A stretch of 64,000 nucleotides of DNA from Dokdonia sp. (lineage in GTDB: Bacteria > Bacteroidota > Bacteroidia > Flavobacteriales > Flavobacteriaceae): positions 5,241 to 69,240 of the forward strand of contig JAHDIF010000006.1 in NCBI GenBank assembly GCA_020630915.1. The letters are read 5' to 3'. The first letter of the stretch is position 1; each line of letters starts with the position of its first letter. The notes below the pieces were generated by a model. The model was not told where the DNA came from and ran no database searches. It saw only the letters and a program-made list of their open reading frames with translations. Of the stretch, positions 1 through 64,000 are shown in pieces. Made by a program: the position numbers and the translations under genes.

Positions 1-462
1 GTGCAAAGCCATCGCCATTCTCATCATTAAAGACACCTGTCTTAACTATTGAAATAGAACCTGGATCATCTGGGAAGTCTGTAATTGTAATATCATCTGG
101 ATCACCATCACCATCAGGATCTACATCCGTAGTATCTGTTGGATCATCTGAAGTATCACTCACATCATCTCCATTTGGATTCTGACCTGTAGCTATCGCT
201 TGGTTCTCAACCATTCCTGCATCTACATCTTCTTGATCTAAAGTATAAACAGCTTCAAAAGTTGTACTATCACTCTCTCCTGGTCCTAAATCTATTGGAC
301 CGCCAGTTACTGCTACTAATGGATCTGTTACTACTATACCAGTTACAGTTACATTTCCTGTATTAGTTACTGTAAAGCTATAAGTAATAGTCTCTCCATC
401 TTGTGCAAAGCCATCGCCATTCTCATCATTAAAGACACCTGTCTTAACTATTGAAATGGAAG
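1..462 (-). repeat. DUF11-type coding repeat, about 402-bp period
   Basis: The opening bases of the window (GTGCAAAGCCATCGCCATTC) recur at 403 and stay matched for about 55 bases, so the window starts inside a second near-identical 134-residue DUF11-type unit. A third, more diverged unit lies at about 463-867. More units may follow outside the window. Confidence 0.8.
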
Positions 463-3400
463 GATCTTGAGGAAGTACTGTAATTGTACATTCGGGACAA
501 TCAGGATCGATTAACGGATCGTTAGGATCAATCCCAGTTGGGTCCTCCGAAGCGTCTGTAGCAATCTCACCTGCTGGATCTTGACCTGTTGCTATTGCTT
601 GGTTATATACGGCTCCCGCATCTATATCATCTTGTGTAATAAAATAAGTTGCCATAAAGGTCATAGAATCACTTTGACCTACTGCCAAATCTATAGGACC
701 ACCAGTTACATCAACTAATTCGTCAGTTAGAGTTATATCCGTTAATGGCACATCTCCATTATTGAACACTATGAAGTTATAAATTATCGTATCACCTTCA
801 TTAACGATTCCATCATTATTCGTATCGTCATAATTACCTTCTTTAAATACATCTAGAGATGGATTATCTGGTGTTACAATTACTGTCACAGTAGCTGTCT
901 CTGTCGTAGTCGTACCATCTGGATTCGTTACTGTTACTGTATACTCAAACGTATCAGTCCCATTGAAATCTGGATCTGGTGTGTAAGTTACAGTGCCATC
1001 GTCATTGATCTCTACAGTTCCGTTTGCTGGGTCTGTAACGTCTGTTACTTCTACATCAGCATCTGGATCAAATCCATCATTGTCTAATACTGGAATATCT
1101 ACTGGGGTATCCTCTGGTGTCGTAGCATTGTCATCTACAACATCTTCCTCTGGTGTTACTACTACCGTTACAGTAGCTGTCTCTGTCGTAGTCGTACCAT
1201 CTGGATTCGTTACTGTTACTGTATACTCAAACGTATCAGTCCCATTGAAATCTGGATCTGGTGTGTAAGTTACAGTGCCATCGTCATTGATCTCTACAGT
1301 TCCGTTTGCTGGGTCTGTAACGTCTGTTACTTCTACATCAGCATCTGGATCAAATCCATCATTGTCTAATACTGGAATATCTACTGGGGTATCCTCTGGT
1401 GTCGTAGCATTGTCATCTACAACATCTTCCTCTGGTGTTACTACTACCGTTACAGTAGCTGTCTCTGTCGTAGTCGTACCATCTGGATTCGTTACTGTTA
1501 CTGTATACTCAAACGTATCAGTCCCATTGAAATCTGGATCTGGTGTGTAAGTTACAGTGCCATCGTCATTGATCTCTACAGTTCCGTTTGCTGGGTCTGT
1601 AACGTCTGTTACTTCTACATCAGCATCTGGATCAAATCCATCATTGTCTAATACTGGAATATCTACTGGGGTATCCTCTGGTGTCGTAGCATTGTCATCT
1701 ACAACATCTTCCTCTGGTGTTACTACTACCGTTACAGTAGCTGTCTCTGTCGTAGTCGTACCATCTGGATTCGTTACTGTTACTGTATACTCAAACGTAT
1801 CAGTCCCATTGAAATCTGGATCTGGTGTGTAAGTTACAGTGCCATCGTCATTGATCTCTACAGTTCCGTTTGCTGGGTCTGTAACGTCTGTTACTTCTAC
1901 ATCTGCACTTGGATCAAATCCATCATTGTCTAATACAGCAATATCTACTGGTGTATCTTCTGGTGTCGTCTCATTATCGTCTACAACATCCTCCTCTGGT
2001 GTTACTACTACTGTTACAGTAGCTGTCTCTGTCGTTGTTGTACCATCTGGATTCGTTACTGTAACTGTATACTCAAACGTATCTGTACCGTTGAAATCAG
2101 GATCTGGCGTGTACGTTACAGTACCATCAGGATTGATCACTACCGTTCCATTTGCTGGGTCAGTAACATCTGTTACTTCTACATCTGCACTTGGATCAAA
2201 TCCATCATTGTCTAATACAGCAATATCTACTGGTGTATCTTCTGGTGTCGTCTCATTATCGTCTACAACATCCTCCTCTGGTGTTACTACTACTGTTACA
2301 GTAGCTGTCTCTGTCGTTGTTGTACCATCTGGATTCGTTACTGTAACTGTATACTCAAACGTATCTGTACCGTTGAAATCAGGATCTGGCGTGTACGTTA
2401 CAGTACCATCAGGATTGATCACTACCGTTCCATTTGCTGGGTCAGTAACATCTGTTACTTCTACATCTGCACTTGGATCAAATCCATCATTGTCTAATAC
2501 AGCAATATCTACTGGTGTATCTTCTGGTGTCGTCTCATTATCGTCTACAACATCCTCCTCTGGTGTTACTACTACTGTTACAGTAGCTGTCTCTGTATCA
2601 CCATTACTATCCGTTATTTCATACGTAAAAGTATCGGTTCCATTAAAATCCGGATCTGGTGTATAGGTTACCGTATCATCTGTTGGATCATCCGGTGTAC
2701 CACCGTCATTGACTATTACCGTACCATTTGCTGGTTGTGTAATAATTGCAATAGCACCATTATTAGGACCGTCTGTTCCAAAATCATCATTAGTTGTTAC
2801 ATCAATCTCAACAGCTTCATCTTCAGGTGTAGTAGCATTATCATCTTGAGGGTCTGGCACCTGATTAACAGAACCTACCACAACCATTTGACCAAAAGTA
2901 CAACCATTTGCATCTGTTACTGTTACTGTATACTCACCTGAATCTAATCCTGTGATAGTTTCAGTAGTTTCCCCAGTATCCCATAAAACTGTATAAGGAG
3001 GTGTTCCTCCAGAAGGAACAACAGTAGCTGTTCCATCGTTTGCTGCAGCTCCATTCTCATCTGTAGAGGAAAGTGTTGCTGTAACTGAAGTATTAGGTTG
3101 AGTAACTTCTCCAGATGCCACTACCTCACAACCATTTGCATCTGTTACGGTAACAGAGTAGTTACCTGCCCCCAAATCTGTTAAATCTTCTGTAGTAGCC
3201 CCTGTACTCCAAGCAAACGTGTAAGGAAGTGTCCCGCCAGAAACTGTTAAGTTCAATGACCCTGTTTCTTCTCCGTTACATAATATATTAGAAGTAATTA
3301 TATTAGCTTGTAACTCAAATACTGTTAAAAGTGCCTCTGTCTCAATACCACATTCATTACCGTCATTAGAAAACGCAACCTTATATATATTACCATTTTG

Positions 3401-5251
3401 TGTACTTTGAATATTGGTTAAGGTTAAACTAACATCCGTACCTGTGGTAACTGTACCTGACTCTCCTGAGATATTAGTAAATGAAGTCCCTCCGTTTGTA
3501 CTTACCATCCATTGATACTCTAAATCTGTACTAGCAGTTGTCGCAGGATCGGTCACTAATACGGTTGCGGTTGCGGTTGCTGTGTAGGTAACATCACCAC
3601 TTTTACAATCTTCTTGATTTTCTAATGGTTGGATTAATTCTAATAATATTCCTTGATTACTTATGCCAACTGATTGTCCTGAACCTGCGATAGTAGGTAC
3701 ACCATAAGCAACAGAGTTAGGATCAGTTCCTATATCATTGCCTAAATTAGTAGTAACAATATTTCCATTAGCATCGTTAAGTGTACCTTGTGCTGTTACT
3801 CCATTAGATACATCAAAATTATTTCCTCCTTCTATATAATCTGGACATCCATCGTTATCAGAATCTAAATCCAAATTATCAGGGAGACCATCTAAATCAG
3901 TATCAAAGCCAAAATCTGCCGTTGAAAATGATCCAATAGATAAACCAAAAACTTCTGATTGTAATGGATCAAAACCGTTAGGTGTAACACCACCACAAAC
4001 ATTTTCCAAAATATACCCTATACCTAGTACATCATAATCAACGTTTGAGGCGATTTGAAATGTTATTTCCATAGTTATCCACTCACTATTATCAAGAGCA
4101 TCAATTTCTTGCTGAGAAAGGGTGTAGTCCACAGTGAAATTACCAATAGAAGTTTTTAATGTAATATCTTCAATTGTAAAACTCATGCTTGATGGTGGTT
4201 GATGGCCTGGACAACCTGAAAGGACTGTCGGCCTCATATCATTAAAATAATAGAGAGTTGCAACGACTTCACCATTATTGGGCGGAAAAGTAACAGGATC
4301 GTCAAGATCCATATCGATTCTCGGGGTTCCTCCTTGTATATCATATCCATTAACAAATGGTAAACCATTCGGTACAGGATCTCCTCCGTATAATTCGACA
4401 TAGTCTGTATTAGTAGATGGAACTACTACATTACCATTAGGAGTTATCGTGTAAGTAGCTTGTGAAATATCAACAGATATTTCTCGGTCAATACTTTCAA
4501 CTGCATCTGGTATGCCATCGTTATCATCATCAAAATCATCTGTATCTGGTATACCATCTGCATCGCTATCTAAAGTAGATCGTGTATTTGAATTGCTACT
4601 ATGTCTTTGACCTTGGTTTTTAGAAGGATCATTAAATGAATAATTATTTGGCAGATCAAACAACTCATTACAACAGTTGAGTTTTGAAGCAATATTTTCT
4701 TTCCAATTTGTAGTTAACAAACCAGAGTCTTCTAAAAGACAAATACTATTATTATTTATTGAATCTTTAAAAACACCATCCTCAAAAAATAATATGCTAT
4801 TTACTAGTATATTAGATTCACTTTTTATAAATCTAACTTCAGTGCCTGAATTCTGCCATTCACCTATTTCTCTAAGAACGTTTTGTGTTAAATATTTTTT
4901 TTCAATAATAAAGGCACCTTGAGGATATAATTCACCATCTATTTTTATTACATCCACCAAATCAGAAGTAACAGACCAGAATACCGGAACATCGTATTCA
5001 GACATCAGTGTAAAAGCAAGTCCATAAGCCATGAGAGAGCTTTTGTCTCCTTCAGAACTAGTTTTCAAGTCCAAAACAACGGACCCCTCCATAAAGTCAA
5101 TCTTTTTACTACCATTCTTATCAAGTGCATCTTCCCAATGGATAGTCACACCAGACTGTATAGAATGTGATTGTGTTTGACCTTGTATTACTGCAAAAGC
5201 AAACAAAAGGATTAAAAACAATAAATTAGAAAAACGTAGTTTATTTCTCAT
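1..5251 (-). CDS. Giant secreted multidomain adhesin, partial (C-terminus beyond window)
   Basis: An uninterrupted minus-strand frame runs from the ATG at 5251 to the window edge: 1750 residues, no stop seen. It begins with a signal peptide (MRNKLRFSNLLFLILLFAFA). An unrecognised N-terminal region of about 200 residues follows. Calcium-binding TSP3-like Asp-rich motifs (DSDADGIPDTDDFDDDNDG) lie near residues 225-250 and again near 450-470. Two SprB-type repeats (GTLPYTFAWSTGATTEDL, VTDANGC) lie at about 650-790. A divergent cadherin/Ig-like domain is at about 794-897 and six copies of a 94-residue version of it are at 898-1461 (TPEDTPVDIAVLDNDGFDP). DUF11-type repeats (NEGDTIIYNF, DGETITYSFTVTN) run to the edge. 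Such proteins are normally exported by the type IX system and act in gliding or adhesion; the sorting domain that would prove this is outside the window. The gene starts just downstream of a perfect dyad at 5267-5285. Confidence 0.9.
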   Translation of the reverse strand, partial: MRNKLRFSNLLFLILLFAFAVIQGQTQSHSIQSGVTIHWEDALDKNGSKKIDFMEGSVVLDLKTSSEGDKSSLMAYGLAFTLMSEYDVPVFWSVTSDLVDVIKIDGELYPQGAFIIEKKYLTQNVLREIGEWQNSGTEVRFIKSESNILVNSILFFEDGVFKDSINNNSICLLEDSGLLTTNWKENIASKLNCCNELFDLPNNYSFNDPSKNQGQRHSSNSNTRSTLDSDADGIPDTDDFDDDNDGIPDAVESIDREISVDISQATYTITPNGNVVVPSTNTDYVELYGGDPVPNGLPFVNGYDIQGGTPRIDMDLDDPVTFPPNNGEVVATLYYFNDMRPTVLSGCPGHQPPSSMSFTIEDITLKTSIGNFTVDYTLSQQEIDALDNSEWITMEITFQIASNVDYDVLGIGYILENVCGGVTPNGFDPLQSEVFGLSIGSFSTADFGFDTDLDGLPDNLDLDSDNDGCPDYIEGGNNFDVSNGVTAQGTLNDANGNIVTTNLGNDIGTDPNSVAYGVPTIAGSGQSVGISNQGILLELIQPLENQEDCKSGDVTYTATATATVLVTDPATTASTDLEYQWMVSTNGGTSFTNISGESGTVTTGTDVSLTLTNIQSTQNGNIYKVAFSNDGNECGIETEALLTVFELQANIITSNILCNGEETGSLNLTVSGGTLPYTFAWSTGATTEDLTDLGAGNYSVTVTDANGCEVVASGEVTQPNTSVTATLSSTDENGAAANDGTATVVPSGGTPPYTVLWDTGETTETITGLDSGEYTVTVTDANGCTFGQMVVVGSVNQVPDPQDDNATTPEDEAVEIDVTTNDDFGTDGPNNGAIAIITQPANGTVIVNDGGTPDDPTDDTVTYTPDPDFNGTDTFTYEITDSNGDTETATVTVVVTPEEDVVDDNETTPEDTPVDIAVLDNDGFDPSADVEVTDVTDPANGTVVINPDGTVTYTPDPDFNGTDTFEYTVTVTNPDGTTTTETATVTVVVTPEEDVVDDNETTPEDTPVDIAVLDNDGFDPSADVEVTDVTDPANGTVVINPDGTVTYTPDPDFNGTDTFEYTVTVTNPDGTTTTETATVTVVVTPEEDVVDDNETTPEDTPVDIAVLDNDGFDPSADVEVTDVTDPANGTVEINDDGTVTYTPDPDFNGTDTFEYTVTVTNPDGTTTTETATVTVVVTPEEDVVDDNATTPEDTPVDIPVLDNDGFDPDADVEVTDVTDPANGTVEINDDGTVTYTPDPDFNGTDTFEYTVTVTNPDGTTTTETATVTVVVTPEEDVVDDNATTPEDTPVDIPVLDNDGFDPDADVEVTDVTDPANGTVEINDDGTVTYTPDPDFNGTDTFEYTVTVTNPDGTTTTETATVTVVVTPEEDVVDDNATTPEDTPVDIPVLDNDGFDPDADVEVTDVTDPANGTVEINDDGTVTYTPDPDFNGTDTFEYTVTVTNPDGTTTTETATVTVIVTPDNPSLDVFKEGNYDDTNNDGIVNEGDTIIYNFIVFNNGDVPLTDITLTDELVDVTGGPIDLAVGQSDSMTFMATYFITQDDIDAGAVYNQAIATGQDPAGEIATDASEDPTGIDPNDPLIDPDCPECTITVLPQDPSISIVKTGVFNDENGDGFAQDGETITYSFTVTNTGNVTVTGIVVTDPLVAVTGGPIDLGPGESDSTTFEAVYTLDQEDVDAGMVENQAIATGQNPNGDDVSDTSDDPTDTTDVDPDGDGDPDDITITDFPDDPGSISIVKTGVFNDENGDGFA
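868..2559 (-). repeat. Six tandem 282-bp coding repeats (94 residues each)
   Basis: Period is exactly 282 bp: units start at 868, 1150, 1432, 1714, 1996 and 2278. The three units at 868-1713 look identical in the stretches compared (type A). The units at 1996-2559 form a second identical set (type B, for example GCACTTGG where A has GCATCTGG, and GGATTGATCAC where A has GTCATTGATC). Unit 1714-1995 is a junction: A-type in its low-coordinate half, B-type beyond about 1900. Each unit encodes one Ig/cadherin-like domain. Near-identity at the DNA level, including silent positions, implies recent duplication or gene conversion. Confidence 0.95.
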
Positions 5252-5266
5252 AATTAAAATTAATTG

Positions 5267-5285
5267 TGTCTAACACAGTTAGACA
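5267..5285. promoter_or_regulatory. Perfect 8-bp inverted repeat upstream of the adhesin start
   Basis: TGTCTAAC-ACA-GTTAGACA is a perfect dyad with a 3-bp spacer, ending 15 bp upstream of the adhesin ATG at 5251. It has no T-tract, so it is not a terminator. It could be an operator for a dimeric regulator or a hairpin in the 5' leader that limits translation. No regulator for it is identified. Confidence 0.6.
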
Positions 5286-5767
5286 TAAAAATGACTTTTT
5301 TGATATTATGGACTCATACTCATCTAAAAAAATGAATTCATCCTATAATCAAAATTTAAAATTCTTAAGTTGTGGAAAATCTTTAAAATGAAGAAACCCA
5401 AAACTTACAAAAAACTTAGTAAACCTTTTAACTCTCAATAAAAGATCTATGTAGTGTACATGTTTATAAGTTGGATGGGACAAATATATCTTATCTTGAG
5501 AATATGATAAGATAAAATTGTTTTTTTTAGACATTGTAAAGCTTAGTATCGATGAAATACACAAAAAATAGTAATATAATGAACGAGTTACCCACAAAAT
5601 ATCAAAAATTAACTTGTGCAAAATTGATATTCTTGCTTTCGCGAAAGCATAAATTGCAATAAAATCTCCTTTGAGCACACAAAAAAGAGTCATTATTACT
5701 GTCAAAAACACCAAACAGAAGAGATAATAAATACATTCATTTATCTTTGCTCCCTCAATTATAAATT
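5286..5767. other. Gene-poor divergent spacer between adhesin and prfC
   Basis: AT-rich spacer between divergent genes. It contains one perfect copy of the GCTTTCGCGAAAGC palindrome (5635-5648). A 121-codon minus-strand frame (5349-5714) crosses it, but it is Phe/Lys/Ile-rich, matches nothing recognised and contains the palindrome, so I do not call it a gene. Promoters for both flanking genes should lie here, but no convincing TTTG/TAnnTTTG pair was found. Confidence 0.5.
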
Positions 5768-7363
5768 ATGACTGTAGCAAAAGAAATTGCTAGACGCCGC
5801 ACTTTTGGAATTGTATCACATCCAGATGCGGGAAAGACTACACTTACGGAGAAACTCCTACTTTTTGGAGGCGCCATACAAGAAGCCGGGGCCGTAAAAT
5901 CCAATAAAATCAAAAAAGGTGCAACGAGTGATTTTATGGAAATTGAACGTCAGAGGGGGATTTCTGTGGCGACTTCGGTCCTAGCGTTTGAATATGAGGG
6001 AACCAAAATCAATATTTTAGACACTCCAGGTCACAAAGATTTTGCAGAAGATACTTTTAGAACTTTAACCGCAGTTGATAGTGTAATTGTAGTTATAGAT
6101 GTTGCGAAAGGGGTAGAAGAACAAACAGAGAAGCTCGTAGAAGTATGCCGTATGCGCAACATCCCTATGATCGTTTTTGTGAATAAACTAGATAGAGAAG
6201 GAAAAGACGCCTTTGAACTTCTAGATGAAATAGAGCAAAAGCTACATTTAAAAATTACTCCTTTAAGTTTTCCTATCGGTATGGGATACAACTTTAAAGG
6301 TATTTATAATCTTTGGGAGAAAAATGTAAACCTCTTTAGTGGTGATAATAGGAAGAATATAGAGGAAACTGTAGAAATTTCTAATATAACAGACTCCGTA
6401 TTAGATGATCTTGTAGGTGCTGAGTCAGCGCAAAATCTAAGAGACGAGTTAGAACTTGTGCAAGGCGTGTATCCTGATTTTGATCACACTGCATATCTAG
6501 AAGGAACACAGCAACCCGTTTTTTTTGGATCGGCCTTAAACAACTTTGGAGTGCGCGAACTATTAGATTGCTTTGTGAAGATTGCACCTACACCACGTCC
6601 AAAACAAAGTGAAGAACGCTTAGTAGAACCGCACGAAAAAGACTTCACTGGATTTGTATTTAAGATTCACGCAAATATGGATCCCAAACACAGAGACAGA
6701 CTAGCCTTTATAAAGATTGTTTCTGGTGTTTTTGAACGTAATAAGCCTTATTTACACGTTCGGAATAAAAAGAAACTTAAATTCTCAAGTCCAAATGCCT
6801 TTTTTGCAGAAAAAAAACAAATTGTAGATATCTCCTACCCTGGCGATATCGTAGGATTACACGATACAGGTAATTTTAAAATAGGCGATACACTTACAAC
6901 GGGAGAAGAAATACATTACAAAGGTATTCCAGCATTTTCTCCTGAGCATTTTAGATACATTAATAATGCTGATCCAATGAAGTCCAAGCAACTAGCTAAA
7001 GGGATAGACCAGCTTATGGACGAAGGTGTGGCTCAATTATTTACACTAGAACTTAACGGAAGGAAAGTCATTGGTACTGTGGGCGCTCTTCAATATGAAG
7101 TGATACAATACCGTCTTGAACATGAATATGGAGCAAAATGCACCTACGAACCACTTAATGTGCATAAGGCCTGCTGGGTTGATCCAGAAGATCCTAAAAG
7201 CGAAGAGTTCAAGGAATTCTTACGAGTAAAGCAACGTTATATGGCCAAAGACAAAAGAGGCCAACTCGTTTTTCTTGCAGACTCCCCTTTTAGCCTACAA
7301 ATGACCCAGCAAAAATATCCTTCTGTAAAAATGCATTTTGTAAGTGAATTTGAAAGTGCATAA
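5768..7363 (+). CDS. prfC: Peptide chain release factor 3
   Basis: RF3 is the GTPase that recycles RF1/RF2 from the ribosome after peptide release. The 531-residue length is typical. It has the EF-Tu/EF-G type G domain: P-loop SHPDAGKTTLTEKLL at about 16-30, the switch region RQRGISVATSV, DTPGHKDFAEDT at about 85 and NKLD at about 138. Domain 2 and the RF3 C-terminal domain follow (VGALQYEVIQYRLEHEYGA, then FSLQMTQQKYP). RQRGISV separates it from EF-G (RERGITI) and the LepA/TypA families. Monocistronic; the shared terminator at 7551-7580 lies about 190 bp downstream. Confidence 0.95.
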   Translation: MTVAKEIARRRTFGIVSHPDAGKTTLTEKLLLFGGAIQEAGAVKSNKIKKGATSDFMEIERQRGISVATSVLAFEYEGTKINILDTPGHKDFAEDTFRTLTAVDSVIVVIDVAKGVEEQTEKLVEVCRMRNIPMIVFVNKLDREGKDAFELLDEIEQKLHLKITPLSFPIGMGYNFKGIYNLWEKNVNLFSGDNRKNIEETVEISNITDSVLDDLVGAESAQNLRDELELVQGVYPDFDHTAYLEGTQQPVFFGSALNNFGVRELLDCFVKIAPTPRPKQSEERLVEPHEKDFTGFVFKIHANMDPKHRDRLAFIKIVSGVFERNKPYLHVRNKKKLKFSSPNAFFAEKKQIVDISYPGDIVGLHDTGNFKIGDTLTTGEEIHYKGIPAFSPEHFRYINNADPMKSKQLAKGIDQLMDEGVAQLFTLELNGRKVIGTVGALQYEVIQYRLEHEYGAKCTYEPLNVHKACWVDPEDPKSEEFKEFLRVKQRYMAKDKRGQLVFLADSPFSLQMTQQKYPSVKMHFVSEFESA

Positions 7364-7550
7364 ATTAAAAATGATTTTAAGGCATTTTAAAGAAGCTTAT
7401 ACATAATACTCATATAATTAGTCTATTTAATACTCAGAATTCCTCAGCGCTCCTTAATACACGTTTGCTTTGTAATGATTATAATAAAAAACAATAGTTT
7501 TGTTTATATCTATAGCTAAATGTAATAGTTAATCAGTTTTCAGCCCAATA

Positions 7551-7580
7551 AAAAACCCGCAACAGATGTTGCGGGTTTTT
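7551..7580. terminator. Bidirectional intrinsic terminator (prfC / tRNA-Ser)
   Basis: Stem CCCGCAAC / GTTGCGGG with a loop of four bases, flanked by five A's on the left and five or more T's on the right, so it can end transcription of prfC from the left and of the minus-strand tRNA from the right. Confidence 0.85.
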
Positions 7581-7586
7581 TATTGC

Positions 7587-7670
7587 GGAGAAAGAGGGAT
7601 TCGAACCCCCGGACCTGTTACAGTCAACAGTTTTCAAGACTGCCGCATTCGACCACTCTGCCATTTCTCC
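7587..7670 (-). tRNA. tRNA-Ser (anticodon TGA)
   Basis: Read on the minus strand the sequence starts GGAGAAA and ends TTTCTCC, a perfect 7-bp acceptor stem. The anticodon arm is GCAGT-CTTGAAA-ACTGT with loop anticodon TGA. A long variable arm (class II) and a T-arm GGGGG-TTCGAAT-CCCTC follow. The long variable arm and TGA identify serine. The CCA end is not encoded. Length is 84 nt. Confidence 0.95.
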
Positions 7671-7758
7671 TTGAGTGACTCATCAAGCTATTTGCCTGAT
7701 TGCGGGTGCAAATATAACACCCTTTTTTTATTCTATAAAGGTTTTTATTTCCTTTTTT

Positions 7759-8853
7759 CTAAACATTAAACAGGAAGTGCATCACATCTCCATCTTGTAC
7801 AATATACCCTTTACCTTCTACTCCTAATTTTCCGGCTTCACGTACTTTAGACTCGCTTCCATAAGAAACAAAATCTTCATATTTAATAACCTCTGCCCTA
7901 ATAAATCCTTTTTCAAAATCTGTATGGATTACTCCAGCTGCTTGTGGAGCTGTAGCCCCCACAGTAACGGTCCAAGCTCGCACCTCTTTTTCGCCAGCTG
8001 TAAAATATGTTTGCTGGTTGAGCAATTTGTACGCAGACCGAATTAACTTAGCACTACCCGGTTCATCCAGTCCTATATCTGCCAAAAACATCTGACGCTC
8101 TTCATAATCATCCAGTTCCGTAATATCAGCTTCCGTCCCTACGGCTAGAACAAGAACCTCTGCATCTTCATTTTTTACGGCTTCTTTTACACGATCTACG
8201 TGAGCATTCCCATCTACAGCACTATTCTCATCTACATTACATACATACATTACTGGTTTATCAGTAATCAATTGTAAGGGCTTTATAAACTCTTCCCTAG
8301 CATTTTCTTCTAGCTCTACAGCACGAACAGAAATACCAGCTTCTAATTCTTTTTTCACCTTTTCTAAGGTATCTGCCTCTGCTTGCGCTTCTTTATTTCC
8401 AGTTCGAGCAGCTCGCCCTACTTTATCTAGTTTTTTCTCTACCGTCTCGAGGTCTTTAAGTTGTAGCTCTATATCTATGGTTTCTTTATCACGAATAGGA
8501 TCTACACTCCCATCTACGTGTACTACGTTATCATTATCAAAACAACGGAGGACATGAAGAATCGCGTCTGTCTCACGAATATTTCCTAAAAACTGATTTC
8601 CTAATCCTTCACCCTTACTTGCCCCTTTTACAAGACCAGCAATATCAACAATCTCTACGGTAGCAGGTATCACCTTTTCTGGTTTTACCAGTTCTTCTAA
8701 TTTAGCAAGTCTCGGGTCTGGAACATTTACCACTCCCACATTAGGCTCTATTGTACAAAAGGGATAGTTTGCACTTTGTGCTTTTGCATTTGAGAGACAA
8801 TTAAATAACGTTGATTTTCCTACATTAGGAAGGCCTACAATTCCTGCTTTCAT
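7759..8853 (-). CDS. ychF: Redox-regulated ATPase/GTPase YchF
   Basis: Universally conserved OBG-family P-loop NTPase that binds ribosomes and, in known members, prefers ATP. The 364-residue length is standard. Visible: Walker [10 protein letters not shown] at about 7-15, the switch/G3 segment [20 protein letters not shown], a coiled-coil helical insertion at about 125-190 ([20 protein letters not shown]), and a C-terminal TGS domain ([19 protein letters not shown] ... GKDY-like [18 protein letters not shown]). The start at 8853 gives the canonical [15 protein letters not shown]-terminus. Confidence 0.97.
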
Positions 8854-8906
8854 AGTAATGCCCTTACTTAGGGTACAGTTTAATTAATAATAAAATGGAT
8901 ATATGC

Positions 8907-8920
8907 GCTTTCGCGAAAGC
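8907..8920. repeat. GCTTTCGCGAAAGC palindrome (representative intergenic copy)
   Basis: Perfect 14-bp palindrome between ychF and the hydrolase pair. Other perfect copies begin at 5635, 18061, 22034, 26926, 29197, 34295, 35582, 36841, 42193, 45850, 51357, 53531, 54707 and 59688. Decayed copies begin at 9374, 13715, 14804, 24970, 25545, 30504, 37862, 57417, 61012 and 63061. Confidence 0.95.
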
Positions 8921-8961
8921 TTTTTAACCCATCTGATTTAAGGCTGCAAAGATACATACAT

Positions 8962-9801
8962 TTATAACGAATTACTGCCTAATATTTGATAGACAACTTC
9001 TCGATATTCTTCATAATTAATAAGGTCATTGTGACCTCCTCCAGGGACTGTAACAAATAACTTATTCTCACTTTTAATATGATCGTATAATTTTTTACCG
9101 TGCTCATACGCCACTACCATATCTTCTGTTCCGTGAATAATAGTAATAGGTGCTTGTACTTCATTTATATACTCATTTGTCGGAAATCTATATTTCAAAA
9201 GTTTTTTTACAGGCAGTATGGGAAATCTGGATATTGCCTCATCTTCTACACTATAAAAAGGGGTTTCTAAGATGAGCTGTGTTGTTTCATTTTTAGACGC
9301 TACGTAAGTGGCAAAGGTGGTACCTAAACTTCTGCCATAAATGTATAATGACGTGGCCGTTTTTAGAGATTCTGCTTTCGCAAAAGCGTACCACCAATCT
9401 GCATCTTCATACAGAGCTCGTTCACTCATTATACCCATACTCTTGCCAAAGTTGCGATAATCCATAACCACGACATTGTAATCTTTTTTAACAAAATACT
9501 GTACAATCTCTCCCCATCTACTCAAGTCACCCGCATTCCCATGAAAATAGAGTAAAGTCCCTTTAGGCTTATTGACCTTAAAATAAAGTCCATGAAGATG
9601 TGCCCCATCGCTCGTTGTATGGGTAATCTCCTCAAATGAACTATCAAATTTAAAGGTATAATCCTGCGACAATTGCGTAGGATGAAAGAGCAAGTTTTCT
9701 TGAAAAAAATAGAGCCCACCGCTCAAAATTGCATACAGATTTACCATTAAAAATAGTGCTATAAAAACAAGTCTGCCTTTACGCTTTTTTACGTCTCGCA
9801 T
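8962..9801 (-). CDS. Membrane-anchored alpha/beta hydrolase (BEM46-like)
   Basis: 279 residues. An N-terminal membrane anchor (LVFIALFLMVNLYAILSGG) precedes an alpha/beta hydrolase fold: LLYFHGNAGDLSRW (oxyanion-hole region, about 80-95), the nucleophile elbow YGRSLGTT (Ser near 155), Asp in HGTEDMV and His in GGGHNDL near the C-terminus. So the Ser-Asp-His triad is complete. The layout resembles the BEM46/ABHD13 group; the substrate is unknown. It overlaps the upstream paralogue by 23 bp, so the two form an operon that probably arose by tandem duplication. A degenerate copy of the palindrome (9374-9387) is read in frame as AFAKA. Confidence 0.85.
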   Translation of the reverse strand: MRDVKKRKGRLVFIALFLMVNLYAILSGGLYFFQENLLFHPTQLSQDYTFKFDSSFEEITHTTSDGAHLHGLYFKVNKPKGTLLYFHGNAGDLSRWGEIVQYFVKKDYNVVVMDYRNFGKSMGIMSERALYEDADWWYAFAKAESLKTATSLYIYGRSLGTTFATYVASKNETTQLILETPFYSVEDEAISRFPILPVKKLLKYRFPTNEYINEVQAPITIIHGTEDMVVAYEHGKKLYDHIKSENKLFVTVPGGGHNDLINYEEYREVVYQILGSNSL

Positions 9802-10648
9802 TGTGAATTACTTTAAAACTAGTCCCGTCCAAATTTACGTTTTTAGGTCTAGAATCAAGTATCTCACTTAGCATCTTATGGTAACTTTCAAAATTATTTA
9901 GGTTTTTATGCCCCCCTCCTATTACCGTATATAATTGGGTAAGTTTCGGCTTTATTTTAGATAGCTTAACACTAGTTTTGTAAGGTATAAGCTTGTCATC
10001 AGTCCCGTGTATAATATGTATAGGACATTGCACGTATTTAATCCATTTGTACGTAGGAAGGGGGTACTTGATGAGCCAAGAAAGTGGCATAAAAGGCATA
10101 TAACGACTCGTTACTTTTGTAAGACTATAATACGGTGCGTCTAACACCAACATACGCGGATTATTTACAGAAGCAATTTTTGTTGCAAGACCAGACCCTA
10201 AACTACGACCATACAATATAATATGCTTTTCTGCAACGTGCTCTTTCAGTTTGTTATATACCACTTGTAAATCACGCTTTAAAGCCTTTTGATTGCGGCG
10301 CCCTGTACTTTTCCCAAAACCTCGATAATCCATCATCACTACATCATAACCATTGCGGGTAAAATCTACCGCAAATTTTCCCCACCCCTTTATACTCTTA
10401 GAATTCCCTTTAAGATATAGAACTACTCCTTTAGAATCCTCTACCTTAAAATGAAGACCGTTCAATATTGCTCCATCTCTCGTTTCAATATTGTATTCAT
10501 CTACCTCTTGATTTTCATAGTAGAACTGAAAATCTGCAGGTAGCTTTTCTGGCTTAAACAAAAAGTAATCTTGTAAATAATACAGTAAGACACTTACTAC
10601 AACGTAAATAAGTAGTAAAACAAGAACAATATATAACCATTGTGACAT
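9779..10648 (-). CDS. Membrane-anchored alpha/beta hydrolase, paralogue of the next gene
   Basis: Same architecture as its downstream neighbour: N-terminal membrane segment (WLYIVLVLLLIYVVVSVLLYY), YLKGNSKSIKGWG in place of the HGNAGDLSRW oxyanion segment, nucleophile YGRSLGSG, Asp in HGTDDKLI and His in GGGHKNL. The first position of the oxyanion motif, normally His, is Lys here (LKGN), which may change activity. The start at 10648 puts the anchor at the N-terminus; an in-frame ATG at 10693 would add 15 residues. Substrate unknown. Confidence 0.8.
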   Translation of the reverse strand: MSQWLYIVLVLLLIYVVVSVLLYYLQDYFLFKPEKLPADFQFYYENQEVDEYNIETRDGAILNGLHFKVEDSKGVVLYLKGNSKSIKGWGKFAVDFTRNGYDVVMMDYRGFGKSTGRRNQKALKRDLQVVYNKLKEHVAEKHIILYGRSLGSGLATKIASVNNPRMLVLDAPYYSLTKVTSRYMPFMPLSWLIKYPLPTYKWIKYVQCPIHIIHGTDDKLIPYKTSVKLSKIKPKLTQLYTVIGGGHKNLNNFESYHKMLSEILDSRPKNVNLDGTSFKVIHNARRKKA

Positions 10649-10792
10649 ATCTAAAGATATTAAAAAAATACGAGAGGTTATGACATCGTACACTTTTATG
10701 AAGGCGACAATAGACTCCCTTTCTTTAACAATATTTTAAGTAAGGACTTCGTTTGTGCATTGTATCTTGAAACTCAATAAAAAAACAGACGA

Positions 10793-13657
10793 ATGACAAC
10801 CAAAACTTTCTTACAAACTACAGCTATAATGGTAGTCTTTGCTACACTTCTTATCTCTTGTAAAGGAGAAACAAGCAGTAGTGAAGATCAAGCCTCGTTA
10901 TCTGTAGACTACGAAAAATATGAGCTAGCCAATGGCTTAGACATTATTTTACACCAAGACAAAAGTGATCCTATTGTTTCTCTAGCCGTGCAATATGGAG
11001 TAGGTTCTAACCGAGAAAAAACGGGAAGAACAGGGTTTGCTCACTTATTTGAGCATATGCTTTTTCAAGAATCTGAGAATGTAGGACAAGATCAGTTCTT
11101 TAAAAAAGTACAAGACGCCGGCGGAACTCTAAACGGAGGAACTTGGAAAGATGGAACCATCTATTATGAAGTCGTTCCAAAAAATGCTATGGAAACAGTT
11201 ATGTGGTTAGAAAGTGACCGTATGGGCTTCTTAATTAATACGGTAACAGAAAGTGCATTTTACAATCAGCAAGAAGTAGTTCAGAATGAAAAGCGCCAGC
11301 GAGTAGATAACAATCCATATGGTCACACCAGTTGGGTAATTGATAAAAATTTATATCCAGAAGGACATCCATATAACTGGCAAGTAATTGGAGAACTTGT
11401 AGATCTTCAAAACGCCACCGTAGATGATGTGCGTGAGTTTTACGATCGCTTTTACGGGCCAAACAATGCAACCCTAGTACTCGCAGGAGATTTTGAGATC
11501 GCAGAGGCAAAGGAAATGATTGAAAAATATTTTGGAGAAATAAAAAGACGTCAAGAGGTAGAACCTTTAAAACCTCAGCGCGTTACGCTAGACAAAACAG
11601 TGCGATTGTACCACGAAGATAACTTTGCGCAAGCACCGCAACTCAATATGGTATGGCCTACTCTAGAACACTATACAGACGACGCTTACGCTCTTAGCTT
11701 TCTAGGGCAACTTTTATCAAGTGGTAAAAAAGCACCTATGTATAAAGTAATAGAAAAAGACAAAAAGCTTTCTTCTAGATATTTTGCCTTTAACCGTGCA
11801 CAAGAACTTGCAGGAGCCTTTAGAATAGGTGTTACCGCAAACGCAGGTGTAGATCTAGATAGTGTAGAGGCAGCCATAAACGACTCATTTAGACTTTTTG
11901 AAACAGAAGGTTTTACAGAGGCAGATGTAGAGCGCATTAAAGCAAGCTTAGAAACAGATTTCTACAATGGCATAAGCAGTATTCTTGGGAAGTCTAATCA
12001 GCTAGCCCGCTACAATGTATTTGCGGGAGATCCTGGTTTCATTGAAGAGGATATTGAGAATATCAAGAAGGTAACTAAAGACGACATTCTAAGAGTATAT
12101 AATACCTACGTAAAAGATAAGCCTTATGTTATGACTAGTTTTGTACCCAAAGGACAGCTAGAATTGATAACAGAGAATTCTGAAAAAGCACCTGTAGTAG
12201 AAGAAGCCATCACAGAAAATGTAGCTAAAGAAGTACAAGAAACTAATACAGAAATAGCAAAAACACCTTCCAATTTTGATCGCTCTATACAACCAGAAGC
12301 GGGAGAAACACCTTCGCTTAGAATTCCAGAAAGTTGGACAGCAGAGCTAGGCAATGGTATGCAGGTATATGGTATAGAGCAAAATGAGATCCCAACCGTA
12401 AACTTTAGCCTTGTGATAGAAGGCGGGCACTTACTAGATAGCAAAGAAAAGAACGGAGTGGCAAACCTTATGACAGACATTATGATGGAAGGTACCGCCT
12501 CAAAAACCCCAGAGCAACTAGAAGAAGAAATCCAGAAGCTAGGTGCCAGTATAAATATGTTTACAGGAAGAGAAGCGATTACCATTAGGGGGAACACGCT
12601 TACGCGAAATTTTGAAGCCACCATGGACCTTGTAGAAGAAATTCTTATGGAACCACGTTGGGATGAAGAAGAATTTGGACGTATCAAAACAGCTACCATA
12701 AATAGCATTAAAAGGTCTGCAGCAAATCCTAATGTAATTGCTCGAGATCAGTATAACAGAACACTATACGGAGAAGATCACATCTTTGCATACCCTACTA
12801 GCGGTACGGTAGAAAACGTAGAAGCCATCACTATGGACGATCTTAAAGAATTTTACAACAAGAACTTCTCACCATCGGTAAGTCGTTTCCATATTGTGGG
12901 TAAAATCAATAAAAATTCTGCATTAAGTGCCTTAAATGATTTAGAAGAAAAGTGGGCCGCAAAAGAAGTAACGATTCCTACCTATGAGTTACCAGCAGCA
13001 AGAGATAAGTCTTCACTTATATTTGTAGATGTCCCTAACGCAAAGCAATCTGTGATTAACATAGGCTACCTTTCTGTACCAAGATCTGACGAGAATTTCT
13101 ACCCACTAGAAGTAATGAACTTTAAACTAGGAGGAAACTTTTCTGGAGATGTAAATATGATCTTACGTGAAGAAAAAGGATACACCTATGGTGCACGCAC
13201 AGGTTTCTCAGGAAGCAAACGCCAGGGAACATTTACGGCATCATCTTCTGTACGCACAAACACTACTGGTGAGTCTGTTGAGATTTTTAGAGACGCAATT
13301 AAAAACTACAAAAACGGTATCAAGCCAGAAGATCTAGAGTTTACTAAAAACTCTATGATTAAGTCTAATGCACGCCGTTTTGAAACACAGTTTGCATTAC
13401 TAGGAATGCTACAAGAACGCAGTACCTATGGATTAGATGCAAACTATATTGAGGATGAAGAAGCCGTAGTACGCAATATGACCTTAGAACAGCATAAAGA
13501 ACTTGCAAATAAATATCTTGATGAGTCTAAAATGGCATATATGGTAGTAGGAGATGCTGCAACACAGTATAGCCAGTTTAAAGATATGGGCTTTGATGAA
13601 GTAGTGCTTCTAGATAAAGAAGGTAAAGAAATTGATTTACAAAAAGTAAAGCAGTAA
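10793..13657 (+). CDS. Double-domain M16 zinc metalloprotease, lipoprotein
   Basis: 954 residues with a lipoprotein signal (LLISCKGE, lipidated Cys near 23), so membrane-anchored on the periplasmic side or outer membrane. The N-terminal M16 half carries the inverted zinc motif HLFEHMLF (HxxEH, near residue 85), with the downstream Glu expected around 160 (FYNQQEVVQNEKRQ). An acidic linker rich in Glu/Thr (about 455-500) joins a second M16 half lacking HxxEH (LMTDIMMEGTA) but keeping the Tyr/Arg region GYTYGARTGF. This is the pitrilysin-type clamshell in one chain. Probably degrades or processes exported peptides. Monocistronic, with a terminator at 13683-13706. Confidence 0.92.
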   Translation: MTTKTFLQTTAIMVVFATLLISCKGETSSSEDQASLSVDYEKYELANGLDIILHQDKSDPIVSLAVQYGVGSNREKTGRTGFAHLFEHMLFQESENVGQDQFFKKVQDAGGTLNGGTWKDGTIYYEVVPKNAMETVMWLESDRMGFLINTVTESAFYNQQEVVQNEKRQRVDNNPYGHTSWVIDKNLYPEGHPYNWQVIGELVDLQNATVDDVREFYDRFYGPNNATLVLAGDFEIAEAKEMIEKYFGEIKRRQEVEPLKPQRVTLDKTVRLYHEDNFAQAPQLNMVWPTLEHYTDDAYALSFLGQLLSSGKKAPMYKVIEKDKKLSSRYFAFNRAQELAGAFRIGVTANAGVDLDSVEAAINDSFRLFETEGFTEADVERIKASLETDFYNGISSILGKSNQLARYNVFAGDPGFIEEDIENIKKVTKDDILRVYNTYVKDKPYVMTSFVPKGQLELITENSEKAPVVEEAITENVAKEVQETNTEIAKTPSNFDRSIQPEAGETPSLRIPESWTAELGNGMQVYGIEQNEIPTVNFSLVIEGGHLLDSKEKNGVANLMTDIMMEGTASKTPEQLEEEIQKLGASINMFTGREAITIRGNTLTRNFEATMDLVEEILMEPRWDEEEFGRIKTATINSIKRSAANPNVIARDQYNRTLYGEDHIFAYPTSGTVENVEAITMDDLKEFYNKNFSPSVSRFHIVGKINKNSALSALNDLEEKWAAKEVTIPTYELPAARDKSSLIFVDVPNAKQSVINIGYLSVPRSDENFYPLEVMNFKLGGNFSGDVNMILREEKGYTYGARTGFSGSKRQGTFTASSSVRTNTTGESVEIFRDAIKNYKNGIKPEDLEFTKNSMIKSNARRFETQFALLGMLQERSTYGLDANYIEDEEAVVRNMTLEQHKELANKYLDESKMAYMVVGDAATQYSQFKDMGFDEVVLLDKEGKEIDLQKVKQ

Positions 13658-13682
13658 TAAAACTGTTTTAATTATGAGAAAA

Positions 13683-13707
13683 GGCCTCTTTACAGAGGTC
13701 TTTTTTG
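13683..13707 (+). terminator. Intrinsic terminator after the M16 protease
   Basis: Stem GGCCTCT / AGAGGTC (one G-T pair) with a 4-base loop and a run of six T's. Confidence 0.85.
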
Positions 13708-13837
13708 TACGTATGCTTTCGCAAAAGCGAGGGTAGAGATTCATAAAAGTATTCAGAACAAAGGAGTAAAACTATCTTATATGATCTTCAACCCTAGAAA
13801 AAAAGGAATAGTTCAACGCATATGAGAAACTCAATTT

Positions 13838-14245
13838 AATTAAATTAGCCGTATCAAGAAACCTTTAAAAGACATACAATCAAGAGGAGACATACATATA
13901 CTGGTCTCTACTTTCTATTCAAAAATACGGAAGGATGTGTACCTCGCTCCTATTTTTGAAAAGCATATTCATGACTGGCCATCTCACCTTGATTATCTCA
14001 CGACTTTTTGGGAAAACAGTCTTTTTCATACAGGGCGATACAAAGGAAATCCGCTTCAGGTACACGAAGTTGTGGACAAGGCAGAGAATAATGGCCTAAA
14101 TGAACAACACTTTGGTGTATGGCTTAATCATTGGATACAAACCTTAGACGATTTATTTTTAGGAGATAATGCTACCATACTCAAACTAAGAGCGAGAAAG
14201 ATGGCGACACATATCCACATCCATCTATTTGAGGCTCGTGAGTAA
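13838..14245 (+). CDS. Group III-like truncated hemoglobin; start codon unclear
   Basis: Small 2/2 globin; family roles include binding O2, NO or peroxide. The first ATG (13937) gives 102 residues and would remove the first helices, yet the same frame upstream encodes a normal globin N-terminus (KDIQSRGDIHILVSTFYSKI, with the B-helix Phe-Tyr pair). The frame is open from 13811 and contains no ATG, GTG or TTG before 13937. I place the start at an ATT (13838) as the best guess, giving 135 residues. The proximal His is probably in NEQHFGVWLNHW. Alternatives are a rare start codon, a sequencing error, or an inactivated gene. Confidence 0.7.
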
Positions 14246-14301
14246 TTAGTATACTCGTTATCTTAGTGTAGTGTCTTTATAATTTGCGTTCATTTTGCCA
14301 C

Positions 14302-14325
14302 AAAAAACCACCTTTTAAAGGTGGT
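14302..14325 (-). terminator. Intrinsic terminator after the ferredoxin gene
   Basis: Near-perfect palindrome ACCACCTTT-T-AAAGGTGGT with six A's on its left side, that is, a T-tract for minus-strand transcription. Lies about 40 bp beyond the ferredoxin stop. Confidence 0.75.
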
Positions 14326-14365
14326 CTATTCATTAATACTAGTATTGTGCTAGAGCATTTCAAGC

Positions 14366-14716
14366 CTATTTATGATGCATAAATGCTTGTTTTCCTAACA
14401 ACTCCTCTTCTGTCTCCACATTATCTTCATCGGGTACACAACAATCTACTGGACATACAGCTGCACATTGCGGTTCTTCGTGAAAACCTTTACACTCCGT
14501 GCACTTATCCGGTATAATGTAATATATTTCATCACTTACAGGCTCTTGAGCTTCATTTGCATCTACCTCTTTTCCATTCGGCAAGACTACATTTCCTTCT
14601 AGATCTGTACCATCTGCATAACGCCAGTCGTCTGCGCCTTCATAAATAGCGGTATTAGGACACTCTGGCTCGCAGGCGCCACAATTAATACACTCATCTG
14701 TAATGATAATTGCCAT
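14366..14716 (-). CDS. Ferredoxin with two 4Fe-4S clusters
   Basis: 116 residues, cytoplasmic electron carrier. First cluster motif [12 protein letters not shown] (CxxCxxCxxxCP) near residue 9; second is [18 protein letters not shown], with an eight-residue insertion between the second and third Cys as in Alvin-type 2[4Fe-4S] ferredoxins. A loop of about 45 residues rich in Asp/Glu lies between them. Divergent from the acyl-CoA reductase gene, with only about 60 bp between their start codons, so promoters must be packed close together. Conserved next to an acyl-CoA reductase gene in many Bacteroidetes as far as I recall; not checked. Confidence 0.93.
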
Positions 14717-14779
14717 AGGGTTTCTTTTTCAATAACTTTGTGCAAAAATAGTGCCTATCCTATGATTAGGCAAACGTCT

Positions 14780-15841
14780 ATGGATTTACAACAAAGAATT
14801 AACGCTTTCGCAAAACTTGGGAACTTCCTTTCTCAATTTTCTAGACAAGAGATTACCGCAAAAGACAGCGTAGCTCATAATGAGCTATTTTTTGATGGTT
14901 TCATACACCAGATAAAACTCGCTGGAGAAAACAATGGCTGGTTTACCAAAGAGAATGTGCTATTTGCCTGTGAAGGATGGTCAGAATTACTTAAAATAAA
15001 CAACCTCTCAAAGTGGTTAGAGAAGTATGATTTCGCCCAAACGTATGCACCAAAAACTGTGGTCATTATTATGGCTGGAAACATTCCTTTAGTGGGTTTT
15101 CACGATTTCTTAAGTGTTCTTATATCTGGACATCACGTGATTGTAAAACAATCGAGTAATGATAAACACTTACTCCCCTTTTTAGCCAGATATCTAGAGT
15201 ACGTAGATCCAAATTTTAAAGGACGAATCACTTTTACAGAAGACAAACTCACAAACTTTGATGCCGTGATTGCTACAGGAAGCGATAATACAGCACGATA
15301 TTTTGAATATTATTTTGGTAATAAACCAAATATTATACGCAAAAACCGTAACTCTGTAGCAGTTCTTACGGGAACTGAAACACCAGAACAATTAGAAGCA
15401 TTGGCCGATGATATTTTTAGATATTTTGGACTAGGCTGTCGCAATGTTTCTAAACTATATGTGCCGCAAGATTACAATTTTGACTCCTTTTTCAAGGCCG
15501 TTTATAAATGGAAGGATATTATTAATCACGCAAAGTATGCAAACAACTACGATTATAATAAAGCGGTTTATTTGATGAGTCTCTTTGACACGCTGGAAAA
15601 TGGTTTTTTAATGATCAAGGAAGACCAGAGCTTTGGATCTCCCATTGCCACATTATTTTATGAGAAGTATGACTCAAAAGAGAACTTAGAAAAAACACTT
15701 GCACAAAAGACTGAGCAAATACAGTGCGTCGTTGCCAACGGTTTTAATGACTCCGAAATATCATTTGGGAAAACTCAAAAACCGACCCTTAGCGATTATG
15801 CAGACAGTGTAGACACTATTGCTTTTTTGTTAAAAATTTAG
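14780..15841 (+). CDS. Acyl-CoA reductase (LuxC family)
   Basis: LuxC-type NAD(P)H-dependent acyl-CoA reductases reduce acyl-CoA to aldehyde through a catalytic Cys. 353 residues from the chosen start (MDLQQRINAFAKLG). Visible: VVIIMAGNIPLVGFHDFLS (Rossmann region), VIVKQSSNDKHLLPFL, TGSDNTARYFEYYFG and the likely catalytic Cys in FGLGCRNVSKLYVP near residue 217. An upstream ATG at 14738 would add 14 residues and sits very close to the divergent ferredoxin gene, so I prefer 14780. It precedes serC and serA and may be co-transcribed with them; the reason for that linkage is unknown. Confidence 0.85.
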   Translation: MDLQQRINAFAKLGNFLSQFSRQEITAKDSVAHNELFFDGFIHQIKLAGENNGWFTKENVLFACEGWSELLKINNLSKWLEKYDFAQTYAPKTVVIIMAGNIPLVGFHDFLSVLISGHHVIVKQSSNDKHLLPFLARYLEYVDPNFKGRITFTEDKLTNFDAVIATGSDNTARYFEYYFGNKPNIIRKNRNSVAVLTGTETPEQLEALADDIFRYFGLGCRNVSKLYVPQDYNFDSFFKAVYKWKDIINHAKYANNYDYNKAVYLMSLFDTLENGFLMIKEDQSFGSPIATLFYEKYDSKENLEKTLAQKTEQIQCVVANGFNDSEISFGKTQKPTLSDYADSVDTIAFLLKI

Positions 15842-15915
15842 TGTATAAATTATCAGATTAATAATAAGTTTTTGCCCCATTTTGGGCATCTTTGTAGTGG
15901 ATAAAAAAACCACTA

Positions 15916-16980
15916 ATGAAGAAGCATAATTTTAGCGCAGGGCCGTGTATTTTACCTCAAGAAGTTTTTAAAGAGGCATCACAGGCAATTTTAGATTTTA
16001 ATGATTCCGGTCTTTCTATTTTAGAGATTTCACATCGTTCCAAAGACTTTGTAGATGTAATGGATGAAGCCCGCAATCTAGCTCTTGAATTGCTAGGACT
16101 AGAAGGTCAAGGGTATAAAGCATTATTCCTTCAAGGTGGGGCTAGTTCCCAGTTTTTAATGACTGCCTATAACTTATTACAGTCCAAAGCTGGATACATA
16201 AACACCGGGACTTGGAGTGACAAAGCTATTAAAGAAGCAAAGCTTTTTGGAGAAGTAATAGAAGTTGCTTCTAGTAAAGATGCAAACTACAATTATATCC
16301 CAAAAGGTTTTGAACTCCCAGAAAATCTAGACTATCTCCATCTTACAAGTAACAATACTATTTTCGGGACACAGATCAAACACTTCCCTGTGGTAGATTG
16401 TCCGCTTATTTGTGATATGAGTAGTGATATTTTTTCGCGACAGCTAGATTTTTCAAAATTTGATTTAATCTATGCCGGTACTCAAAAAAATATGGGTCCA
16501 GCGGGTACTACATTAGTCGTACTGAGAGAAGATCTTTTAGGGAAAGTTTCTAGAGCAATCCCTAGTATGCTAGACTATAGTGTGCATATAGGCAAAGGAA
16601 GTATGTTTAACACACCCGCAGTTTACGCGGTATATGTTTCTATGCTTACCTTGAGATGGTTGAAGGCTCGAGGTGGTATCACCGCAATAGAAGAAATAAA
16701 CAACAGAAAAGCAACCTTACTATACTCTGAGATTGATTTAAACCCCCTTTTCAAAGGCTTTGCAGCCAAAGAAGATCGATCTACTATGAATGCTACGTTC
16801 TCGCTAACAGATGGTGATCTCAAAGAAACCTTTGATACTATGTGGAAAGAAGCTGGAATTAATGGATTAAACGGTCACAGAAGTGTAGGTGGTTATAGAG
16901 CATCTATGTATAATGCATTAAGTATAGAAAGTGTAGGGGAACTTGTAGATGTGATGAGTGAACTCGAGAGAAAAGCATAG
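15916..16980 (+). CDS. serC: Phosphoserine aminotransferase
   Basis: PLP enzyme converting 3-phosphohydroxypyruvate and glutamate to phosphoserine (serine synthesis) and acting in pyridoxal phosphate synthesis in some bacteria. 354 residues. Visible: NFSAGPCILP at the N-terminus, SHRSKDF, the PLP-lysine segment YAGTQKNMGPAGTT (Lys near 190) and the phosphate-binding C-terminal GHRSVGGYRASMYNA. Followed by serA 75 bp downstream; the two make 3-phosphoglycerate into phosphoserine in reverse gene order. Confidence 0.96.
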   Translation: MKKHNFSAGPCILPQEVFKEASQAILDFNDSGLSILEISHRSKDFVDVMDEARNLALELLGLEGQGYKALFLQGGASSQFLMTAYNLLQSKAGYINTGTWSDKAIKEAKLFGEVIEVASSKDANYNYIPKGFELPENLDYLHLTSNNTIFGTQIKHFPVVDCPLICDMSSDIFSRQLDFSKFDLIYAGTQKNMGPAGTTLVVLREDLLGKVSRAIPSMLDYSVHIGKGSMFNTPAVYAVYVSMLTLRWLKARGGITAIEEINNRKATLLYSEIDLNPLFKGFAAKEDRSTMNATFSLTDGDLKETFDTMWKEAGINGLNGHRSVGGYRASMYNALSIESVGELVDVMSELERKA

Positions 16981-17033
16981 CTTTTAAGCATACTATTAAT
17001 AAGAAGCAAAAATCAATATTAATTAAAAAGATA

Positions 17034-17047
17034 CCCGCCTAAGCGGG
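17034..17047 (+). promoter_or_regulatory. Short hairpin immediately upstream of the serA start
   Basis: CCCGC-CTAA-GCGGG, ending 8 bp before the serA ATG, where ribosome contacts would occur. There is no T-tract. It may limit serA translation or mark a processing site in the serC-serA transcript. Confidence 0.45.
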
Positions 17048-17055
17048 CGTTAAAA

Positions 17056-18006
17056 ATGAAAGTATTAGCAAACGACGGAGTTTCACAGACAGGAATAGAT
17101 GCCTTAGAAGCCGCAGGTTTTGAAGTAATTACAACTAAAGTTGCCCAAGAGCAATTGATCAACTATATAAACGATAACGCCATAGATGTTGTACTCGTAA
17201 GAAGTGCTACCACTGTGCGTAAAGAAGTCGTAGATGCCTGCCCTAGTCTTAAAATAATAGGCCGAGGTGGTGTCGGTATGGATAATATAGATGTTACCTA
17301 TGCTCGTGAAAAGGGGTTACACGTAATCAATACACCTGCAGCATCTTCTGAGAGTGTAGCAGAACTTGTTTTTGCACATTTATTTAACGGTGTACGATTC
17401 TTATATGCCTCCAACCGCGATATGCCTTTAGATGGTGATAGCAAATTTAAGGACCTTAAAAAAGCATATGCAAAAGGTATTGAACTGCGTGGAAAAACAC
17501 TTGGAGTCATTGGTTTTGGTCGTATAGGCCAGGCAACTGCAAAGATTGCTTTAGGATGTGGTATGAAGGTAATGGCTTTTGATCCATTTATGAAAGAAGC
17601 AACTGTCACGGTACCTTTTTTTGACGGGCAATCTGTCTCCTTTGATATAACAACAGTCTCAAAAGAAGAATTACTCAAAGAGGCAGACTTTGTTACCCTG
17701 CACGTACCTGCTCAAAAAGATTATGTTATAGGCAAAACAGAAATCGCATTGATGAAAGATGGAGCCGCTATCATAAATGCCGCGCGTGGTGGGGTTATAG
17801 ATGAGGTAGCTTTAATCGAAGCCCTTAATAGCAATAAATTAGCCTTTGCAGGACTAGATGTTTTTGAAAATGAACCAAAACCAGCAGTGCAAGTTCTAAT
17901 GAATTCAAAAGTTTCTCTCACTCCCCACATAGGCGCAGCAACGGGAGAGGCCCAAGATAGAATAGGAACAGAACTTGCAGAACAGATAATTTCTATTCTT
18001 AAATAG
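17056..18006 (+). CDS. serA: D-3-phosphoglycerate dehydrogenase
   Basis: First step of serine synthesis, oxidising 3-phosphoglycerate with NAD. 316 residues: the short form lacking the ASB and ACT regulatory domains, so direct serine feedback is unlikely. NAD-binding GFGRIGQATA near 155; catalytic Arg in NAARGGVIDE, Glu in FENEP and His in TPHIGAAT. Substrate-binding GRGGVGMDNID near 74. Ends at a good terminator (18033-18057). Confidence 0.95.
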   Translation: MKVLANDGVSQTGIDALEAAGFEVITTKVAQEQLINYINDNAIDVVLVRSATTVRKEVVDACPSLKIIGRGGVGMDNIDVTYAREKGLHVINTPAASSESVAELVFAHLFNGVRFLYASNRDMPLDGDSKFKDLKKAYAKGIELRGKTLGVIGFGRIGQATAKIALGCGMKVMAFDPFMKEATVTVPFFDGQSVSFDITTVSKEELLKEADFVTLHVPAQKDYVIGKTEIALMKDGAAIINAARGGVIDEVALIEALNSNKLAFAGLDVFENEPKPAVQVLMNSKVSLTPHIGAATGEAQDRIGTELAEQIISILK

Positions 18007-18032
18007 TGTATTTGATCGGCGTTTTTATACTA

Positions 18033-18057
18033 ACCGTCCTTCTGGGGCGGTTTTTTA
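18033..18057 (+). terminator. Intrinsic terminator after serA
   Basis: Stem ACCGTCC / GGGCGGT with one G-T pair and a five-base loop, followed by a T-run. Confidence 0.8.
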
Positions 18058-18130
18058 TACGCTTTCGCGAAAGCCTTTGTAATTTTTTGTACATTGAAAA
18101 AGAGCATTAACAATTAAATACAATATAAAA

Positions 18131-18760
18131 ATGTCAGGATTATTAGAATTATTAAATAGCCCAATGGGTAAACAAATCATTAGCGGTGTAAGTGGATCTA
18201 CTGGACAATCAGAAAGTAGTACAGGAAGTGTTTTAAGTATGGCATTGCCTGTACTTATGGGAGCTATGAAAAAAAATGTACAAACTCCAGAAGGAGCAGC
18301 GGGATTAATGGGAGCTCTATCAGGAAAACACGATGGAAGTATTTTAGATAACCTAGGAGGGTTGTTTAGCGGTGGTATAGATGATAGTGTAAAGCAAGAT
18401 GGCGCCGGAATTCTTGGTCACCTTTTAGGCGGGAAACAAGCAGAAGTAGAGAATGCGTTAAGTAGCAAATCTGGTATGGATGCAGGTGCTGTAGGAGATA
18501 TTCTTAAAGTAGCCGCTCCAATATTAATGGGTGTTTTAGGAAAACAAACAAGACAATCAGGTGTAAACGATGGAAATGGAATGAATGCACTACTAGGAAG
18601 TATGCTAGGTGGGCAACCTCAAGAAAACCAAAGTCTCATAACCTCTTTATTAGATGCAGATGGTGACGGAAGTATCCTTGATGATGTAGCTGGAATGGTT
18701 CTTGGTGGTAAGAAATCAGGAGGCCTCGGCGGACTTCTTGGAGGTCTTTTTGGGAAGTAA
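18131..18760 (+). CDS. DUF937 family protein
   Basis: 209 residues, Gly/Leu/Ser-rich and acidic, no signal peptide. DUF937 features: LLELLNSPMGKQIISGVSG at the start, LPVLMGAMKKN, GILGHLLGGKQ and VAAPILMGVLGKQ, two rounds of a helix-loop-helix pattern. The Asp-rich DGDGSILDD near the C-terminus resembles a calcium-type loop. Function is unknown for the family. Followed by a long-stem terminator; preceded by a palindrome copy at 18061. Confidence 0.85.
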   Translation: MSGLLELLNSPMGKQIISGVSGSTGQSESSTGSVLSMALPVLMGAMKKNVQTPEGAAGLMGALSGKHDGSILDNLGGLFSGGIDDSVKQDGAGILGHLLGGKQAEVENALSSKSGMDAGAVGDILKVAAPILMGVLGKQTRQSGVNDGNGMNALLGSMLGGQPQENQSLITSLLDADGDGSILDDVAGMVLGGKKSGGLGGLLGGLFGK

Positions 18761-18783
18761 GACTACTACTTAAATTATTTTAT

Positions 18784-18822
18784 AATCGCGTACAAGCTTG
18801 TATTGTACGCGATTTTTTTTAG
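18784..18822 (+). terminator. Strong intrinsic terminator after the DUF937 gene
   Basis: Twelve-base arms AATCGCGTACAA / TTGTACGCGATT around a seven-base loop, then eight T's. Confidence 0.9.
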
Positions 18823-18944
18823 TTCCCTAAATCATAAGGGGCATTCACTCAATACCAATATAGTAGATCGTCTTTGCAGTGTACTTTTACAGTATTAAAA
18901 ATGTTTTAATAATAGACTATTTAAAAAATTAATACCTTACTACT

Positions 18945-19355
18945 ATGAAAAAAAATATACTACTCCCACTACTCCTACTTCTCCTCATTATAGCTGCAAG
19001 CTGTGGCGGTGTAAAAAAAGACATACAGAATTCAACCAATAATTTTAATGATACTGTACGTATTGCAAATGACAGTCTCGAATATGAGATTATCATTATA
19101 GAACCCGGATTTAATCAATGGCTGGCTACACAAATGCCTCGTGGTTTTAATGAGCAATTTTGGTTTGAAAACCGAAATATATTTCTAGTAACAGAGTACA
19201 ATAATAGGGTACTTAACCCTAACCAATTTGACGCCAATTTATACCTTCAACAGATAGACTACAAACAAAATATAGACTACGGATATGAAGTGAATTACCT
19301 TCTTTGGAATTGGTTTCAATTTTTTCAAGAGCGTTACAAACAAAAACTACGATAG
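18945..19355 (+). CDS. DUF6146-like lipoprotein
   Basis: 136 residues. Lipoprotein signal with lipidated Cys near 20 (LIIAASCGG). The mature part has EYEIIIIEPGFNQWL and a Tyr/Trp/Phe-rich tail (VNYLLWNWFQFFQERYK), resembling the small lipoproteins I recall as DUF6146 in Flavobacteriia; the family name is from memory. No enzymatic motif. First gene of a five-gene run ending at 23244. Confidence 0.7.
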   Translation: MKKNILLPLLLLLLIIAASCGGVKKDIQNSTNNFNDTVRIANDSLEYEIIIIEPGFNQWLATQMPRGFNEQFWFENRNIFLVTEYNNRVLNPNQFDANLYLQQIDYKQNIDYGYEVNYLLWNWFQFFQERYKQKLR

Positions 19356-19373
19356 TTGTATTTTTGCCCAGCT

Positions 19374-19895
19374 ATGAAAAATTTCAGAAAAAGCTGGGAA
19401 ATCACCAAAAATTGGCAATTACTATTTCCAACATTAGGAATACTTACATCACTTCTATGCGGTTACTTGATTGGTAAAAGAGTCATTACTTCCTTACCTA
19501 TCGGAAGTGATTTAGGAAAGTGCATATCACTTTGCGCACTTACCTTAGCTTTAGGATATCTATGTATACGTGTGAGCCTTTGGCTTTTTAAAAAACTTGA
19601 GAAAAAATGGATTGTGACCTATAGATGGGAATTTATAGCCATTTTTTTATGCTTTGCGATAACAGGTTCGACGGCTGGTAGGCTGTCTGATCCTCTCATG
19701 CAGATAATTGGTTTATCAAAAGAGGTGATCTCTGGATGGATTTACTGGCCTGTTAGAATACTGTTAATATTCCCTATTTATCAAGTATTATTAGTGATAT
19801 TTGGCTGGTGTTTTGGTCAATATAGATTTTTTATGCAATTTGCAAAAAAGATGATGTCCAGAATAGGTTTTGGTTTTTTAATTAAAAATCTTTAA
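19374..19895 (+). CDS. DUF6787-like integral membrane protein
   Basis: 173 residues with four predicted membrane segments (WQLLFPTLGILTSLLCGYLI, CISLCALTLALGYLCI, FIAIFLCFAITGSTAGRL, ILLIFPIYQVLLVIFGWCFG) and the opening MKNFRKSWEITKNW. I recall such proteins as DUF6787; function unknown. The start at 19374 is chosen because it gives the MKNFRKSW N-terminus; an in-frame start at 19356 sits against the previous stop. Its TAA overlaps the ATG of the next gene (TAATG), so translation is probably coupled. Confidence 0.75.
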   Translation: MKNFRKSWEITKNWQLLFPTLGILTSLLCGYLIGKRVITSLPIGSDLGKCISLCALTLALGYLCIRVSLWLFKKLEKKWIVTYRWEFIAIFLCFAITGSTAGRLSDPLMQIIGLSKEVISGWIYWPVRILLIFPIYQVLLVIFGWCFGQYRFFMQFAKKMMSRIGFGFLIKNL

Positions 19896-20224
19896 TGAAT
19901 AATAGGAGCAACATAGTAAAACATATTTTGGCATTATTGGTAGTGCTTACTATTTTGGTACCTAGTGGTCTAAGCCTAGCTCATACTCTTGAAAATCATG
20001 AACATTATGTACAATGTGATAATCCTTCTGATGTGCACGTCCATGAAAAGAATCAAGAATGTAAATTCAATCTTATAAATTATAATCAAGACGGAGTTTT
20101 TGCCCTCGTAAAAGCAACTTCTTTTGATTCCCTACCTTCTTTTTCTTATGTCATAACATACAATGACAATTCAGAAATTTCTGTATTAGAAAAAAAGAAT
20201 ACGAGAGGTCCTCCTGTTTGTTAA
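19895..20224 (+). CDS. Small exported His/Cys-rich protein, possible metal binder
   Basis: 109 residues with an N-terminal export signal (IVKHILALLVVLTILVPSG). The mature protein has a cluster of possible metal ligands in about 30 residues: HTLENHEHYVQCDN, then DVHVHEKNQECKF, and ends in Cys. No known family recognised. It is translationally coupled to the preceding membrane protein and lies 37 bp before a TonB receptor gene. The context suggests periplasmic metal (zinc or copper) handling; this is inference. Confidence 0.65.
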   Translation: MNNRSNIVKHILALLVVLTILVPSGLSLAHTLENHEHYVQCDNPSDVHVHEKNQECKFNLINYNQDGVFALVKATSFDSLPSFSYVITYNDNSEISVLEKKNTRGPPVC

Positions 20225-20261
20225 TTACTTTGAAAAAAAGTCATTAACTCAAACACTATAC

Positions 20262-22661
20262 ATGCGCCTATTCTTTGGAGCAATGCTATTATTAATATCT
20301 AGCATTGCAACCTCTCAAAACTGCCAGAACACGTTATCTGGTTACATTATAGATTTACACGATCAATCTCCGCTAGCTAATGCTACTATTATTCTGGCTG
20401 GAGCAGAGACCGCTGTAATTACAGATGAAAAAGGTTTTTACAGCATTTCTGGATTATGTGACGCCACGTACTCATTACAAATTTCGCATCCTGCTTGTAG
20501 TACACAAGCTGTGCGAGTTATTGTAAGAGGAGATACTGAACGCACAGTAAATATGGAACATCACCTTGAAGAATTAGGAGAAGTTTCAGTAATAGGTTCT
20601 GGAAATTCAAAGGCTAATAAAACTAGTCAAGAACAACAAGTGAGTACTGTTGCTTTGCAAGTAAATGCTGCTGGATCCATAGGCGATGCTCTAAAAGGAT
20701 TAAGTGGGGTTTCTAGTTTAAATACAGGGAATACGGTTGTAAAACCGGTTATTCAAGGTTTACATAGTAGTCGTGTAGTGTTAGTTACTGATGGAACTCG
20801 TTTACAAGATCAAGAATGGGGTGTAGAGCACGCGCCAAACATAGACATAAATAATGCAGGCAGCGTGAGTGTTGTTAAAGGAGCTTCTGCACTGCAATAC
20901 GGTGGAGACGCTATCGGAGGAACTATCATTATAAAGCCTCTAAGAGTACCTCAAGCAGATAGTTTATACGGAAGCACACTACTTACAGGAGCTTCAAACG
21001 GTCGCGGTGGAAGTATTACTTCTACACTTATAAAATCTTACAATTCTGGATGGTATGGGAGCATTCAAGGAACACTTAAACGATTTGGAGACTTCGAGAC
21101 TCCAGACTACATATTGAGTAATACAGGAGCTTATGAACGTGATCTAGCTTTAAGAGTTGGGGTGAATAAATTCTCGCACGGTATAGAGGCAAGTTATTCT
21201 ATATATAATAATGAGTTGGGAATTTTAAGAGCTTCGCACGTAGGAAGTGCAGCAGATCTAGCTAATGCTATTGCCAATACAGGAGTCCCAAATTTTACAG
21301 AAGATTTTACGTATGAAATAGACTCCCCAAAACAGGAAATAAAACATCAAACTGCAAAGATTAGCGCCTATAAACGATTTAACGATTTAGGTAAGTTGAG
21401 TTTTCAATATGATTATCAAAAAAATAATCGTCTAGAGTTTGACATTAGACGCGATAGTGATGATGTACGTCCTGCTATAGACTTAGAATTACGCACACAT
21501 ACTACAACTGTCGATTTTGACTACACTGCAGATAACACCATTGTTGCTAAGGCTGGCATCCTTGGTCGTGCACAAACAAACTTCCCAGATCCTGCAACAG
21601 GAATAAGAAGGTTAATTCCGGATTACGACCGCATAGATTTTGGAGCCTATCTGCTCGGGGCAAAAACCTTGAACGACTGGACCTTAGAAGGAGGCGTACG
21701 TTATGACTTTAATTTTATCGATGCACAAAAATTTTACAGAACCTCATTTTGGGAAGATCGTGGTTATGATGTTTTATTCCCAGAGCTTGTGATTGAAGAT
21801 CTTGGGACACAATTTTTGGTTAATCCTGAGTTTACCTTTCACAATATTTCTGCTACTGCAGGTGCTGGGTATGATCTAAGTGATACGTACAATCTTACCT
21901 TTAACTATGCTTTATCTAACCGTGCGCCTAACCCATCAGAACTTTTTAGTGATGGGTTACATCAGAGTGCGGCTAGAATAGAACTTGGCGATATACGATT
22001 TGACAAAGAAACCTCTCATAAGATATCTGTTGCGCTTTCGCGAAAGCATAATAACTGGTCATTTACGCTAGCTCCTTTTGCTAATTTCATATCAGACTTT
22101 ATACTTATTGAGCCTACTGGAAGCCAGCAAACACTACGCGGCAATTTTCCAGTATGGGAATACAGACAAACCAATGCGCGATTGCTAGGTATTGATATAG
22201 ACAATAGGTATATCATAAACGAATATCTAACGATGACTAACCAACTGTCTATAGTAAAAGGTCAAGATCGAACGCTCGATTTGCCACTTATCAATATTCC
22301 TCCTGTTAACACGACAAATCGTATTACCTATACTAATGAGAAATGGTACAACTTTAACTTCTGGATAGAGAGTCAGTATGTTTTTAGACAAAATGAGTTC
22401 CCAGACACAAACTTTCCCGTTTTTCTAGTTGAATCAAATCAGAATGTTACTGTCGATGTGAGCACCCCTCCAGAGGCATACCATTTACTTAACCTACGAG
22501 GGAAAGTAGATTTTTCCCTAAACACCACATCAAAGCTAGAAGTAGCGCTAGCTGTCAATAATCTTTTTGATACTACGTATCGTAACTATTTAAACAGACA
22601 AAGATTTTTTGCCGATGACCTTGGCAGAAATCTGAGTCTACAACTTAAAATCAATTATTAA
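20262..22661 (+). CDS. TonB-dependent receptor, possibly for a metal
   Basis: 799 residues: signal peptide (LFFGAMLLLISSIATSQ), a carboxypeptidase-like regulatory domain (LSGYIIDLHDQSPLANATIIL, about 25-105), plug domain (SIGDALKGLSGVSSL, IQGLHSSRVVLVTDGTRLQDQEWGVEHAP, VVKGASALQYGGDAIGGTI) and a 22-strand-type barrel ending in the aromatic NLSLQLKINY. No TonB-box was assigned. The barrel has a GLHQSAARIELGD segment like that of ZnuD zinc receptors, and the upstream neighbour is His-rich, so zinc is a plausible ligand; not proven. A perfect palindrome copy at 22034 is read as ALSRKH. Confidence 0.85.
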   Translation: MRLFFGAMLLLISSIATSQNCQNTLSGYIIDLHDQSPLANATIILAGAETAVITDEKGFYSISGLCDATYSLQISHPACSTQAVRVIVRGDTERTVNMEHHLEELGEVSVIGSGNSKANKTSQEQQVSTVALQVNAAGSIGDALKGLSGVSSLNTGNTVVKPVIQGLHSSRVVLVTDGTRLQDQEWGVEHAPNIDINNAGSVSVVKGASALQYGGDAIGGTIIIKPLRVPQADSLYGSTLLTGASNGRGGSITSTLIKSYNSGWYGSIQGTLKRFGDFETPDYILSNTGAYERDLALRVGVNKFSHGIEASYSIYNNELGILRASHVGSAADLANAIANTGVPNFTEDFTYEIDSPKQEIKHQTAKISAYKRFNDLGKLSFQYDYQKNNRLEFDIRRDSDDVRPAIDLELRTHTTTVDFDYTADNTIVAKAGILGRAQTNFPDPATGIRRLIPDYDRIDFGAYLLGAKTLNDWTLEGGVRYDFNFIDAQKFYRTSFWEDRGYDVLFPELVIEDLGTQFLVNPEFTFHNISATAGAGYDLSDTYNLTFNYALSNRAPNPSELFSDGLHQSAARIELGDIRFDKETSHKISVALSRKHNNWSFTLAPFANFISDFILIEPTGSQQTLRGNFPVWEYRQTNARLLGIDIDNRYIINEYLTMTNQLSIVKGQDRTLDLPLINIPPVNTTNRITYTNEKWYNFNFWIESQYVFRQNEFPDTNFPVFLVESNQNVTVDVSTPPEAYHLLNLRGKVDFSLNTTSKLEVALAVNNLFDTTYRNYLNRQRFFADDLGRNLSLQLKINY

Positions 22662-22686
22662 TAATACCACTATTAAAACAATTCTT

Positions 22687-23244
22687 ATGAAAACTATGAA
22701 ATCTTTAAAAATTTATGCACTCGCACTTACAGCAGCTGTACTAACATTTTCATGTGACAATGACGATGATACTCCAGAGGCTGTAAATGAAGAAGAGGTA
22801 ATAACTACCTTACGTGTGCAGCTGTCAAGTGCTGCAGGATCTGTAACGCTACAAAGTGTTGATGCAGATGGAGATGGCCCAGACGCACCAGTCGTTTCTG
22901 TAGTAGGTACCATTGTTGCAAATACAGAGTACGCAGGTACCGTTACTTTTTTAAACGAAACAGAATCACCTGCAGAAGATATTACCGAAGAAGTCGAGGA
23001 AGAAAGTAATGAGCATCAGGTTTTTTTTACAGCCAGTGCTGGTCTTAATGTAACAACAGTTTACGGAAACTTTGATGGTGATGGTAACCCATTAGGAACT
23101 GTTCTCACACTCACTACGGGTGATGTTAGTACTGGTAATTTTACAGTAACACTTCGTCACGAACCTACAAAGCCTAATACAGGTCTTGCAGATGCTGGAG
23201 GAGAAACTGACATAGAAGTAACATTCCCTATAACTGTAGAGTAA
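22687..23244 (+). CDS. Acidic surface lipoprotein paired with the TonB receptor
   Basis: 185 residues. Lipoprotein signal with Cys near 23 (AVLTFSCDNDDD), then an acidic Asp/Glu/Thr-rich beta protein (VDADGDGPDAPVV, VEEESNEHQVFF). Placed 25 bp after the receptor and before a terminator, it is the likely surface partner of the receptor. Similar lipoproteins in Flavobacteriia carry a 'type 1 periplasmic binding fold' label, which I recall but cannot confirm. Acidic residues after the lipid Cys fit a surface-export signal for Bacteroidetes lipoproteins. Confidence 0.7.
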   Translation: MKTMKSLKIYALALTAAVLTFSCDNDDDTPEAVNEEEVITTLRVQLSSAAGSVTLQSVDADGDGPDAPVVSVVGTIVANTEYAGTVTFLNETESPAEDITEEVEEESNEHQVFFTASAGLNVTTVYGNFDGDGNPLGTVLTLTTGDVSTGNFTVTLRHEPTKPNTGLADAGGETDIEVTFPITVE

Positions 23245-23272
23245 TTTTGGGTAATTATAAGCTTAGGAATGC

Positions 23273-23303
23273 AGTCCGCCTTTAACTAGGCGGACTTTTT
23301 TAT
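23273..23303 (+). terminator. Intrinsic terminator ending the TonB receptor operon
   Basis: Stem AGTCCGCC / GGCGGACT with an eight-base loop and a T-rich tail. Confidence 0.88.
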
Positions 23304-23310
23304 TTTATCT

Positions 23311-24852
23311 CTATTGCTGTTGCTCTTGAGGCTGTTCTGGTTTTGCAAATAAATCCATAAACGCACGTCCTAAAAACTGTACAACATCACTTGCCATTAA
23401 ACTTTCTATGCCGTATTGATTAATCGCTATATCTGCAGCAGTACCGTGAAAATAAATACCCATCATCGTAGCTTCCATAGGATGATATCCTTGAGCTAGG
23501 AGTCCGGTAATCACACCTGTTAAAACATCTCCGGTTCCAGCCGTAGATAATCCTGGATTTCCTGAATCGTTTATATAAAGTTTCATATCATAGGTTGTAA
23601 TGGTGTTTGCGCCTTTCATCACTACTATTACGTCGTGTTTTTTAGCAAACTTGGCAGTCTTCTCAATTCTATCAAAATCATCTTCCCACTCGCCTATAAG
23701 ACGTTTAAGCTCTCCAAAGTGAGGTGTGAAAATTGAAAGTTTAGGGACATACTCCATAAAAGATGGGTTTACTGCTACGATATTTATAGCATCTGCATCT
23801 ATTACGATAGGTTGTTGTTGTTCTTTTAAAAACTGCTCTACAGCACTCACCGTTTTTGTATCTGTTCCCATTCCAGGTCCAATAGCAATTGCATTTGCGA
23901 TGGTTTCAAAATCTATTTCTTCAAAGACCTTTCCATTAAAATTGTCTGTCTCCGCCATTACTTCTGGTAAGGCAGTCTGTAAAATAGGCACACCAAATTG
24001 AGGGACGTAAGCAGTTACTAAACCACTCCCTGCACGCATAGCAGCTTTGCTGGCCAGAATAACCGCTCCCATCTTACCGTAGCTACCTCCAATAATGAGA
24101 CTATGCCCAAACATTCCTTTATGAGAATACTCTGGCCTTGGTCTATACATTTGTAAAACTTCCTGCTTCCCTATAAGCTCCATATCTGTAGGTGTGGTTG
24201 CTAGATATTCTGGATCCAGACCAATATCTAACACATCCCACATACCTGCCTGAGGACCTGTAGCTGGAAGGAAAAACGGGAGTTTAGGAGCTTGAAAACT
24301 AAGGGTAAACCTTGGATTAATAATCACATCTCCTTCCTGCGGACTCATATCCATATACATTCCAGAAGGAATATCAACACTTAAAATATAGGCCTTACTG
24401 TCATTGATCGCTGTAAATAACTTTTTTAACCAATCTTGTGGTGTTCTATTGAGACCTATCCCAAAAATTGCATCTACAATTATATCTTGAGACGTAAGTT
24501 CTGGAAGCTCACTCTTTTCTGTAAGTACTACCGGCCAATCTTTTGTTGCAGATTTTAATCTATCATATGCCTCTAGAAAATCTGGAACTCTCTTATCGTT
24601 ATAATTTACAACATACGTAGTAACATTATAATTATTCTCTATAAGGTATCGTGATAAAACCATACCGTCTCCTCCATTATTTCCGATACCGCAAAATACT
24701 TTTATAGGCACTTTTCCTCCTTGCAATCGCTGGTGCATCCACTCATATATATAACCTCCTGCTCGTTCCATCAAATTAATAGATGGGATTCCCTCCTTTT
24801 GCTCTGTAACTTTATCTGCTTCGTAAATTTGAGCTCTGCTATATATTTTCAT
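23311..24852 (-). CDS. nnr: Bifunctional NAD(P)HX epimerase / ADP-dependent dehydratase
   Basis: 513 residues, cytoplasmic metabolite repair enzyme restoring damaged hydrated NAD(P)H. The N-terminal YjeF epimerase half (about 1-210) has SINLMERAGGYIYEW, GIGNNGGDGMVLSRYL and DAIFGIGLNR. The C-terminal ribokinase-like dehydratase half (about 220-500) has YSHKGMFGHSLIIGGSYGKMGA, VIDADAIN, TPHFGELKRL and the catalytic GLSTAGTGDVLTGVI. Tail is Gln-rich. Its stop lies just beyond the convergent terminator. Confidence 0.95.
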   Translation of the reverse strand: MKIYSRAQIYEADKVTEQKEGIPSINLMERAGGYIYEWMHQRLQGGKVPIKVFCGIGNNGGDGMVLSRYLIENNYNVTTYVVNYNDKRVPDFLEAYDRLKSATKDWPVVLTEKSELPELTSQDIIVDAIFGIGLNRTPQDWLKKLFTAINDSKAYILSVDIPSGMYMDMSPQEGDVIINPRFTLSFQAPKLPFFLPATGPQAGMWDVLDIGLDPEYLATTPTDMELIGKQEVLQMYRPRPEYSHKGMFGHSLIIGGSYGKMGAVILASKAAMRAGSGLVTAYVPQFGVPILQTALPEVMAETDNFNGKVFEEIDFETIANAIAIGPGMGTDTKTVSAVEQFLKEQQQPIVIDADAINIVAVNPSFMEYVPKLSIFTPHFGELKRLIGEWEDDFDRIEKTAKFAKKHDVIVVMKGANTITTYDMKLYINDSGNPGLSTAGTGDVLTGVITGLLAQGYHPMEATMMGIYFHGTAADIAINQYGIESLMASDVVQFLGRAFMDLFAKPEQPQEQQQ

Positions 24853-25108
24853 CAGTCTATTTATTGTTTTATTTGATGGTCAGGTATACTTGACCTTTAA
24901 ACATGTTGTTTGGTACTATCCTTTTGCACGTATGGCTCATTTTATAAAAACGTTTTCGTATTTCATTATCCTTTCGCGAAAGCATAAAAATTAACCACTT
25001 CTTCAAAAAAACACAATCTAAACATACTCATTTTGTCAAATCCCTAAAAATGAGCATACACCCTTGTGTGGTCTTGTAAAAATACTACATTTAACACGTA
25101 CAAACGGT

Positions 25109-25183
25109 ATGAAAATAACGCAACACATATTCCTTTTAACTTCTGCTATTATTTCTGGCACAGGAACCCCATTGGGGTCATAG
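25109..25183 (+). CDS. Putative Thr/Ile leader peptide of the thr operon
   Basis: A 24-codon ORF 142 bp upstream of the bifunctional aspartokinase gene. It starts MKITQHIFLLTSAIIS and continues with Gly-Thr-Gly-Thr-Pro: four Thr and four Ile codons among 24. The operon makes threonine, the precursor of isoleucine, so this fits an attenuation leader like that of enteric thrA. The ACCCC-ATT-GGGGT hairpin (25166-25178) overlaps its last codons, and further hairpins follow at 25244-25257 and 25289-25308. No classic T-tract terminator follows, so the mechanism is uncertain. Confidence 0.6.
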   Translation: MKITQHIFLLTSAIISGTGTPLGS

Positions 25184-25243
25184 TCTATTACTTATCATCC
25201 GTTCCTATTCCTATTTTTTAGGATTTTCAAAACTTATTTCATA

Positions 25244-25257
25244 CTCGCTAATGCGAG
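25244..25257 (+). promoter_or_regulatory. Leader hairpin upstream of thrA
   Basis: CTCGC-TAAT-GCGAG, a perfect 5-bp stem between the leader peptide and thrA. A further stem ATTCCC / GGGAAT lies at 25289-25308, about 17 bp before the thrA start. Either could be part of an attenuation or translation-control switch; neither has a convincing T-tract. Confidence 0.45.
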
Positions 25258-25325
25258 AATTTACAAAGATTAGATTACTAATTATAAGATTCCCCCCTTC
25301 GAGGGAATAAAAAAGTATTTTTATT

Positions 25326-27767
25326 ATGCGTGTACTCAAATTTGGTGGTACTTCAGTAGGTAGTACAAAAAACATACAGAAAGTGATCAAGATCGTTGCT
25401 CACAGTTCTGAATCTGATCGTTGCCTTGTGGTCGTTTCTGCATTTAGTGGGATTACCAATAAGCTCCTAACTGCTGGTTCTCTTGCTGCAGCAAAAAAAG
25501 ATGACTATATAGATATCTTTAAACAGGTGAGTGATACTCATTCTGCTTTTGCGAAAGAGTTAACGAACTCTAATCCTGAGATTCTAGCAACCGTTAGCAA
25601 GTTAATGAGTGACTTGGAGGCATTACTTCAAGGGATCTTCTTGATAAACGAATTGTCTCCAATGACATTAGACAAACTTGCTTCTTTTGGAGAACGCACT
25701 AGCGCTATTATCATTACAGCAGCTTTTAAAACAGAAGGTATACCAGCCTCATATAAAGACAGTAGAGAATTAATCATTACAAATGAGCAATACACAAAGG
25801 CTGCTGTTCTTTATGACAAAACCAATCAAAATATTCAAGAGCATTTTAACCACTCAGACGCACAAGTAACCATATTTCCAGGATTTATTTCGAGTTCAGA
25901 ACAAGGACAAATTACAACCTTAGGAAGAGGTGGTTCTGACTATACGGCAGCAATTCTAGCAGCCGCTTTAGATGTAAAGGCTTTAGAAATATGGACAGAT
26001 GTGAGCGGAATGTACTCTGCGAACCCTAAACTGGTAAAACAAGCAAAACCCATTAAAAGTATCTCGTATCACGAGGCTATGGAACTATCACATTTTGGAG
26101 CTAAGGTTCTCTATCCACCTACCATTGCTCCGGTAATGCAAAAAGACATTCCATTATATATTAAAAATACCATGGAACCTGAAGCCTATGGAACTAAAAT
26201 CTCCTTAGACTCCAATGGCAACAATCAACCTATCAAAGGTATCAGTCATATAGAAAATATTGCGCTGCTCACTTTAGAAGGCGCCGGATTGATAGGCCTT
26301 TCTGGGGTTTCTAAACGACTTTTTGAAACCTTGTCTATTCATCATATTAATGTTGTATTAATTACACAAGCTTCTAGTGAACATAGCATATGCGTGGGAA
26401 TAGACGCTCATCAAGCCCAGATCGCTCAGGAAGCAATAGATGCTGAGTTTGCCTATGAAATTTCTCAATATAAAATTGACCCCATAGTTGTAGAGAAGGA
26501 CCTAGCAATTATTGCCCTCGTAGGCGAGCGGATGAAAAGCCATCAAGGAGTTGCGGGCAGAATGTTTAGAACTCTAGGTAAAAACAATGTAAATATTAGA
26601 GCTATTGCACAAGGAGCAAGTGAAAAGAATATAAGTGCAGTAATCGCTCAAAAAGATGTTAAAAAAGCGCTTAATAGTTTGCACGAACGTTTCTTTGAGG
26701 ATCAACACAAGCAGCTTAACCTGTTCATTATGGGCGTTGGAAATGTAGGTGGACGCTTGATGGCTCAAATTGCACAACAACAAGAGTATCTTTTAAACAA
26801 TCTCAATCTCAACTTAAGAGTCTTAGGTATATCTAATAGCCGAAAAATGATACTTCAAGAAGAGGGTATTAACCTTAAAAACTGGCAAGAACTTTTGGAT
26901 AACGGTGAGGAAGCAAGTATGGTACGCTTTCGCGAAAGCGCTATAAACCTCAATATACGCAACTCTGTATTTGTAGACGTAACAGCAAACGAAGAGGTAG
27001 CAATGACTTATGGAGACTATTTAAGAAATAGCATTGCTGTAGTGGCCTGTAACAAAATAGCTTGTGCCAGCACCTTTGAAAACTACAGTGAACTTAAAGA
27101 ACTAAGTAAGAAGTACAATACTCAATTTATGTTTGAAACCAATGTGGGTGCTGGACTACCCATTATTGATACGCTAGGTAATCTTATTGCCTCTGGAGAC
27201 AAAATAACACGCATTCAAGCCGTCCTTTCTGGAAGCCTGAATTTTGTTTTTAATAACTTTAAAAGCGGTGACAGTTTTCACGATGTTGTGCAACAAGCCA
27301 AAACAGAGGGCTATACAGAGCCCGATCCCAGAATTGATTTGAGCGGTGTAGATGTGGCGCGCAAAATATTGATTCTAGCAAGAGAATCTGGATTAAAACT
27401 TAATTTAGAAGACATCACAAACGAGCCATTTCTAACCCAGAACAATCTCGAAAGTACAGACGTCCCACACTTTTTTGAAACATTAAAAGAAGATGCTAGT
27501 CATTTTGAAAAGCTGGTTGCAGATGCCGATTCAAAGGGAGAACGTCTTAAGTACGTCGCAGAGCTTAACAACGGCAAGGCCAGTGTAGGTTTGCAATCTG
27601 TTGGTCCAGAAAGTGATTTTTACAAGCTAGAAGGAAAAGATAATATTGTACTTTTCTACACAGAAAGATACCCAGATCAACCGCTCATTGTAAAAGGTGC
27701 GGGTGCTGGTGGCGATGTTACGGCAAGCGGTTTATTTTCTGATATTATACGATTGAGACAGAATTAA
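25326..27767 (+). CDS. thrA: Bifunctional aspartokinase / homoserine dehydrogenase
   Basis: 813 residues, catalysing the first and third steps from aspartate to threonine. Aspartokinase domain at 1-290: KFGGTSVGS at 4-12, SFGERTSA, GRGGSDYTA and the Mg/substrate segment EIWTDVSGMYSANPK. Two ACT regulatory domains at about 300-455 suggest threonine feedback. Homoserine dehydrogenase from about 465: MGVGNVGG (NADP motif), DVTANEEVA, VACNKIACA and SGSLNFVFNNF. A perfect palindrome copy at 26926 is read as VRFRES in the dehydrogenase part. Heads the thr operon downstream of a leader. Confidence 0.97.
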   Translation: MRVLKFGGTSVGSTKNIQKVIKIVAHSSESDRCLVVVSAFSGITNKLLTAGSLAAAKKDDYIDIFKQVSDTHSAFAKELTNSNPEILATVSKLMSDLEALLQGIFLINELSPMTLDKLASFGERTSAIIITAAFKTEGIPASYKDSRELIITNEQYTKAAVLYDKTNQNIQEHFNHSDAQVTIFPGFISSSEQGQITTLGRGGSDYTAAILAAALDVKALEIWTDVSGMYSANPKLVKQAKPIKSISYHEAMELSHFGAKVLYPPTIAPVMQKDIPLYIKNTMEPEAYGTKISLDSNGNNQPIKGISHIENIALLTLEGAGLIGLSGVSKRLFETLSIHHINVVLITQASSEHSICVGIDAHQAQIAQEAIDAEFAYEISQYKIDPIVVEKDLAIIALVGERMKSHQGVAGRMFRTLGKNNVNIRAIAQGASEKNISAVIAQKDVKKALNSLHERFFEDQHKQLNLFIMGVGNVGGRLMAQIAQQQEYLLNNLNLNLRVLGISNSRKMILQEEGINLKNWQELLDNGEEASMVRFRESAINLNIRNSVFVDVTANEEVAMTYGDYLRNSIAVVACNKIACASTFENYSELKELSKKYNTQFMFETNVGAGLPIIDTLGNLIASGDKITRIQAVLSGSLNFVFNNFKSGDSFHDVVQQAKTEGYTEPDPRIDLSGVDVARKILILARESGLKLNLEDITNEPFLTQNNLESTDVPHFFETLKEDASHFEKLVADADSKGERLKYVAELNNGKASVGLQSVGPESDFYKLEGKDNIVLFYTERYPDQPLIVKGAGAGGDVTASGLFSDIIRLRQN

Positions 27768-27843
27768 ATAAAGTACTAGATCTCGGAAATAAAGGGTATA
27801 GGATTATAAGCTTGGTTCAATGACAGGAAGATTTAGAACAAAT

Positions 27844-27913
27844 CAAATACCAAAAATCAAATCACAAATTTCAAAAAATAAAAACCAAATCAAAACACCT
27901 AATACCGAATCTC
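27844..27913. repeat. Left 7-bp periodic repeat array (CAAATNN orientation)
   Basis: Ten consecutive 7-base units between thrA and the four-helix-bundle gene, for example CAAATAC, CAAAAAT, CAAATCA, CAAATTT, CAAAAAA, TAAAAAC, CAAATCA. The unit CAAATCACAAATT at 27858-27870 is the exact reverse complement of 28295-28307 on the other side of the gene. Confidence 0.75.
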
Positions 27914-27925
27914 AAAAATAAATAG

Positions 27926-28282
27926 ATGTCTAGAATATACGACCTAGAGGAAAGAACTTTTGTATTTGCAAAAAATGTGCGAGCTCTAATTTATGAGTTA
28001 CCTAAAAGCACTCCTAATACTGAAGATGGCAAACAAGTTGTTCGCTCTTCTGGTTCTGTGGCTGCAAATTATATAGAGGCTAACGAACACCTAAGCAATA
28101 AGGACTTTGATTACAGAGCCAAAATATGCCGTAAGGAAGCAAAAGAAACTGTTTTGTGGTTAAAACTTTTAGACAATGAGTTTAACCATAATTTCAAGCA
28201 AAAAATATCAGAACTCACTCAGGAAGCAGATGAATTAAAACGTATATTTTCAGCAATTATAGAGAAACGTAAAAACAACTAG
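27926..28282 (+). CDS. Four-helix-bundle protein (S23/IVP family)
   Basis: 118 residues, four predicted amphipathic helices. Family motifs: DLEERTFVFAKNVRALI at the N-terminus, KQVVRSSGSVAANYIEANE in the middle (VxRSSxSxxANxxEA), DFDYRAKICRKEAKETVLWLKLL and a basic C-terminus. The family includes proteins encoded in 23S rRNA intervening sequences and the accessory protein of diversity-generating retroelements; its own function is mostly unknown. It interrupts thrA-thrB and is bracketed by inverted 7-bp repeat arrays, which suggests insertion as a unit. No reverse transcriptase or rRNA is nearby. Confidence 0.88.
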   Translation: MSRIYDLEERTFVFAKNVRALIYELPKSTPNTEDGKQVVRSSGSVAANYIEANEHLSNKDFDYRAKICRKEAKETVLWLKLLDNEFNHNFKQKISELTQEADELKRIFSAIIEKRKNN

Positions 28283-28293
28283 GACGAAACAAA

Positions 28294-28356
28294 GAATTTG
28301 TGATTTGCGATTTGGAATTTGGAATTTGGAATTTGGAATTTGGAATTTGGAATTTT
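28294..28356. repeat. Right 7-bp repeat array (NNATTTG orientation)
   Basis: Nine heptads: GAATTTG, TGATTTG, CGATTTG, then six perfect GAATTTG-type units up to 28356. This is the reverse-complement orientation of the array left of the four-helix-bundle gene. It ends about 28 bp before the thrB ATG. Perfect tandem copies make length variation by slippage likely. Confidence 0.92.
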
Positions 28357-28383
28357 TTGAAAATAACACATCCTACTTATAAA

Positions 28384-29337
28384 ATGAGTACTAAAACAAG
28401 AAAAGTTAAAATATTTTGCCCTGCAACTGTTGCTAATGTCAATTGTGGTTTTGATGCCTTAGGCTTTGCGCTAGAAGGTATTGGAGATGAGATGATTTTT
28501 AGAAAAGTTGCACAACCTGGTGTATCGATCACAAAAATTACAGGCCCAGATGATTTACCCATAGCAACACAAGAAAATGTTGCTGGCGTTGCTGCTCTCG
28601 CAATACTGGAAGGAGAAAATGCATCTTTTGGAATAGAGATAGAGATTCATAAAAAAATACGCTCAGGAAGCGGTATAGGCAGCAGTGCCGCAAGTGCAGC
28701 GGGAGCAGTCTTTGGTGTAAATCAATTTCTAAAAACACCTGTTTCTAATCTTGAACTCACTCGTTATGCTATGAAAGGAGAAGTGGTTGCCAGCGGCAAT
28801 GAACATGCAGATAATGTAGCACCTTGTATTTATGGAGGTACGACGCTCGTGACGAGTTACGATCCTTTTCACATTGTCGCATTGCCATCTATGGGTGGAC
28901 TTCATGTAGGGATTATTCACCCACATATTAAAATTTCAACCAAGGAATCAAGAGAAAAACTTCCAGAAAGCGTCTCGTTAAAGGACGCCTTAGTACAAAG
29001 TCAAAAACTGGCAGGTTTTGTCGCTAGTTTATACGAATGTGATAAAGAGTTATTTGCCCATAGCTTACAGGATATTTTAGTCGAACCTCATCGCAAAGAC
29101 CTACTTCCTTATTTTGACTCTGTAAAACAACTTTCTCAAGACAGTGGCTGTGTTGCTTTTGGTATTTCAGGAAGTGGCCCTAGTATGTTTACGTTTGCTT
29201 TCGCGAAAGCATCCATAGAAACCTTTTTACAAAAAGCCGAAACCCTTTACCAATCAAACGACTTAAAAATAGACACCTATTGCACTCAAATAAGCAATAC
29301 AGGTTGCCGACTACTGAAAGACGAAATTAAAAATTAG
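28384..29337 (+). CDS. thrB: Homoserine kinase
   Basis: GHMP-family kinase phosphorylating homoserine for threonine synthesis. 317 residues from the ATG at 28384. Visible: KIFCPATVANVNCGFDALGFAL, the ATP loop IRSGSGIGSSAASAAGAV near 92-110, and the C-terminal FGISGSGPSMFTFAF. An open frame continues upstream to 28300 but there it only translates the heptad array (repeated Leu-Glu-Phe-Gly-Ile-Trp-Asn), so the start after the array is preferred. A perfect palindrome copy at 29197 is read as AFAKA, three residues after GPSMFT. Confidence 0.95.
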   Translation: MSTKTRKVKIFCPATVANVNCGFDALGFALEGIGDEMIFRKVAQPGVSITKITGPDDLPIATQENVAGVAALAILEGENASFGIEIEIHKKIRSGSGIGSSAASAAGAVFGVNQFLKTPVSNLELTRYAMKGEVVASGNEHADNVAPCIYGGTTLVTSYDPFHIVALPSMGGLHVGIIHPHIKISTKESREKLPESVSLKDALVQSQKLAGFVASLYECDKELFAHSLQDILVEPHRKDLLPYFDSVKQLSQDSGCVAFGISGSGPSMFTFAFAKASIETFLQKAETLYQSNDLKIDTYCTQISNTGCRLLKDEIKN

Positions 29338-29438
29338 AAATACGAGAGACGAGATGCTAAATTAAAATAAGGTTGATTAAATATTTAAACAAAGTAAAAA
29401 TGTATCGAAATTAACGATTAACGAAATATTATGACACC

Positions 29439-29529
29439 TAAAAACCTAACACCTATTAGCAAATCCCACATACCTCATACCACATACCTCATTCCACACA
29501 CCTAATACCTAATCACTAATACCTCAAAC
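29439..29529. repeat. 7-bp periodic array filling the thrB-thrC spacer
   Basis: Thirteen consecutive heptads ending exactly at the thrC ATG, for example TAAAAAC, CTAACAC, CAAATCC, CACATAC, CTCATAC, CACATAC, CTCATTC, CACACAC, CTAATAC, CTAATCA, CTAATAC, CTCAAAC. The 17-mer at 29498-29514 (ACACCTAATACCTAATC) matches 27895-27911 in the array left of the four-helix-bundle gene with one mismatch, linking the two arrays. Confidence 0.8.
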
Positions 29530-30825
29530 ATGAAGTACTACTCACTCAACCATAAAGCTCCAGAAGTAACCTTTGACGAAGCTGTTATTAAAGGCATCGC
29601 CCCCGATAAAGGATTGTATTTCCCAGAGAACGTACCTGTACTTCCTGCCAGTTTTTGGGATCGCATAGAAACTTTATCACACAATGAGATTGCCTATCAG
29701 GTAATGCAACCATTTGTAGGTGACAGCATTGATGCATCTAGCCTACGTGAGATCGTAGCAGATGTGCTCTCCTTTGACTTCCCAATTGTGGAGCTAGAAG
29801 AGAATGTTGCGACACTGGAACTATTTCACGGACCTACAATGGCATTTAAAGACGTAGGAGCTAGATTTATGGCGCGTTGTTTGGGATACTTTTTAGAAAA
29901 AAGAGAGCAAACCCAAGAAATAACCGTGCTAGTAGCCACTTCTGGTGATACTGGTGGCGCTGTTGCAAGAGGATTTTATAAAGTGCCTGGTATACAAGTG
30001 GTCATTCTCTACCCTTCTGGTAAAGTGAGTGATATTCAAGAAAAACAGCTTACCACACTGGGAGAGAATATTACTGCGCTAGAGGTAGACGGCACTTTTG
30101 ACGATTGCCAAGCTATGGTTAAACGAGCTTTTCTCGACCAAGAAATTACCAGTAAGCGCCAGCTTACTTCTGCAAACAGTATAAATGTTGCACGCTGGTT
30201 ACCGCAATGTTTGTACTACATTTTTACGTATAAGGAGCTCAAGAAAAACGGTAAAGAACTTGTATTTTCTGTACCTAGCGGAAATTTTGGCAATATCTGT
30301 GCTGGTATGGTTGCTCATCATATGGGAATGCCAGTACAACAGTTTATAGCAGCTGTAAATAGTAACAATACCATCCCTCGTTTTATGCAATCTGGAGACT
30401 ATGCACCTGCTCAAACTGTGGCAACCATAAGCAATGCTATGGATGTAAGTGACCCGAGTAATTTTGTACGCGTGTTACAATTATTTGAGAATAGTAGAAA
30501 TACGCTTTCGCGAAAGTTTACTACCCACTCCTACTGCGATAACGCCACACGCGCCGCAATGAAAGAGATTCACGAGAGACTGGACTATATCGCCGACCCT
30601 CACGGAGCTGTTGGGTATCTTGGACTCAAAGAGTATTTAAAAGAACATCCAGATTCCTATGGAGTATTTCTTGAAACCGCGCATCCAGTTAAGTTTTTAC
30701 CTGCTGTGGAGCCTGTGGTTGGAAAAATTATGGATTTGCCTGAGCAGGTGATGGGGTTGATGGATCGAGAGAAGATAGCCTCAAGAATTTTAGACTATGA
30801 GAGTTTAAAAAATTCATTAAAATAA
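29530..30825 (+). CDS. thrC: Threonine synthase
   Basis: PLP enzyme converting O-phosphohomoserine to threonine; last step of the operon's pathway. 431 residues. Visible: SLNHKAPEVTFDEAVIKG at the N-terminus, PLP-lysine motif HGPTMAFKDVGARFM (Lys near 108), ATSGDTGGAVARGF and SVPSGNFGNICAGMVA. A near-perfect palindrome copy (30504, last base changed) is read as TLSRKF. The start codon directly abuts a heptad repeat array, so no standard ribosome binding site is possible there. Confidence 0.96.
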   Translation: MKYYSLNHKAPEVTFDEAVIKGIAPDKGLYFPENVPVLPASFWDRIETLSHNEIAYQVMQPFVGDSIDASSLREIVADVLSFDFPIVELEENVATLELFHGPTMAFKDVGARFMARCLGYFLEKREQTQEITVLVATSGDTGGAVARGFYKVPGIQVVILYPSGKVSDIQEKQLTTLGENITALEVDGTFDDCQAMVKRAFLDQEITSKRQLTSANSINVARWLPQCLYYIFTYKELKKNGKELVFSVPSGNFGNICAGMVAHHMGMPVQQFIAAVNSNNTIPRFMQSGDYAPAQTVATISNAMDVSDPSNFVRVLQLFENSRNTLSRKFTTHSYCDNATRAAMKEIHERLDYIADPHGAVGYLGLKEYLKEHPDSYGVFLETAHPVKFLPAVEPVVGKIMDLPEQVMGLMDREKIASRILDYESLKNSLK

Positions 30826-30838
30826 CTAATAAGAAAAT

Positions 30839-32401
30839 TCAAAATATATGTTTTACGTCATAGATAGCGTTTGATTTAGAACCAATCAATTTAATATAGC
30901 TAGCTTTAGTAAAAACATCATTTATCTCTATTTCTATTTTTTTACTTTTTTTAAGTCTTTTCTTAAAAGTGGGACAACCAGTTTTATCAAAAAACTCATA
31001 CCCGAAAATATTTTCTTTGTTGACAAAAATTAAAGATTTACTATCCTTTAAGACCTGTAACTTCATATTATGCTGAAAATCTTCATACTCGCTAGTATTG
31101 TACTCAAATAACCATATATCATTAGCTCCTTTAATAGATTTTCGATTTAAATCTAAAAATGATTGAGATCGTCCTGAGACAATAATATTACCATTATCTA
31201 TTTGATAAGCAGAGTAAAGGAAATCATTCTCAGATCCTCCCAGATTAATTTCCCATTTTTTTATCCCAACGCTATTAGTTTTTAAAAGATAAAAATCTTT
31301 TTGAAAACAAATTGAATCATTAATTTTTGATTTAATTGCCTTTGTTCCTCCAATTAATAAATCTTCATTCCCTAGCTCTTGTATTGTTTCAATATTGTCA
31401 ATACCAGTTCCGCCATAGGTGTTTTGCCAAATTATTTTTCCTATTGTATCAGTTTTAATGAGCCAAATATCATAATCTCCAATATTAGGCGAGGTTTTAT
31501 GTTCACCAATTTTTGAATTTGACATACCTCCTAAAACAAAACCTTTATCTTTAGTTTGTATTGCCACATCTAGCATATCATCTTCACTACCCCCATACAT
31601 CTTATACCATACTAACTTACCTTTATTATTGAGTTTTAGAATGAAGTAGTCATTCATCTTTTTCTTATTGGGAAATTCATCCTTGGCCTCAAGCGAGTCT
31701 GAATATCCAGCTATAAGATAACCTCCATCTAGTGTTTGAATTAAGTTCTCCAACTTTTCATTTCTTCCAGCTCCAATACTTTTTTGCCATTGTATTTCCC
31801 TTTTGGAATCTAATTTAACAATCCAAAAATCAGCAGCTCCTAGGCTACTATTTTTTTTATCCCCTCCCCTTTTAGAATTAGAAGATCCAGAAACGATATA
31901 ACCATCATCATCCGTCTCTTGGGCGTCTTTAATAAAATCGTACCCTTCTGCTCGTAATTTTTTTTCCCAAAGTTTATGACCATCAGGATTTAATTTCAGA
32001 ATATAAAAATCATCTTTTTTATCGTAAACATTATATTTTTCATCCAAAATTGAGTCCTTCTCTTTATGCCAAGCACTAACCAAATATCCTTTGTCTCTAG
32101 TTTCTACAATTGAACGTGTAAGATTTCTGTCGTTATTTCCAATTACTTTATCCCAAATAACCTTTCCTTTATTGTCTAGTTTAATCAACCATATATCTGT
32201 ATCATAGTTATCCGTCCACGGCTGGAATTTACCTTGAGTGTAAGCTCCCACAATAAATTCACCTGTGGAGAGCTGCATCATTTTTTCGACACCATTAGCT
32301 CTTTTCTTGTGAAGAATCTGCTCCCAAATGATCGGATTATTTGATTTACAACCAACGAGTAGACATAGAATAAAGCAAGAGACTGTTAAACAATTTTTCA
32401 T
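30839..32401 (-). CDS. Lipoprotein with beta-propeller-like repeats
   Basis: 520 residues. Lipoprotein signal, Cys near 18 (CLLVGCKSNN). The mature protein consists of about seven repeats of 50-60 residues with the pattern DxWxIKLDxxGKIxWQKxxGG followed by a turn such as DGGYLIAGYSxS (for example DIWLIKTDTIGKIIWQNTYG). This is the pattern of PQQ-like/delta-60 propeller repeats. The C-terminal 75 residues lack it and show no clear sorting signal. Convergent with thrC, 13 bp apart, with no terminator hairpin visible between them. Function unknown. More AT-rich than its neighbours. Confidence 0.75.
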   Translation of the reverse strand: MKNCLTVSCFILCLLVGCKSNNPIIWEQILHKKRANGVEKMMQLSTGEFIVGAYTQGKFQPWTDNYDTDIWLIKLDNKGKVIWDKVIGNNDRNLTRSIVETRDKGYLVSAWHKEKDSILDEKYNVYDKKDDFYILKLNPDGHKLWEKKLRAEGYDFIKDAQETDDDGYIVSGSSNSKRGGDKKNSSLGAADFWIVKLDSKREIQWQKSIGAGRNEKLENLIQTLDGGYLIAGYSDSLEAKDEFPNKKKMNDYFILKLNNKGKLVWYKMYGGSEDDMLDVAIQTKDKGFVLGGMSNSKIGEHKTSPNIGDYDIWLIKTDTIGKIIWQNTYGGTGIDNIETIQELGNEDLLIGGTKAIKSKINDSICFQKDFYLLKTNSVGIKKWEINLGGSENDFLYSAYQIDNGNIIVSGRSQSFLDLNRKSIKGANDIWLFEYNTSEYEDFQHNMKLQVLKDSKSLIFVNKENIFGYEFFDKTGCPTFKKRLKKSKKIEIEINDVFTKASYIKLIGSKSNAIYDVKHIF

Positions 32402-32500
32402 AAATGAAAAATAAAAAATATTAATGGATTTAACTATTGATACCTCTTTTAAACCTTCATAATTTATCCCTATCTTTTCATTCAGAAAAACTACTCTAGA

Positions 32501-34321
32501 ATGAAAAAGTATACCCTACTACTTATATTATTTATAGCTACACTAGCCTTTGGGCAAGACAAAGCCACACCCATTTTTAAAGATGGAGAAGCACAAATCG
32601 TTCCCGCCTTTGAGAATCCAGAAGACTGGGTACGTCACGATCTTTGGGTAGAAACTACCTTTAATACAGATGGTGATGATCGCCTAGATCGTATGCATGT
32701 TTCGGTCACACGACCTAAACAAACAGATACAGAAGGATTACAACTTCCTGTGGTCTATGTAACCAGTCCTTATTTTGCAGGTGTTGCAGGTAATGAGCCC
32801 GGTACGTTTTGGGATGTAAAACATGAACTAGGCGCTACTCCACCCCCACATAAACATCCAGAAGTTACACGTAGAGGAAAACGACCTATAATTTCTAATT
32901 CTCATATCAGAACTTGGGTGCCACGAGGGTATATTGTTGTGCACTCTTCTAGTCCGGGTACGGGGCTTTCTGATGGTTCTCCTACCGTAGGTGGTGAGAA
33001 CGAATCACTAGCACCTAAGGCAGTGATCCACTGGCTTAATGGACGTGCAAAAGGATTTACAGAACGAGAAGGGACAGAAGAAGTAAAAGCATTCTGGTCT
33101 ACAGGTAAAGTAGGAATGACAGGGACTTCATACAATGGCACATTACCGCTTGCGGCTGCTACCACGGGTGTTGAGGGTCTAGAAGCCATTATACCTATTG
33201 CACCCAACACTTCATACTATCATTATTACCGTTCTAACGGTTTAGTAAGATCTCCTGGAGGCTATCTAGGTGAAGATGTAGATGTGTTGTACGACTTTAT
33301 ACATAGTGGTAAAGAAGAGAATCGCGCTTACAATAACAAAGTCACCAGAGATACTGAAATGAAAAACGGTATGGACCGTATTACAGGTGATTATAATGAT
33401 TTCTGGGCAGGACGTGATTACCTCAACCATATGGAGGGAATGAAAGCTGCTTTATTAATGTCTCACGGCTTTAACGATTGGAATGTGATGCCAGAGCATA
33501 GCTATCGTATTTATAAAAAAGCAAAGGAAATGGGACTACCTACCCAAATATATTATCATCAAAACGGTCACGGTGGACCACCACCTATGACTATGCGCAA
33601 CAGATGGTTTACAAGGTATTTACACGGTATAGAAAATGGTGTAAAAAATGATGCCGAATCTTGGATCGTAAGAGAGAATGATGCTCGTGATCAACCTACG
33701 GCATATCCAGATTATCCGCATCCAGAAGCTCGGGGAATTAGTCTACGACTTACCAAAGGTGGAGACGCACAAGGCAAACTCCAGCTTTCTAAAAAAGGAA
33801 GCAAGGGCAAAGAAACACTCACAGATAATTACAAAATAAAAGGGTCAGAACTTGCGCAAGCTGCATTGTCGCCATACAGACTTTTGTACACTACGCCTTT
33901 ACTTACAGAAGATGTGCATATTTCGGGTGTACCACAAATTACTGTAAAAATGGCGAGTAGCAAACCTGCCGTAAATCTTTCAGTGTGGCTGGTATCGCTT
34001 CCTTGGAATGGAGAGAAAAAAGCAAAAATTACAGATAACATTATTACTCGCGGCTGGGCAGATCCTCAAAATCATAGTTCACTTACAGAAGGAGAACCCT
34101 TGGTTCCCAGAACGTTTTACGACCTTACATTCGACCTTATGCCAGATGATCAGATCATCTCCGCTGGACAGCAAATAGGTTTGATGATCTTCTCGAGTGA
34201 TCAAGAATTCACCCTTCATCCAGAGCCTGGAACAGAGGTGACGATCGACCTTAAAGGAACGATACTTAAACTACCTGTGGTGGGTGGTGAGGAAGCTTTC
34301 GCGAAAGCGTTAAAAAAATAA
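32501..34321 (+). CDS. Exported CocE/NonD family hydrolase (X-Pro dipeptidyl-peptidase type, S15)
   Basis: 606 residues with a signal peptide (YTLLLILFIATLAFGQ). S15-type alpha/beta hydrolase: nucleophile elbow VGMTGTSYNGTLPLAAATTG (Ser near 210), DYNDFWAGRDYL, and His in YYHQNGHGGPP; the C-terminal jelly-roll region (ISGVPQITVKMASSKPAVNLSVWL, LMPDDQIISAGQQIGLMIFSS) is characteristic. Likely removes X-Pro dipeptides or hydrolyses esters in the periplasm. The last seven residues, AFAKALKK less its end, come from a palindrome copy at 34295. Six bp before the next gene, so an operon. Confidence 0.88.
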   Translation: MKKYTLLLILFIATLAFGQDKATPIFKDGEAQIVPAFENPEDWVRHDLWVETTFNTDGDDRLDRMHVSVTRPKQTDTEGLQLPVVYVTSPYFAGVAGNEPGTFWDVKHELGATPPPHKHPEVTRRGKRPIISNSHIRTWVPRGYIVVHSSSPGTGLSDGSPTVGGENESLAPKAVIHWLNGRAKGFTEREGTEEVKAFWSTGKVGMTGTSYNGTLPLAAATTGVEGLEAIIPIAPNTSYYHYYRSNGLVRSPGGYLGEDVDVLYDFIHSGKEENRAYNNKVTRDTEMKNGMDRITGDYNDFWAGRDYLNHMEGMKAALLMSHGFNDWNVMPEHSYRIYKKAKEMGLPTQIYYHQNGHGGPPPMTMRNRWFTRYLHGIENGVKNDAESWIVRENDARDQPTAYPDYPHPEARGISLRLTKGGDAQGKLQLSKKGSKGKETLTDNYKIKGSELAQAALSPYRLLYTTPLLTEDVHISGVPQITVKMASSKPAVNLSVWLVSLPWNGEKKAKITDNIITRGWADPQNHSSLTEGEPLVPRTFYDLTFDLMPDDQIISAGQQIGLMIFSSDQEFTLHPEPGTEVTIDLKGTILKLPVVGGEEAFAKALKK

Positions 34322-34327
34322 ATATCC

Positions 34328-35740
34328 ATGAGATTTGTCATATTTTTTACACTAGTATTTAGTACCACCGTGAGCGCACAACTGCCCCAATTTGAAAAAG
34401 CAACCTTTACACATCAAGGAAAAGAGTTACAGTATCGCATCTTGAAACCTGTAGATTTTGACGAAAGTAAAACCTACCCATTGCATCTTTTTTTGCACGG
34501 TGCTGGTGAACGAGGAGCTGATAACGAAGCGCAGTTAGTGCACGGCAGTGAGTTGTTTAGACAAAAAAGTAAAGAGCACCCAGCCATTGTTATCTTTCCG
34601 CAATGTCCTATGGAAGATTACTGGGCGCAAATAGGGTATTCTCGCGATGAGGCAACGAATAGTAATATTTTCACATATCCGCAAGAAAGTACTCCAGGTT
34701 GGGCTATGAGTGCTATAATGAATTTACTTGATGATATGCTCTCTCAGCCATTTATCGATAAGGAACGGGTATATGTAGGAGGCCTCTCTATGGGCGGTAT
34801 GGGAACTTTTGAACTTTTGGCTAGACGCCCGAACACCTTTGCCGCAGCGACAGCTATTTGTGGAGGAGGTAATATAGCCAATGTAAAAAACTGGGCACAC
34901 ACAACACCAGTTTGGATTTTTCACGGAGAACAAGACCAAGTGGTTCATCCTTTCTACTCAAAATCTATTGCCGAAGAATTGACCCAACAAGGCGTAACAC
35001 CTAAATTGACAATCTATCCAAAAGCGGGTCACGATAGCTGGACGGCTGCCTTTGCAGAGCCAGATTTTTTCGATTGGATTTATAGTCATAAAAAAGAAAA
35101 CGAAATGGATACCACGCCAGAATGGCTCAAATTTTCTGAAGCTACATTACTAGGTAAATTCAAAAGAGCAAATGAAGCCTTAAAGAAAAATAACAATTCT
35201 AATAGCACAGTCTTTATGGGAGATTCCATAACAGAAAGTTGGCTTAGTATGTCTCCAGAATTTTGGAAGGCGCATCCTGAGTATATCAATAGAGGGTTTG
35301 GCGGGCACACAACAAGCCAGATGCTTGTGCGCTTTAGACAAGATGTGGTTGATCTCAAGCCCAAGAGAGTCATCATCCTCGCCGGAACTAACGATATTGC
35401 TGGTAATACGGGTAAAACATCGTTAGAAACTATCGCGAGTAATATATTCTCTATGGCAGACCTCGCCAGCCAGAACAATATTGAAGTATCGATAGCTTCT
35501 GTCCTACCAGCCTACGATTACCCTTGGAAACCAGGTCTCGAACCTGCTGGAAAAATTATAAAATTGAATACAATGTTATACGCTTTCGCGAAAGCGAATA
35601 ACCACACCTACCTAGATTATCATACTTTTATGAAAGATGATCGCAATGGTATGCAAGAAAAGTACACTTACGATATGGTGCACTGCACTAAAGAAGGCTA
35701 TCAGAAAATGGAAGAAATCCTACTTAAATTCTTAAAGTAA
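34328..35740 (+). CDS. Exported fusion of a PHB-depolymerase-like esterase and an SGNH/GDSL hydrolase
   Basis: 470 residues with a signal peptide (FVIFFTLVFSTTVSA). Residues about 30-255 form an alpha/beta hydrolase: LHLFLHGAGERGADNEAQL (oxyanion), nucleophile VGGLSMGGMGTFEL, Asp in HGEQDQVV and His in KAGHDSW. Residues about 285-470 form an SGNH hydrolase: VFMGDSITESW (Ser), GFGGHTTSQML (Gly), ILAGTNDIAGN (Asn) and the Asp-x-x-His-like DMVHCTKEGY. Both active sites look complete, so the protein may remove two kinds of ester from one polymer, such as acetyl and other side groups of a polysaccharide. A palindrome at 35582 is read as AFAKAN. Confidence 0.88.
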   Translation: MRFVIFFTLVFSTTVSAQLPQFEKATFTHQGKELQYRILKPVDFDESKTYPLHLFLHGAGERGADNEAQLVHGSELFRQKSKEHPAIVIFPQCPMEDYWAQIGYSRDEATNSNIFTYPQESTPGWAMSAIMNLLDDMLSQPFIDKERVYVGGLSMGGMGTFELLARRPNTFAAATAICGGGNIANVKNWAHTTPVWIFHGEQDQVVHPFYSKSIAEELTQQGVTPKLTIYPKAGHDSWTAAFAEPDFFDWIYSHKKENEMDTTPEWLKFSEATLLGKFKRANEALKKNNNSNSTVFMGDSITESWLSMSPEFWKAHPEYINRGFGGHTTSQMLVRFRQDVVDLKPKRVIILAGTNDIAGNTGKTSLETIASNIFSMADLASQNNIEVSIASVLPAYDYPWKPGLEPAGKIIKLNTMLYAFAKANNHTYLDYHTFMKDDRNGMQEKYTYDMVHCTKEGYQKMEEILLKFLK

Positions 35741-35776
35741 GTATTAAGAATAAAATAACGTCTTAGCAGTAGCTTA

Positions 35777-35810
35777 TTTGATAAAAATCTATGCCATTTT
35801 CATACATTTG
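35777..35810 (+). promoter_or_regulatory. Bacteroidetes-type promoter for gcvT
   Basis: TTTG at 35777-35780 and TACATTTG at 35803-35810 match the -33 (TTTG) and -7 (TAnnTTTG) consensus of Bacteroidetes sigma factors with a 22-bp spacer, 31 bp before the gcvT ATG. Confidence 0.6.
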
Positions 35811-35841
35811 TGTCCCTTAACGCAAACGTTATAATTTACCA

Positions 35842-36933
35842 ATGAAAAATACTGCTCTTACTAAAGTACACGAAGCGCTGGGCGCAAAAATGGTTCCTTT
35901 TGCAGGCTATAATATGCCTGTATCTTACGAAGGTGTAAATGCCGAACACGAGACTGTGCGTAATGGCGTTGGGGTTTTTGATGTATCACATATGGGAGAG
36001 TTTCTAGTAAGTGGTCCTACTGCAATTCATTTATTACAATGGGTATGCTCCAATGACATAAGTAAGATAAAAGTTGGTGGCGCACAGTATAACTGTCTTC
36101 CTAATGAAACTGGCGGAATTGTAGATGATCTTATTGTATATAGAGTAAAAGAAGATCAATATTTATTAGTAGTAAATGCGTCTAATATAGAGAAAGATTG
36201 GAATTGGATTTCGAGTCAAAATGAGGAAAAATCTTATAACGCCGATTTAAAAAATATATCTGAAGGATATTCATTACTAGCAATACAAGGTCCTAAAGCA
36301 ATAGAAGCTATGCAATCTCTAACCGATGTGGATCTGTCGGCTATTAAATTTTACACCTTTGAGGTAGCACCCTTTGCAGGAATTGATCACGTAATTATAA
36401 GTGCAACAGGTTATACAGGTAGTGGGGGATTTGAGATTTATTGCAAAAACGAAGAAGTTGAGCAATTATGGAATAATGTATTTAAAGCAGGAGCTAACTG
36501 GGGAATAAAACCTATAGGTCTTGCCGCAAGAGATACCCTACGTTTAGAAATGGGCTATTGCTTATACGGCAACGATATAGACGACACGACTTCTCCTCTA
36601 GAAGCTGGTTTAGGATGGGTTACAAAGTTTTCCAAAGACTTTGTAAATAGCACATCACTTAAGGCACAAAAAGAAGCTGGAGTTACTCGTAAACTTGTAG
36701 GCTTTGAATTGGATGGCAAGGGAATTCCAAGACAAGGATATGACATTGTAGATAATGACGGAAACTCAATCGGTATAGTAACTTCAGGTACAATGGGACC
36801 TTCTGTAAATAAAGGAATTGGAATGGGGTATGTGGATATTGCTTTCGCGAAAGCAGCTAATCAAATTAACATACAAATACGCAAGAAGGTAGTGCCCGCA
36901 ACCGTTGTAAAAACACCATTCTTCAAAAAATAA
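35842..36933 (+). CDS. gcvT: Glycine cleavage system T protein (aminomethyltransferase)
   Basis: Tetrahydrofolate-dependent component of the glycine cleavage complex, passing the methylene unit to THF. 363 residues. Visible: [66 protein letters not shown] with the catalytic Asp region [17 protein letters not shown] (Arg/Asp near 235), and the C-terminal beta-barrel [20 protein letters not shown] perfect palindrome copy at 36841 is read as IAFAKAA near the C-terminus. Confidence 0.96.
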
Positions 36934-37039
36934 TTTTGCAAAAACTTAAAATATAATCCCAAGGACCAATATTGAGATAGGTTTTTGAGATTTTATTATA
37001 AAATTACCGGTTATCGCCTATAAGAAATCCAAAGACAAA

Positions 37040-37849
37040 ATTTTAATTCTAGGGGCATCGGGTTTCTTAGGTGGTGCGCTGTATAAAGAATTATATCGCT
37101 ACTATAATACTTATGGAACCTACAATTCTGGAAAAATTTACAGTGACAATAAGCACTATGTCCAATATGATCTTGTAGCCGATGATGTTTTTGAATTGCT
37201 CAAAAAAATAAAGCCTCAAGTAATTGTCTCTTCCTTGAGAGGTCCTTTTCAAGATCAAATAGAAGCGCATCATCTTATCGCAGAGTATGCTGCGATGTCT
37301 GGCGCTAGAGTGATCTTATTATCCAGTGCAAACGTATTTGACGCTTTCTCTCATTACCCAAGCTACGAGCATGATAAAACCTTATCAGAAAGTGTGTATG
37401 GAAAACTAAAAATGCGTTGTGAGCATATTTTAATGCGCAGTTTACCAGAAAACCAGTACGCCATATGCAGACTACCTATGGTTTTTGGACCTACATCCCC
37501 AAGACTTATGGAGATTAAAAACAGTGTGCTCCTTCATCAACCTGTAGAAGTATTCCCTCATTTAATTATCAATACTACCACAGATGGTAAATTAAGCCAG
37601 CAATTACATTATATTATTAATAGAAATTTGAGTGGTATATTCCATCTAGGAAGTAAAGACCTCATCCATCATAAAGAGTTTGTAAGAGAGCTTATTGAAA
37701 TGTTTGATTTACCACAAAAAGCTATATTCAAAAACGTGTATACTAGCAATTTTGATCGTTATCTCGCTGTGTTGCCTCGTGACAATAAGCTTCCCAAGCA
37801 CTTACAAATAACTAATGAAGAAGTGGTTCAAGGCAGTTTGAAGTTGTAA
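37040..37849 (+). CDS. RfbD-like NAD(P)-dependent sugar-nucleotide reductase; start codon unclear
   Basis: Short-chain dehydrogenase-like fold of the dTDP-4-dehydrorhamnose reductase group. The NAD motif LILGASGFLGG lies at about 37043-37075, but no ATG, GTG or TTG precedes it in frame (the frame opens at 36989 after a TGA). The first canonical start, a TTG at 37196, would delete the cofactor site. I use an ATT at 37040 as a guess, giving 269 residues. Further motifs: VSSLRGPF, AAMSGARVILLSSANVFD, the catalytic YGKLKMRCEHILM (Tyr-x-x-x-Lys) and YAICRLPMVFGP. It may start at a rare codon, or may have lost its start. Confidence 0.72.
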   Translation: MLILGASGFLGGALYKELYRYYNTYGTYNSGKIYSDNKHYVQYDLVADDVFELLKKIKPQVIVSSLRGPFQDQIEAHHLIAEYAAMSGARVILLSSANVFDAFSHYPSYEHDKTLSESVYGKLKMRCEHILMRSLPENQYAICRLPMVFGPTSPRLMEIKNSVLLHQPVEVFPHLIINTTTDGKLSQQLHYIINRNLSGIFHLGSKDLIHHKEFVRELIEMFDLPQKAIFKNVYTSNFDRYLAVLPRDNKLPKHLQITNEEVVQGSLKL

Positions 37850-37918
37850 CTTTACGGGTATGCTTTCGCGAAACCTATCCTGAGCGAAGTCCAAGAGGCG
37901 CTTTTAAAACATAAAATT

Positions 37919-38542
37919 ATGTCTAAAAAAATAACAACCATCATTTTTGACTTAGGAGGAGTCCTTATAGACTGGAGTCCAGAATATGTATATCTCAAAG
38001 AATTTAGAGGAGATCGAGAAAAAATGAATTGGTTTTTAGAACACATCTGCGCTTGGGATTGGAATGTAAATCAAGATGCTGGTTACCCTTTAGAAAAAGC
38101 CACACAAGAACGTATTGTATTATTTCCGGAGTATAAGGAGCTCATAGAAATGTATTATGGCCGCTGGGAAGAAATGCTAGGCTTTGCACACGAAGGAACC
38201 TTACAAATTCTCAAAAGCTTAGTAAACAATCCAGAGTATAGAGTGCTGGCACTTACAAATTGGAGTGGCGAGACTTGGCCTAAAGCTATTGCAAAATTTC
38301 CTTGGTTACAATGGTTTGAAGGTATTTTAGTTTCTGGCGATGAAGGGATGCGCAAGCCATTTCCTGAAATTTATGAACTTATCCTCTCTCGCTATAACAT
38401 CAATGCTAGCGAAGCGGTGTTTATAGATGACAGTAAAGCAAATGTTATAGGGTGCGAAGCCGTTGGCATTCAAGGAATACACTTTACAGATGCTCCTTCT
38501 TTGGAAATGCAACTACGCACGCTAGGAGTTTCATTAAATTAA
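37919..38542 (+). CDS. HAD-superfamily hydrolase (subfamily IA)
   Basis: 207 residues, cytoplasmic phosphatase-type. Motif I TTIIFDLGGVLIDWS (only the first Asp of DxD is present; the third position is Gly, as in the YihX-like group), helical cap about 20-95, motif II LALTNWSG, Lys motif EGMRKPFPEIY and motif IV AVFIDDSKANVIG. Substrate unknown; YihX-like members are sugar phosphate or FMN phosphatases. Six bp before arsC, so probably co-transcribed. A broken palindrome copy (37862) and a repeat fragment ending in CCTGAGCGAAGTCC lie just upstream. Confidence 0.88.
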   Translation: MSKKITTIIFDLGGVLIDWSPEYVYLKEFRGDREKMNWFLEHICAWDWNVNQDAGYPLEKATQERIVLFPEYKELIEMYYGRWEEMLGFAHEGTLQILKSLVNNPEYRVLALTNWSGETWPKAIAKFPWLQWFEGILVSGDEGMRKPFPEIYELILSRYNINASEAVFIDDSKANVIGCEAVGIQGIHFTDAPSLEMQLRTLGVSLN

Positions 38543-38548
38543 AAAAGT

Positions 38549-38890
38549 ATGATCAAAATATACCATAACCCGCGATGTAAAAAAAGTAGAGAAGGTCTGG
38601 CTATTATTGAAAATTCAGAACGTCCTTTTGAGATCATCAAATACGTAGAGCATACACTGTCTAAGGAAGATATAAGAGCTATTTTAGATATCCTTAAAAT
38701 ACCCCCCACAGACCTTATCCGTAAAGGGGAAGCGGTCTGGAAAGAGCACTACAAAGGAAAAGAATTGTCAGAGAATGAGGTGATAGAAGCTATGGTAAAG
38801 CACCCAAAATTGATAGAAAGACCTATTGTTATCAACAATAACAAAGGAATTATTGGGCGCCCACCTGAAAATATCAAATCTATTTTGTAA
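38549..38890 (+). CDS. arsC: ArsC/Spx-family arsenate reductase-like protein
   Basis: 113 residues, thioredoxin-like fold. Begins IKIYHNPRCKKSREGLAII with the catalytic Cys at 10 (CKKS), as in glutathione/glutaredoxin-linked ArsC. Also EIIKYVEHTLSKEDI, DLIRKGEAVWKEHYKG (Arg of the anion site) and LIERPIVINNNKGIIGRPPE, where the Arg of ERPI and that of GRP are the other substrate Arg residues. The set of Arg residues favours arsenate reductase over Spx-type regulator. There are no other ars genes nearby. Confidence 0.88.
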   Translation: MIKIYHNPRCKKSREGLAIIENSERPFEIIKYVEHTLSKEDIRAILDILKIPPTDLIRKGEAVWKEHYKGKELSENEVIEAMVKHPKLIERPIVINNNKGIIGRPPENIKSIL

Positions 38891-38922
38891 ATTCCACCTT
38901 GTAATATGAAATAATCATAATA

Positions 38923-39243
38923 ATGAAAAAACTACTCGCAATTGTTGCCCTTGCTTTTTTAGGAATGGGATACGCTCAAGCTCAAGAAACACTTGATGTA
39001 CCAGGAAACTTAACTGAGACTATAATTCAAGAATTAGGTCTTACAGCAGAACAGCAAGCCTCTGTTACTAAAATCATGTCTGTCTTTCAGCCAGCAATGG
39101 AGCAGATTGAAAATTCCAATCTTAATACCACTGATAAAACAGCTAAGCTTAATGCGTATGCAGATCGTGAAAAATTAAATATGAAAAATATTTTAACAGA
39201 CGCACAGTATGTTAAATATCTAGAATTAACTGGTAGAATTTAA
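38923..39243 (+). CDS. Small exported protein, Spy/CpxP-like helix pattern
   Basis: 106 residues with a signal peptide (LLAIVALAFLGMGYAQAQ). The mature part is helical with a Leu-Gly-Leu-Thr-x-x-Gln segment (IQELGLTAEQQASVTKI) and DAQYVKYLELTG near the end, resembling the LTxxQ repeats of Spy-type periplasmic chaperones, though short. It is followed by its own terminator and by a distantly similar gene. Function unknown. Confidence 0.7.
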   Translation: MKKLLAIVALAFLGMGYAQAQETLDVPGNLTETIIQELGLTAEQQASVTKIMSVFQPAMEQIENSNLNTTDKTAKLNAYADREKLNMKNILTDAQYVKYLELTGRI

Positions 39244-39263
39244 TTCTTGGTAGGATATTTGTA

Positions 39264-39292
39264 AAACGTCAGTTATATACTGGCGTTTTTTA
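39264..39292 (+). terminator. Intrinsic terminator between the two small exported protein genes
   Basis: Stem AAACGTCAGT / ACTGGCGTTT with a short loop and a T-rich tail. Confidence 0.8.
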
Positions 39293-39312
39293 TTGCCATA
39301 AATTGTACACTT

Positions 39313-39660
39313 ATGAAAAAAATATTTGTATTACTTTCTATTTTATTTATAGTATCATTTACTAGTTACAGTCAACAAGTAAATTCAATGGAGAGCATAA
39401 AAACATTAGAAAAAAAAGCAACTAAGGTGGTTAAAGAGCTCAATACTCTTATTGAAGTTTCTAAATATCAACAAAAATCTACAATTCAAATACTGGCTAA
39501 AGTCGCCCAAGAATATCAAGAAATAGAGAACTCAAATAAAGGCGCTTCTGAAAAAACAAAAAACTTTGAAGATCTAGAAAAGAAAAAAGAATACGGATTG
39601 CGTGGTGTTCTCAATAATCAACAATATGAAATGCTTCTTTCTATTTTGGAAAAAGATTAA
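39313..39660 (+). CDS. Small exported helical protein, paralogue of the preceding gene
   Basis: 115 residues with a signal peptide (IFVLLSILFIVSFTSYSQ). The mature part is Lys/Glu-rich and helical (LEKKATKVVKELNTLIEV) and ends with LNNQQYEMLLSILEKD, parallel to the DAQYVKYLEL end of the previous gene. Probably a diverged duplicate. Function unknown. Has its own terminator. Confidence 0.65.
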   Translation: MKKIFVLLSILFIVSFTSYSQQVNSMESIKTLEKKATKVVKELNTLIEVSKYQQKSTIQILAKVAQEYQEIENSNKGASEKTKNFEDLEKKKEYGLRGVLNNQQYEMLLSILEKD

Positions 39661-39680
39661 CACTACTTAAATTTATGTTT

Positions 39681-39711
39681 AACGCCACTTTAACCAAGTG
39701 GCGTTTTTTAT
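39681..39711 (+). terminator. Intrinsic terminator after the second small exported protein gene
   Basis: Stem AACGCCACTT / AAGTGGCGTT, five-base loop, then six T's. Confidence 0.88.
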
Positions 39712-39743
39712 TGGGGTAATTTGCAATCATATTAAACCATCAT

Positions 39744-42176
39744 ATGAAATACATTACTTTAATTACTATAATAATTTTTACATTATCTAATGCCATAGCA
39801 CAAAGGGCACCTGCAAAAGAAATTACTCTTTCTGGAAAGGTTCAAGATAAATCTGGAGGAGTACCTCTTGAATATGCAACCATCACATTAACTAGTGTAG
39901 CACCTCCTAATGAAGTTACAGGAGGCATAACAAATTTTGATGGAGATTTTTCATTCCAAGCTCCGGCAGGTGTTTATGATATCAAAGTAGAGTTCATTTC
40001 TTTTGAGCCTTATGAACTCAAAGCACAAAAATTATTTAAAAATACTTCACTCGGTACTATTGCATTAGAAATTAGTGCCGCTACACTAGAAGAGGTAACA
40101 GTAATTGCCGAGAAAACCACCGTTGAGTATAAACTCGATAAGCAAATTTATAATGTAGGGAAAGATCTTACTGTAAGTGGTGCATCTGTCTCAGATGTGT
40201 TAGATAACGTTCCATCTGTCTCTGTAGATGTAGAAGGTAATGTAGCCTTAAGAGGAAATGATGACGTGCGCATACTTATTAACGGGAAACCATCTGGTCT
40301 TATTGGTTTAAGCGGTACCGAAGCTCTCAGACAGCTGCCTGCAGAATCTATCGAGCGTGTAGAGGTGATTACTTCTCCTTCGGCTAGATACGATGCAGAG
40401 GGAAGTGCAGGTATATTGAACATTATATTACGACGTAGTAAATTACAAGGTCTTAACGGTGCTGTTACGGCTAACATAGGTAATTTCGGCACTGGTGGCC
40501 TGTCTGGTAATGTGAACTATAGAACAGGTGATTTTAATATTTTTGCCACTGGCGGTTATAATATAAGAGGTTCTGAAGGCAATAGTTTAAACAGTCGTAT
40601 CGATGGTGAAAACACATTATTAGAACAAGCAGATTTTAATAGAGAACGCGGCGGACTTACAGCAAATTTGGGTGTCGAGTATTACTTAAATGACAACACA
40701 AGTGTCACTGTGGCTACCGTAATACGAGATAGCAATAATGAAAATGGTTCAGTAAACAACATTACACAAACTAACGATGGTGTTCTTATAGAATCGCAAA
40801 GACTAGCCCCAGAAACAGAAGAGGACAACACAAAACAGCTAAGTCTTAACTTTGACAAGCGTTGGGAAAATGACGGTAATCTGTCTATAGAATTTCAATA
40901 TGAAGATTCCCAAGAAAGAGAATTTACAGATATAAGTAATACTACTTTTAATGCTAATCTGCCTATAGAACTTGAAACTAATGAGACATTAGAAGATCAA
41001 ACGCGACTTTTTGCTCAAGTAGATTTTGTGCAACCACTAGGAGATAATGCCCGCTTTGAAGCTGGTTATAGAGGTAATCTTAGTGAATTAGATACAAAGT
41101 TTACTGTTTTTGACAACGTGGTAGATGACGATAACCCAAACGGTGATTTTTTAATTAATACAGACCTGACCAATAGCCTGATTTACAAAGAAGATATTCA
41201 CGCATTATATACACAATACGGAAGCAAAATAAACAAGTTTAACTTTTTACTAGGTCTGCGTATGGAATACACAGATATTGAGATAGACCAACAAACTACT
41301 AGTGATTTTAATAGTAGAGATTTTACCAACTTCTTCCCTACAGTAAACTTGAATTATGAGCTTAATGAAAAGGAGACCATTAGTCTAGGTTATAACAGGA
41401 GGATAAGAAGACCACGTGGTTTCTTCTTAAATCCATTTCCGTCCAGAACAAGTGCTACAAATTTCTTTCAAGGAAACCCAAACCTCAACCCTAGTTTATC
41501 TAATGGCTTGGATTTTGGGTACTTAAACAGAGTCAGTAAATCTGTTACTCTTAATGGTTCTATCTTTTTTAGACGATCTGAAGATATATTTCAATTTGTC
41601 TTCTTAGATACAGGTCAAACAACGCTGGTGAATGGTGTAGAAGAAAACGTATTAACTAGAACACCTATTAACCTATCCAGAAATGACCGCATAGGTGCAG
41701 AAGCTACCCTCACCTACTCGCCTACAAAAAAATGGCGCATTAATGCAAATGTAAACGTCTTTAACTCTGATACTGTAGGTGAATTTGAAGGTATAGACTA
41801 TGGTGCCACTAACTTTACCTGGACAGCACGTCTTAATAATAAATACACTTTACCGGGAAGTATTGATTGGCAAACCAGAGTAAATTACCGAGGACCTACC
41901 GTAAACGCACAAAGTGAGAGTGATGGGATTTTCTCTGCAGATTTTGCGTTTAGCAAAGACTTATTTAAAGAGCGAGCCTCACTAGCTTTAAACATTAGAG
42001 ACATTTTTAACTCTAGAATAAGAAGATCTACAGTAGCATTTCCTTTTCCAGGAGAAAGCGAGTTTCAGTTTAGAGAACGCTCTATAAATCTATCATTTAC
42101 GTATCGTTTTAACCAAAAGAAAAAGAGAGAACGTGAAGGTGGTTATGGCGGTGGAGACGAAGAGTTTGAAGGATAG
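39744..42176 (+). CDS. TonB-receptor-like outer membrane beta-barrel protein
   Basis: 810 residues: signal peptide (LITIIIFTLSNAIAQ), carboxypeptidase-like domain (LSGKVQDKSGGVPLEYATITL, about 28-110), plug (SVSDVLDNVPSVSVDVEGNVALRGNDDVRILINGKP, ESIERVEVITSPSARYDAEGSAGILNI) and a long barrel of the outer_membrane_beta-barrel family type (NFFPTVNLNYELNEKETISLGYNRRIRRP, FFQGNPNLNPSLSNGLDFGY). The tail after the last strand (FNQKKKREREGGYGGGDEEFEG) is basic then Gly/Glu-rich, unusual for a barrel that should end in an aromatic residue. Ligand unknown. Confidence 0.88.
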   Translation: MKYITLITIIIFTLSNAIAQRAPAKEITLSGKVQDKSGGVPLEYATITLTSVAPPNEVTGGITNFDGDFSFQAPAGVYDIKVEFISFEPYELKAQKLFKNTSLGTIALEISAATLEEVTVIAEKTTVEYKLDKQIYNVGKDLTVSGASVSDVLDNVPSVSVDVEGNVALRGNDDVRILINGKPSGLIGLSGTEALRQLPAESIERVEVITSPSARYDAEGSAGILNIILRRSKLQGLNGAVTANIGNFGTGGLSGNVNYRTGDFNIFATGGYNIRGSEGNSLNSRIDGENTLLEQADFNRERGGLTANLGVEYYLNDNTSVTVATVIRDSNNENGSVNNITQTNDGVLIESQRLAPETEEDNTKQLSLNFDKRWENDGNLSIEFQYEDSQEREFTDISNTTFNANLPIELETNETLEDQTRLFAQVDFVQPLGDNARFEAGYRGNLSELDTKFTVFDNVVDDDNPNGDFLINTDLTNSLIYKEDIHALYTQYGSKINKFNFLLGLRMEYTDIEIDQQTTSDFNSRDFTNFFPTVNLNYELNEKETISLGYNRRIRRPRGFFLNPFPSRTSATNFFQGNPNLNPSLSNGLDFGYLNRVSKSVTLNGSIFFRRSEDIFQFVFLDTGQTTLVNGVEENVLTRTPINLSRNDRIGAEATLTYSPTKKWRINANVNVFNSDTVGEFEGIDYGATNFTWTARLNNKYTLPGSIDWQTRVNYRGPTVNAQSESDGIFSADFAFSKDLFKERASLALNIRDIFNSRIRRSTVAFPFPGESEFQFRERSINLSFTYRFNQKKKREREGGYGGGDEEFEG

Positions 42177-42192
42177 ATGTTGTGTAAATTAC

Positions 42193-42206
42193 GCTTTCGC
42201 GAAAGC
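42193..42206. repeat. Palindrome copy with extended symmetry
   Basis: The 14-bp core lies in a longer perfect palindrome, TTACGCTTTCGCGAAAGCGTAA (42189-42210 region), downstream of the barrel protein gene and ahead of its terminator. Extended symmetry makes this the best copy for a protein-binding or cruciform test. Confidence 0.9.
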
Positions 42207-42228
42207 GTAAACCCAAAATAGCACCCAC

Positions 42229-42260
42229 AAAAAAAGGTCTGCAATTGCAGACCTTTTTTT
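42229..42260. terminator. Bidirectional intrinsic terminator
   Basis: Arms AAAAAAAGGTCTGCA / TGCAGACCTTTTTTT (near-continuous palindrome) between the plus-strand barrel gene and the minus-strand small membrane protein. Confidence 0.92.
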
Positions 42261-42276
42261 ATATCCATATCTTAAT

Positions 42277-42453
42277 TTATTTCGCTTCTCTTTTTGCCTT
42301 CTTAGCTTCTCTTTTTTCTTTTATCATTTCAATAATTGACCCTCCTACCCAGTAAGGGATAACGAATGTCAATAAAAATATCATTAACCAGAATCCTATA
42401 GTCAATATGGTTAAAAAAGCTAAAAATCCTAAATATTGGTCAAAATCGAACAT
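42277..42453 (-). CDS. Small membrane protein, 58 residues
   Basis: ATG at 42453, stop at 42277. Starts MFDFDQYLGFLAFLTI, has two adjacent hydrophobic stretches (LGFLAFLTILTIGFWLMIF and LLTFVIPYWVGG) and a highly charged C-terminus (KEKREAKKAKREAK). The composition is that of a true small membrane protein and it sits before a bidirectional terminator, in its own 420-bp gap. No family recognised. Confidence 0.6.
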   Translation of the reverse strand: MFDFDQYLGFLAFLTILTIGFWLMIFLLTFVIPYWVGGSIIEMIKEKREAKKAKREAK

Positions 42454-42526
42454 AATGTTTATTCCTTCTAATTATTATTACAAAGATACCGTATAAAATT
42501 TATTTCTCGCAAAAGAAAATACATAT

Positions 42527-42575
42527 TTATTGACACCTTATTGACACTAAGTATCGAGTCAAAACTGTAAATTTG
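42527..42575 (+). promoter_or_regulatory. fumC promoter with a phased direct repeat
   Basis: TTATTGACAC occurs at 42527-42536 and again at 42538-42547, an 11-bp period (about one helical turn). A -7 box TAAATTTG matches TAnnTTTG at 42568-42575, 26 bp before the fumC ATG. The repeats may be an activator or repressor site. Confidence 0.5.
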
Positions 42576-42600
42576 TAGACTAAATTTTACATTACAAATT

Positions 42601-43995
42601 ATGGATTATAGAATTGAAAAAGATACCATGGGGGAAGTTCAAGTACCAGCAGATAAGCTTTGGGGTGCTCAAACTGAAAGATCTAGAAATAATTTTAAAA
42701 TAGGTGTTCCAGGGTCAATGCCTATAGAAGTAGTGCACGGTTTTGCGATTCTTAAAAAGGCAGCAGCCTATACAAATTGTGAATTAGGTGCTCTTGCTAT
42801 AGAAAAAAGAGACCTCATTGCCCAAGTATGTGATGAAATTCTTGAAGGAAAACTTGATGATCAATTTCCTTTGGTGATCTGGCAAACGGGTTCTGGAACA
42901 CAAAGTAATATGAATGTAAATGAGGTGATTGCAAATCGTGCGCACCAACTCGCAGGAAAAACCATAGGAGAGGGAGAAAAAACCCTACAACCTAATGATG
43001 ATGTAAATAAATCTCAGTCTTCTAATGATACTTTCCCTACGGGAATGCATATCGCTGGATATAAAAAGATTATGGAAGTCACTATCCCTGGAGTTACTCA
43101 ATTAAGAGATACACTTAAATCGAAAGCCGACGCATTTAAAAATGTCGTAAAAATAGGTCGTACCCATCTTATGGATGCGACTCCCCTTACGTTAGGTCAA
43201 GAATTTTCTGGATATGTATCGCAATTAGATCACGGTCTTAAAGCATTGCACAACACTTTAGATCACTTATCGGAACTGGCTCTAGGAGGAACTGCTGTAG
43301 GAACGGGATTGAATACACCTAAAGGGTATTCTAAAAGAGTATCAGAATATATGGCAGAGTTTTCTGGCTTCCCTTTTAGAACTGCTGAGAATAAATTTGA
43401 AGCCCTAGCCGCTCATGATGCTATTGTAGAAACACACGGAGCACTGAAACAACTGGCTGTTTCTTTAAATAAAATTGCCAATGACATTCGTTTAATGGCT
43501 TCTGGTCCTAGAAGTGGTATTGGTGAGATCACGATTCCAGCAAATGAGCCAGGATCTTCTATTATGCCAGGAAAAGTAAACCCTACGCAGTGTGAAGCAC
43601 TTACGATGGTATGCGCACAAGTAATGGGTAATGATGTAGCCATAGGTGTAGGTGGTATGCAGGGGCATTATGAATTAAATGTATTCAAACCTGTGATGGC
43701 GGCAAACTTATTACAGTCTGCACAGCTTATAGGTGATGCATGTGTTTCTTTTGGAGAACACTGTGCGGCTGGAATAGAACCTAATGAAACCCGTATTAAA
43801 GAGTTACTCAATAATTCATTAATGCTTGTAACGGCTCTCAATACAAAAATAGGCTACTACAAAGCCGCAGAGATTGCTAACACTGCCCATCAAAACGGTA
43901 CAACTCTTAAAGAAGAAGCGATCAATCTTGGTTATGTTACCGAAGAACAATTTGAAGAATGGGTGCGACCAGAAGATATGGTAGGAGAGTTATAG
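42601..43995 (+). CDS. fumC: Fumarate hydratase, class II
   Basis: Iron-free fumarase of the TCA cycle, homotetramer. 464 residues. Visible: [42 protein letters not shown], the catalytic-site [38 protein letters not shown] and the family signature [13 protein letters not shown] at about 318-330. Ends before a bidirectional terminator shared with ccsBA. Confidence 0.97.
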
Positions 43996-44016
43996 AACGT
44001 GTGTTTATTATAAATT

Positions 44017-44046
44017 AAAAAAGCAGCTCTAAAGAGCTGCTTTTTT
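44017..44046. terminator. Bidirectional intrinsic terminator (fumC / ccsBA)
   Basis: Arms AAAAAAGCAGCTCT / AGAGCTGCTTTTTT with a two-base spacer between convergent genes. Confidence 0.9.
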
Positions 44047-44063
44047 GATTTATAAGTTCTACA

Positions 44064-47000
44064 CTAAGCCTTCTTTTTATAGTATTTTCTGTATTTCCAA
44101 TGCGATAGTACTCCTAATAAAGCAATCAATACCCCTGTAATTACAATTTTTTGCCCAGCAATATCACCCCCACTTTGATAAGCGTGAAGACCAGAGAGGT
44201 AATAGTTCACTCCAAAATACGTAAACATAATACTCCCTAATGCAATTATAGAAAATAGGTTAAATAACCAGCGCCCTCTCAAACCTGGTATCAAACGCAT
44301 ATGAATCACAAATGCATAAACTATTAGTGATATGAGTGCCCAAGTTTCCTTAGGGTCCCATCCCCAATAACGCCCCCAGCTTTCATTAGCCCATTGTCCT
44401 CCTAAAAAAGTACCTATTGCAAGGAGCACTATACCAACAGTAAGCGCCATCTCGTTAATAAGCGTGAGCTCTTTAATATTGAGATCCATACGCTCTTTGT
44501 TCTTCTCATTTGTAAATATTATGAGAAGTAATGTTACTAATCCTAAGATAGCACCCAACGTAAAAGGCCCATAACTAGCGACAATTACCGCCGTATGTAT
44601 CATTAACCAGTAACTATTTAGAACGGCTTGGAGGTTTGCAATTTCTGGATTCATCCAGTTCATACTTGCCGCCCATAAAATAAATCCCGCTACAAAAGCC
44701 GTACTTGCAATGGTGAGCATACTCTTACGCCCAAAGCCTAACCCAAAAAACATCGTGGCCCATCCTACATACAACACAGACTCATAGGCATCACTCCAAG
44801 GAGCGTGGCCAGAAATATACCAGCGCCAAATCAAGGCTACTGTATGACCCAAAAACAAAAGAATAACAATACCTGCTCCTATTTTTGTCATTAGACTTAT
44901 AAACTTATTAGGATTAAATATCCCAGTAATTACAAACACCATCATAAATAATGCTGCCAGCAAATACATCCAATACAATTTCTTAAAAGGATCATTATTG
45001 TTGTATTGTATCTCTGCATCTATCTTAGCATCTGACGGAATAATCTCTTCTCCAAATTTCTTTTGAAAAGAAGCAATACTCTTTAAAAAAGTATCTGCTT
45101 TAGAATAGTCACCCGTTGTATTTGCCTCTTGTATACTTTGTAAATACAAGGGGATAATTTGCTTACTATATAAACTGTCCATCCCTTTATAGCCAGACTC
45201 AGCTAGCTCTGCATATGAGAGCCATTTGTTATTAGGGTCACCCGGCTTGGGGAAAATCTTTAAGATGCTCCCACCTAGGGTTCTGTTTAACAACCCTAGT
45301 CGTGTACTTACGTCTCTAAATTCTTTATCTATTATGGTAGGAGTAGCAGCTGCATAGGCATCTGGCAAATAAGGATCTAGCTTATTTGTAAGATCTTCTG
45401 TAATAAAATCCATAGCCTTAAAGCGTTTTACATCTTCTGGAACACCTATAATAGTACGTATACTATCATTTCCTTTTTTGAGATAAATAACCTCTGCATT
45501 GTACCAAAGAATAGGGTTTTGGATCATAGAAATCATCACTTGATCTGCATTGAGGCCTGCGTAGGTGTCACTCCTACTTAACTTACGTAAGAGCATGCTG
45601 GAGAACGTATTGATAGGCATCATTCGGCCACCATCATCTTGAATGATCATTCTTCCAAATTTTGCTGCGTGCTCTTTAGAAACCGCTGTCTTTACGATTA
45701 GCGCATCTACTTCTTCGGGCGTGGGTGCTGTGTGATTATTTTCTTTGGGCGTTAAGCTTATAATTTCCTCCGTAGCTTCTTGGCTTAAGGAAATTGTATC
45801 CTCAACTTCAACGGCTGCAGTATTAATCTCTTGTGCTTGTGCTGGGTTTGCTTTCGCGAAAGCGAACAATAAAACAACCATTCCTAGCTTGGCTTTTTTT
45901 GCCTTTACTTTATCCAGCATTCTTTTAAGATCTCCAAAACGAGAGCCTCTATCAAAAAGGATCATCATCATACCCAAATACAATAAAAAGTAACCTATAT
46001 ACGTCACCCAAGTACCCCAAAAATCGTGACTTACTGAAAGTATCGTCCCACTTTCGTCTGGAAAGAAACTAGCTTGAAAAAATCGAAACCCTTTGTGATC
46101 CAGTACGTGATTCATGTAAATGTCATAGTCAAAAGACTCTTCTGGATCTTCTACGGTAATCTTACTCTCAAAAGAGGCATAACTATTCTCAGTTCCTGGG
46201 TATCGCTCTGCAATAAAATCGTTGAGCTTTATAGAAAATGGGAGCGGCAACGCTTTACTTCCATACGACAAGTACATTTTGTAGCCGCCTATTTCTATAC
46301 TTTTTTTATCGTTACTGTAGCCTCTACCCCCTAATAGACCAACTGTTTGGGTTTCTCCATTTACCGTAACATCCACAAAAAGAGCATCTTCTTGGTTCTT
46401 TTCTTTTACTTCCTTCTCTACAACACCCGTACGTCCTTTTAAAGCCGGGTCTGGAATTACTAAGAGCTTTCCTCCTAGATTGTACAAAGCCCTTAGCTTA
46501 AGAGGTTGCTCTACCCCAGCCTGGACTTCTGTTTTGGTCTGAGTTGCCATCACCGTGGCATCTCCAGCAAAAGGGGTTTTAAACGTATAATTTTCTCCGT
46601 CAAATCCTATATTAATAGCACCCTCTGTAGGTTTATTAAAGGCATATAGTACATTGTGAATATTTACCAATTCTCCTTCAACTAAGAAGTGCTCGTGTCT
46701 CTGGTTATCATTACCTGTCTCAACAATCTTGAGATGGTACACACCTTTTTCATCTTCTACAAAACCGTCTTCTGCGCCGTCAATAAATTGGTTAAATTCT
46801 ATCTTAATAGGGTTTCCTTTGAAATCTGTATTCCAAGTGAAGTCGTTATTCAACCTGGGAGATAAGTCCAGCCTTTTTTCTATCGTTCTGCGCAGTCGCC
46901 CTTCATCTGTATCTCCATCTATAAGTACCTCTAAATATGTTTTTTCACTCAAGAACGTATTCTCTGAAGCCCCTTCTTCTATAGGCATCACACCTTCGTA

Positions 47001-47309
47001 ACTAATATATCGAGTGATCCCTGCCCCTATTAATATTAAAACAAAGGATAGGTGAAATATGAGTGTGGTAATCTTTTCTTTTCGCAACAGCTTAAAGCGA
47101 AAAATATTACCCACAAAATTGATCACAAAAAGAATATGAATTAAAGTAAACCACCAAGAGTTGTATACCCAATATCTAGAGTACGGCGTGGGAGAAGTTT
47201 CTTGACCCTGGTCTAGAAAAGTACCTACTCCCATCGCTACAAAATAAACGATAAAAAGCAGACCCATAAGTCGTGTAGAAAATAAAAAAGCGGCAAGTTT
47301 TTTTTGCAT
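44064..47309 (-). CDS. ccsBA: Fused cytochrome c biogenesis protein CcsBA (ResB-CcsA)
   Basis: 1081 residues from ATG 47309 (MQKKLAAFLFSTRLMGLL); an ATG 16 codons upstream is less likely. System II heme export and attachment to c-type cytochromes. The ResB half has membrane segments near 10-100 and near 470, with a large periplasmic loop between. A palindrome copy (45850) is read as FAFAKANPAQAQ in the linker near 485. The CcsA half has about eight membrane segments, the WWD-type heme motif WGRYWGWDPKETWAL near 1000 and His-containing LGHTVALIWRW, YWLMIHTAV and GLHAYQ. Fusion is usual in Bacteroidetes and epsilon-proteobacteria. Probably supplies heme to cytochromes of respiration. Confidence 0.95.
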   Translation of the reverse strand: MQKKLAAFLFSTRLMGLLFIVYFVAMGVGTFLDQGQETSPTPYSRYWVYNSWWFTLIHILFVINFVGNIFRFKLLRKEKITTLIFHLSFVLILIGAGITRYISYEGVMPIEEGASENTFLSEKTYLEVLIDGDTDEGRLRRTIEKRLDLSPRLNNDFTWNTDFKGNPIKIEFNQFIDGAEDGFVEDEKGVYHLKIVETGNDNQRHEHFLVEGELVNIHNVLYAFNKPTEGAINIGFDGENYTFKTPFAGDATVMATQTKTEVQAGVEQPLKLRALYNLGGKLLVIPDPALKGRTGVVEKEVKEKNQEDALFVDVTVNGETQTVGLLGGRGYSNDKKSIEIGGYKMYLSYGSKALPLPFSIKLNDFIAERYPGTENSYASFESKITVEDPEESFDYDIYMNHVLDHKGFRFFQASFFPDESGTILSVSHDFWGTWVTYIGYFLLYLGMMMILFDRGSRFGDLKRMLDKVKAKKAKLGMVVLLFAFAKANPAQAQEINTAAVEVEDTISLSQEATEEIISLTPKENNHTAPTPEEVDALIVKTAVSKEHAAKFGRMIIQDDGGRMMPINTFSSMLLRKLSRSDTYAGLNADQVMISMIQNPILWYNAEVIYLKKGNDSIRTIIGVPEDVKRFKAMDFITEDLTNKLDPYLPDAYAAATPTIIDKEFRDVSTRLGLLNRTLGGSILKIFPKPGDPNNKWLSYAELAESGYKGMDSLYSKQIIPLYLQSIQEANTTGDYSKADTFLKSIASFQKKFGEEIIPSDAKIDAEIQYNNNDPFKKLYWMYLLAALFMMVFVITGIFNPNKFISLMTKIGAGIVILLFLGHTVALIWRWYISGHAPWSDAYESVLYVGWATMFFGLGFGRKSMLTIASTAFVAGFILWAASMNWMNPEIANLQAVLNSYWLMIHTAVIVASYGPFTLGAILGLVTLLLIIFTNEKNKERMDLNIKELTLINEMALTVGIVLLAIGTFLGGQWANESWGRYWGWDPKETWALISLIVYAFVIHMRLIPGLRGRWLFNLFSIIALGSIMFTYFGVNYYLSGLHAYQSGGDIAGQKIVITGVLIALLGVLSHWKYRKYYKKKA

Positions 47310-47412
47310 AGCAAAGCAAGTTTTTTCTTGTGTGCAAAGATAACCCACAAGAGGCAAATAACCATCTCAAACCCCTGCTTTAAATGGAATTTATCAAGCC
47401 GTGAAAATGACG

Positions 47413-47420
47413 TATTTTTG
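47413..47420 (+). promoter_or_regulatory. -7 box with possible leaderless start
   Basis: TATTTTTG matches TAnnTTTG and lies only six bases before the ATG at 47426. A Bacteroidetes transcript starting about seven bases after this box would begin at or next to the start codon, giving a leaderless mRNA. No clear -33 box is seen. Confidence 0.45.
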
Positions 47421-47425
47421 TACTA

Positions 47426-48190
47426 ATGACATCTATAAATATCATAGGGACGGGTAATGTTGCTTGGCATATGGCACAAGCGGTATATGCTGCAGAGAAT
47501 TACTCGTTGCAAGGAGTCGCTGGACGATCTGAAAAGAGCTTAGAAGATTTTAAATCATTAGCAAGAGAGTCCACAGATATACATAAACTCACTCCCTCAG
47601 ATATAACGATGATTATCGTTTCTGACGATGCGATCAAAAAAGTAGCTGAGAAAATACCATACACCTCCGGTGTATTTATACATACCTCTGGCAGTGTATC
47701 TATAAACGCGTTAGAATCATACGTAAATCACGGAGTATTTTATCCTTTGCAAAGCTTCTCAAAAGTGGTACCTGTTAATTTTAAAGAAGTTCCTATTTGT
47801 ATTGAAGCCTCGAGTAAAAGTAACTTAAGGGTGTTAGAAGAATTAGGTTTCGCTTTAAGCGAAAAAGTAGCTCCCATATCGAGTACTCAACGAAAAAAAC
47901 TTCATCTTGCGGCTGTATTCGTAAATAACTTCTCGAATCATTGCTTTACTATTGCCCAAGAACTCTGTGATCAACAAGAAGTACCTTTTGATTTATTACG
48001 ACCACTACTCAATACTACAGCAAACAAAGCATTATCCCATAAACCTAGTGAGGTGCAAACAGGACCTGCAAAAAGAAACGATCAAGAAACCATCGCATCA
48101 CATATCAATCAACTTTCAAACCCAATGCAACAGGAAGTCTACAAAATACTCTCTGAAGCGATCACACAATACTATGGCAAAAAGTTATAA
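47426..48190 (+). CDS. Rossmann-fold/DUF2520 protein
   Basis: 254 residues. Begins SINIIGTGNVAWHMAQAV, an NADP-type Rossmann loop, then IVSDDAIKKVAEKI, HTSGSVSINALE, GVFYPLQSFSK and a C-terminal helical DUF2520 domain (HLAAVFVNNFSNHCFTIAQEL, LLRPLLNTTANKAL, TGPAKRNDQETIASHI) like 6-phosphogluconate dehydrogenase-type C-domains. Probably an oxidoreductase; substrate unknown. An imperfect relative of the palindrome, TTTCGCTT-T-AAGCGAAA (47848-47864), lies inside it. Overlaps kdsC by 17 bp. Confidence 0.87.
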   Translation: MTSINIIGTGNVAWHMAQAVYAAENYSLQGVAGRSEKSLEDFKSLARESTDIHKLTPSDITMIIVSDDAIKKVAEKIPYTSGVFIHTSGSVSINALESYVNHGVFYPLQSFSKVVPVNFKEVPICIEASSKSNLRVLEELGFALSEKVAPISSTQRKKLHLAAVFVNNFSNHCFTIAQELCDQQEVPFDLLRPLLNTTANKALSHKPSEVQTGPAKRNDQETIASHINQLSNPMQQEVYKILSEAITQYYGKKL

Positions 48191-48701
48191 AGAATACCTA
48201 CACCAGATCACTACATTTATCTTTGACGTAGATGGTGTTTTTACAGATGGATCCTTACACATTACCACACAAGGAGAGATGCATCGAGTGATGAATGTAA
48301 AAGACGGTTATGCGGTTAGAGCAGCCCTTAATGAGGGATATAAAGTTTGTATTATCTCCGGAGGAACTGATGAAGGCGTGAGGAAAAGGCTGCAGACCTT
48401 GGGTGTTAAAGATGTGTATCTAGGAGCACACGAAAAACTCAAATTTCTAGATTCTTATTGTGCAAAAAACAATGTTCCCCTAGAAAATATATTATATATG
48501 GGAGATGATATTCCTGACTATCCTGTATTAAAAAAAGTAGGACTACCTGCGTGCCCACAGGATGCCGTTAAAGAAATAAAAGAAGTATCGCTTTATATAT
48601 CCCATAAAAAAGGAGGTAAAGGTTGTGTGCGCGATGTGATAGAGCAAGTACTTAAAGTACAAGGCAAATGGATGCAAGATCCAGATGCAAGTGCTCATTA
48701 A
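48174..48701 (+). CDS. kdsC: KdsC-type HAD phosphatase
   Basis: 175 residues from ATG 48174 (MAKSYKEYLHQITTFIFDVD). Probably 3-deoxy-D-manno-octulosonate 8-phosphate phosphatase for lipopolysaccharide inner core. Motifs: FDVDGVFTDGSLHI (DxD), MHRVMNVKDGYAVRAAL, CIISGGTDEGVRKR, LGAHEKLKFLDSYC and YMGDDIPDYPVLKKVG. C-terminal HKKGGKGCVRDVIEQVL is typical of the family. Lacks the large cap domain, as expected. Upstream codons in the same frame belong to the overlap with the DUF2520 gene and are not part of it. Confidence 0.92.
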   Translation: MAKSYKEYLHQITTFIFDVDGVFTDGSLHITTQGEMHRVMNVKDGYAVRAALNEGYKVCIISGGTDEGVRKRLQTLGVKDVYLGAHEKLKFLDSYCAKNNVPLENILYMGDDIPDYPVLKKVGLPACPQDAVKEIKEVSLYISHKKGGKGCVRDVIEQVLKVQGKWMQDPDASAH

Positions 48702-48720
48702 AATTCGGTTTATAAAAATT

Positions 48721-49587
48721 ATGAAAAATACATTGTTATTACTATTTACAGTTCTCATATTGAGTTGTAAAGCTGACAAAAACCAGAGTTCTGAATCACA
48801 AAATATACTTTTTATAGGGAATAGTCTAACTTACTTTCACGAGATGCCTAAAATGGTTCAGTCATTATTAGATGAAACGAATCCTAATATTAGAATTACT
48901 CAAAGTGCTTATCCTGGCATGTCCCTAAGCGGACATCTAGATGATATAATTACATCACAAACGGAAAATGGTATTAGCACTAGGAAGAAAACTGACAACG
49001 AAAAAACAGAAACTGAGAAAATAATCAAATCAAAAAAATGGGATAAGATAATATTACAAGAAGGTACCGTAAGACTATTAATTCCAGAGGTTCGAGAATT
49101 CCAGGTAGAAAAAGCCATAAAACGGATAAAGTCATTAGTAAATAATCCTGATTGTGAATTTCTAATTTTTGAAACTTGGGCTTCAAGAAAAGAATATCCA
49201 AAAGCATACTGCTATCCTGGGAGGATAATAGATACATCGTTAATTGCTCACCAAAAATATTGCTCACCACATATTGAGAATAAAGAACAGGAAATAAGTT
49301 TGATAAGTAAATCTTATGATTTAGTTGCCGACAGAAACGGACTTAAAAAAACAATAAACGGTTTAGTCTTTTACGAGGCAAACAAGGGAAATCCAGAACT
49401 TGAATTATTAGAAGACAATATGCACCCATCAAAATTAGGAGCGTTTTTAAACGCTTGCATTTTTTATCAGATTCTAACCGAAAAGGACGTAACTAAAACG
49501 CATTATATTGCGGATATTGATTCTAAAAAAGCTAACGTATTAAAAAATATTGCGCAAAATAATTATAGGTTAAAACGTATCCAATAA
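48721..49587 (+). CDS. SGNH/GDSL-type lipoprotein
   Basis: 288 residues from ATG 48721. Lipoprotein signal (LLLFTVLILSCKADKN, Cys near 16). Visible: ILFIGNSLTYFHEMPKMV, with Ser in the GNS of block I (GDSL variant), QEGTVRLLIPE, and the C-terminal NMHPSKLGAFLNAC, the block V region where Asp is replaced by Asn (NxxHP). No block III Asn was assigned. AT-rich, longer gap to the next gene. It splits kdsC from ubiA-maf and may have been inserted there. Confidence 0.75.
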   Translation: MKNTLLLLFTVLILSCKADKNQSSESQNILFIGNSLTYFHEMPKMVQSLLDETNPNIRITQSAYPGMSLSGHLDDIITSQTENGISTRKKTDNEKTETEKIIKSKKWDKIILQEGTVRLLIPEVREFQVEKAIKRIKSLVNNPDCEFLIFETWASRKEYPKAYCYPGRIIDTSLIAHQKYCSPHIENKEQEISLISKSYDLVADRNGLKKTINGLVFYEANKGNPELELLEDNMHPSKLGAFLNACIFYQILTEKDVTKTHYIADIDSKKANVLKNIAQNNYRLKRIQ

Positions 49588-49732
49588 AACATAGCTAATT
49601 GGTTTTTGTATAATTTATAAAGCACATTAAATTACTGACTTTGCTTATAATTAAAAAAAGGTCTTCATTTTCATCCCTTAGTTTATTTCCTTTATTTTTG
49701 AAGTAATATAATTGTCTCACATTATATAATCT

Positions 49733-50653
49733 GTGAAGTATCTCAAATTAATTCGGATATCCAACCTTATAATGATCATTGTCGCCCAATGTATTATTAG
49801 ATATGGATTTTTCATTCATTTTAAAGCACAAATTACTTTAAGTACTCTAGGCTTTGTATTTTTGGTACTTGCCACTGTCCTTATAGCGGCTGGAGGCTAC
49901 ATTATAAATGATATTTATGATGTGACTTCAGATAAAATAAACAAACCTAATAAACGTATTGTAGATGTATCGATAGATGCAAAAAAAGCAAGATTGCTTT
50001 TCTACTTAGTAACCTTTACAGGTATTGGTCTAGGTTTTATATTGTCTGCTATGATGGCTAAGCCTTTATATGCATTGTATTTCTTTGGTGCAGCTACAGG
50101 GCTTTATGTGTATTCAAGATTTTTAAAAACCGTTCCTTTAGTAGGTAATATTCTCATAAGCGTTATTGTAGCACTTTCGATTCTCATTGTGGGTGTTTTT
50201 GAACTTTTACCAAGTATAAATGTTTACAATAAGGAAAGTCAAATGGTAGTTTTTAATATCCTGAGAGATATCGCCATCTTTGCCTTTATGATCAATTTTT
50301 TACGAGAAATCGTAAAGGATATAGAGGATATTCAAGGAGATCATGTAGCTAGATATAAAACAATCCCAATTATACTGGGAGTTAAAAGAACAGCTCAAAT
50401 AACAACAGTTATGGGATTGATAATGGTAATGATTATTTCCTTATATACCTTTACCTACCTGTATAATGAAAAATGGGCCGTTGCCATTGTATTCTTTGGT
50501 ATTATTGCCCCACTGGGATATGTATGTGCGCAACTTTGGGAGGCTAGTAATAGAAAACAGTTTAAACGTCTATCCCTTATTCTTAAGATCGTAATGTTCA
50601 TAGGGATCTGTGCCATCCCCCTAATCTCCTATTCACTAGATCATGTTATCTAA
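49733..50653 (+). CDS. UbiA-family prenyltransferase
   Basis: 306 residues starting at a GTG (KYLKLIRISNLIMIIVAQ). Eight or nine membrane segments. First Asp-rich motif NDIYDVTSDKINKPNKR (NDxxDxxxDxxN) near 62-76 and second REIVKDIEDIQGDHVARYKTIP near 190-205 bind prenyl diphosphate through Mg2+. Family members move prenyl groups onto quinone, heme or glycerol phosphate acceptors; in Flavobacteriia this position is often labelled geranylgeranylglycerol-phosphate synthase-like. The acceptor cannot be fixed from sequence. Overlaps maf by 11 bp. Confidence 0.87.
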   Translation: MKYLKLIRISNLIMIIVAQCIIRYGFFIHFKAQITLSTLGFVFLVLATVLIAAGGYIINDIYDVTSDKINKPNKRIVDVSIDAKKARLLFYLVTFTGIGLGFILSAMMAKPLYALYFFGAATGLYVYSRFLKTVPLVGNILISVIVALSILIVGVFELLPSINVYNKESQMVVFNILRDIAIFAFMINFLREIVKDIEDIQGDHVARYKTIPIILGVKRTAQITTVMGLIMVMIISLYTFTYLYNEKWAVAIVFFGIIAPLGYVCAQLWEASNRKQFKRLSLILKIVMFIGICAIPLISYSLDHVI

Positions 50654-51224
50654 ATATCTTAAAGGAAAACAAATTATACTTGCCTCTGGCTCTCCAAGAA
50701 GACAAGCTTTTTTTGCAGAGCTAGATCTTGATTATGTCATAAAATTACGACCTATAGATGAGTCGTTCCCCATCGAGCTTCAAGAAGCCGAAATTACAGA
50801 TTACCTAGCGCAACAAAAAGCAGCGGCTTTTACAGATCTAGAGCCTAATGACATTGTCATTACGAGTGATACCATCGTTTGGTTTCAAGACAAAGCGCTC
50901 AACAAACCAGAAAATAGAGCGCAAGCCTTTAAAATGATTTCTAGCTTATCCGGGAATACGCATCAAGTCATTACAAGTGTCTCATTCACCACTCCTAAAA
51001 AACAAGTTACCATAAATGATACCACACAAGTAACATTTAAGAAACTTAGCGCTGAGGAGATCAACTACTACATAGACAATTACCAACCGTATGACAAAGC
51101 AGGTGGTTATGGTATACAAGAATGGTTTGGCTATATCGCAGTAACGCACATAGAAGGTTCCTATTTTAATGTGATGGGGCTTCCTACACATAAAGTTTAT
51201 GAAACGTTAATGCAGCTTGCATAA
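50643..51224 (+). CDS. maf: Maf-family nucleoside triphosphate pyrophosphatase
   Basis: 193 residues. House-cleaning enzyme hydrolysing modified dTTP/UTP or similar to monophosphates. Motifs: IILASGSPRRQAFFAEL at 10-26, TSDTIVWF (catalytic Asp), NKPENRAQAFKMI and the C-terminal YDKAGGYGIQEWFGYIAVTHIEGSYFNVMGLP. The Gln-Glu-Trp in YGIQEW marks the YhdE type (dTTP/UTP). Coupled to the UbiA gene. Confidence 0.93.
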   Translation: MLSKYLKGKQIILASGSPRRQAFFAELDLDYVIKLRPIDESFPIELQEAEITDYLAQQKAAAFTDLEPNDIVITSDTIVWFQDKALNKPENRAQAFKMISSLSGNTHQVITSVSFTTPKKQVTINDTTQVTFKKLSAEEINYYIDNYQPYDKAGGYGIQEWFGYIAVTHIEGSYFNVMGLPTHKVYETLMQLA

Positions 51225-51263
51225 CAATCACATCTGCGTAACTTTACGATAAAATAGTATAGT

Positions 51264-52205
51264 ATGAATATCAATATTCAATCGATCAGTACACTAGCGA
51301 TAGTGGTCGCTTTTACCTTCATAAGTTGCAAGAAAACTGGCAATGTAGATGAGATTGCTTTCGCGAAAGCGTCCTCAACACAACCTATTCCTGAAAACAT
51401 TAGTAAGCGTGATATATCACAAGAATTTAAGGACTATTGGTACGCCGGCACTGCCGAAATATCATCCTACAAACTAGAGCAGGCGCGTTATGGCGAGATG
51501 AGAGATGGGAACGCCGTACTCATCTTCGTAACCGAAGACTTTTTACCAGAAAAACAAGTAAAAGCAGATAGACAAGATGATCAAAACATACCCGTTCTCA
51601 AACTAAACGCTACTAAAAATTTTAATACAGGCATCTACCCTTACTCTGTTATGAGTAGTACATTTTATCCTGTTTTTCAAGAACAACATGCACTCAAAGT
51701 TACGAGCAGTATGCAAGAATGGTGTGGGCACGTCTATGCACAGCTCAACAACAGAGATTCTTTTGAAATTAAGAGTTATTCTTATTTTGAGAGTGAAGGA
51801 GATAAAGAGTTTTCCTTGGATAAGGCTATTTTAGAGAATGAACTGTGGACTCAATTGAGAATTGACCCATCTAAGCTTCCCACAGGATCGCTCAATGTCA
51901 TTCCTGATTTTTCATATACTCGTTTGAAACACGTCCCTGTTAAAGCATACAGTGCCCAAGGGATTTTAAAAGAAGATAGCTATACACTAGAATATCCAAC
52001 ACTTAATAGAAAGGTAGTACTACATTTTACTCCACAATTCCCGCACATTATTACTTCTTGGGAAGAAACCTATAAAGATGGATACGGTCCCAATGCCCAA
52101 GAACTTACTACTACAGCAACATTGATTGAAACTATAAAAAGTCCATATTGGAGTAAAAATAGTAACAAGGATTCGGTACTTAGAGAAGAATTAGGTCTTA
52201 AATAA
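51264..52205 (+). CDS. Conserved lipoprotein of unknown function
   Basis: 313 residues. Lipoprotein signal with Cys near 22 (FTFISCKKTG). The mature part is rich in beta strands (DYWYAGTAEISSYKLEQARYG, DGNAVLIFVTEDFLPEKQVKAD, TGIYPYSVMSSTFYPV, EWCGHVYAQLNNRD). I recall no family. A perfect palindrome copy (51357) is read as IAFAKASS in the linker right after the lipid Cys, a stretch with no structural constraint. Often next to maf in related genomes, as far as I recall. Confidence 0.75.
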   Translation: MNINIQSISTLAIVVAFTFISCKKTGNVDEIAFAKASSTQPIPENISKRDISQEFKDYWYAGTAEISSYKLEQARYGEMRDGNAVLIFVTEDFLPEKQVKADRQDDQNIPVLKLNATKNFNTGIYPYSVMSSTFYPVFQEQHALKVTSSMQEWCGHVYAQLNNRDSFEIKSYSYFESEGDKEFSLDKAILENELWTQLRIDPSKLPTGSLNVIPDFSYTRLKHVPVKAYSAQGILKEDSYTLEYPTLNRKVVLHFTPQFPHIITSWEETYKDGYGPNAQELTTTATLIETIKSPYWSKNSNKDSVLREELGLK

Positions 52206-52214
52206 CTTCCAAAT

Positions 52215-52775
52215 ATGTTAGAAAAGTATATGCCAGAGATTATACAAAGCGCCGTAGCGGCTGGTATTCTTGTTGTTTTAAGAATCGTGGTAAATTTTCT
52301 TATCACTCGATTCTCACAGCGAAAAAACAAGGTAGCAAAGAGGGCAAATCTCATTATGAAGTATCTGGATTTTACCTTAATAACCTCAGCCATATTTATC
52401 GGTATTCTTATCTGGAGTATAGATATGAAAGATATTGGATGGATAGCTTCCTCCATTTTTGCAGTTATAGGCATCGGGTTTTTTGCACAATGGTCTGTAC
52501 TGAGCAATCTTACTTCTGGTGTGATTATATTTTTTACTTTACCCTATAAAATTGGAGATCGTATAAAAATACACGACAAAGATTTCCCCATTATCGCAAA
52601 GATTGATGACATCAAAGCGTTTCATATGAACCTTATTACAGACGATGGAGGTTTACATACCTATCCTAACAGTTTGATACTCCAAAAAGGAGTCACCCTC
52701 GTACAAGAAGGAGTACATACCCAAATTGTAGAAGCAAATGCAGAGATACCGTCAGACAAGCCTTTTTCTGACTAG
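52215..52775 (+). CDS. Small MscS-type mechanosensitive channel
   Basis: 186 residues, shorter than MscS (286). Two or three membrane segments (IIQSAVAAGILVVLRIVVNFL, LDFTLITSAIFIGILIW, IGWIASSIFAVIGIGFFAQWS) and then the pore-lining and beta domain (LSNLTSGVIIFFTLPYKIGDRIKI, KIDDIKAFHMNLITDDGGLHTYPNSLILQKGVTL), which lacks the usual C-terminal alpha/beta domain. Probably releases solutes during osmotic downshock. Ten bp after the lipoprotein gene. Confidence 0.87.
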   Translation: MLEKYMPEIIQSAVAAGILVVLRIVVNFLITRFSQRKNKVAKRANLIMKYLDFTLITSAIFIGILIWSIDMKDIGWIASSIFAVIGIGFFAQWSVLSNLTSGVIIFFTLPYKIGDRIKIHDKDFPIIAKIDDIKAFHMNLITDDGGLHTYPNSLILQKGVTLVQEGVHTQIVEANAEIPSDKPFSD

Positions 52776-52861
52776 TCGATAAACGTTAAAGAAATCGTAA
52801 AGCACTTACCTCAGCATTGATTTTGGCTATATTTGGGAGAATACTATTATCTCAAACCTTT

Positions 52862-55393
52862 ATGCATAAATCAGCTTTACTCACTGTACTTTGTTTATTA
52901 TTATCGCTTTCAAATGCTTTTGCGCAAGGCATCACCATTCAACCAGAAAAACCCACATCTTCAGAAATCTTTGAAGATATCAAGAAGCTCAATTTTTTAG
53001 GATCTGTTTTATATGTAGCAGCACACCCAGATGATGAGAATACCACTGCCATCTCGTACTTTGCAAACACGGTAAAGGCCCGTACGGCCTACCTATCGCT
53101 CACACGAGGTGACGGAGGACAAAACATTATAGGACCCGAATTACGAGAATTATTAGGTGTTATACGCACCCAAGAATTGCTGGCAGCAAGGGCAACAGAT
53201 GGTGGTGAGCAACTGTTTACAAGAGCAAATGATTTTGGCTACTCAAAACATCCAGATGAGACGCTGGATATCTGGAATAAAGACGAAGTACTTAGTGATG
53301 TTGTTTGGGCGATTCGTACGTTTAAGCCAGACGTAATCATCAATAGGTTTAACCACCGTACACCTGGAAGTACGCACGGTCACCATACCTCAAGTGCGAT
53401 GTTAAGCGTAGAAGCTTTTGACCTTGCAGGTGACGCATCCAAGTATTCAGACCAATTAAAATACACGAGCACTTGGCAACCTAAACGACAGTTTTTTAAT
53501 ACCTCGTGGTGGTTTTATGGGAGTAGAGACGCTTTCGCGAAAGCAGATAAATCCAATCTCGTTAAAGTAGATGTAGGCACCTTCTACCCAGGCCACGGAC
53601 TCTCAAATACAGAAATTTCGTCACTAAGTAGAAGTCAGCATAAATCGCAAGGATTCGGCAATACAGGATCTCGTGGTCAAAACGATACCTATTTTGAGTT
53701 ACTACGCGGTGAAATGCCGAGTAATAATGACATCTTTCAGGGTATTGATACCAGCTGGAACAGAGTACAAGGAGGCAAATCCATTGGAAAAATATTACAA
53801 AAAGTACAAGAAGAGTTTGACTTTACAAATCCAGCAACCTCCGTAAAAGAGCTAGCACAGGCCTACGCACTTATAGAAAAACTACCGGCTTCTCACTGGA
53901 AAACCATCAAATCTAAAGAGATCAAAAATATTATAGCTGCGTGTGCAGGACTCTATATGGAAGGAGTAACAAATACCAATATGGCCGCTACTGGTGAAGC
54001 TATTACAGTAAAAACAGAAGTCATTAATAGAAGTAATGCCCAGATCACGCTAAACGCTATTACTGGCGTTACAGGGACAAGAGAAACTATACAGAAACCC
54101 CTTGATAACAATCAAAAATACACTACCGAAAGTACATTTACCGTAAATGCTGCTACTGCAAAGACCAATGCTTACTGGCTTAATGAATTAGGATCTTTAG
54201 GGATGTACAACGTACAAGACAGAACCCTTATCGGGAAACCAGAAACGCCTAAAACCAATGCACTACGCTACGAGTATACGATAGAAGGAGTACCTATTAC
54301 GTATGAAAAACCTGTAATACACAAATTTAATGATCGCGTAAAAGGCGAAGTATATCAATATTTTGAAGTAGTACCTGAAGCCTCTGTAAGCTTAGAAGAA
54401 AAGGTACAGATTTTTGCTTCTAATGATTTTAAGAAAGTCAATGTAAAGGTTACTGCTCATAAAAATAATCTCGACGGAATGCTTTCACTCGATTTAGACA
54501 ATAGTTGGAAAGTGACCCCATCTAGTATTCCTGTCTCGCTTGACACAAAAAACCAGACAGCAACTTATACGTTTACGGTTACGCCGCCTTCATCACAAAG
54601 TGAGACCAATATCACTCCGGTCCTAAAAGTAGGTTCTCAAACATTTACAAAGGAACTAGTAACCATAGATTACAGTCATATCCCGTTGCAGAGTTTGTTT
54701 CTTCCAGCTTTCGCGAAAGCAGTAAAAATAGACATCCAGCGTAAAGGAGATTATATAGGCTATATACAAGGCGCAGGAGATGCCGTAGCCGAAAATCTTG
54801 AACAAATAGGCTATCAAGTAGCGGTTATAAAGCCTAGTGAAGTAACGCCAGAACGCCTATCTCAGTTTGACGCTGTCGTTGTAGGAATACGTGCTTACAA
54901 TGTAGTAGACGAGATGCAACAAGTACAACCAATGCTTCTAGATTACGTAAAAAACGGCGGTACGATGATCGCACAATACAATACTAGCGGTCGTTGGGGT
55001 AATACTAAAATAGGAGCTCCCTATACCCTTAAACTATCACGCGACCGTGTAACTGACGAAAATAGTGATGTGCGTATCCTCGCAAAAGACCACCCGCTTA
55101 TGAACTTCCCAAATAAATTGGATCAAAACGATTTTAAAGGATGGACACAAGAACGCGGACTTTATTTCCCAAATGAATGGGCAGATGAGTATACCCCTAT
55201 CCTCTCTATGAACGACAAAGGAGAGACAGCAAAAGAAGGAAGCCTTCTAGTAGCTCCGTACGGTGATGGACATTATATTTATACAGGTTTAAGTTTTTTT
55301 AGAGAATTACCTGCTGGGGTTCCTGGAGCGTATAGATTATTTGCAAATATGCTTTCTATAGGGAAGAAAGAATCACAACCTATAAAACAATAG
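52862..55393 (+). CDS. Exported PIG-L-family deacetylase with long C-terminal extension
   Basis: 843 residues from ATG 52862, which begins a good signal peptide (SALLTVLCLLLSLSNAFAQ). PIG-L metal-dependent N-acetylglucosamine deacetylase domain at about 40-260: AAHPDDENTTAISYF (HPDDE zinc motif) and, further on, NRFNHRTPGSTHGHHTSSAM (HxxH). Then about 300 residues of beta-rich linker and a C-terminal domain that may be an ThuA-like glutamine-amidotransferase fold (QFDAVVVGIRAYNV, YVKNGGTMIAQYNTSG, NGHP-like AKDHPLMNF). Two palindrome copies (53531, 54707) are read as AFAKAD and AFAKAV. Substrate is probably a surface glycan. Confidence 0.88.
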   Translation: MHKSALLTVLCLLLSLSNAFAQGITIQPEKPTSSEIFEDIKKLNFLGSVLYVAAHPDDENTTAISYFANTVKARTAYLSLTRGDGGQNIIGPELRELLGVIRTQELLAARATDGGEQLFTRANDFGYSKHPDETLDIWNKDEVLSDVVWAIRTFKPDVIINRFNHRTPGSTHGHHTSSAMLSVEAFDLAGDASKYSDQLKYTSTWQPKRQFFNTSWWFYGSRDAFAKADKSNLVKVDVGTFYPGHGLSNTEISSLSRSQHKSQGFGNTGSRGQNDTYFELLRGEMPSNNDIFQGIDTSWNRVQGGKSIGKILQKVQEEFDFTNPATSVKELAQAYALIEKLPASHWKTIKSKEIKNIIAACAGLYMEGVTNTNMAATGEAITVKTEVINRSNAQITLNAITGVTGTRETIQKPLDNNQKYTTESTFTVNAATAKTNAYWLNELGSLGMYNVQDRTLIGKPETPKTNALRYEYTIEGVPITYEKPVIHKFNDRVKGEVYQYFEVVPEASVSLEEKVQIFASNDFKKVNVKVTAHKNNLDGMLSLDLDNSWKVTPSSIPVSLDTKNQTATYTFTVTPPSSQSETNITPVLKVGSQTFTKELVTIDYSHIPLQSLFLPAFAKAVKIDIQRKGDYIGYIQGAGDAVAENLEQIGYQVAVIKPSEVTPERLSQFDAVVVGIRAYNVVDEMQQVQPMLLDYVKNGGTMIAQYNTSGRWGNTKIGAPYTLKLSRDRVTDENSDVRILAKDHPLMNFPNKLDQNDFKGWTQERGLYFPNEWADEYTPILSMNDKGETAKEGSLLVAPYGDGHYIYTGLSFFRELPAGVPGAYRLFANMLSIGKKESQPIKQ

Positions 55394-55395
55394 AG

Positions 55396-55503
55396 ATGAA
55401 GGAAGAGCCTAAATACGTTTGGAAAAAATCGTACACCATTGTACTTGTGGTGAACCTTGTGTACTTCATTTTGTTTTATTTATTAATGTCCCAATTTAGC
55501 TAG
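55396..55503 (+). CDS. 35-residue membrane microprotein ahead of the symporter
   Basis: ATG 55396, stop TAG 55501-55503, and the symporter ATG follows after one base. Begins MKEEPKYVWKKSYT, has one membrane helix (IVLVVNLVYFILFYLL) and ends MSQFS. The spacing and charge pattern (basic N-terminus, one helix) indicate translational coupling and a symporter accessory role, similar to the small membrane partners found ahead of other SSS transporters. Too short for a family assignment. Confidence 0.75.
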   Translation: MKEEPKYVWKKSYTIVLVVNLVYFILFYLLMSQFS

Positions 55504-55504
55504 T

Positions 55505-57229
55505 ATGGAAGTTTTAGACTGGGTTGTACTCGCTACCACACTTATAGGAATCGTACTGTATGGAGTATACAAAACCCAAGGCAGCAAGAATGTAGAAGAC
55601 TATATACGAGGTGGCAATAGTTCTAAATGGTGGACGGTAGGGCTTTCTGTTATGGCTACTCAGGCCAGTGCAATTACCTTTTTATCTACAACAGGGCAAG
55701 GATTTTATAGTGGGATGGGATTTGTACAGTTCTATTTTGGGCTTCCGATTGCGATGGTAATTATATGTCTTGTGTTCATTCCCATTTATCATAGGCTCAA
55801 AGTGTATACTGCATACGAATACCTAGAAGGTCGTTTTGACCTTAAAACACGTTCTCTAGCGGCTATTTTGTTTTTAATACAGCGCAGTCTAGCGGCAGGA
55901 ATTACTATTTATGCTCCTGCCATCATACTATCTGCGGTCTTAGGATGGGATCTTACTACCTTGAATATTGTGATAGGAGTTATTGTGATTTTATACACCG
56001 TTTCTGGAGGTACAAAAGCCGTGAGTGTTACCCAAAAACAACAGATGGCAATTATTTTTATTGGAATGTTTATCGCCTTCTTTTTAATCTTAAGTTACTT
56101 ACCAGAAGAAGTCACTTTTACAGACGCCTTATCGATCGCAGGTGCTAGAGAAAAAATGAATTTACTCGATTTCTCTTTTGACCTAAGTAATAGATACACG
56201 GTTTGGACAGGTGTATTGGGAGGCACCTTTTTAATGCTTTCTTACTTTGGTACAGATCAAAGTCAAGTACAACGCTATCTCTCTGGAAAGAACGTACGAG
56301 AGATGCGCTTAGGACTCATATTTAATGGTTTGCTTAAAATACCTATGCAATTCTTTATTCTACTCGTAGGGATTATGGTATTCGTATTCTATCAGTTCAA
56401 TAGTACTCCAGCCAATTTTAATCCTGTCGCCACAGAAGCAGTATACAACTCTGAGTATGCAGAAGAATATAAAGAAATAGAAAAGAAACTAGCCTATAAC
56501 TTACGCTACCGAAAATCTGCTGCGTTTAATCTTGTAGAAGATCCTGCTAAAGACGTTTACGAGAAAGATGGAGAGACCTATTCTTGGCTAGCCAAATTTG
56601 ACAAAGAGGATAAAGAGCTTCGCGATCAAGCAAAAATACTTATAGCCAAAGCAAATCCAGATGTAGAAACCAATGATAAGGATTACGTATTTATTCACTT
56701 TATCCTAAACAACCTACCCAATGGATTGATAGGTCTATTACTAGCCGTGATACTCTCTGCCGCAATGTCTAGCACCGCATCAGAATTGAATGCTTTAGGA
56801 GCCACTACTTCGATAGATTTATATAAAAGAAATAATCAAGGTAAAGACGACACGCATTATGTAAAAGCTACTAAAGGATTTACATTGCTTTGGGGCATAC
56901 TCGCTATTATAGTCGCTTGTACCGCCAGCCTTTTTGAGAATTTAATAGAACTTGTAAATATTATAGGATCTATCTTTTATGGCAACATCCTTGGGATCTT
57001 TTTACTCGCTTTCTTTTTTAAATATGTAAAAGGCAATGCGGTATTCATTAGTGCCCTTATTACACAAGTCATTATTACCACTACCTATTTATGTATTCAT
57101 TTTGGGATCATAGAGTTTCCGTATTTGTGGCTCAATGCTATAGGCAGTGCACTTGTTATTGGCATTGCATTTATACTACAAGCAGCCACCCCACAAAAAC
57201 CAGAACACAATGTCCAAGGTGCTTTATAA
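55505..57229 (+). CDS. Sodium:solute symporter family protein
   Basis: 574 residues, SSS fold, about 13 membrane segments. Visible: VEDYIRGGNSSKWWTVGLSVMATQASAITFLSTTGQGFYSGMG (TM1 unwound Na/substrate region), AYEYLEGRFDLKTRSLA, TKAVSVTQKQQMAIIF, and LLAVILSAAMSSTASELNALG (Na2-site Ser/Ser of TM8). An unusual hydrophilic insertion of about 110 residues lies between TM8-type segments at about 305-390. Substrate unknown. Overlaps the next gene by 20 bp. Confidence 0.88.
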   Translation: MEVLDWVVLATTLIGIVLYGVYKTQGSKNVEDYIRGGNSSKWWTVGLSVMATQASAITFLSTTGQGFYSGMGFVQFYFGLPIAMVIICLVFIPIYHRLKVYTAYEYLEGRFDLKTRSLAAILFLIQRSLAAGITIYAPAIILSAVLGWDLTTLNIVIGVIVILYTVSGGTKAVSVTQKQQMAIIFIGMFIAFFLILSYLPEEVTFTDALSIAGAREKMNLLDFSFDLSNRYTVWTGVLGGTFLMLSYFGTDQSQVQRYLSGKNVREMRLGLIFNGLLKIPMQFFILLVGIMVFVFYQFNSTPANFNPVATEAVYNSEYAEEYKEIEKKLAYNLRYRKSAAFNLVEDPAKDVYEKDGETYSWLAKFDKEDKELRDQAKILIAKANPDVETNDKDYVFIHFILNNLPNGLIGLLLAVILSAAMSSTASELNALGATTSIDLYKRNNQGKDDTHYVKATKGFTLLWGILAIIVACTASLFENLIELVNIIGSIFYGNILGIFLLAFFFKYVKGNAVFISALITQVIITTTYLCIHFGIIEFPYLWLNAIGSALVIGIAFILQAATPQKPEHNVQGAL

Positions 57230-57665
57230 AGAAACGCAATCATTATGGTGGCTCACCCTAATTCTTGTACTTCTTGGAGGGCAGATTCTGGTAAGTGGTA
57301 TTTTTCAATGGGGATCAAAACCTATTCCTTTAGAGGTTTCTATACTTTTAGGAGGGCTTATCATTTTGCCAGCTTTACTAGTATACAATCTAACAATTGA
57401 AATTACTAAAGAATACGCTTTCGCGAAATTTGGTATAGGCATCCTAAAACGTAAAGTATATATCAAAGACCTCGACCTCTCAAAAGCAGAAATCACCGAG
57501 TTATCACTGGCTTCAGGCATAGGATATCGTTATGGCTCAAGAGGGTTGTTTCTCAATACAAAACCGGGTCCTGCACTATTTATTCCTGCAAAAGAAGGAA
57601 AGAAACATTTTTTTGTGGGGACTAGGAATGGGGAGGAGATTTTGAGGGTGTTGAAAGATGAATAG
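57210..57665 (+). CDS. Membrane protein with PH-like domain
   Basis: 151 residues from ATG 57210 (MSKVLYKETQSLWW). Two hydrophobic segments (WWLTLILVLLGGQILVSGIF and LEVSILLGGLIILPALLVYNL) and then a soluble domain (YAFAKFGIGILKRKVYIKDL, GYRYGSRGLFLNTKPGPALFIPAKEGKKHFFVGTRN) resembling the PH-like domains of small bacterial membrane proteins. Overlaps the symporter gene by 20 bp, so they are co-translated. A broken palindrome copy (57417) supplies YAFAKF. Function unknown. Confidence 0.75.
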   Translation: MSKVLYKETQSLWWLTLILVLLGGQILVSGIFQWGSKPIPLEVSILLGGLIILPALLVYNLTIEITKEYAFAKFGIGILKRKVYIKDLDLSKAEITELSLASGIGYRYGSRGLFLNTKPGPALFIPAKEGKKHFFVGTRNGEEILRVLKDE

Positions 57666-57747
57666 TATGAATAATGGCCATCTTGCTGTCCCGAGGTTCC
57701 GGGAGTTTCAGCATAACACAGATAATAGTTTACATTTAAAAAAGTGA

Positions 57748-57773
57748 GACCCTGAAACAAGTTCAGGGTGACG
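57748..57773. repeat. 26-bp dispersed palindromic repeat, copy 1
   Basis: GACCCTGAAACAAGTTCAGG with GTGACG following; the core CCTGAA..TTCAGG forms a hairpin. Copy 2 (58703-58728) differs at two positions. The two copies flank the gene at 57798-58529. A nearby GC-rich inverted element (CCCGAGGTTCCGGGAG) is at about 57690. Confidence 0.85.
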
Positions 57774-57797
57774 TTGTATTTCTGAGAGCTACTCACC

Positions 57798-58529
57798 CTA
57801 ACGCAACTCCAAAAACTCCTTACTCAAATTAACAAGCTTATCGATCAATAAAAACTTGCGCTTCTCTTCTAACAATGCTGCATCCAGCTGTTGAGAGATA
57901 CAAAAATCTATAAAAAGTGGTTTTTTATCTAGTGGGATGTGTAAAGTCTCGACCAAAAAGGAATCATTAATCACTTGGTCCTCTTTAAATAGATAGAGGT
58001 ATTGATCTAATGTAATAGGGATTTTAGGAGGTGGCTTCACCTTGGGAGGTTTGTTTTTGGTAATGAGTTTCCATAATCTCTTACCAATGTTTACAAAGTT
58101 TATATTGCCATTAGGGTTATTGTTGTATTCATATTTTTCTGGGTACTTTTTAATATCAATTGCCATATCAGATGTAAATGATTTTGTAAATGTTTCTTCT
58201 TTAAAGATTGGATCTGCCTCAAGAAAGACTTCATCTAGCAGGTTTACTTTGGGGATAAGTTCTACCACAAAGTTAGTCGTGTCTTTTTCATCTAGTACCA
58301 ACCACCTATCCTCATACGTAAAGAACTGAAAAGAAAGAGAGTCGCCTACTTTTGCTGCTATAGTAAATGCTCCTTCTCCATTAGTGGTGGTGATGCGCTT
58401 AGTGCGCTGGTTTTTTATAACAACTCCTTCTAGTGTTCCCTTACTTCCATATACCGCACCGTTAAAATTCTGAGCAAAAGAGACCAGAGAAAAACAACCA
58501 AATAACAGAAAAAAGTAAAGTGAACGCAA
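57798..58529 (-). CDS. Exported carboxypeptidase-like regulatory domain protein
   Basis: 243 residues with a signal peptide (YFFLLFGCFSLVSFAQ). The first half is a carboxypeptidase regulatory-like (Ig-fold) domain: GAVYGSKGTLEGVVIKNQRTKRITTTNGEGAFTIAAKVGDSLSFQF, as used at the N-terminus of TonB receptors but without plug or barrel here. The second half is basic/Pro-rich (NKPPKVKPPPKIPITL) then helical. Function unknown; flanked by two copies of a dispersed repeat. Confidence 0.78.
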   Translation of the reverse strand: MRSLYFFLLFGCFSLVSFAQNFNGAVYGSKGTLEGVVIKNQRTKRITTTNGEGAFTIAAKVGDSLSFQFFTYEDRWLVLDEKDTTNFVVELIPKVNLLDEVFLEADPIFKEETFTKSFTSDMAIDIKKYPEKYEYNNNPNGNINFVNIGKRLWKLITKNKPPKVKPPPKIPITLDQYLYLFKEDQVINDSFLVETLHIPLDKKPLFIDFCISQQLDAALLEEKRKFLLIDKLVNLSKEFLELR

Positions 58530-58702
58530 TAGAAAAAAAGATTGGTTAAACCGTCCACAATGTAGCGTTATACAGTAGGTAAGAAATAAAACAAAAGGTT
58601 AAAACCTATTAAGGTTTTCCTAATGCCTTTAGGTCAAGCTCAACTTGTTTCGGCATCACACACAAGAAGGATATACAACTAAGTCCCAATAGCAACTTGT
58701 GC

Positions 58703-58728
58703 GACCCTGAAATAAATTCAGGGTGACG
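58703..58728. repeat. 26-bp dispersed palindromic repeat, copy 2
   Basis: GACCCTGAAATAAATTCAGG with GTGACG following; differs from copy 1 (57748) at two positions. It lies in the 276-bp gap between the two minus-strand genes, which holds no gene. Confidence 0.85.
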
Positions 58729-58746
58729 AACCGCTCGCTTGGTAAC

Positions 58747-58777
58747 AAAAAAGCGCCCACATTGCTGTGGGCGCTTT
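58747..58777 (-). terminator. Intrinsic terminator after the DUF2911 gene
   Basis: Twelve-base arms AAAGCGCCCACA / TGTGGGCGCTTT, four-base loop; the A-run on the low-coordinate side is the T-tract for minus-strand transcription. Adjacent to a dispersed repeat (58703). Confidence 0.9.
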
Positions 58778-58805
58778 ACTTTTTCACGAAAGTGAAAGAA
58801 CTATT

Positions 58806-59651
58806 TTACTTAGCTCCCCACTCTTTTAAGGAATCTGTATTCATCTTAACATAATCTGCATTTCCAGCTTCTGTTGCTCCTGCAAGAGAGGCTTTTGCTG
58901 CCTTGATCGCGCCTTTCTTATCACCAGCCTTAGCGAGTAATAAGGACTGCTGGCGCAGTTGCCAGTAACGTGGTGTCTCGATCATAGACATTGCTTTGTC
59001 CATATACTTCTTAGCATCATCCAGTTTTTGATCTGTAGAAGCTAGATATACTGCTGCTGCGTAGTAATCTCCAGCTGCTGGGCCATTCATAACCTTATCG
59101 ATAGAAGAAAGAACGGTCTCATTTGCAGGCACTCCAAAAGGAACTCCTACATATACATTTTCCCAAAGGATGCCTAGTTTTGCTCCATCGTTTGTAAGGT
59201 CATCCACCGTAATTGTAAATGTTTCAACAGGCATAGGCATTTTATCTACCATCACCTTAGTTACTACAGCTACTTTATCATCATCCCATTTTTCTGGAGT
59301 TCCCCAGTTATTGGTATCACTGTAAAAATATACTTCCCAACTTTTTTCTCCTGGTTTTGTAAATACTGCATACTCACCAGCCTTTACATCTTTCCCGCCT
59401 ATTGTAACATCTGTAGAAAAACTTACAATGGTGTTCTTATTTGCTCCCGTACGCCACATTTTCCCATAAGGCACAAGGTTTCCAAAAATTGTTCTTCCTC
59501 TCATACTTGGACGAGAATAGTCTACTGTTACATCAGTAAGACCTACTACTTGCGTCATACTAGATGCCGGACTAGGTGCTGGTGTATTAATTTGTGCCGT
59601 GGCTCCTAGGGTACAAAGACTCAAGGCTGCCATAAAAAGTAATTTTTTCAT
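58806..59651 (-). CDS. DUF2911 exported protein with TPR-like C-terminus
   Basis: 281 residues with a signal peptide (LLFMAALSLCTLGATAQ). DUF2911 core: DVTVDYSRPSMRGRTIFGNLVPYGKMWRTGANKNTIVSFSTDVTIGG and KAGEYAVFTKPGEKSWEVYFY; the C-terminal 80 residues are helical (ASTDQKLDDAKKYMDKAMSM, LLLAKAGDKKGAIKAAKASL) like tetratricopeptide repeats. Known only as a conserved periplasmic domain. Divergent from the aquaporin gene; a perfect palindrome lies in their shared upstream region (59688). Confidence 0.9.
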   Translation of the reverse strand: MKKLLFMAALSLCTLGATAQINTPAPSPASSMTQVVGLTDVTVDYSRPSMRGRTIFGNLVPYGKMWRTGANKNTIVSFSTDVTIGGKDVKAGEYAVFTKPGEKSWEVYFYSDTNNWGTPEKWDDDKVAVVTKVMVDKMPMPVETFTITVDDLTNDGAKLGILWENVYVGVPFGVPANETVLSSIDKVMNGPAAGDYYAAAVYLASTDQKLDDAKKYMDKAMSMIETPRYWQLRQQSLLLAKAGDKKGAIKAAKASLAGATEAGNADYVKMNTDSLKEWGAK

Positions 59652-59788
59652 AATAATGTATCTATTGTTAGGTATTTGATTTTGTGCGCTTTCGCGAAAG
59701 CTTTACAAAAATACCAAACGCCTACCCCATAAACGTTAACAAAATCTTAATATCGCAAGAGCTATCTTTGTACAAAGATTTTAAAATA

Positions 59789-60451
59789 ATGAAACGATAC
59801 GTCGCCGAAGTGATAGGAACGTTCTCAATGGTATTTTGCGGTTGTGGTGCAATGACCATAAACGAGATTACCAATGGAGCCGTAACCCATCCAGGTATCG
59901 CCATTACTTGGGGACTCATTGTGATGGGAATGATCTATGCCTTTGGTGATATCTCTGGGGCGCATTTTAATCCAGCAGTCACGGTAGCCTTTGCCTATGC
60001 AAAGAAGTTTGCCTGGCGAGAGGTACCCAAATATATACTTGCACAAGTAATAGGAGCCATTATGGCGGGTGCAATACTTTGGTTTTTGTTTCCCGAAAGT
60101 GAGTTTTTAGGCAGTACCGTTCCTTCTTTTGATCATTATAAAGCCTTTGTGCTAGAGATACTCCTCACTTTTTTCTTGATGCTTGTGATCATCAATGTAT
60201 CTACAGGTTCTAAAGAGATAGGTGTCATTGCAGGTATCGCAATAGGGGGTATCGTGCTCCTAGAAGCCATGTTTGCCGGACCGATGACCAACGCCTCAAT
60301 GAATCCGGCGCGATCGCTAGGCCCAGCTATTTTTTCTGGAAAATGGGAGCCTATGTGGTTATACCTAACAGCCCCTTTTATAGGTGCTATTCTTGCCGTT
60401 ATGAGCTGTAAACTCGTAAAAGATGAGCATTGCTGTGATGAAGACTGCTAG
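59789..60451 (+). CDS. Aquaporin / MIP-family channel
   Basis: 220 residues from ATG 59789 (MKRYVAEVIGTFSMVFCGCGAMT). Six membrane segments and two NPA boxes: SGAHFNPAVTVAF near 64-66 and TNASMNPARSLGPA near 173-175. The Arg after the second NPA and the residues around it point to water rather than glycerol transport, though selectivity cannot be fixed. A -7 box TATCTTTG (59763-59770) fits a TAnnTTTG promoter 19 bp before the start. Tail is Cys/His-rich (DEHCCDEDC), an unusual possible metal site. Confidence 0.92.
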   Translation: MKRYVAEVIGTFSMVFCGCGAMTINEITNGAVTHPGIAITWGLIVMGMIYAFGDISGAHFNPAVTVAFAYAKKFAWREVPKYILAQVIGAIMAGAILWFLFPESEFLGSTVPSFDHYKAFVLEILLTFFLMLVIINVSTGSKEIGVIAGIAIGGIVLLEAMFAGPMTNASMNPARSLGPAIFSGKWEPMWLYLTAPFIGAILAVMSCKLVKDEHCCDEDC

Positions 60452-60555
60452 ATAGCCATTGCAATACAAAAGCATAGTATGTATCTTGTAACGAGCACAC
60501 TTGTTATAAGAGTAGAACGTGTGACATGAACAACTCACTATACAAAATACGCACT

Positions 60556-61677
60556 ATGAAATCTATATCCCGAAGATCGTTTACTACTTCCCTTTCTAAA
60601 GCTATAGGAGGTGTGGCTCTAATGAGTAACATCCCGCTCGCCTGCGCATTCGAAACCCAAGAAAAAAAGAAAAGCCTTGGCGTCGCTCTTGTAGGGCTAG
60701 GGACCTATAGTACCTATGAGCTAGCGCCTTCCTTGCTAGAAACAAAATATTGTCACCTTGCTGGTATCGTAACTGGTACGCCAGAAAAGGAAAAAATATG
60801 GGCAGCCAAATACAATCTCCCAAAAGAGAATATTTACAACTACACAAACTTTGATACTATTGCAAAGAACGACGCCATAGACATTATCTATGTTGTTTTA
60901 CCCAATGCAATGCACGCCGATTTTTGCATACGAGCAGCCCAAGCTGGAAAACATGTAATCTGCGAGAAACCTATGGCTGTGAGTGTGGCAGAGTGTCAAG
61001 CGATTATTGACGCTTGCGCGAAAGCAAACGTACGACTAAGTGTAGGTTATAGACTTCATTCTGAACCGCATACACAAGAAATACAACGTATCGTAAAGGA
61101 AAAGGAATTTGGGAAGATTAATTTTGTAACAGCAGAAGCTGGTTATCCTTCTTATGGCAATCCTAATCCTAACCAATGGCGATTAGACAAATCCCTCTCT
61201 GGTGGTGGTGCGCTTATGAATATGGGCGTTTATGCTATACAAGGAGCGATTTATGCCGCGGGAGAAAATCCTATTTCTGTCACAGCGCAAGAATTTAGTA
61301 CAAAACCTGAGTATTTTAAGGATACAGATGAAACCATTTCTGCACAATTTGAGTTCCCTAACGGCACCGTGGGCAATATCGTGACATCGCATAATGCAAA
61401 ATTAGATCGTCTGTATGCCTCTTGTGATAAAGGGTGGTTTGAACTAGATGTAGCCTATACCTATGGTCCTTTGCACGGTCGTACCTCTGCAGGAAAAGAA
61501 ATAAGCTTTCCGCATAAAAGACAACAAGCATTGCAAATGGACGACTTTGCATTGCATATCTCACAAGGACTACCCAATAAAGTACCTGGAAGTATGGGAC
61601 TTAGAGATCTTAAAATTGTAGAAGCGATTTATGAGTCCATACGATTAGACGGAAAGAAAATAGCATTAAACTTATAG
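60556..61677 (+). CDS. Tat-exported Gfo/Idh/MocA oxidoreductase
   Basis: 373 residues from ATG 60556 (MKSISRRSFTTSLSKAIGG), which puts a twin-arginine signal (SRRSF) at the N-terminus; an ATG at 60526 would add ten residues. Rossmann motif VALVGLGTYSTYELAPSL, GKHVICEKPMAVSVAECQAI (EKP signature of the family), then the C-terminal sheet domain (SLSGGGALMNMGVYAIQGAIY, EFPNGTVGNIVTSHNAKLD). Substrate sugar or polyol is unknown. A degenerate palindrome copy (61012) is read as ACAKAN. Confidence 0.9.
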   Translation: MKSISRRSFTTSLSKAIGGVALMSNIPLACAFETQEKKKSLGVALVGLGTYSTYELAPSLLETKYCHLAGIVTGTPEKEKIWAAKYNLPKENIYNYTNFDTIAKNDAIDIIYVVLPNAMHADFCIRAAQAGKHVICEKPMAVSVAECQAIIDACAKANVRLSVGYRLHSEPHTQEIQRIVKEKEFGKINFVTAEAGYPSYGNPNPNQWRLDKSLSGGGALMNMGVYAIQGAIYAAGENPISVTAQEFSTKPEYFKDTDETISAQFEFPNGTVGNIVTSHNAKLDRLYASCDKGWFELDVAYTYGPLHGRTSAGKEISFPHKRQQALQMDDFALHISQGLPNKVPGSMGLRDLKIVEAIYESIRLDGKKIALNL

Positions 61678-61775
61678 CACCATTATTTTATAATTTGTTT
61701 AACCTTTTTTAATAATAAGATAAACAAAATAGCATTATATTTACAGAGTAAAAGAATACCAAGTATAAAATTGTT

Positions 61776-61844
61776 ATGAAAAGAAAGGTAACTGAATCAC
61801 GTTCTTATGGTTCAGTTGCCTTTTTTTATGATCAGAAAATATGA
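61776..61844 (+). CDS. Putative 22-codon leader ORF spanning a terminator
   Basis: ATG 61776, stop TGA 61842-61844, overlapping the next ATG (ATGA at 61841). It encodes MKRKVTESRSYGSVAFFYDQ and two more residues. A strong intrinsic terminator (61787-61827) lies inside it, so a ribosome translating it would unfold the hairpin and favour read-through. The peptide itself has no recognised match. Could be chance. Confidence 0.3.
   Translation: MKRKVTESRSYGSVAFFYDQKI
61787..61827 (+). terminator. Intrinsic terminator upstream of the SRPBCC/SDR/photolyase group
   Basis: Arms GGTAACTGAA / TTCAGTTGCC (ten pairs, one G-T) and a seven-T tail, ending 13 bp before the SRPBCC start. It lies 110 bp after the oxidoreductase stop; a promoter-like TATATTTAC at about 61736 precedes it, so it may be an attenuator or the end of a short RNA rather than only the end of the upstream gene. 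Confidence 0.8.
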
Positions 61845-62356
61845 AAATATATACCCTACATACCAAGCAAAACCTCCCCATCACAAAAGAGCAGGCTTGG
61901 GAATTTCTATCTAATCCTCGCAATCTCAAAACGATAACTCCTGATTATATGGGGTTTGAAATTCTTTCTGGAGCAGATAGGCCCTGTTATGCTGGACAAA
62001 TCATTCAATATATTGTAACGCCTATATTGGGTATTAAAACTAAATGGGTGACAGAAATTACACACGTTCAAGAAGGACACTATTTTGTAGATGAGCAACG
62101 CTTTGGACCTTATGCATTATGGCATCACAAACACTTTATTAAAGAAATTCCTGGCGGTGTAGAAATGGAAGATATTGTAGATTACAAAGTGCCTCTTGGA
62201 ATTTTGGGTCAACTCGTGCATCCTTTCTTAGTCAAACCAAAATTGCAAGAGATCTTTGAATATCGAGAGAAAGCATTATATGAAATGTTTGGAGTTTACA
62301 ACACTCCAAAAAACAATAATAGAAACATACAAACACAAGAAAAACAACTCGCATAA
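61841..62356 (+). CDS. SRPBCC-family (START-like) protein
   Basis: 171 residues, cytoplasmic; SRPBCC proteins bind hydrophobic ligands in a helix-grip fold. Visible: TKQNLPITKEQAWEFLSNPRNLKTITPDYMGFEIL at the start, a typical opening, and GVEMEDIVDYKVPLGILGQLVHPFLVKPKLQEIFEYREKAL near the end. First gene of a coupled set; its TAA overlaps the ATG of the SDR gene. Such genes sit next to photolyases in many marine Flavobacteriia, where light regulation has been described; the present link is inferred. Confidence 0.88.
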   Translation: MKIYTLHTKQNLPITKEQAWEFLSNPRNLKTITPDYMGFEILSGADRPCYAGQIIQYIVTPILGIKTKWVTEITHVQEGHYFVDEQRFGPYALWHHKHFIKEIPGGVEMEDIVDYKVPLGILGQLVHPFLVKPKLQEIFEYREKALYEMFGVYNTPKNNNRNIQTQEKQLA

Positions 62357-63054
62357 TGTCTAAAAACATACTACTTATAGGCGGTAGCCACGGAATAGGT
62401 TTTGAACTAGCCCAAAGTTTAATGAATGATCACACTGTATATATCGCTAGTCGCACCAATGAAAATTTAGGGAATCTCGATGTAAATCACATCACTTATG
62501 ATGCCGAGACCGATACGTTAGATCTAGAAGCTCTTCCAGAAACCATCGATGGGTTTGTTTATTGCCCAGGAACGATTAACCTTAAACCATTCAAAATGTT
62601 ATCGACGGATACTTTTAGACAGGATATGGAGCTTAACTTTTTAAGTATGGTAAAAACTGTGCATGCCGTTATGGACAAGCTCAAAAATTCTGAGCAAGCG
62701 AGTCTGGTGTTTTTTAGTACCGTCGCTGTTAAAGTTGGGATGCCATTTCACACGAGTGTTGCGGCGGCCAAGGGAGCTATTGAAGGCTTTGCCAAAGCAC
62801 TTGCAGCAGAGTATGCTCCTAAGATGCGGGTAAATGTAATTGCTCCTTCGCTCACAGACACACCTCTTGCAAAAAGATTATTATCTAATGATAAGAAAAA
62901 GGAGATGATGGATGCCAGGCACCCTTTAAAAAGAGTAGGAACACAAGCAGATATAGCAAGTGTGGCTGCCTTTTTACTTAGCGACCATAGCAGTTGGATT
63001 ACTGGCCAAGTACTTGGTGTAGATGGTGGTATGAGTACTCTTAATGTAAATTAA
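62356..63054 (+). CDS. Short-chain dehydrogenase/reductase (SDR)
   Basis: 232 residues. Cofactor loop LLIGGSHGIGFELAQSL (GGxxGIG near 8-14) and the NNAG-like YCPGTINLKPF. The active-site Tyr-x-x-x-Lys has changed: the expected YxxxK is read as HTSVAAAKG (His in place of Tyr), while Ser (FFSTVAVKVG) and Lys are kept. So classical SDR catalysis may be altered or lost. C-terminus WITGQVLGVDGGMSTL is typical. Coupled to the SRPBCC gene (TAATG). Confidence 0.87.
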   Translation: MSKNILLIGGSHGIGFELAQSLMNDHTVYIASRTNENLGNLDVNHITYDAETDTLDLEALPETIDGFVYCPGTINLKPFKMLSTDTFRQDMELNFLSMVKTVHAVMDKLKNSEQASLVFFSTVAVKVGMPFHTSVAAAKGAIEGFAKALAAEYAPKMRVNVIAPSLTDTPLAKRLLSNDKKKEMMDARHPLKRVGTQADIASVAAFLLSDHSSWITGQVLGVDGGMSTLNVN

Positions 63055-63057
63055 AAT

Positions 63058-63142
63058 TATGCTTTCGCGAAATCGAGCTTGCGAGACCTGCCTGCTGGCA
63101 GGCAGGTTCACGACCATCGAGAGAGCAAAGCTATAAAGCATA
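63058..63142. repeat. 85-bp composite inverted repeat between SDR and photolyase
   Basis: Outer arms TATGCTTT (63058-63065) and AAAGCATA (63135-63142) enclose a perfect inner hairpin ACCTGCCTGC-TG-GCAGGCAGGT (63086-63107). The left edge includes a broken copy of the palindrome (63061). The GC-rich stem is out of character for this genome. Not a T-tract terminator. A dispersed REP-like element is the simplest explanation. Confidence 0.75.
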
Positions 63143-63158
63143 CCCCACAAAACAACCC

Positions 63159-64000
63159 ATGAATAAACAAAAAGTTGCAATTTTCTGGTTTAGACGAGAC
63201 CTACGGTTAGAAGATAACAAAGGTTTTACTGCCGCATTAAAAAAAGGCATCCCAGTGCTACCTATATTTATTTTTGATAAGGAAATACTGAATAAATTGC
63301 CCAAAAACGATGCCCGCGTCACATTTATCTTTGACACCCTAAAAACAATGCGGGAAAAGCTACAAGAAAATTTTAACTCTTCGTTGGCAACATATTACGG
63401 CACTCCAGAAATTGTCTTTCAAAAATTACTTGAAGAATATAATATACAAAGTGTGCACACCAATCGCGATTATGAGCCCTATGCTAGAGAACGTGATGGA
63501 AAAATAGCCAAATTGCTATCGGAAAAAAAAGTATCTTTTGAGACCTACAAGGATCAAGTAATTTTTGAGAAAAGTGATATTGTTAAAAATGATGGCGGTC
63601 CCTATGTGGTTTACACACCCTATAAAAACAAGTGGAAAGAGCATTTCGACAAACAGAAAATGTTAACCAAACACTGTCCTCTTGTGCATATGGGAAACCT
63701 CATTTCTGACAAACGATTACCCAAAGTGACACTATCAGAAATGGGCTATACACGTTCTAGCATTACAGTACCTGACTATGTTGCTACACCAGACCTCATA
63801 GAAGGATATGAAGATACCCGTAACTTCCCAGCTATTAAAAATGGAACCTCTAGATTAGGACCCCACTTACGATTTGGCACGGTAAGTACGCGCGAAATGA
63901 TTCGAAAAGCGATCGCTCAAAAAAATGAAATCTTCTGGAGCGAATTAATTTGGAGAGAATTTTTTATGCAGATTTTATGGCACTTCCCACATACTAAGGA
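63159..64000 (+). CDS. phrB: Deoxyribodipyrimidine photolyase, partial at window end
   Basis: Light-driven repair enzyme for cyclobutane pyrimidine dimers (class I CPD type by its features). 280 codons visible. N-terminal antenna domain: VAIFWFRRDLRLEDNKGFTAA at 5-26, PVLPIFIFDKEIL and TNRDYEPYARERD; FAD domain begun: NGTSRLGPHLRFGTVSTREM and FWSELIWREFFMQIL near 265-275. The catalytic Trp triad would lie beyond the window. ATG at 63159 follows the composite hairpin. Confidence 0.93.
   Translation, partial: MNKQKVAIFWFRRDLRLEDNKGFTAALKKGIPVLPIFIFDKEILNKLPKNDARVTFIFDTLKTMREKLQENFNSSLATYYGTPEIVFQKLLEEYNIQSVHTNRDYEPYARERDGKIAKLLSEKKVSFETYKDQVIFEKSDIVKNDGGPYVVYTPYKNKWKEHFDKQKMLTKHCPLVHMGNLISDKRLPKVTLSEMGYTRSSITVPDYVATPDLIEGYEDTRNFPAIKNGTSRLGPHLRFGTVSTREMIRKAIAQKNEIFWSELIWREFFMQILWHFPHTK

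What the first reader, a model, noticed from the sequence alone, without database searches (positions are those of the whole stretch)
5635..59701. A 14-bp palindrome, GCTTTCGCGAAAGC, is spread through the window far above chance
Perfect copies start at 5635, 8907, 18061, 22034, 26926, 29197, 34295, 35582, 36841, 42193, 45850, 51357, 53531, 54707 and 59688: 15 in 64 kb, where uniform chance predicts about 0.0002. About ten more copies carry one to five changes. Five perfect copies are intergenic; ten are inside unrelated genes. Density is about one per 4 kb, so neither a phage nor one mobile element explains it. It resembles the logic of HIP1 in cyanobacteria, DNA-uptake sequences or methyltransferase-linked motifs, but the sequence is not one I know. 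It could bind a chromosome-organising or segregation protein, mark strand-specific repair or be protected by a methylase (it contains the NruI core TCGCGA).
Basis: seen in the sequence. Interest (0 to 1): 0.95.

Follow-up and report, generated by a model that had tools for sequence, protein, structure and literature searches.

The report
Genome-wide palindromic tag in Dokdonia
A group of marine bacteria, and it seems some of their viruses, carry the same 14-letter DNA palindrome many times over, kept nearly perfect and evenly spread, most likely as a tag by which the cells recognise their own DNA, a role not yet tested.

Summary
GCTTTCGCGAAAGC occurs exactly 15 times in the window, 685 times in the 2.97-Mb genome and 369-905 times in each of 18 genomes of the genus, inferred to be Dokdonia. 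Of 148 other genera sampled in the family, one holds 578 copies and 147 hold 0-17.

The site is a 14-bp palindrome between about 20-bp arms that are C-poor and G/T-rich on the 5' side of both strands. Exact copies outnumber one-mismatch copies (105:28, 77:8, 29:3), gaps under 1 kb are rare, and sites survive in orthologues better than random 14-mers (20/23 against 26%). Phage contigs carry it too.

A single-contig genome with 808 copies has no match to three DNA-methylase families, which speaks against the HIP/methylase reading. The pattern fits DNA-uptake sequences best; temperate Haemophilus phages also carry theirs. I propose a palindromic uptake-type self-tag in Bacteroidota (confidence 0.45). 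The reader protein and uptake itself are not shown.

The parts
5635..5648 (.). exact palindrome, upstream of a prfC (release factor 3) gene at 5768
   Evidence: gene; a doubtful minus-strand ORF 5349-5714 overlaps
8907..8920 (.). exact palindrome, between ychF (7759-8853 -) and ORF 8962-9801 -
18061..18074 (.). exact palindrome, intergenic between ORFs 17056-18006 and 18131-18760
22034..22047 (.). exact palindrome in ORF 20262-22661, read as ALSRK
   Evidence: exact in 2 of 9 aligned sequences, the window and G017
26926..26939 (.). exact palindrome in thrA-like fused aspartate kinase/homoserine dehydrogenase, read as RFRES
   Evidence: of 14 aligned sequences, window included, exact in 9, one change in 4, two in 1
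29197..29210 (.). exact palindrome in ORF 28300-29337, read as AFAKA
   Evidence: exact in 11 of 14 aligned sequences, window included
34295..34308 (.). exact palindrome at the 3' end of ORF 32501-34321, read as AFAKA
   Evidence: exact in 3 of 3 aligned sequences, window included
35582..35595 (.). exact palindrome in ORF 34328-35740, read as AFAKA
   Evidence: not in the one other orthologue aligned, G003
36841..36854 (.). exact palindrome in ORF 35842-36933, read as AFAKA
   Evidence: not in the one other orthologue aligned, G003
42193..42206 (.). exact palindrome, intergenic, just after the end of ORF 39744-42176
45850..45863 (.). exact palindrome in minus-strand ORF 44064-47357 (CcsB-like, below the family's cut-off), read as AFAKA
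51357..51370 (.). exact palindrome in ORF 51264-52205, read as AFAKA
53531..53544 (.). exact palindrome in ORF 52817-55393, read as AFAKA
54707..54720 (.). second exact palindrome in ORF 52817-55393, read as AFAKA
59688..59701 (.). exact palindrome at the very start of ORF 59684-60451 (start codon doubtful; may be intergenic)
9374..9387 (.). one-mismatch copy
13715..13728 (.). one-mismatch copy
24970..24983 (.). one-mismatch copy
25545..25558 (.). two-mismatch copy in thrA; the orthologous place is an exact site in G003
30504..30517 (.). one-mismatch copy; the orthologous place is exact in G015, G002, G013
37862..37875 (.). one-mismatch copy
57417..57430 (.). two-mismatch copy
61012..61025 (.). 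one-mismatch copy
63061..63074 (.). one-mismatch copy

Best explanation
A lineage-specific, genome-wide self-tag of the uptake-sequence kind in Dokdonia and one further genus. Shown: a 14-bp perfect palindrome, each side of which is next to C (read 5' to 3' into the site) in 58-95% of arms, sits between about 20-bp arms that are C-poor and G/T-rich on the 5' side of each strand; it is present about once per 3.6-7.6 kb in the genus, kept nearly exact, with few close pairs, denser between genes, retained at orthologous places, and present in phage contigs. Inferred: a symmetric (dimeric) DNA-binding receptor at the cell surface or in the uptake machine prefers DNA that bears the site; preferred uptake followed by recombination then favours alleles with a perfect site, which creates and holds sites by point mutation. 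One site per fragment of a few kb is enough, so close pairs gain nothing. Not shown: that Dokdonia is competent, what the receptor is, or that the site raises uptake.
For: Abundant in 18 of 18 genus genomes and in G027. Exact copies exceed one-mismatch copies in 5 of 5 samples and in samples of the two genomes of lowest count. Even spacing: 0 of 61 gaps under 1 kb in G000 and 4 of 99 in G001 (its first 100 listed sites of 899), where 21-23% is expected; 3 of 60 in G008. Density higher between genes than in them in 5 of 5 samples, crude gene calls. Orthologue retention 20/23 against 26% for random 14-mers, and 29/30 against 56%. One thrA place is exact in one species and two or more changes away in the other 13, as in gain or loss by point mutation. 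Same arm composition in two genera and in phages. PMC1626085 (passages seen) names these hallmarks for USS and DUS: strong consensus, somewhat regular spacing, non-coding preference, and for USS long-lived sites and flanking motifs. Control: Haemophilus phages HP1 and HP2 carry 17 exact Hin-type USS each, with 9 and 11 one-mismatch copies, so phage copies are no objection. ComEC family match without stops in 14 of 14 genomes. A family member, Riemerella columbina, prefers its own DNA in transformation; whether its frequent words act as uptake sequences was left open (PMC7965970, passages seen).
Against: No known uptake sequence is a palindrome (recalled); this one is longer than the 9-bp USS and 10-bp DUS and about four times rarer than the one per kb given for them. 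Competence of Dokdonia was not tested; one search showed no Dokdonia paper in the 12 rows listed of 2,339; F. johnsoniae, of the same family, was not competent under the conditions of PMC7965970 (abstract start). ComEC is widespread, so it is a weak test. No receptor is identified. Phage SuMu has only 6 exact Apl-type USS beside 23 one-mismatch copies, so the phage control is mixed. In G008 the 20-kb counts run from 1 to 8, less even than in G000 (variance/mean 0.33). The arms are not AT-rich tracts on one side as in USS. Phage copies suit an intracellular role as well.
Confidence: 0.45

Rival explanations
1. Binding site of a dedicated chromosome-organising or segregation protein (a dimer), spread every few kb to anchor, compact or load a machine on the nucleoid.
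For: Exact dyad with fixed spacing: GCTTTC-2 bp-GAAAGC 105 times, other spacers from 0 to 11 bp 0 times; half-site GCTTTC at expectation, as for a dimer on duplex DNA. Even spacing. Phage sites have the same arms.
Against: By eye no ori-ter trend in 17 stretches of G008, ori and ter placed from GC skew only. 26 of 30 genomes have one ParB_N match; the 4 with two are split between motif-bearing (G006, G013) and motif-free (G124, G147) genomes. PMC1626085 notes that sites of intracellular regulators have a relaxed consensus, unlike this one. Hundreds of sites exceed known segregation motifs (recalled).
Confidence: 0.25
2. Recombination or repair signal read inside the cell (Chi-like, or a programmed break site), with G/T-rich arms serving as RecA-loading tails.
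For: Density about one per 4.3 kb resembles E. coli Chi (recalled). Arms are G/T-rich on the 5' side of both strands, which would be the 3'-ended tails after resection; RecA prefers GT-rich DNA (recalled). Phage contigs carry it.
Against: Chi sites are short, directional and not palindromic (recalled); a directional reader of one strand does not need a dyad. Half-sites are not enriched. AddAB and RecBCD were not tested here.
Confidence: 0.15
3. Self-mark read by a defence system that attacks DNA lacking it; phages carry it to pass as self.
For: Phage contigs of at least two kinds, by transposase and by terminase, carry sites; two transposase-type phages have a site at the same distance (1,227 bp) after the transposase gene (positions), so phage sites are held too.
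Against: No such motif-reading defence system without DNA modification is known to me (recalled); no candidate gene was sought.
Confidence: 0.1
4. HIP1-like site kept through a DNA methyltransferase and methyl-directed mismatch repair.
For: Highly iterated palindrome across one clade; Elhai 2015 (PMC4390886; abstract, Introduction and part 1 of section 3.4 read) ties HIP sequences to methylases.
Against: G007, one contig with 808 copies, has no match to PF00145, PF01555 or PF02086. TCGCGA outside the motif and its degenerate copies is near expectation. Mean spacing of over 3.5 kb is wide for the about 1-kb repair range used in that model. Type I and Eco57I-like methylase families were not searched.
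Confidence: 0.05

Closest known systems
Uptake signal sequence (USS) of Pasteurellaceae and DNA uptake sequence (DUS) of Neisseriaceae
   Same: Many more perfect than mismatched copies, regular spacing, preference for non-coding DNA, copies in coding DNA, clade-wide sharing, long-lived sites (PMC1626085 passages); USS also occur in temperate phages.
   Different: Perfect palindrome of 14 bp, one per several kb instead of one per kb, symmetric G/T-rich arms on both sides instead of AT tracts on one side, in Bacteroidota; uptake not shown.
HIP1 (highly iterated palindrome) of cyanobacteria
   Same: Palindrome repeated over whole genomes of a clade, in genes and between them.
   Different: 14 bp against 8; rarer than about one per kb; no dependence on the three methylase families tested (PMC4390886).
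Noc-binding site and parS (sequences recalled)
   Same: Palindromes of similar length built on TTTC...GAAA arms.
   Different: Central spacing differs by 2 bp; tens of sites at most (recalled); no ParB paralogue specific to motif-bearing genomes.
Chi sites (recalled)
   Same: Similar density to E. coli Chi; occur in some phages.
   Different: Chi is short, directional and not palindromic.

Membership tests
USS/DUS uptake sequences | Raises binding and uptake of DNA by competent cells | not testable with these tools
   Needs transformation assays.
USS/DUS uptake sequences | Many more perfect than singly mismatched copies | tested here: met
   Exact:1-mismatch 105:28, 77:8, 29:3, 31:1, 24:5; 21:5, 16:5
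USS/DUS uptake sequences | More regular spacing than random | tested here: met
   CV 0.52 (61 gaps, G000) and 0.74 (99 gaps, G001), both below the 1% point of simulated random spacing; not simulated for G008
USS/DUS uptake sequences | Enriched in non-coding DNA | tested here: met
   0.40-1.28 per kb between genes against 0.11-0.24 within, 5 of 5 samples, crude gene calls
USS/DUS uptake sequences | About one copy per kb | tested here: not met
   One per 4.3 kb genome-wide. It lowers the claim of membership, not that of a similar mode of action.
USS/DUS uptake sequences | Host has the transformation channel ComEC | tested here: met
   PF03772 over cut-off, no stops, 14 of 14 genomes; weak test
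HIP1 | Palindrome iterated over the genome | tested here: met
HIP1 | Cognate methyltransferase present when the site is abundant | tested here: not met
   No match to PF00145, PF01555, PF02086 in G007; other methylase families not searched
Noc/ParB sites | Cognate extra ParB-family protein | tested here: not met
   No ParB_N paralogue specific to motif-bearing genomes, 30 genomes
Chi | Protects DNA from and redirects the RecBCD/AddAB nuclease | not testable with these tools
   Needs nuclease and recombination assays.
Chi | Directional, non-palindromic sequence (recalled) | tested here: not met
   Perfect dyad; half-site GCTTTC not enriched

The most novel reading that the evidence does not exclude
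A new class of genome-wide site: a symmetric element of about 55 bp (palindromic core plus keto-rich arms) read by an unknown dimeric protein of Dokdonia, used on both chromosome and phage DNA for self-recognition inside the cell or at its surface, and distinct from USS/DUS, Chi, HIP1 and segregation sites.
Probability: 0.4. Interest if true: 0.93.

Novelty: new variant of a known kind. Interest (0 to 1): 0.85.

Why it matters
PMC1626085 (2006, passages seen) says that uptake sequences of this kind were not known outside Pasteurellaceae and Neisseriaceae. A case in Bacteroidota, and a palindromic one, would be an independent origin and would make the question of how such tags arise testable in a clade with motif-rich and motif-free relatives. 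In either case the motif marks DNA that seems to have left the clade: it flags a metal-efflux island in other genera.

Tried and rejected
Methylase-linked site: three families searched; no match in one motif-rich single-contig genome. Noc/ParB-like reader: no specific paralogue; a search for the parS consensus, typed from recall, found one 2-mismatch match each in the G000 and G008 samples and none with 0-1 mismatch in the 80 named loci, so it says little. Longer hairpin or cruciform: the two arms are no more complementary than permuted arms. Stable mini-hairpin GCGAAAGC (recalled): in excess outside the exact motif, 47 against 6.7, but degenerate motif copies were not removed, so inconclusive. 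Terminator: no preference for convergent gene pairs. Origin-terminus marker: no trend by eye. Similar tags in relatives: a blind scan for dispersed 12-mers found the motif in 19 of 20 Dokdonia stretches (the miss is 8.4 kb long) and no word at all in 66 named Bacteroidota loci of 15 kb or more; 14 shorter loci were left out. Name of the genus by a ychF scan: 80 named loci, none Dokdonia, so the name rests on rhodopsins of three genus members, not of G000 itself. Phage objection to the uptake reading: first held against it from recall, then tested on three named Haemophilus phages and dropped. In the ortholog test unaligned sites were dropped: G004 to G005 1 of 24, G005 to G004 2 of 25, G001 to G016 1 of 31, G016 to G001 0 of 30, G004 to G007 4 of 24, G007 to G004 1 of 21, G005 to G007 5 of 25; G001 to G004 and back were mostly unaligned, 26 of 31 and 21 of 24.

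Literature, all in the held library: the 14-mer, 0 papers; TTTCGCGAAA, 10 listed, titles and abstract starts seen, none on this; Dokdonia with palindrome, 5 listed, none read further; Flavobacteriaceae with DNA uptake sequence, 1 listed, passages seen; Bacteroidetes/Bacteroidota with uptake sequence, 15 of 5,417 listed; and one search gave nothing used. Passages of the DUS dialect paper PMC3630211 were seen and not used.
Full report
1. The observation. GCTTTCGCGAAAGC is present 15 times exactly and 9 more times with one or two changes in the window, against a shuffle mean of 0.14 for all of these. The genome holds 685 exact copies in 2,967,236 bases and none of the reversed control. In a 452,445-base sample of the same genome there are 101 exact copies against about 0.001 from a third-order Markov model.

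2. Where it occurs. The 18 held genomes of the genus, our own included, carry 369-905 copies each. In a family sample of 149 genomes including our own, one other genus (G027) has 578 copies, 29 genera have 1-17 and 118 have none. In an order sample of 346 genomes including our own, only our genome and G027 are high; 22 others have 1-16, and the reversed control occurs once each in 3 genomes. Eighty named Bacteroidota loci of 1,508,231 bases, none titled Dokdonia, hold no exact copy. The genus is inferred to be Dokdonia: three genus members, G004, G005 and G007, encode near-identical rhodopsins, and that of G007 was compared with the solved structures and is nearly identical to the sodium-pumping rhodopsin, which I recall to be from Dokdonia eikasta. 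G000 itself has only another type of rhodopsin. This is an inference, not a label given by a tool.

3. Copies outside the clade look like passengers. From 14 low-count genomes of other genera I fetched 19 stretches around copies. In 8 of the 14 (G118, G104, G095, G090, G029, G128, G161, G071), judged by shared peptide context, copies lie in genes of what looks like one cluster, with two copies 933 bp apart in one gene in four of them; the other six have single copies in other genes. In a further genome, G093, the cluster was read: outer-membrane efflux protein, RND transporter, FUR-like regulator and heavy-metal ATPases. I read this as DNA that came from a motif-bearing donor.

4. Anatomy. The dyad is exact and its spacing fixed: GCTTTC and GAAAGC occur 2 bp apart 105 times and at no other spacing from 0 to 11. 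The half GCTTTC alone is at expectation outside the motif, 236 against 257. The base next to the core is C in 58% of arms in the window's genome, 89% in stretches of other genus members and 95% in G027; the full 16-mer with C and G on both sides is 33 of 101 copies in G000. Position -3 is T in 67-81%. From -4 to about -20 C is rare (2-12%) and G and T are raised, on the 5' side of both strands alike. In 300 draws of 100 random places the C fraction of such arms never fell below 0.174, against 0.103 at 100 sites; next to TCGCGA outside the motif it is 0.168 (64 places, degenerate copies included). The two arms are not complementary beyond chance. Of 28 one-mismatch copies in G000, 18 are changed at the outer two positions and none at positions 3, 4 or 7, counting mirror positions together.

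5. Upkeep. Exact copies outnumber one-mismatch copies in each sample: 105:28, 77:8, 29:3, 31:1, 24:5, and 21:5 and 16:5 in the two genomes of lowest count. Between species with 87% identical DNA, 20 of 23 aligned sites are intact while 26% of other 14-mers are; at 94.6% identity 29 of 30 against 56%; at 93.3% 18 of 20 against 46%. The arms change at about the background rate, so their make-up, not their exact sequence, is held. One thrA site is exact in 9 of 14 aligned sequences; another place in thrA is exact in one species and carries two or more changes in the other 13, which suggests gain or loss by point mutation rather than insertion.

6. Spacing and place. Gaps are more even than random: coefficient of variation 0.52 for 61 gaps of G000 and 0.74 for the first 99 gaps of G001, with 0 and 4 gaps under 1 kb where 21-23% are expected. 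In G000 the counts in 19 stretches of 20 kb have variance/mean 0.33. G008 shows few close gaps too, 3 of 60, but its 20-kb counts run from 1 to 8 in 17 stretches with 77 sites, so it is less even at that scale; no ori-ter trend is seen by eye. Sites are 1.8 to 10 times denser between genes than in them and, in genes, use three reading phases (AFAKA 41, x-FRES 19, x-LSRK 13). Gene calls were made by a crude ORF caller.

7. Phages. The viral collection returned 120 stretches before its limit; 80 were listed and looked at, and most look like chance hits in GC-rich DNA. I picked eleven low-GC records, chosen for having a site; they hold 40 sites in 299,328 bases, so the density is an upper estimate, and some are related or the same phage (G503 and G504 share sites at the same positions). 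Family matches in some of them show a Mu-type transposase with its ATPase, tape-measure and terminase genes. Searches with the transposase of one motif-bearing contig found 4 contigs, all with the motif, two of them with identical transposases. The 23 distinct phage sites have the same arms as the chromosome. Hosts of these phages are not shown. One record (G499) may be a defence island rather than a phage.

8. A control for the phages. I had thought that phage copies spoke against an uptake role. In named records, Haemophilus phages HP1 and HP2 carry 17 exact Hin-type USS each (0.53 and 0.54 per kb, 9 and 11 one-mismatch copies); SuMu carries 6 exact Apl-type USS (0.16 per kb) beside 23 one-mismatch copies. 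PMC1626085 gives close to one USS per kb for the hosts. So temperate phages of uptake-sequence hosts can carry the tag, two of the three at about half the host density.

9. What was tested against. The methylase reading fails in G007, one contig, 808 copies, with no match to three methylase families; other families were not searched, and several other genus genomes do have members of these families. TCGCGA by itself is near expectation: 37 copies outside TTTCGCGAAA against 41 expected from unmasked counts; with the exact motif masked it is 64 per strand against 30, of which TTCGCGAA, mostly degenerate motif copies, makes 30. A Noc-like ParB reader is not seen. ComEC is uninterrupted in 14 of 14 genomes.

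10. Verdict. The site behaves like an uptake sequence in each statistic that I could test except density, and differs in being a palindrome. I commit to a palindromic, uptake-type self-tag, confidence 0.45, ahead of a chromosome-organising site (0.25), a recombination signal (0.15), a defence self-mark (0.1) and a methylase-linked HIP (0.05). The decisive facts, the reader protein and an uptake assay, are missing.

Noticed in passing
L005, L007-L017, L304, L305 (genomes G118, G104, G095, G090, G029, G128, G161, G071, G093): What looks like one metal-efflux island (outer-membrane efflux protein, RND transporter, FUR-like regulator, heavy-metal ATPases, named by Pfam in G093 only) carries the Dokdonia-type motif in other genera, in several with two copies 933 bp apart in one gene.
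   Followed up: partly
window 888-2595: A 16-base word recurs 7 times at a fixed step of 282 bp, exact each time: a long tandem repeat, probably in a repeat-protein gene.
   Followed up: no
G006 and G010 (L345-L364): Two incomplete genus genomes have a lower motif density than most, yet still more exact than one-mismatch copies.
   Followed up: partly
thrA orthologues in G004, G005, G007, G009, G011: The protein search reports one TAA inside the aligned stretch in these five, while the open frame is 825-828 aa; cause not examined.
   Followed up: no
L289 (G008:510001-530000), L295, L298: 20-kb stretches with only one site each, the first with all called genes on one strand; possible recent islands.
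   Followed up: no
L303 (G001:340001-360000) 9483 and 9680: The closest pair among the listed G001 sites, 197 bp apart, one in the signal-peptide-like start of a 926-aa ORF and one in the gap just upstream of it.
   Followed up: partly
L167 (IMGVR_UViG_2841145138_000001): A contig classed as viral whose genes, by eye, look more like a defence or helicase cluster than a phage.
   Followed up: no
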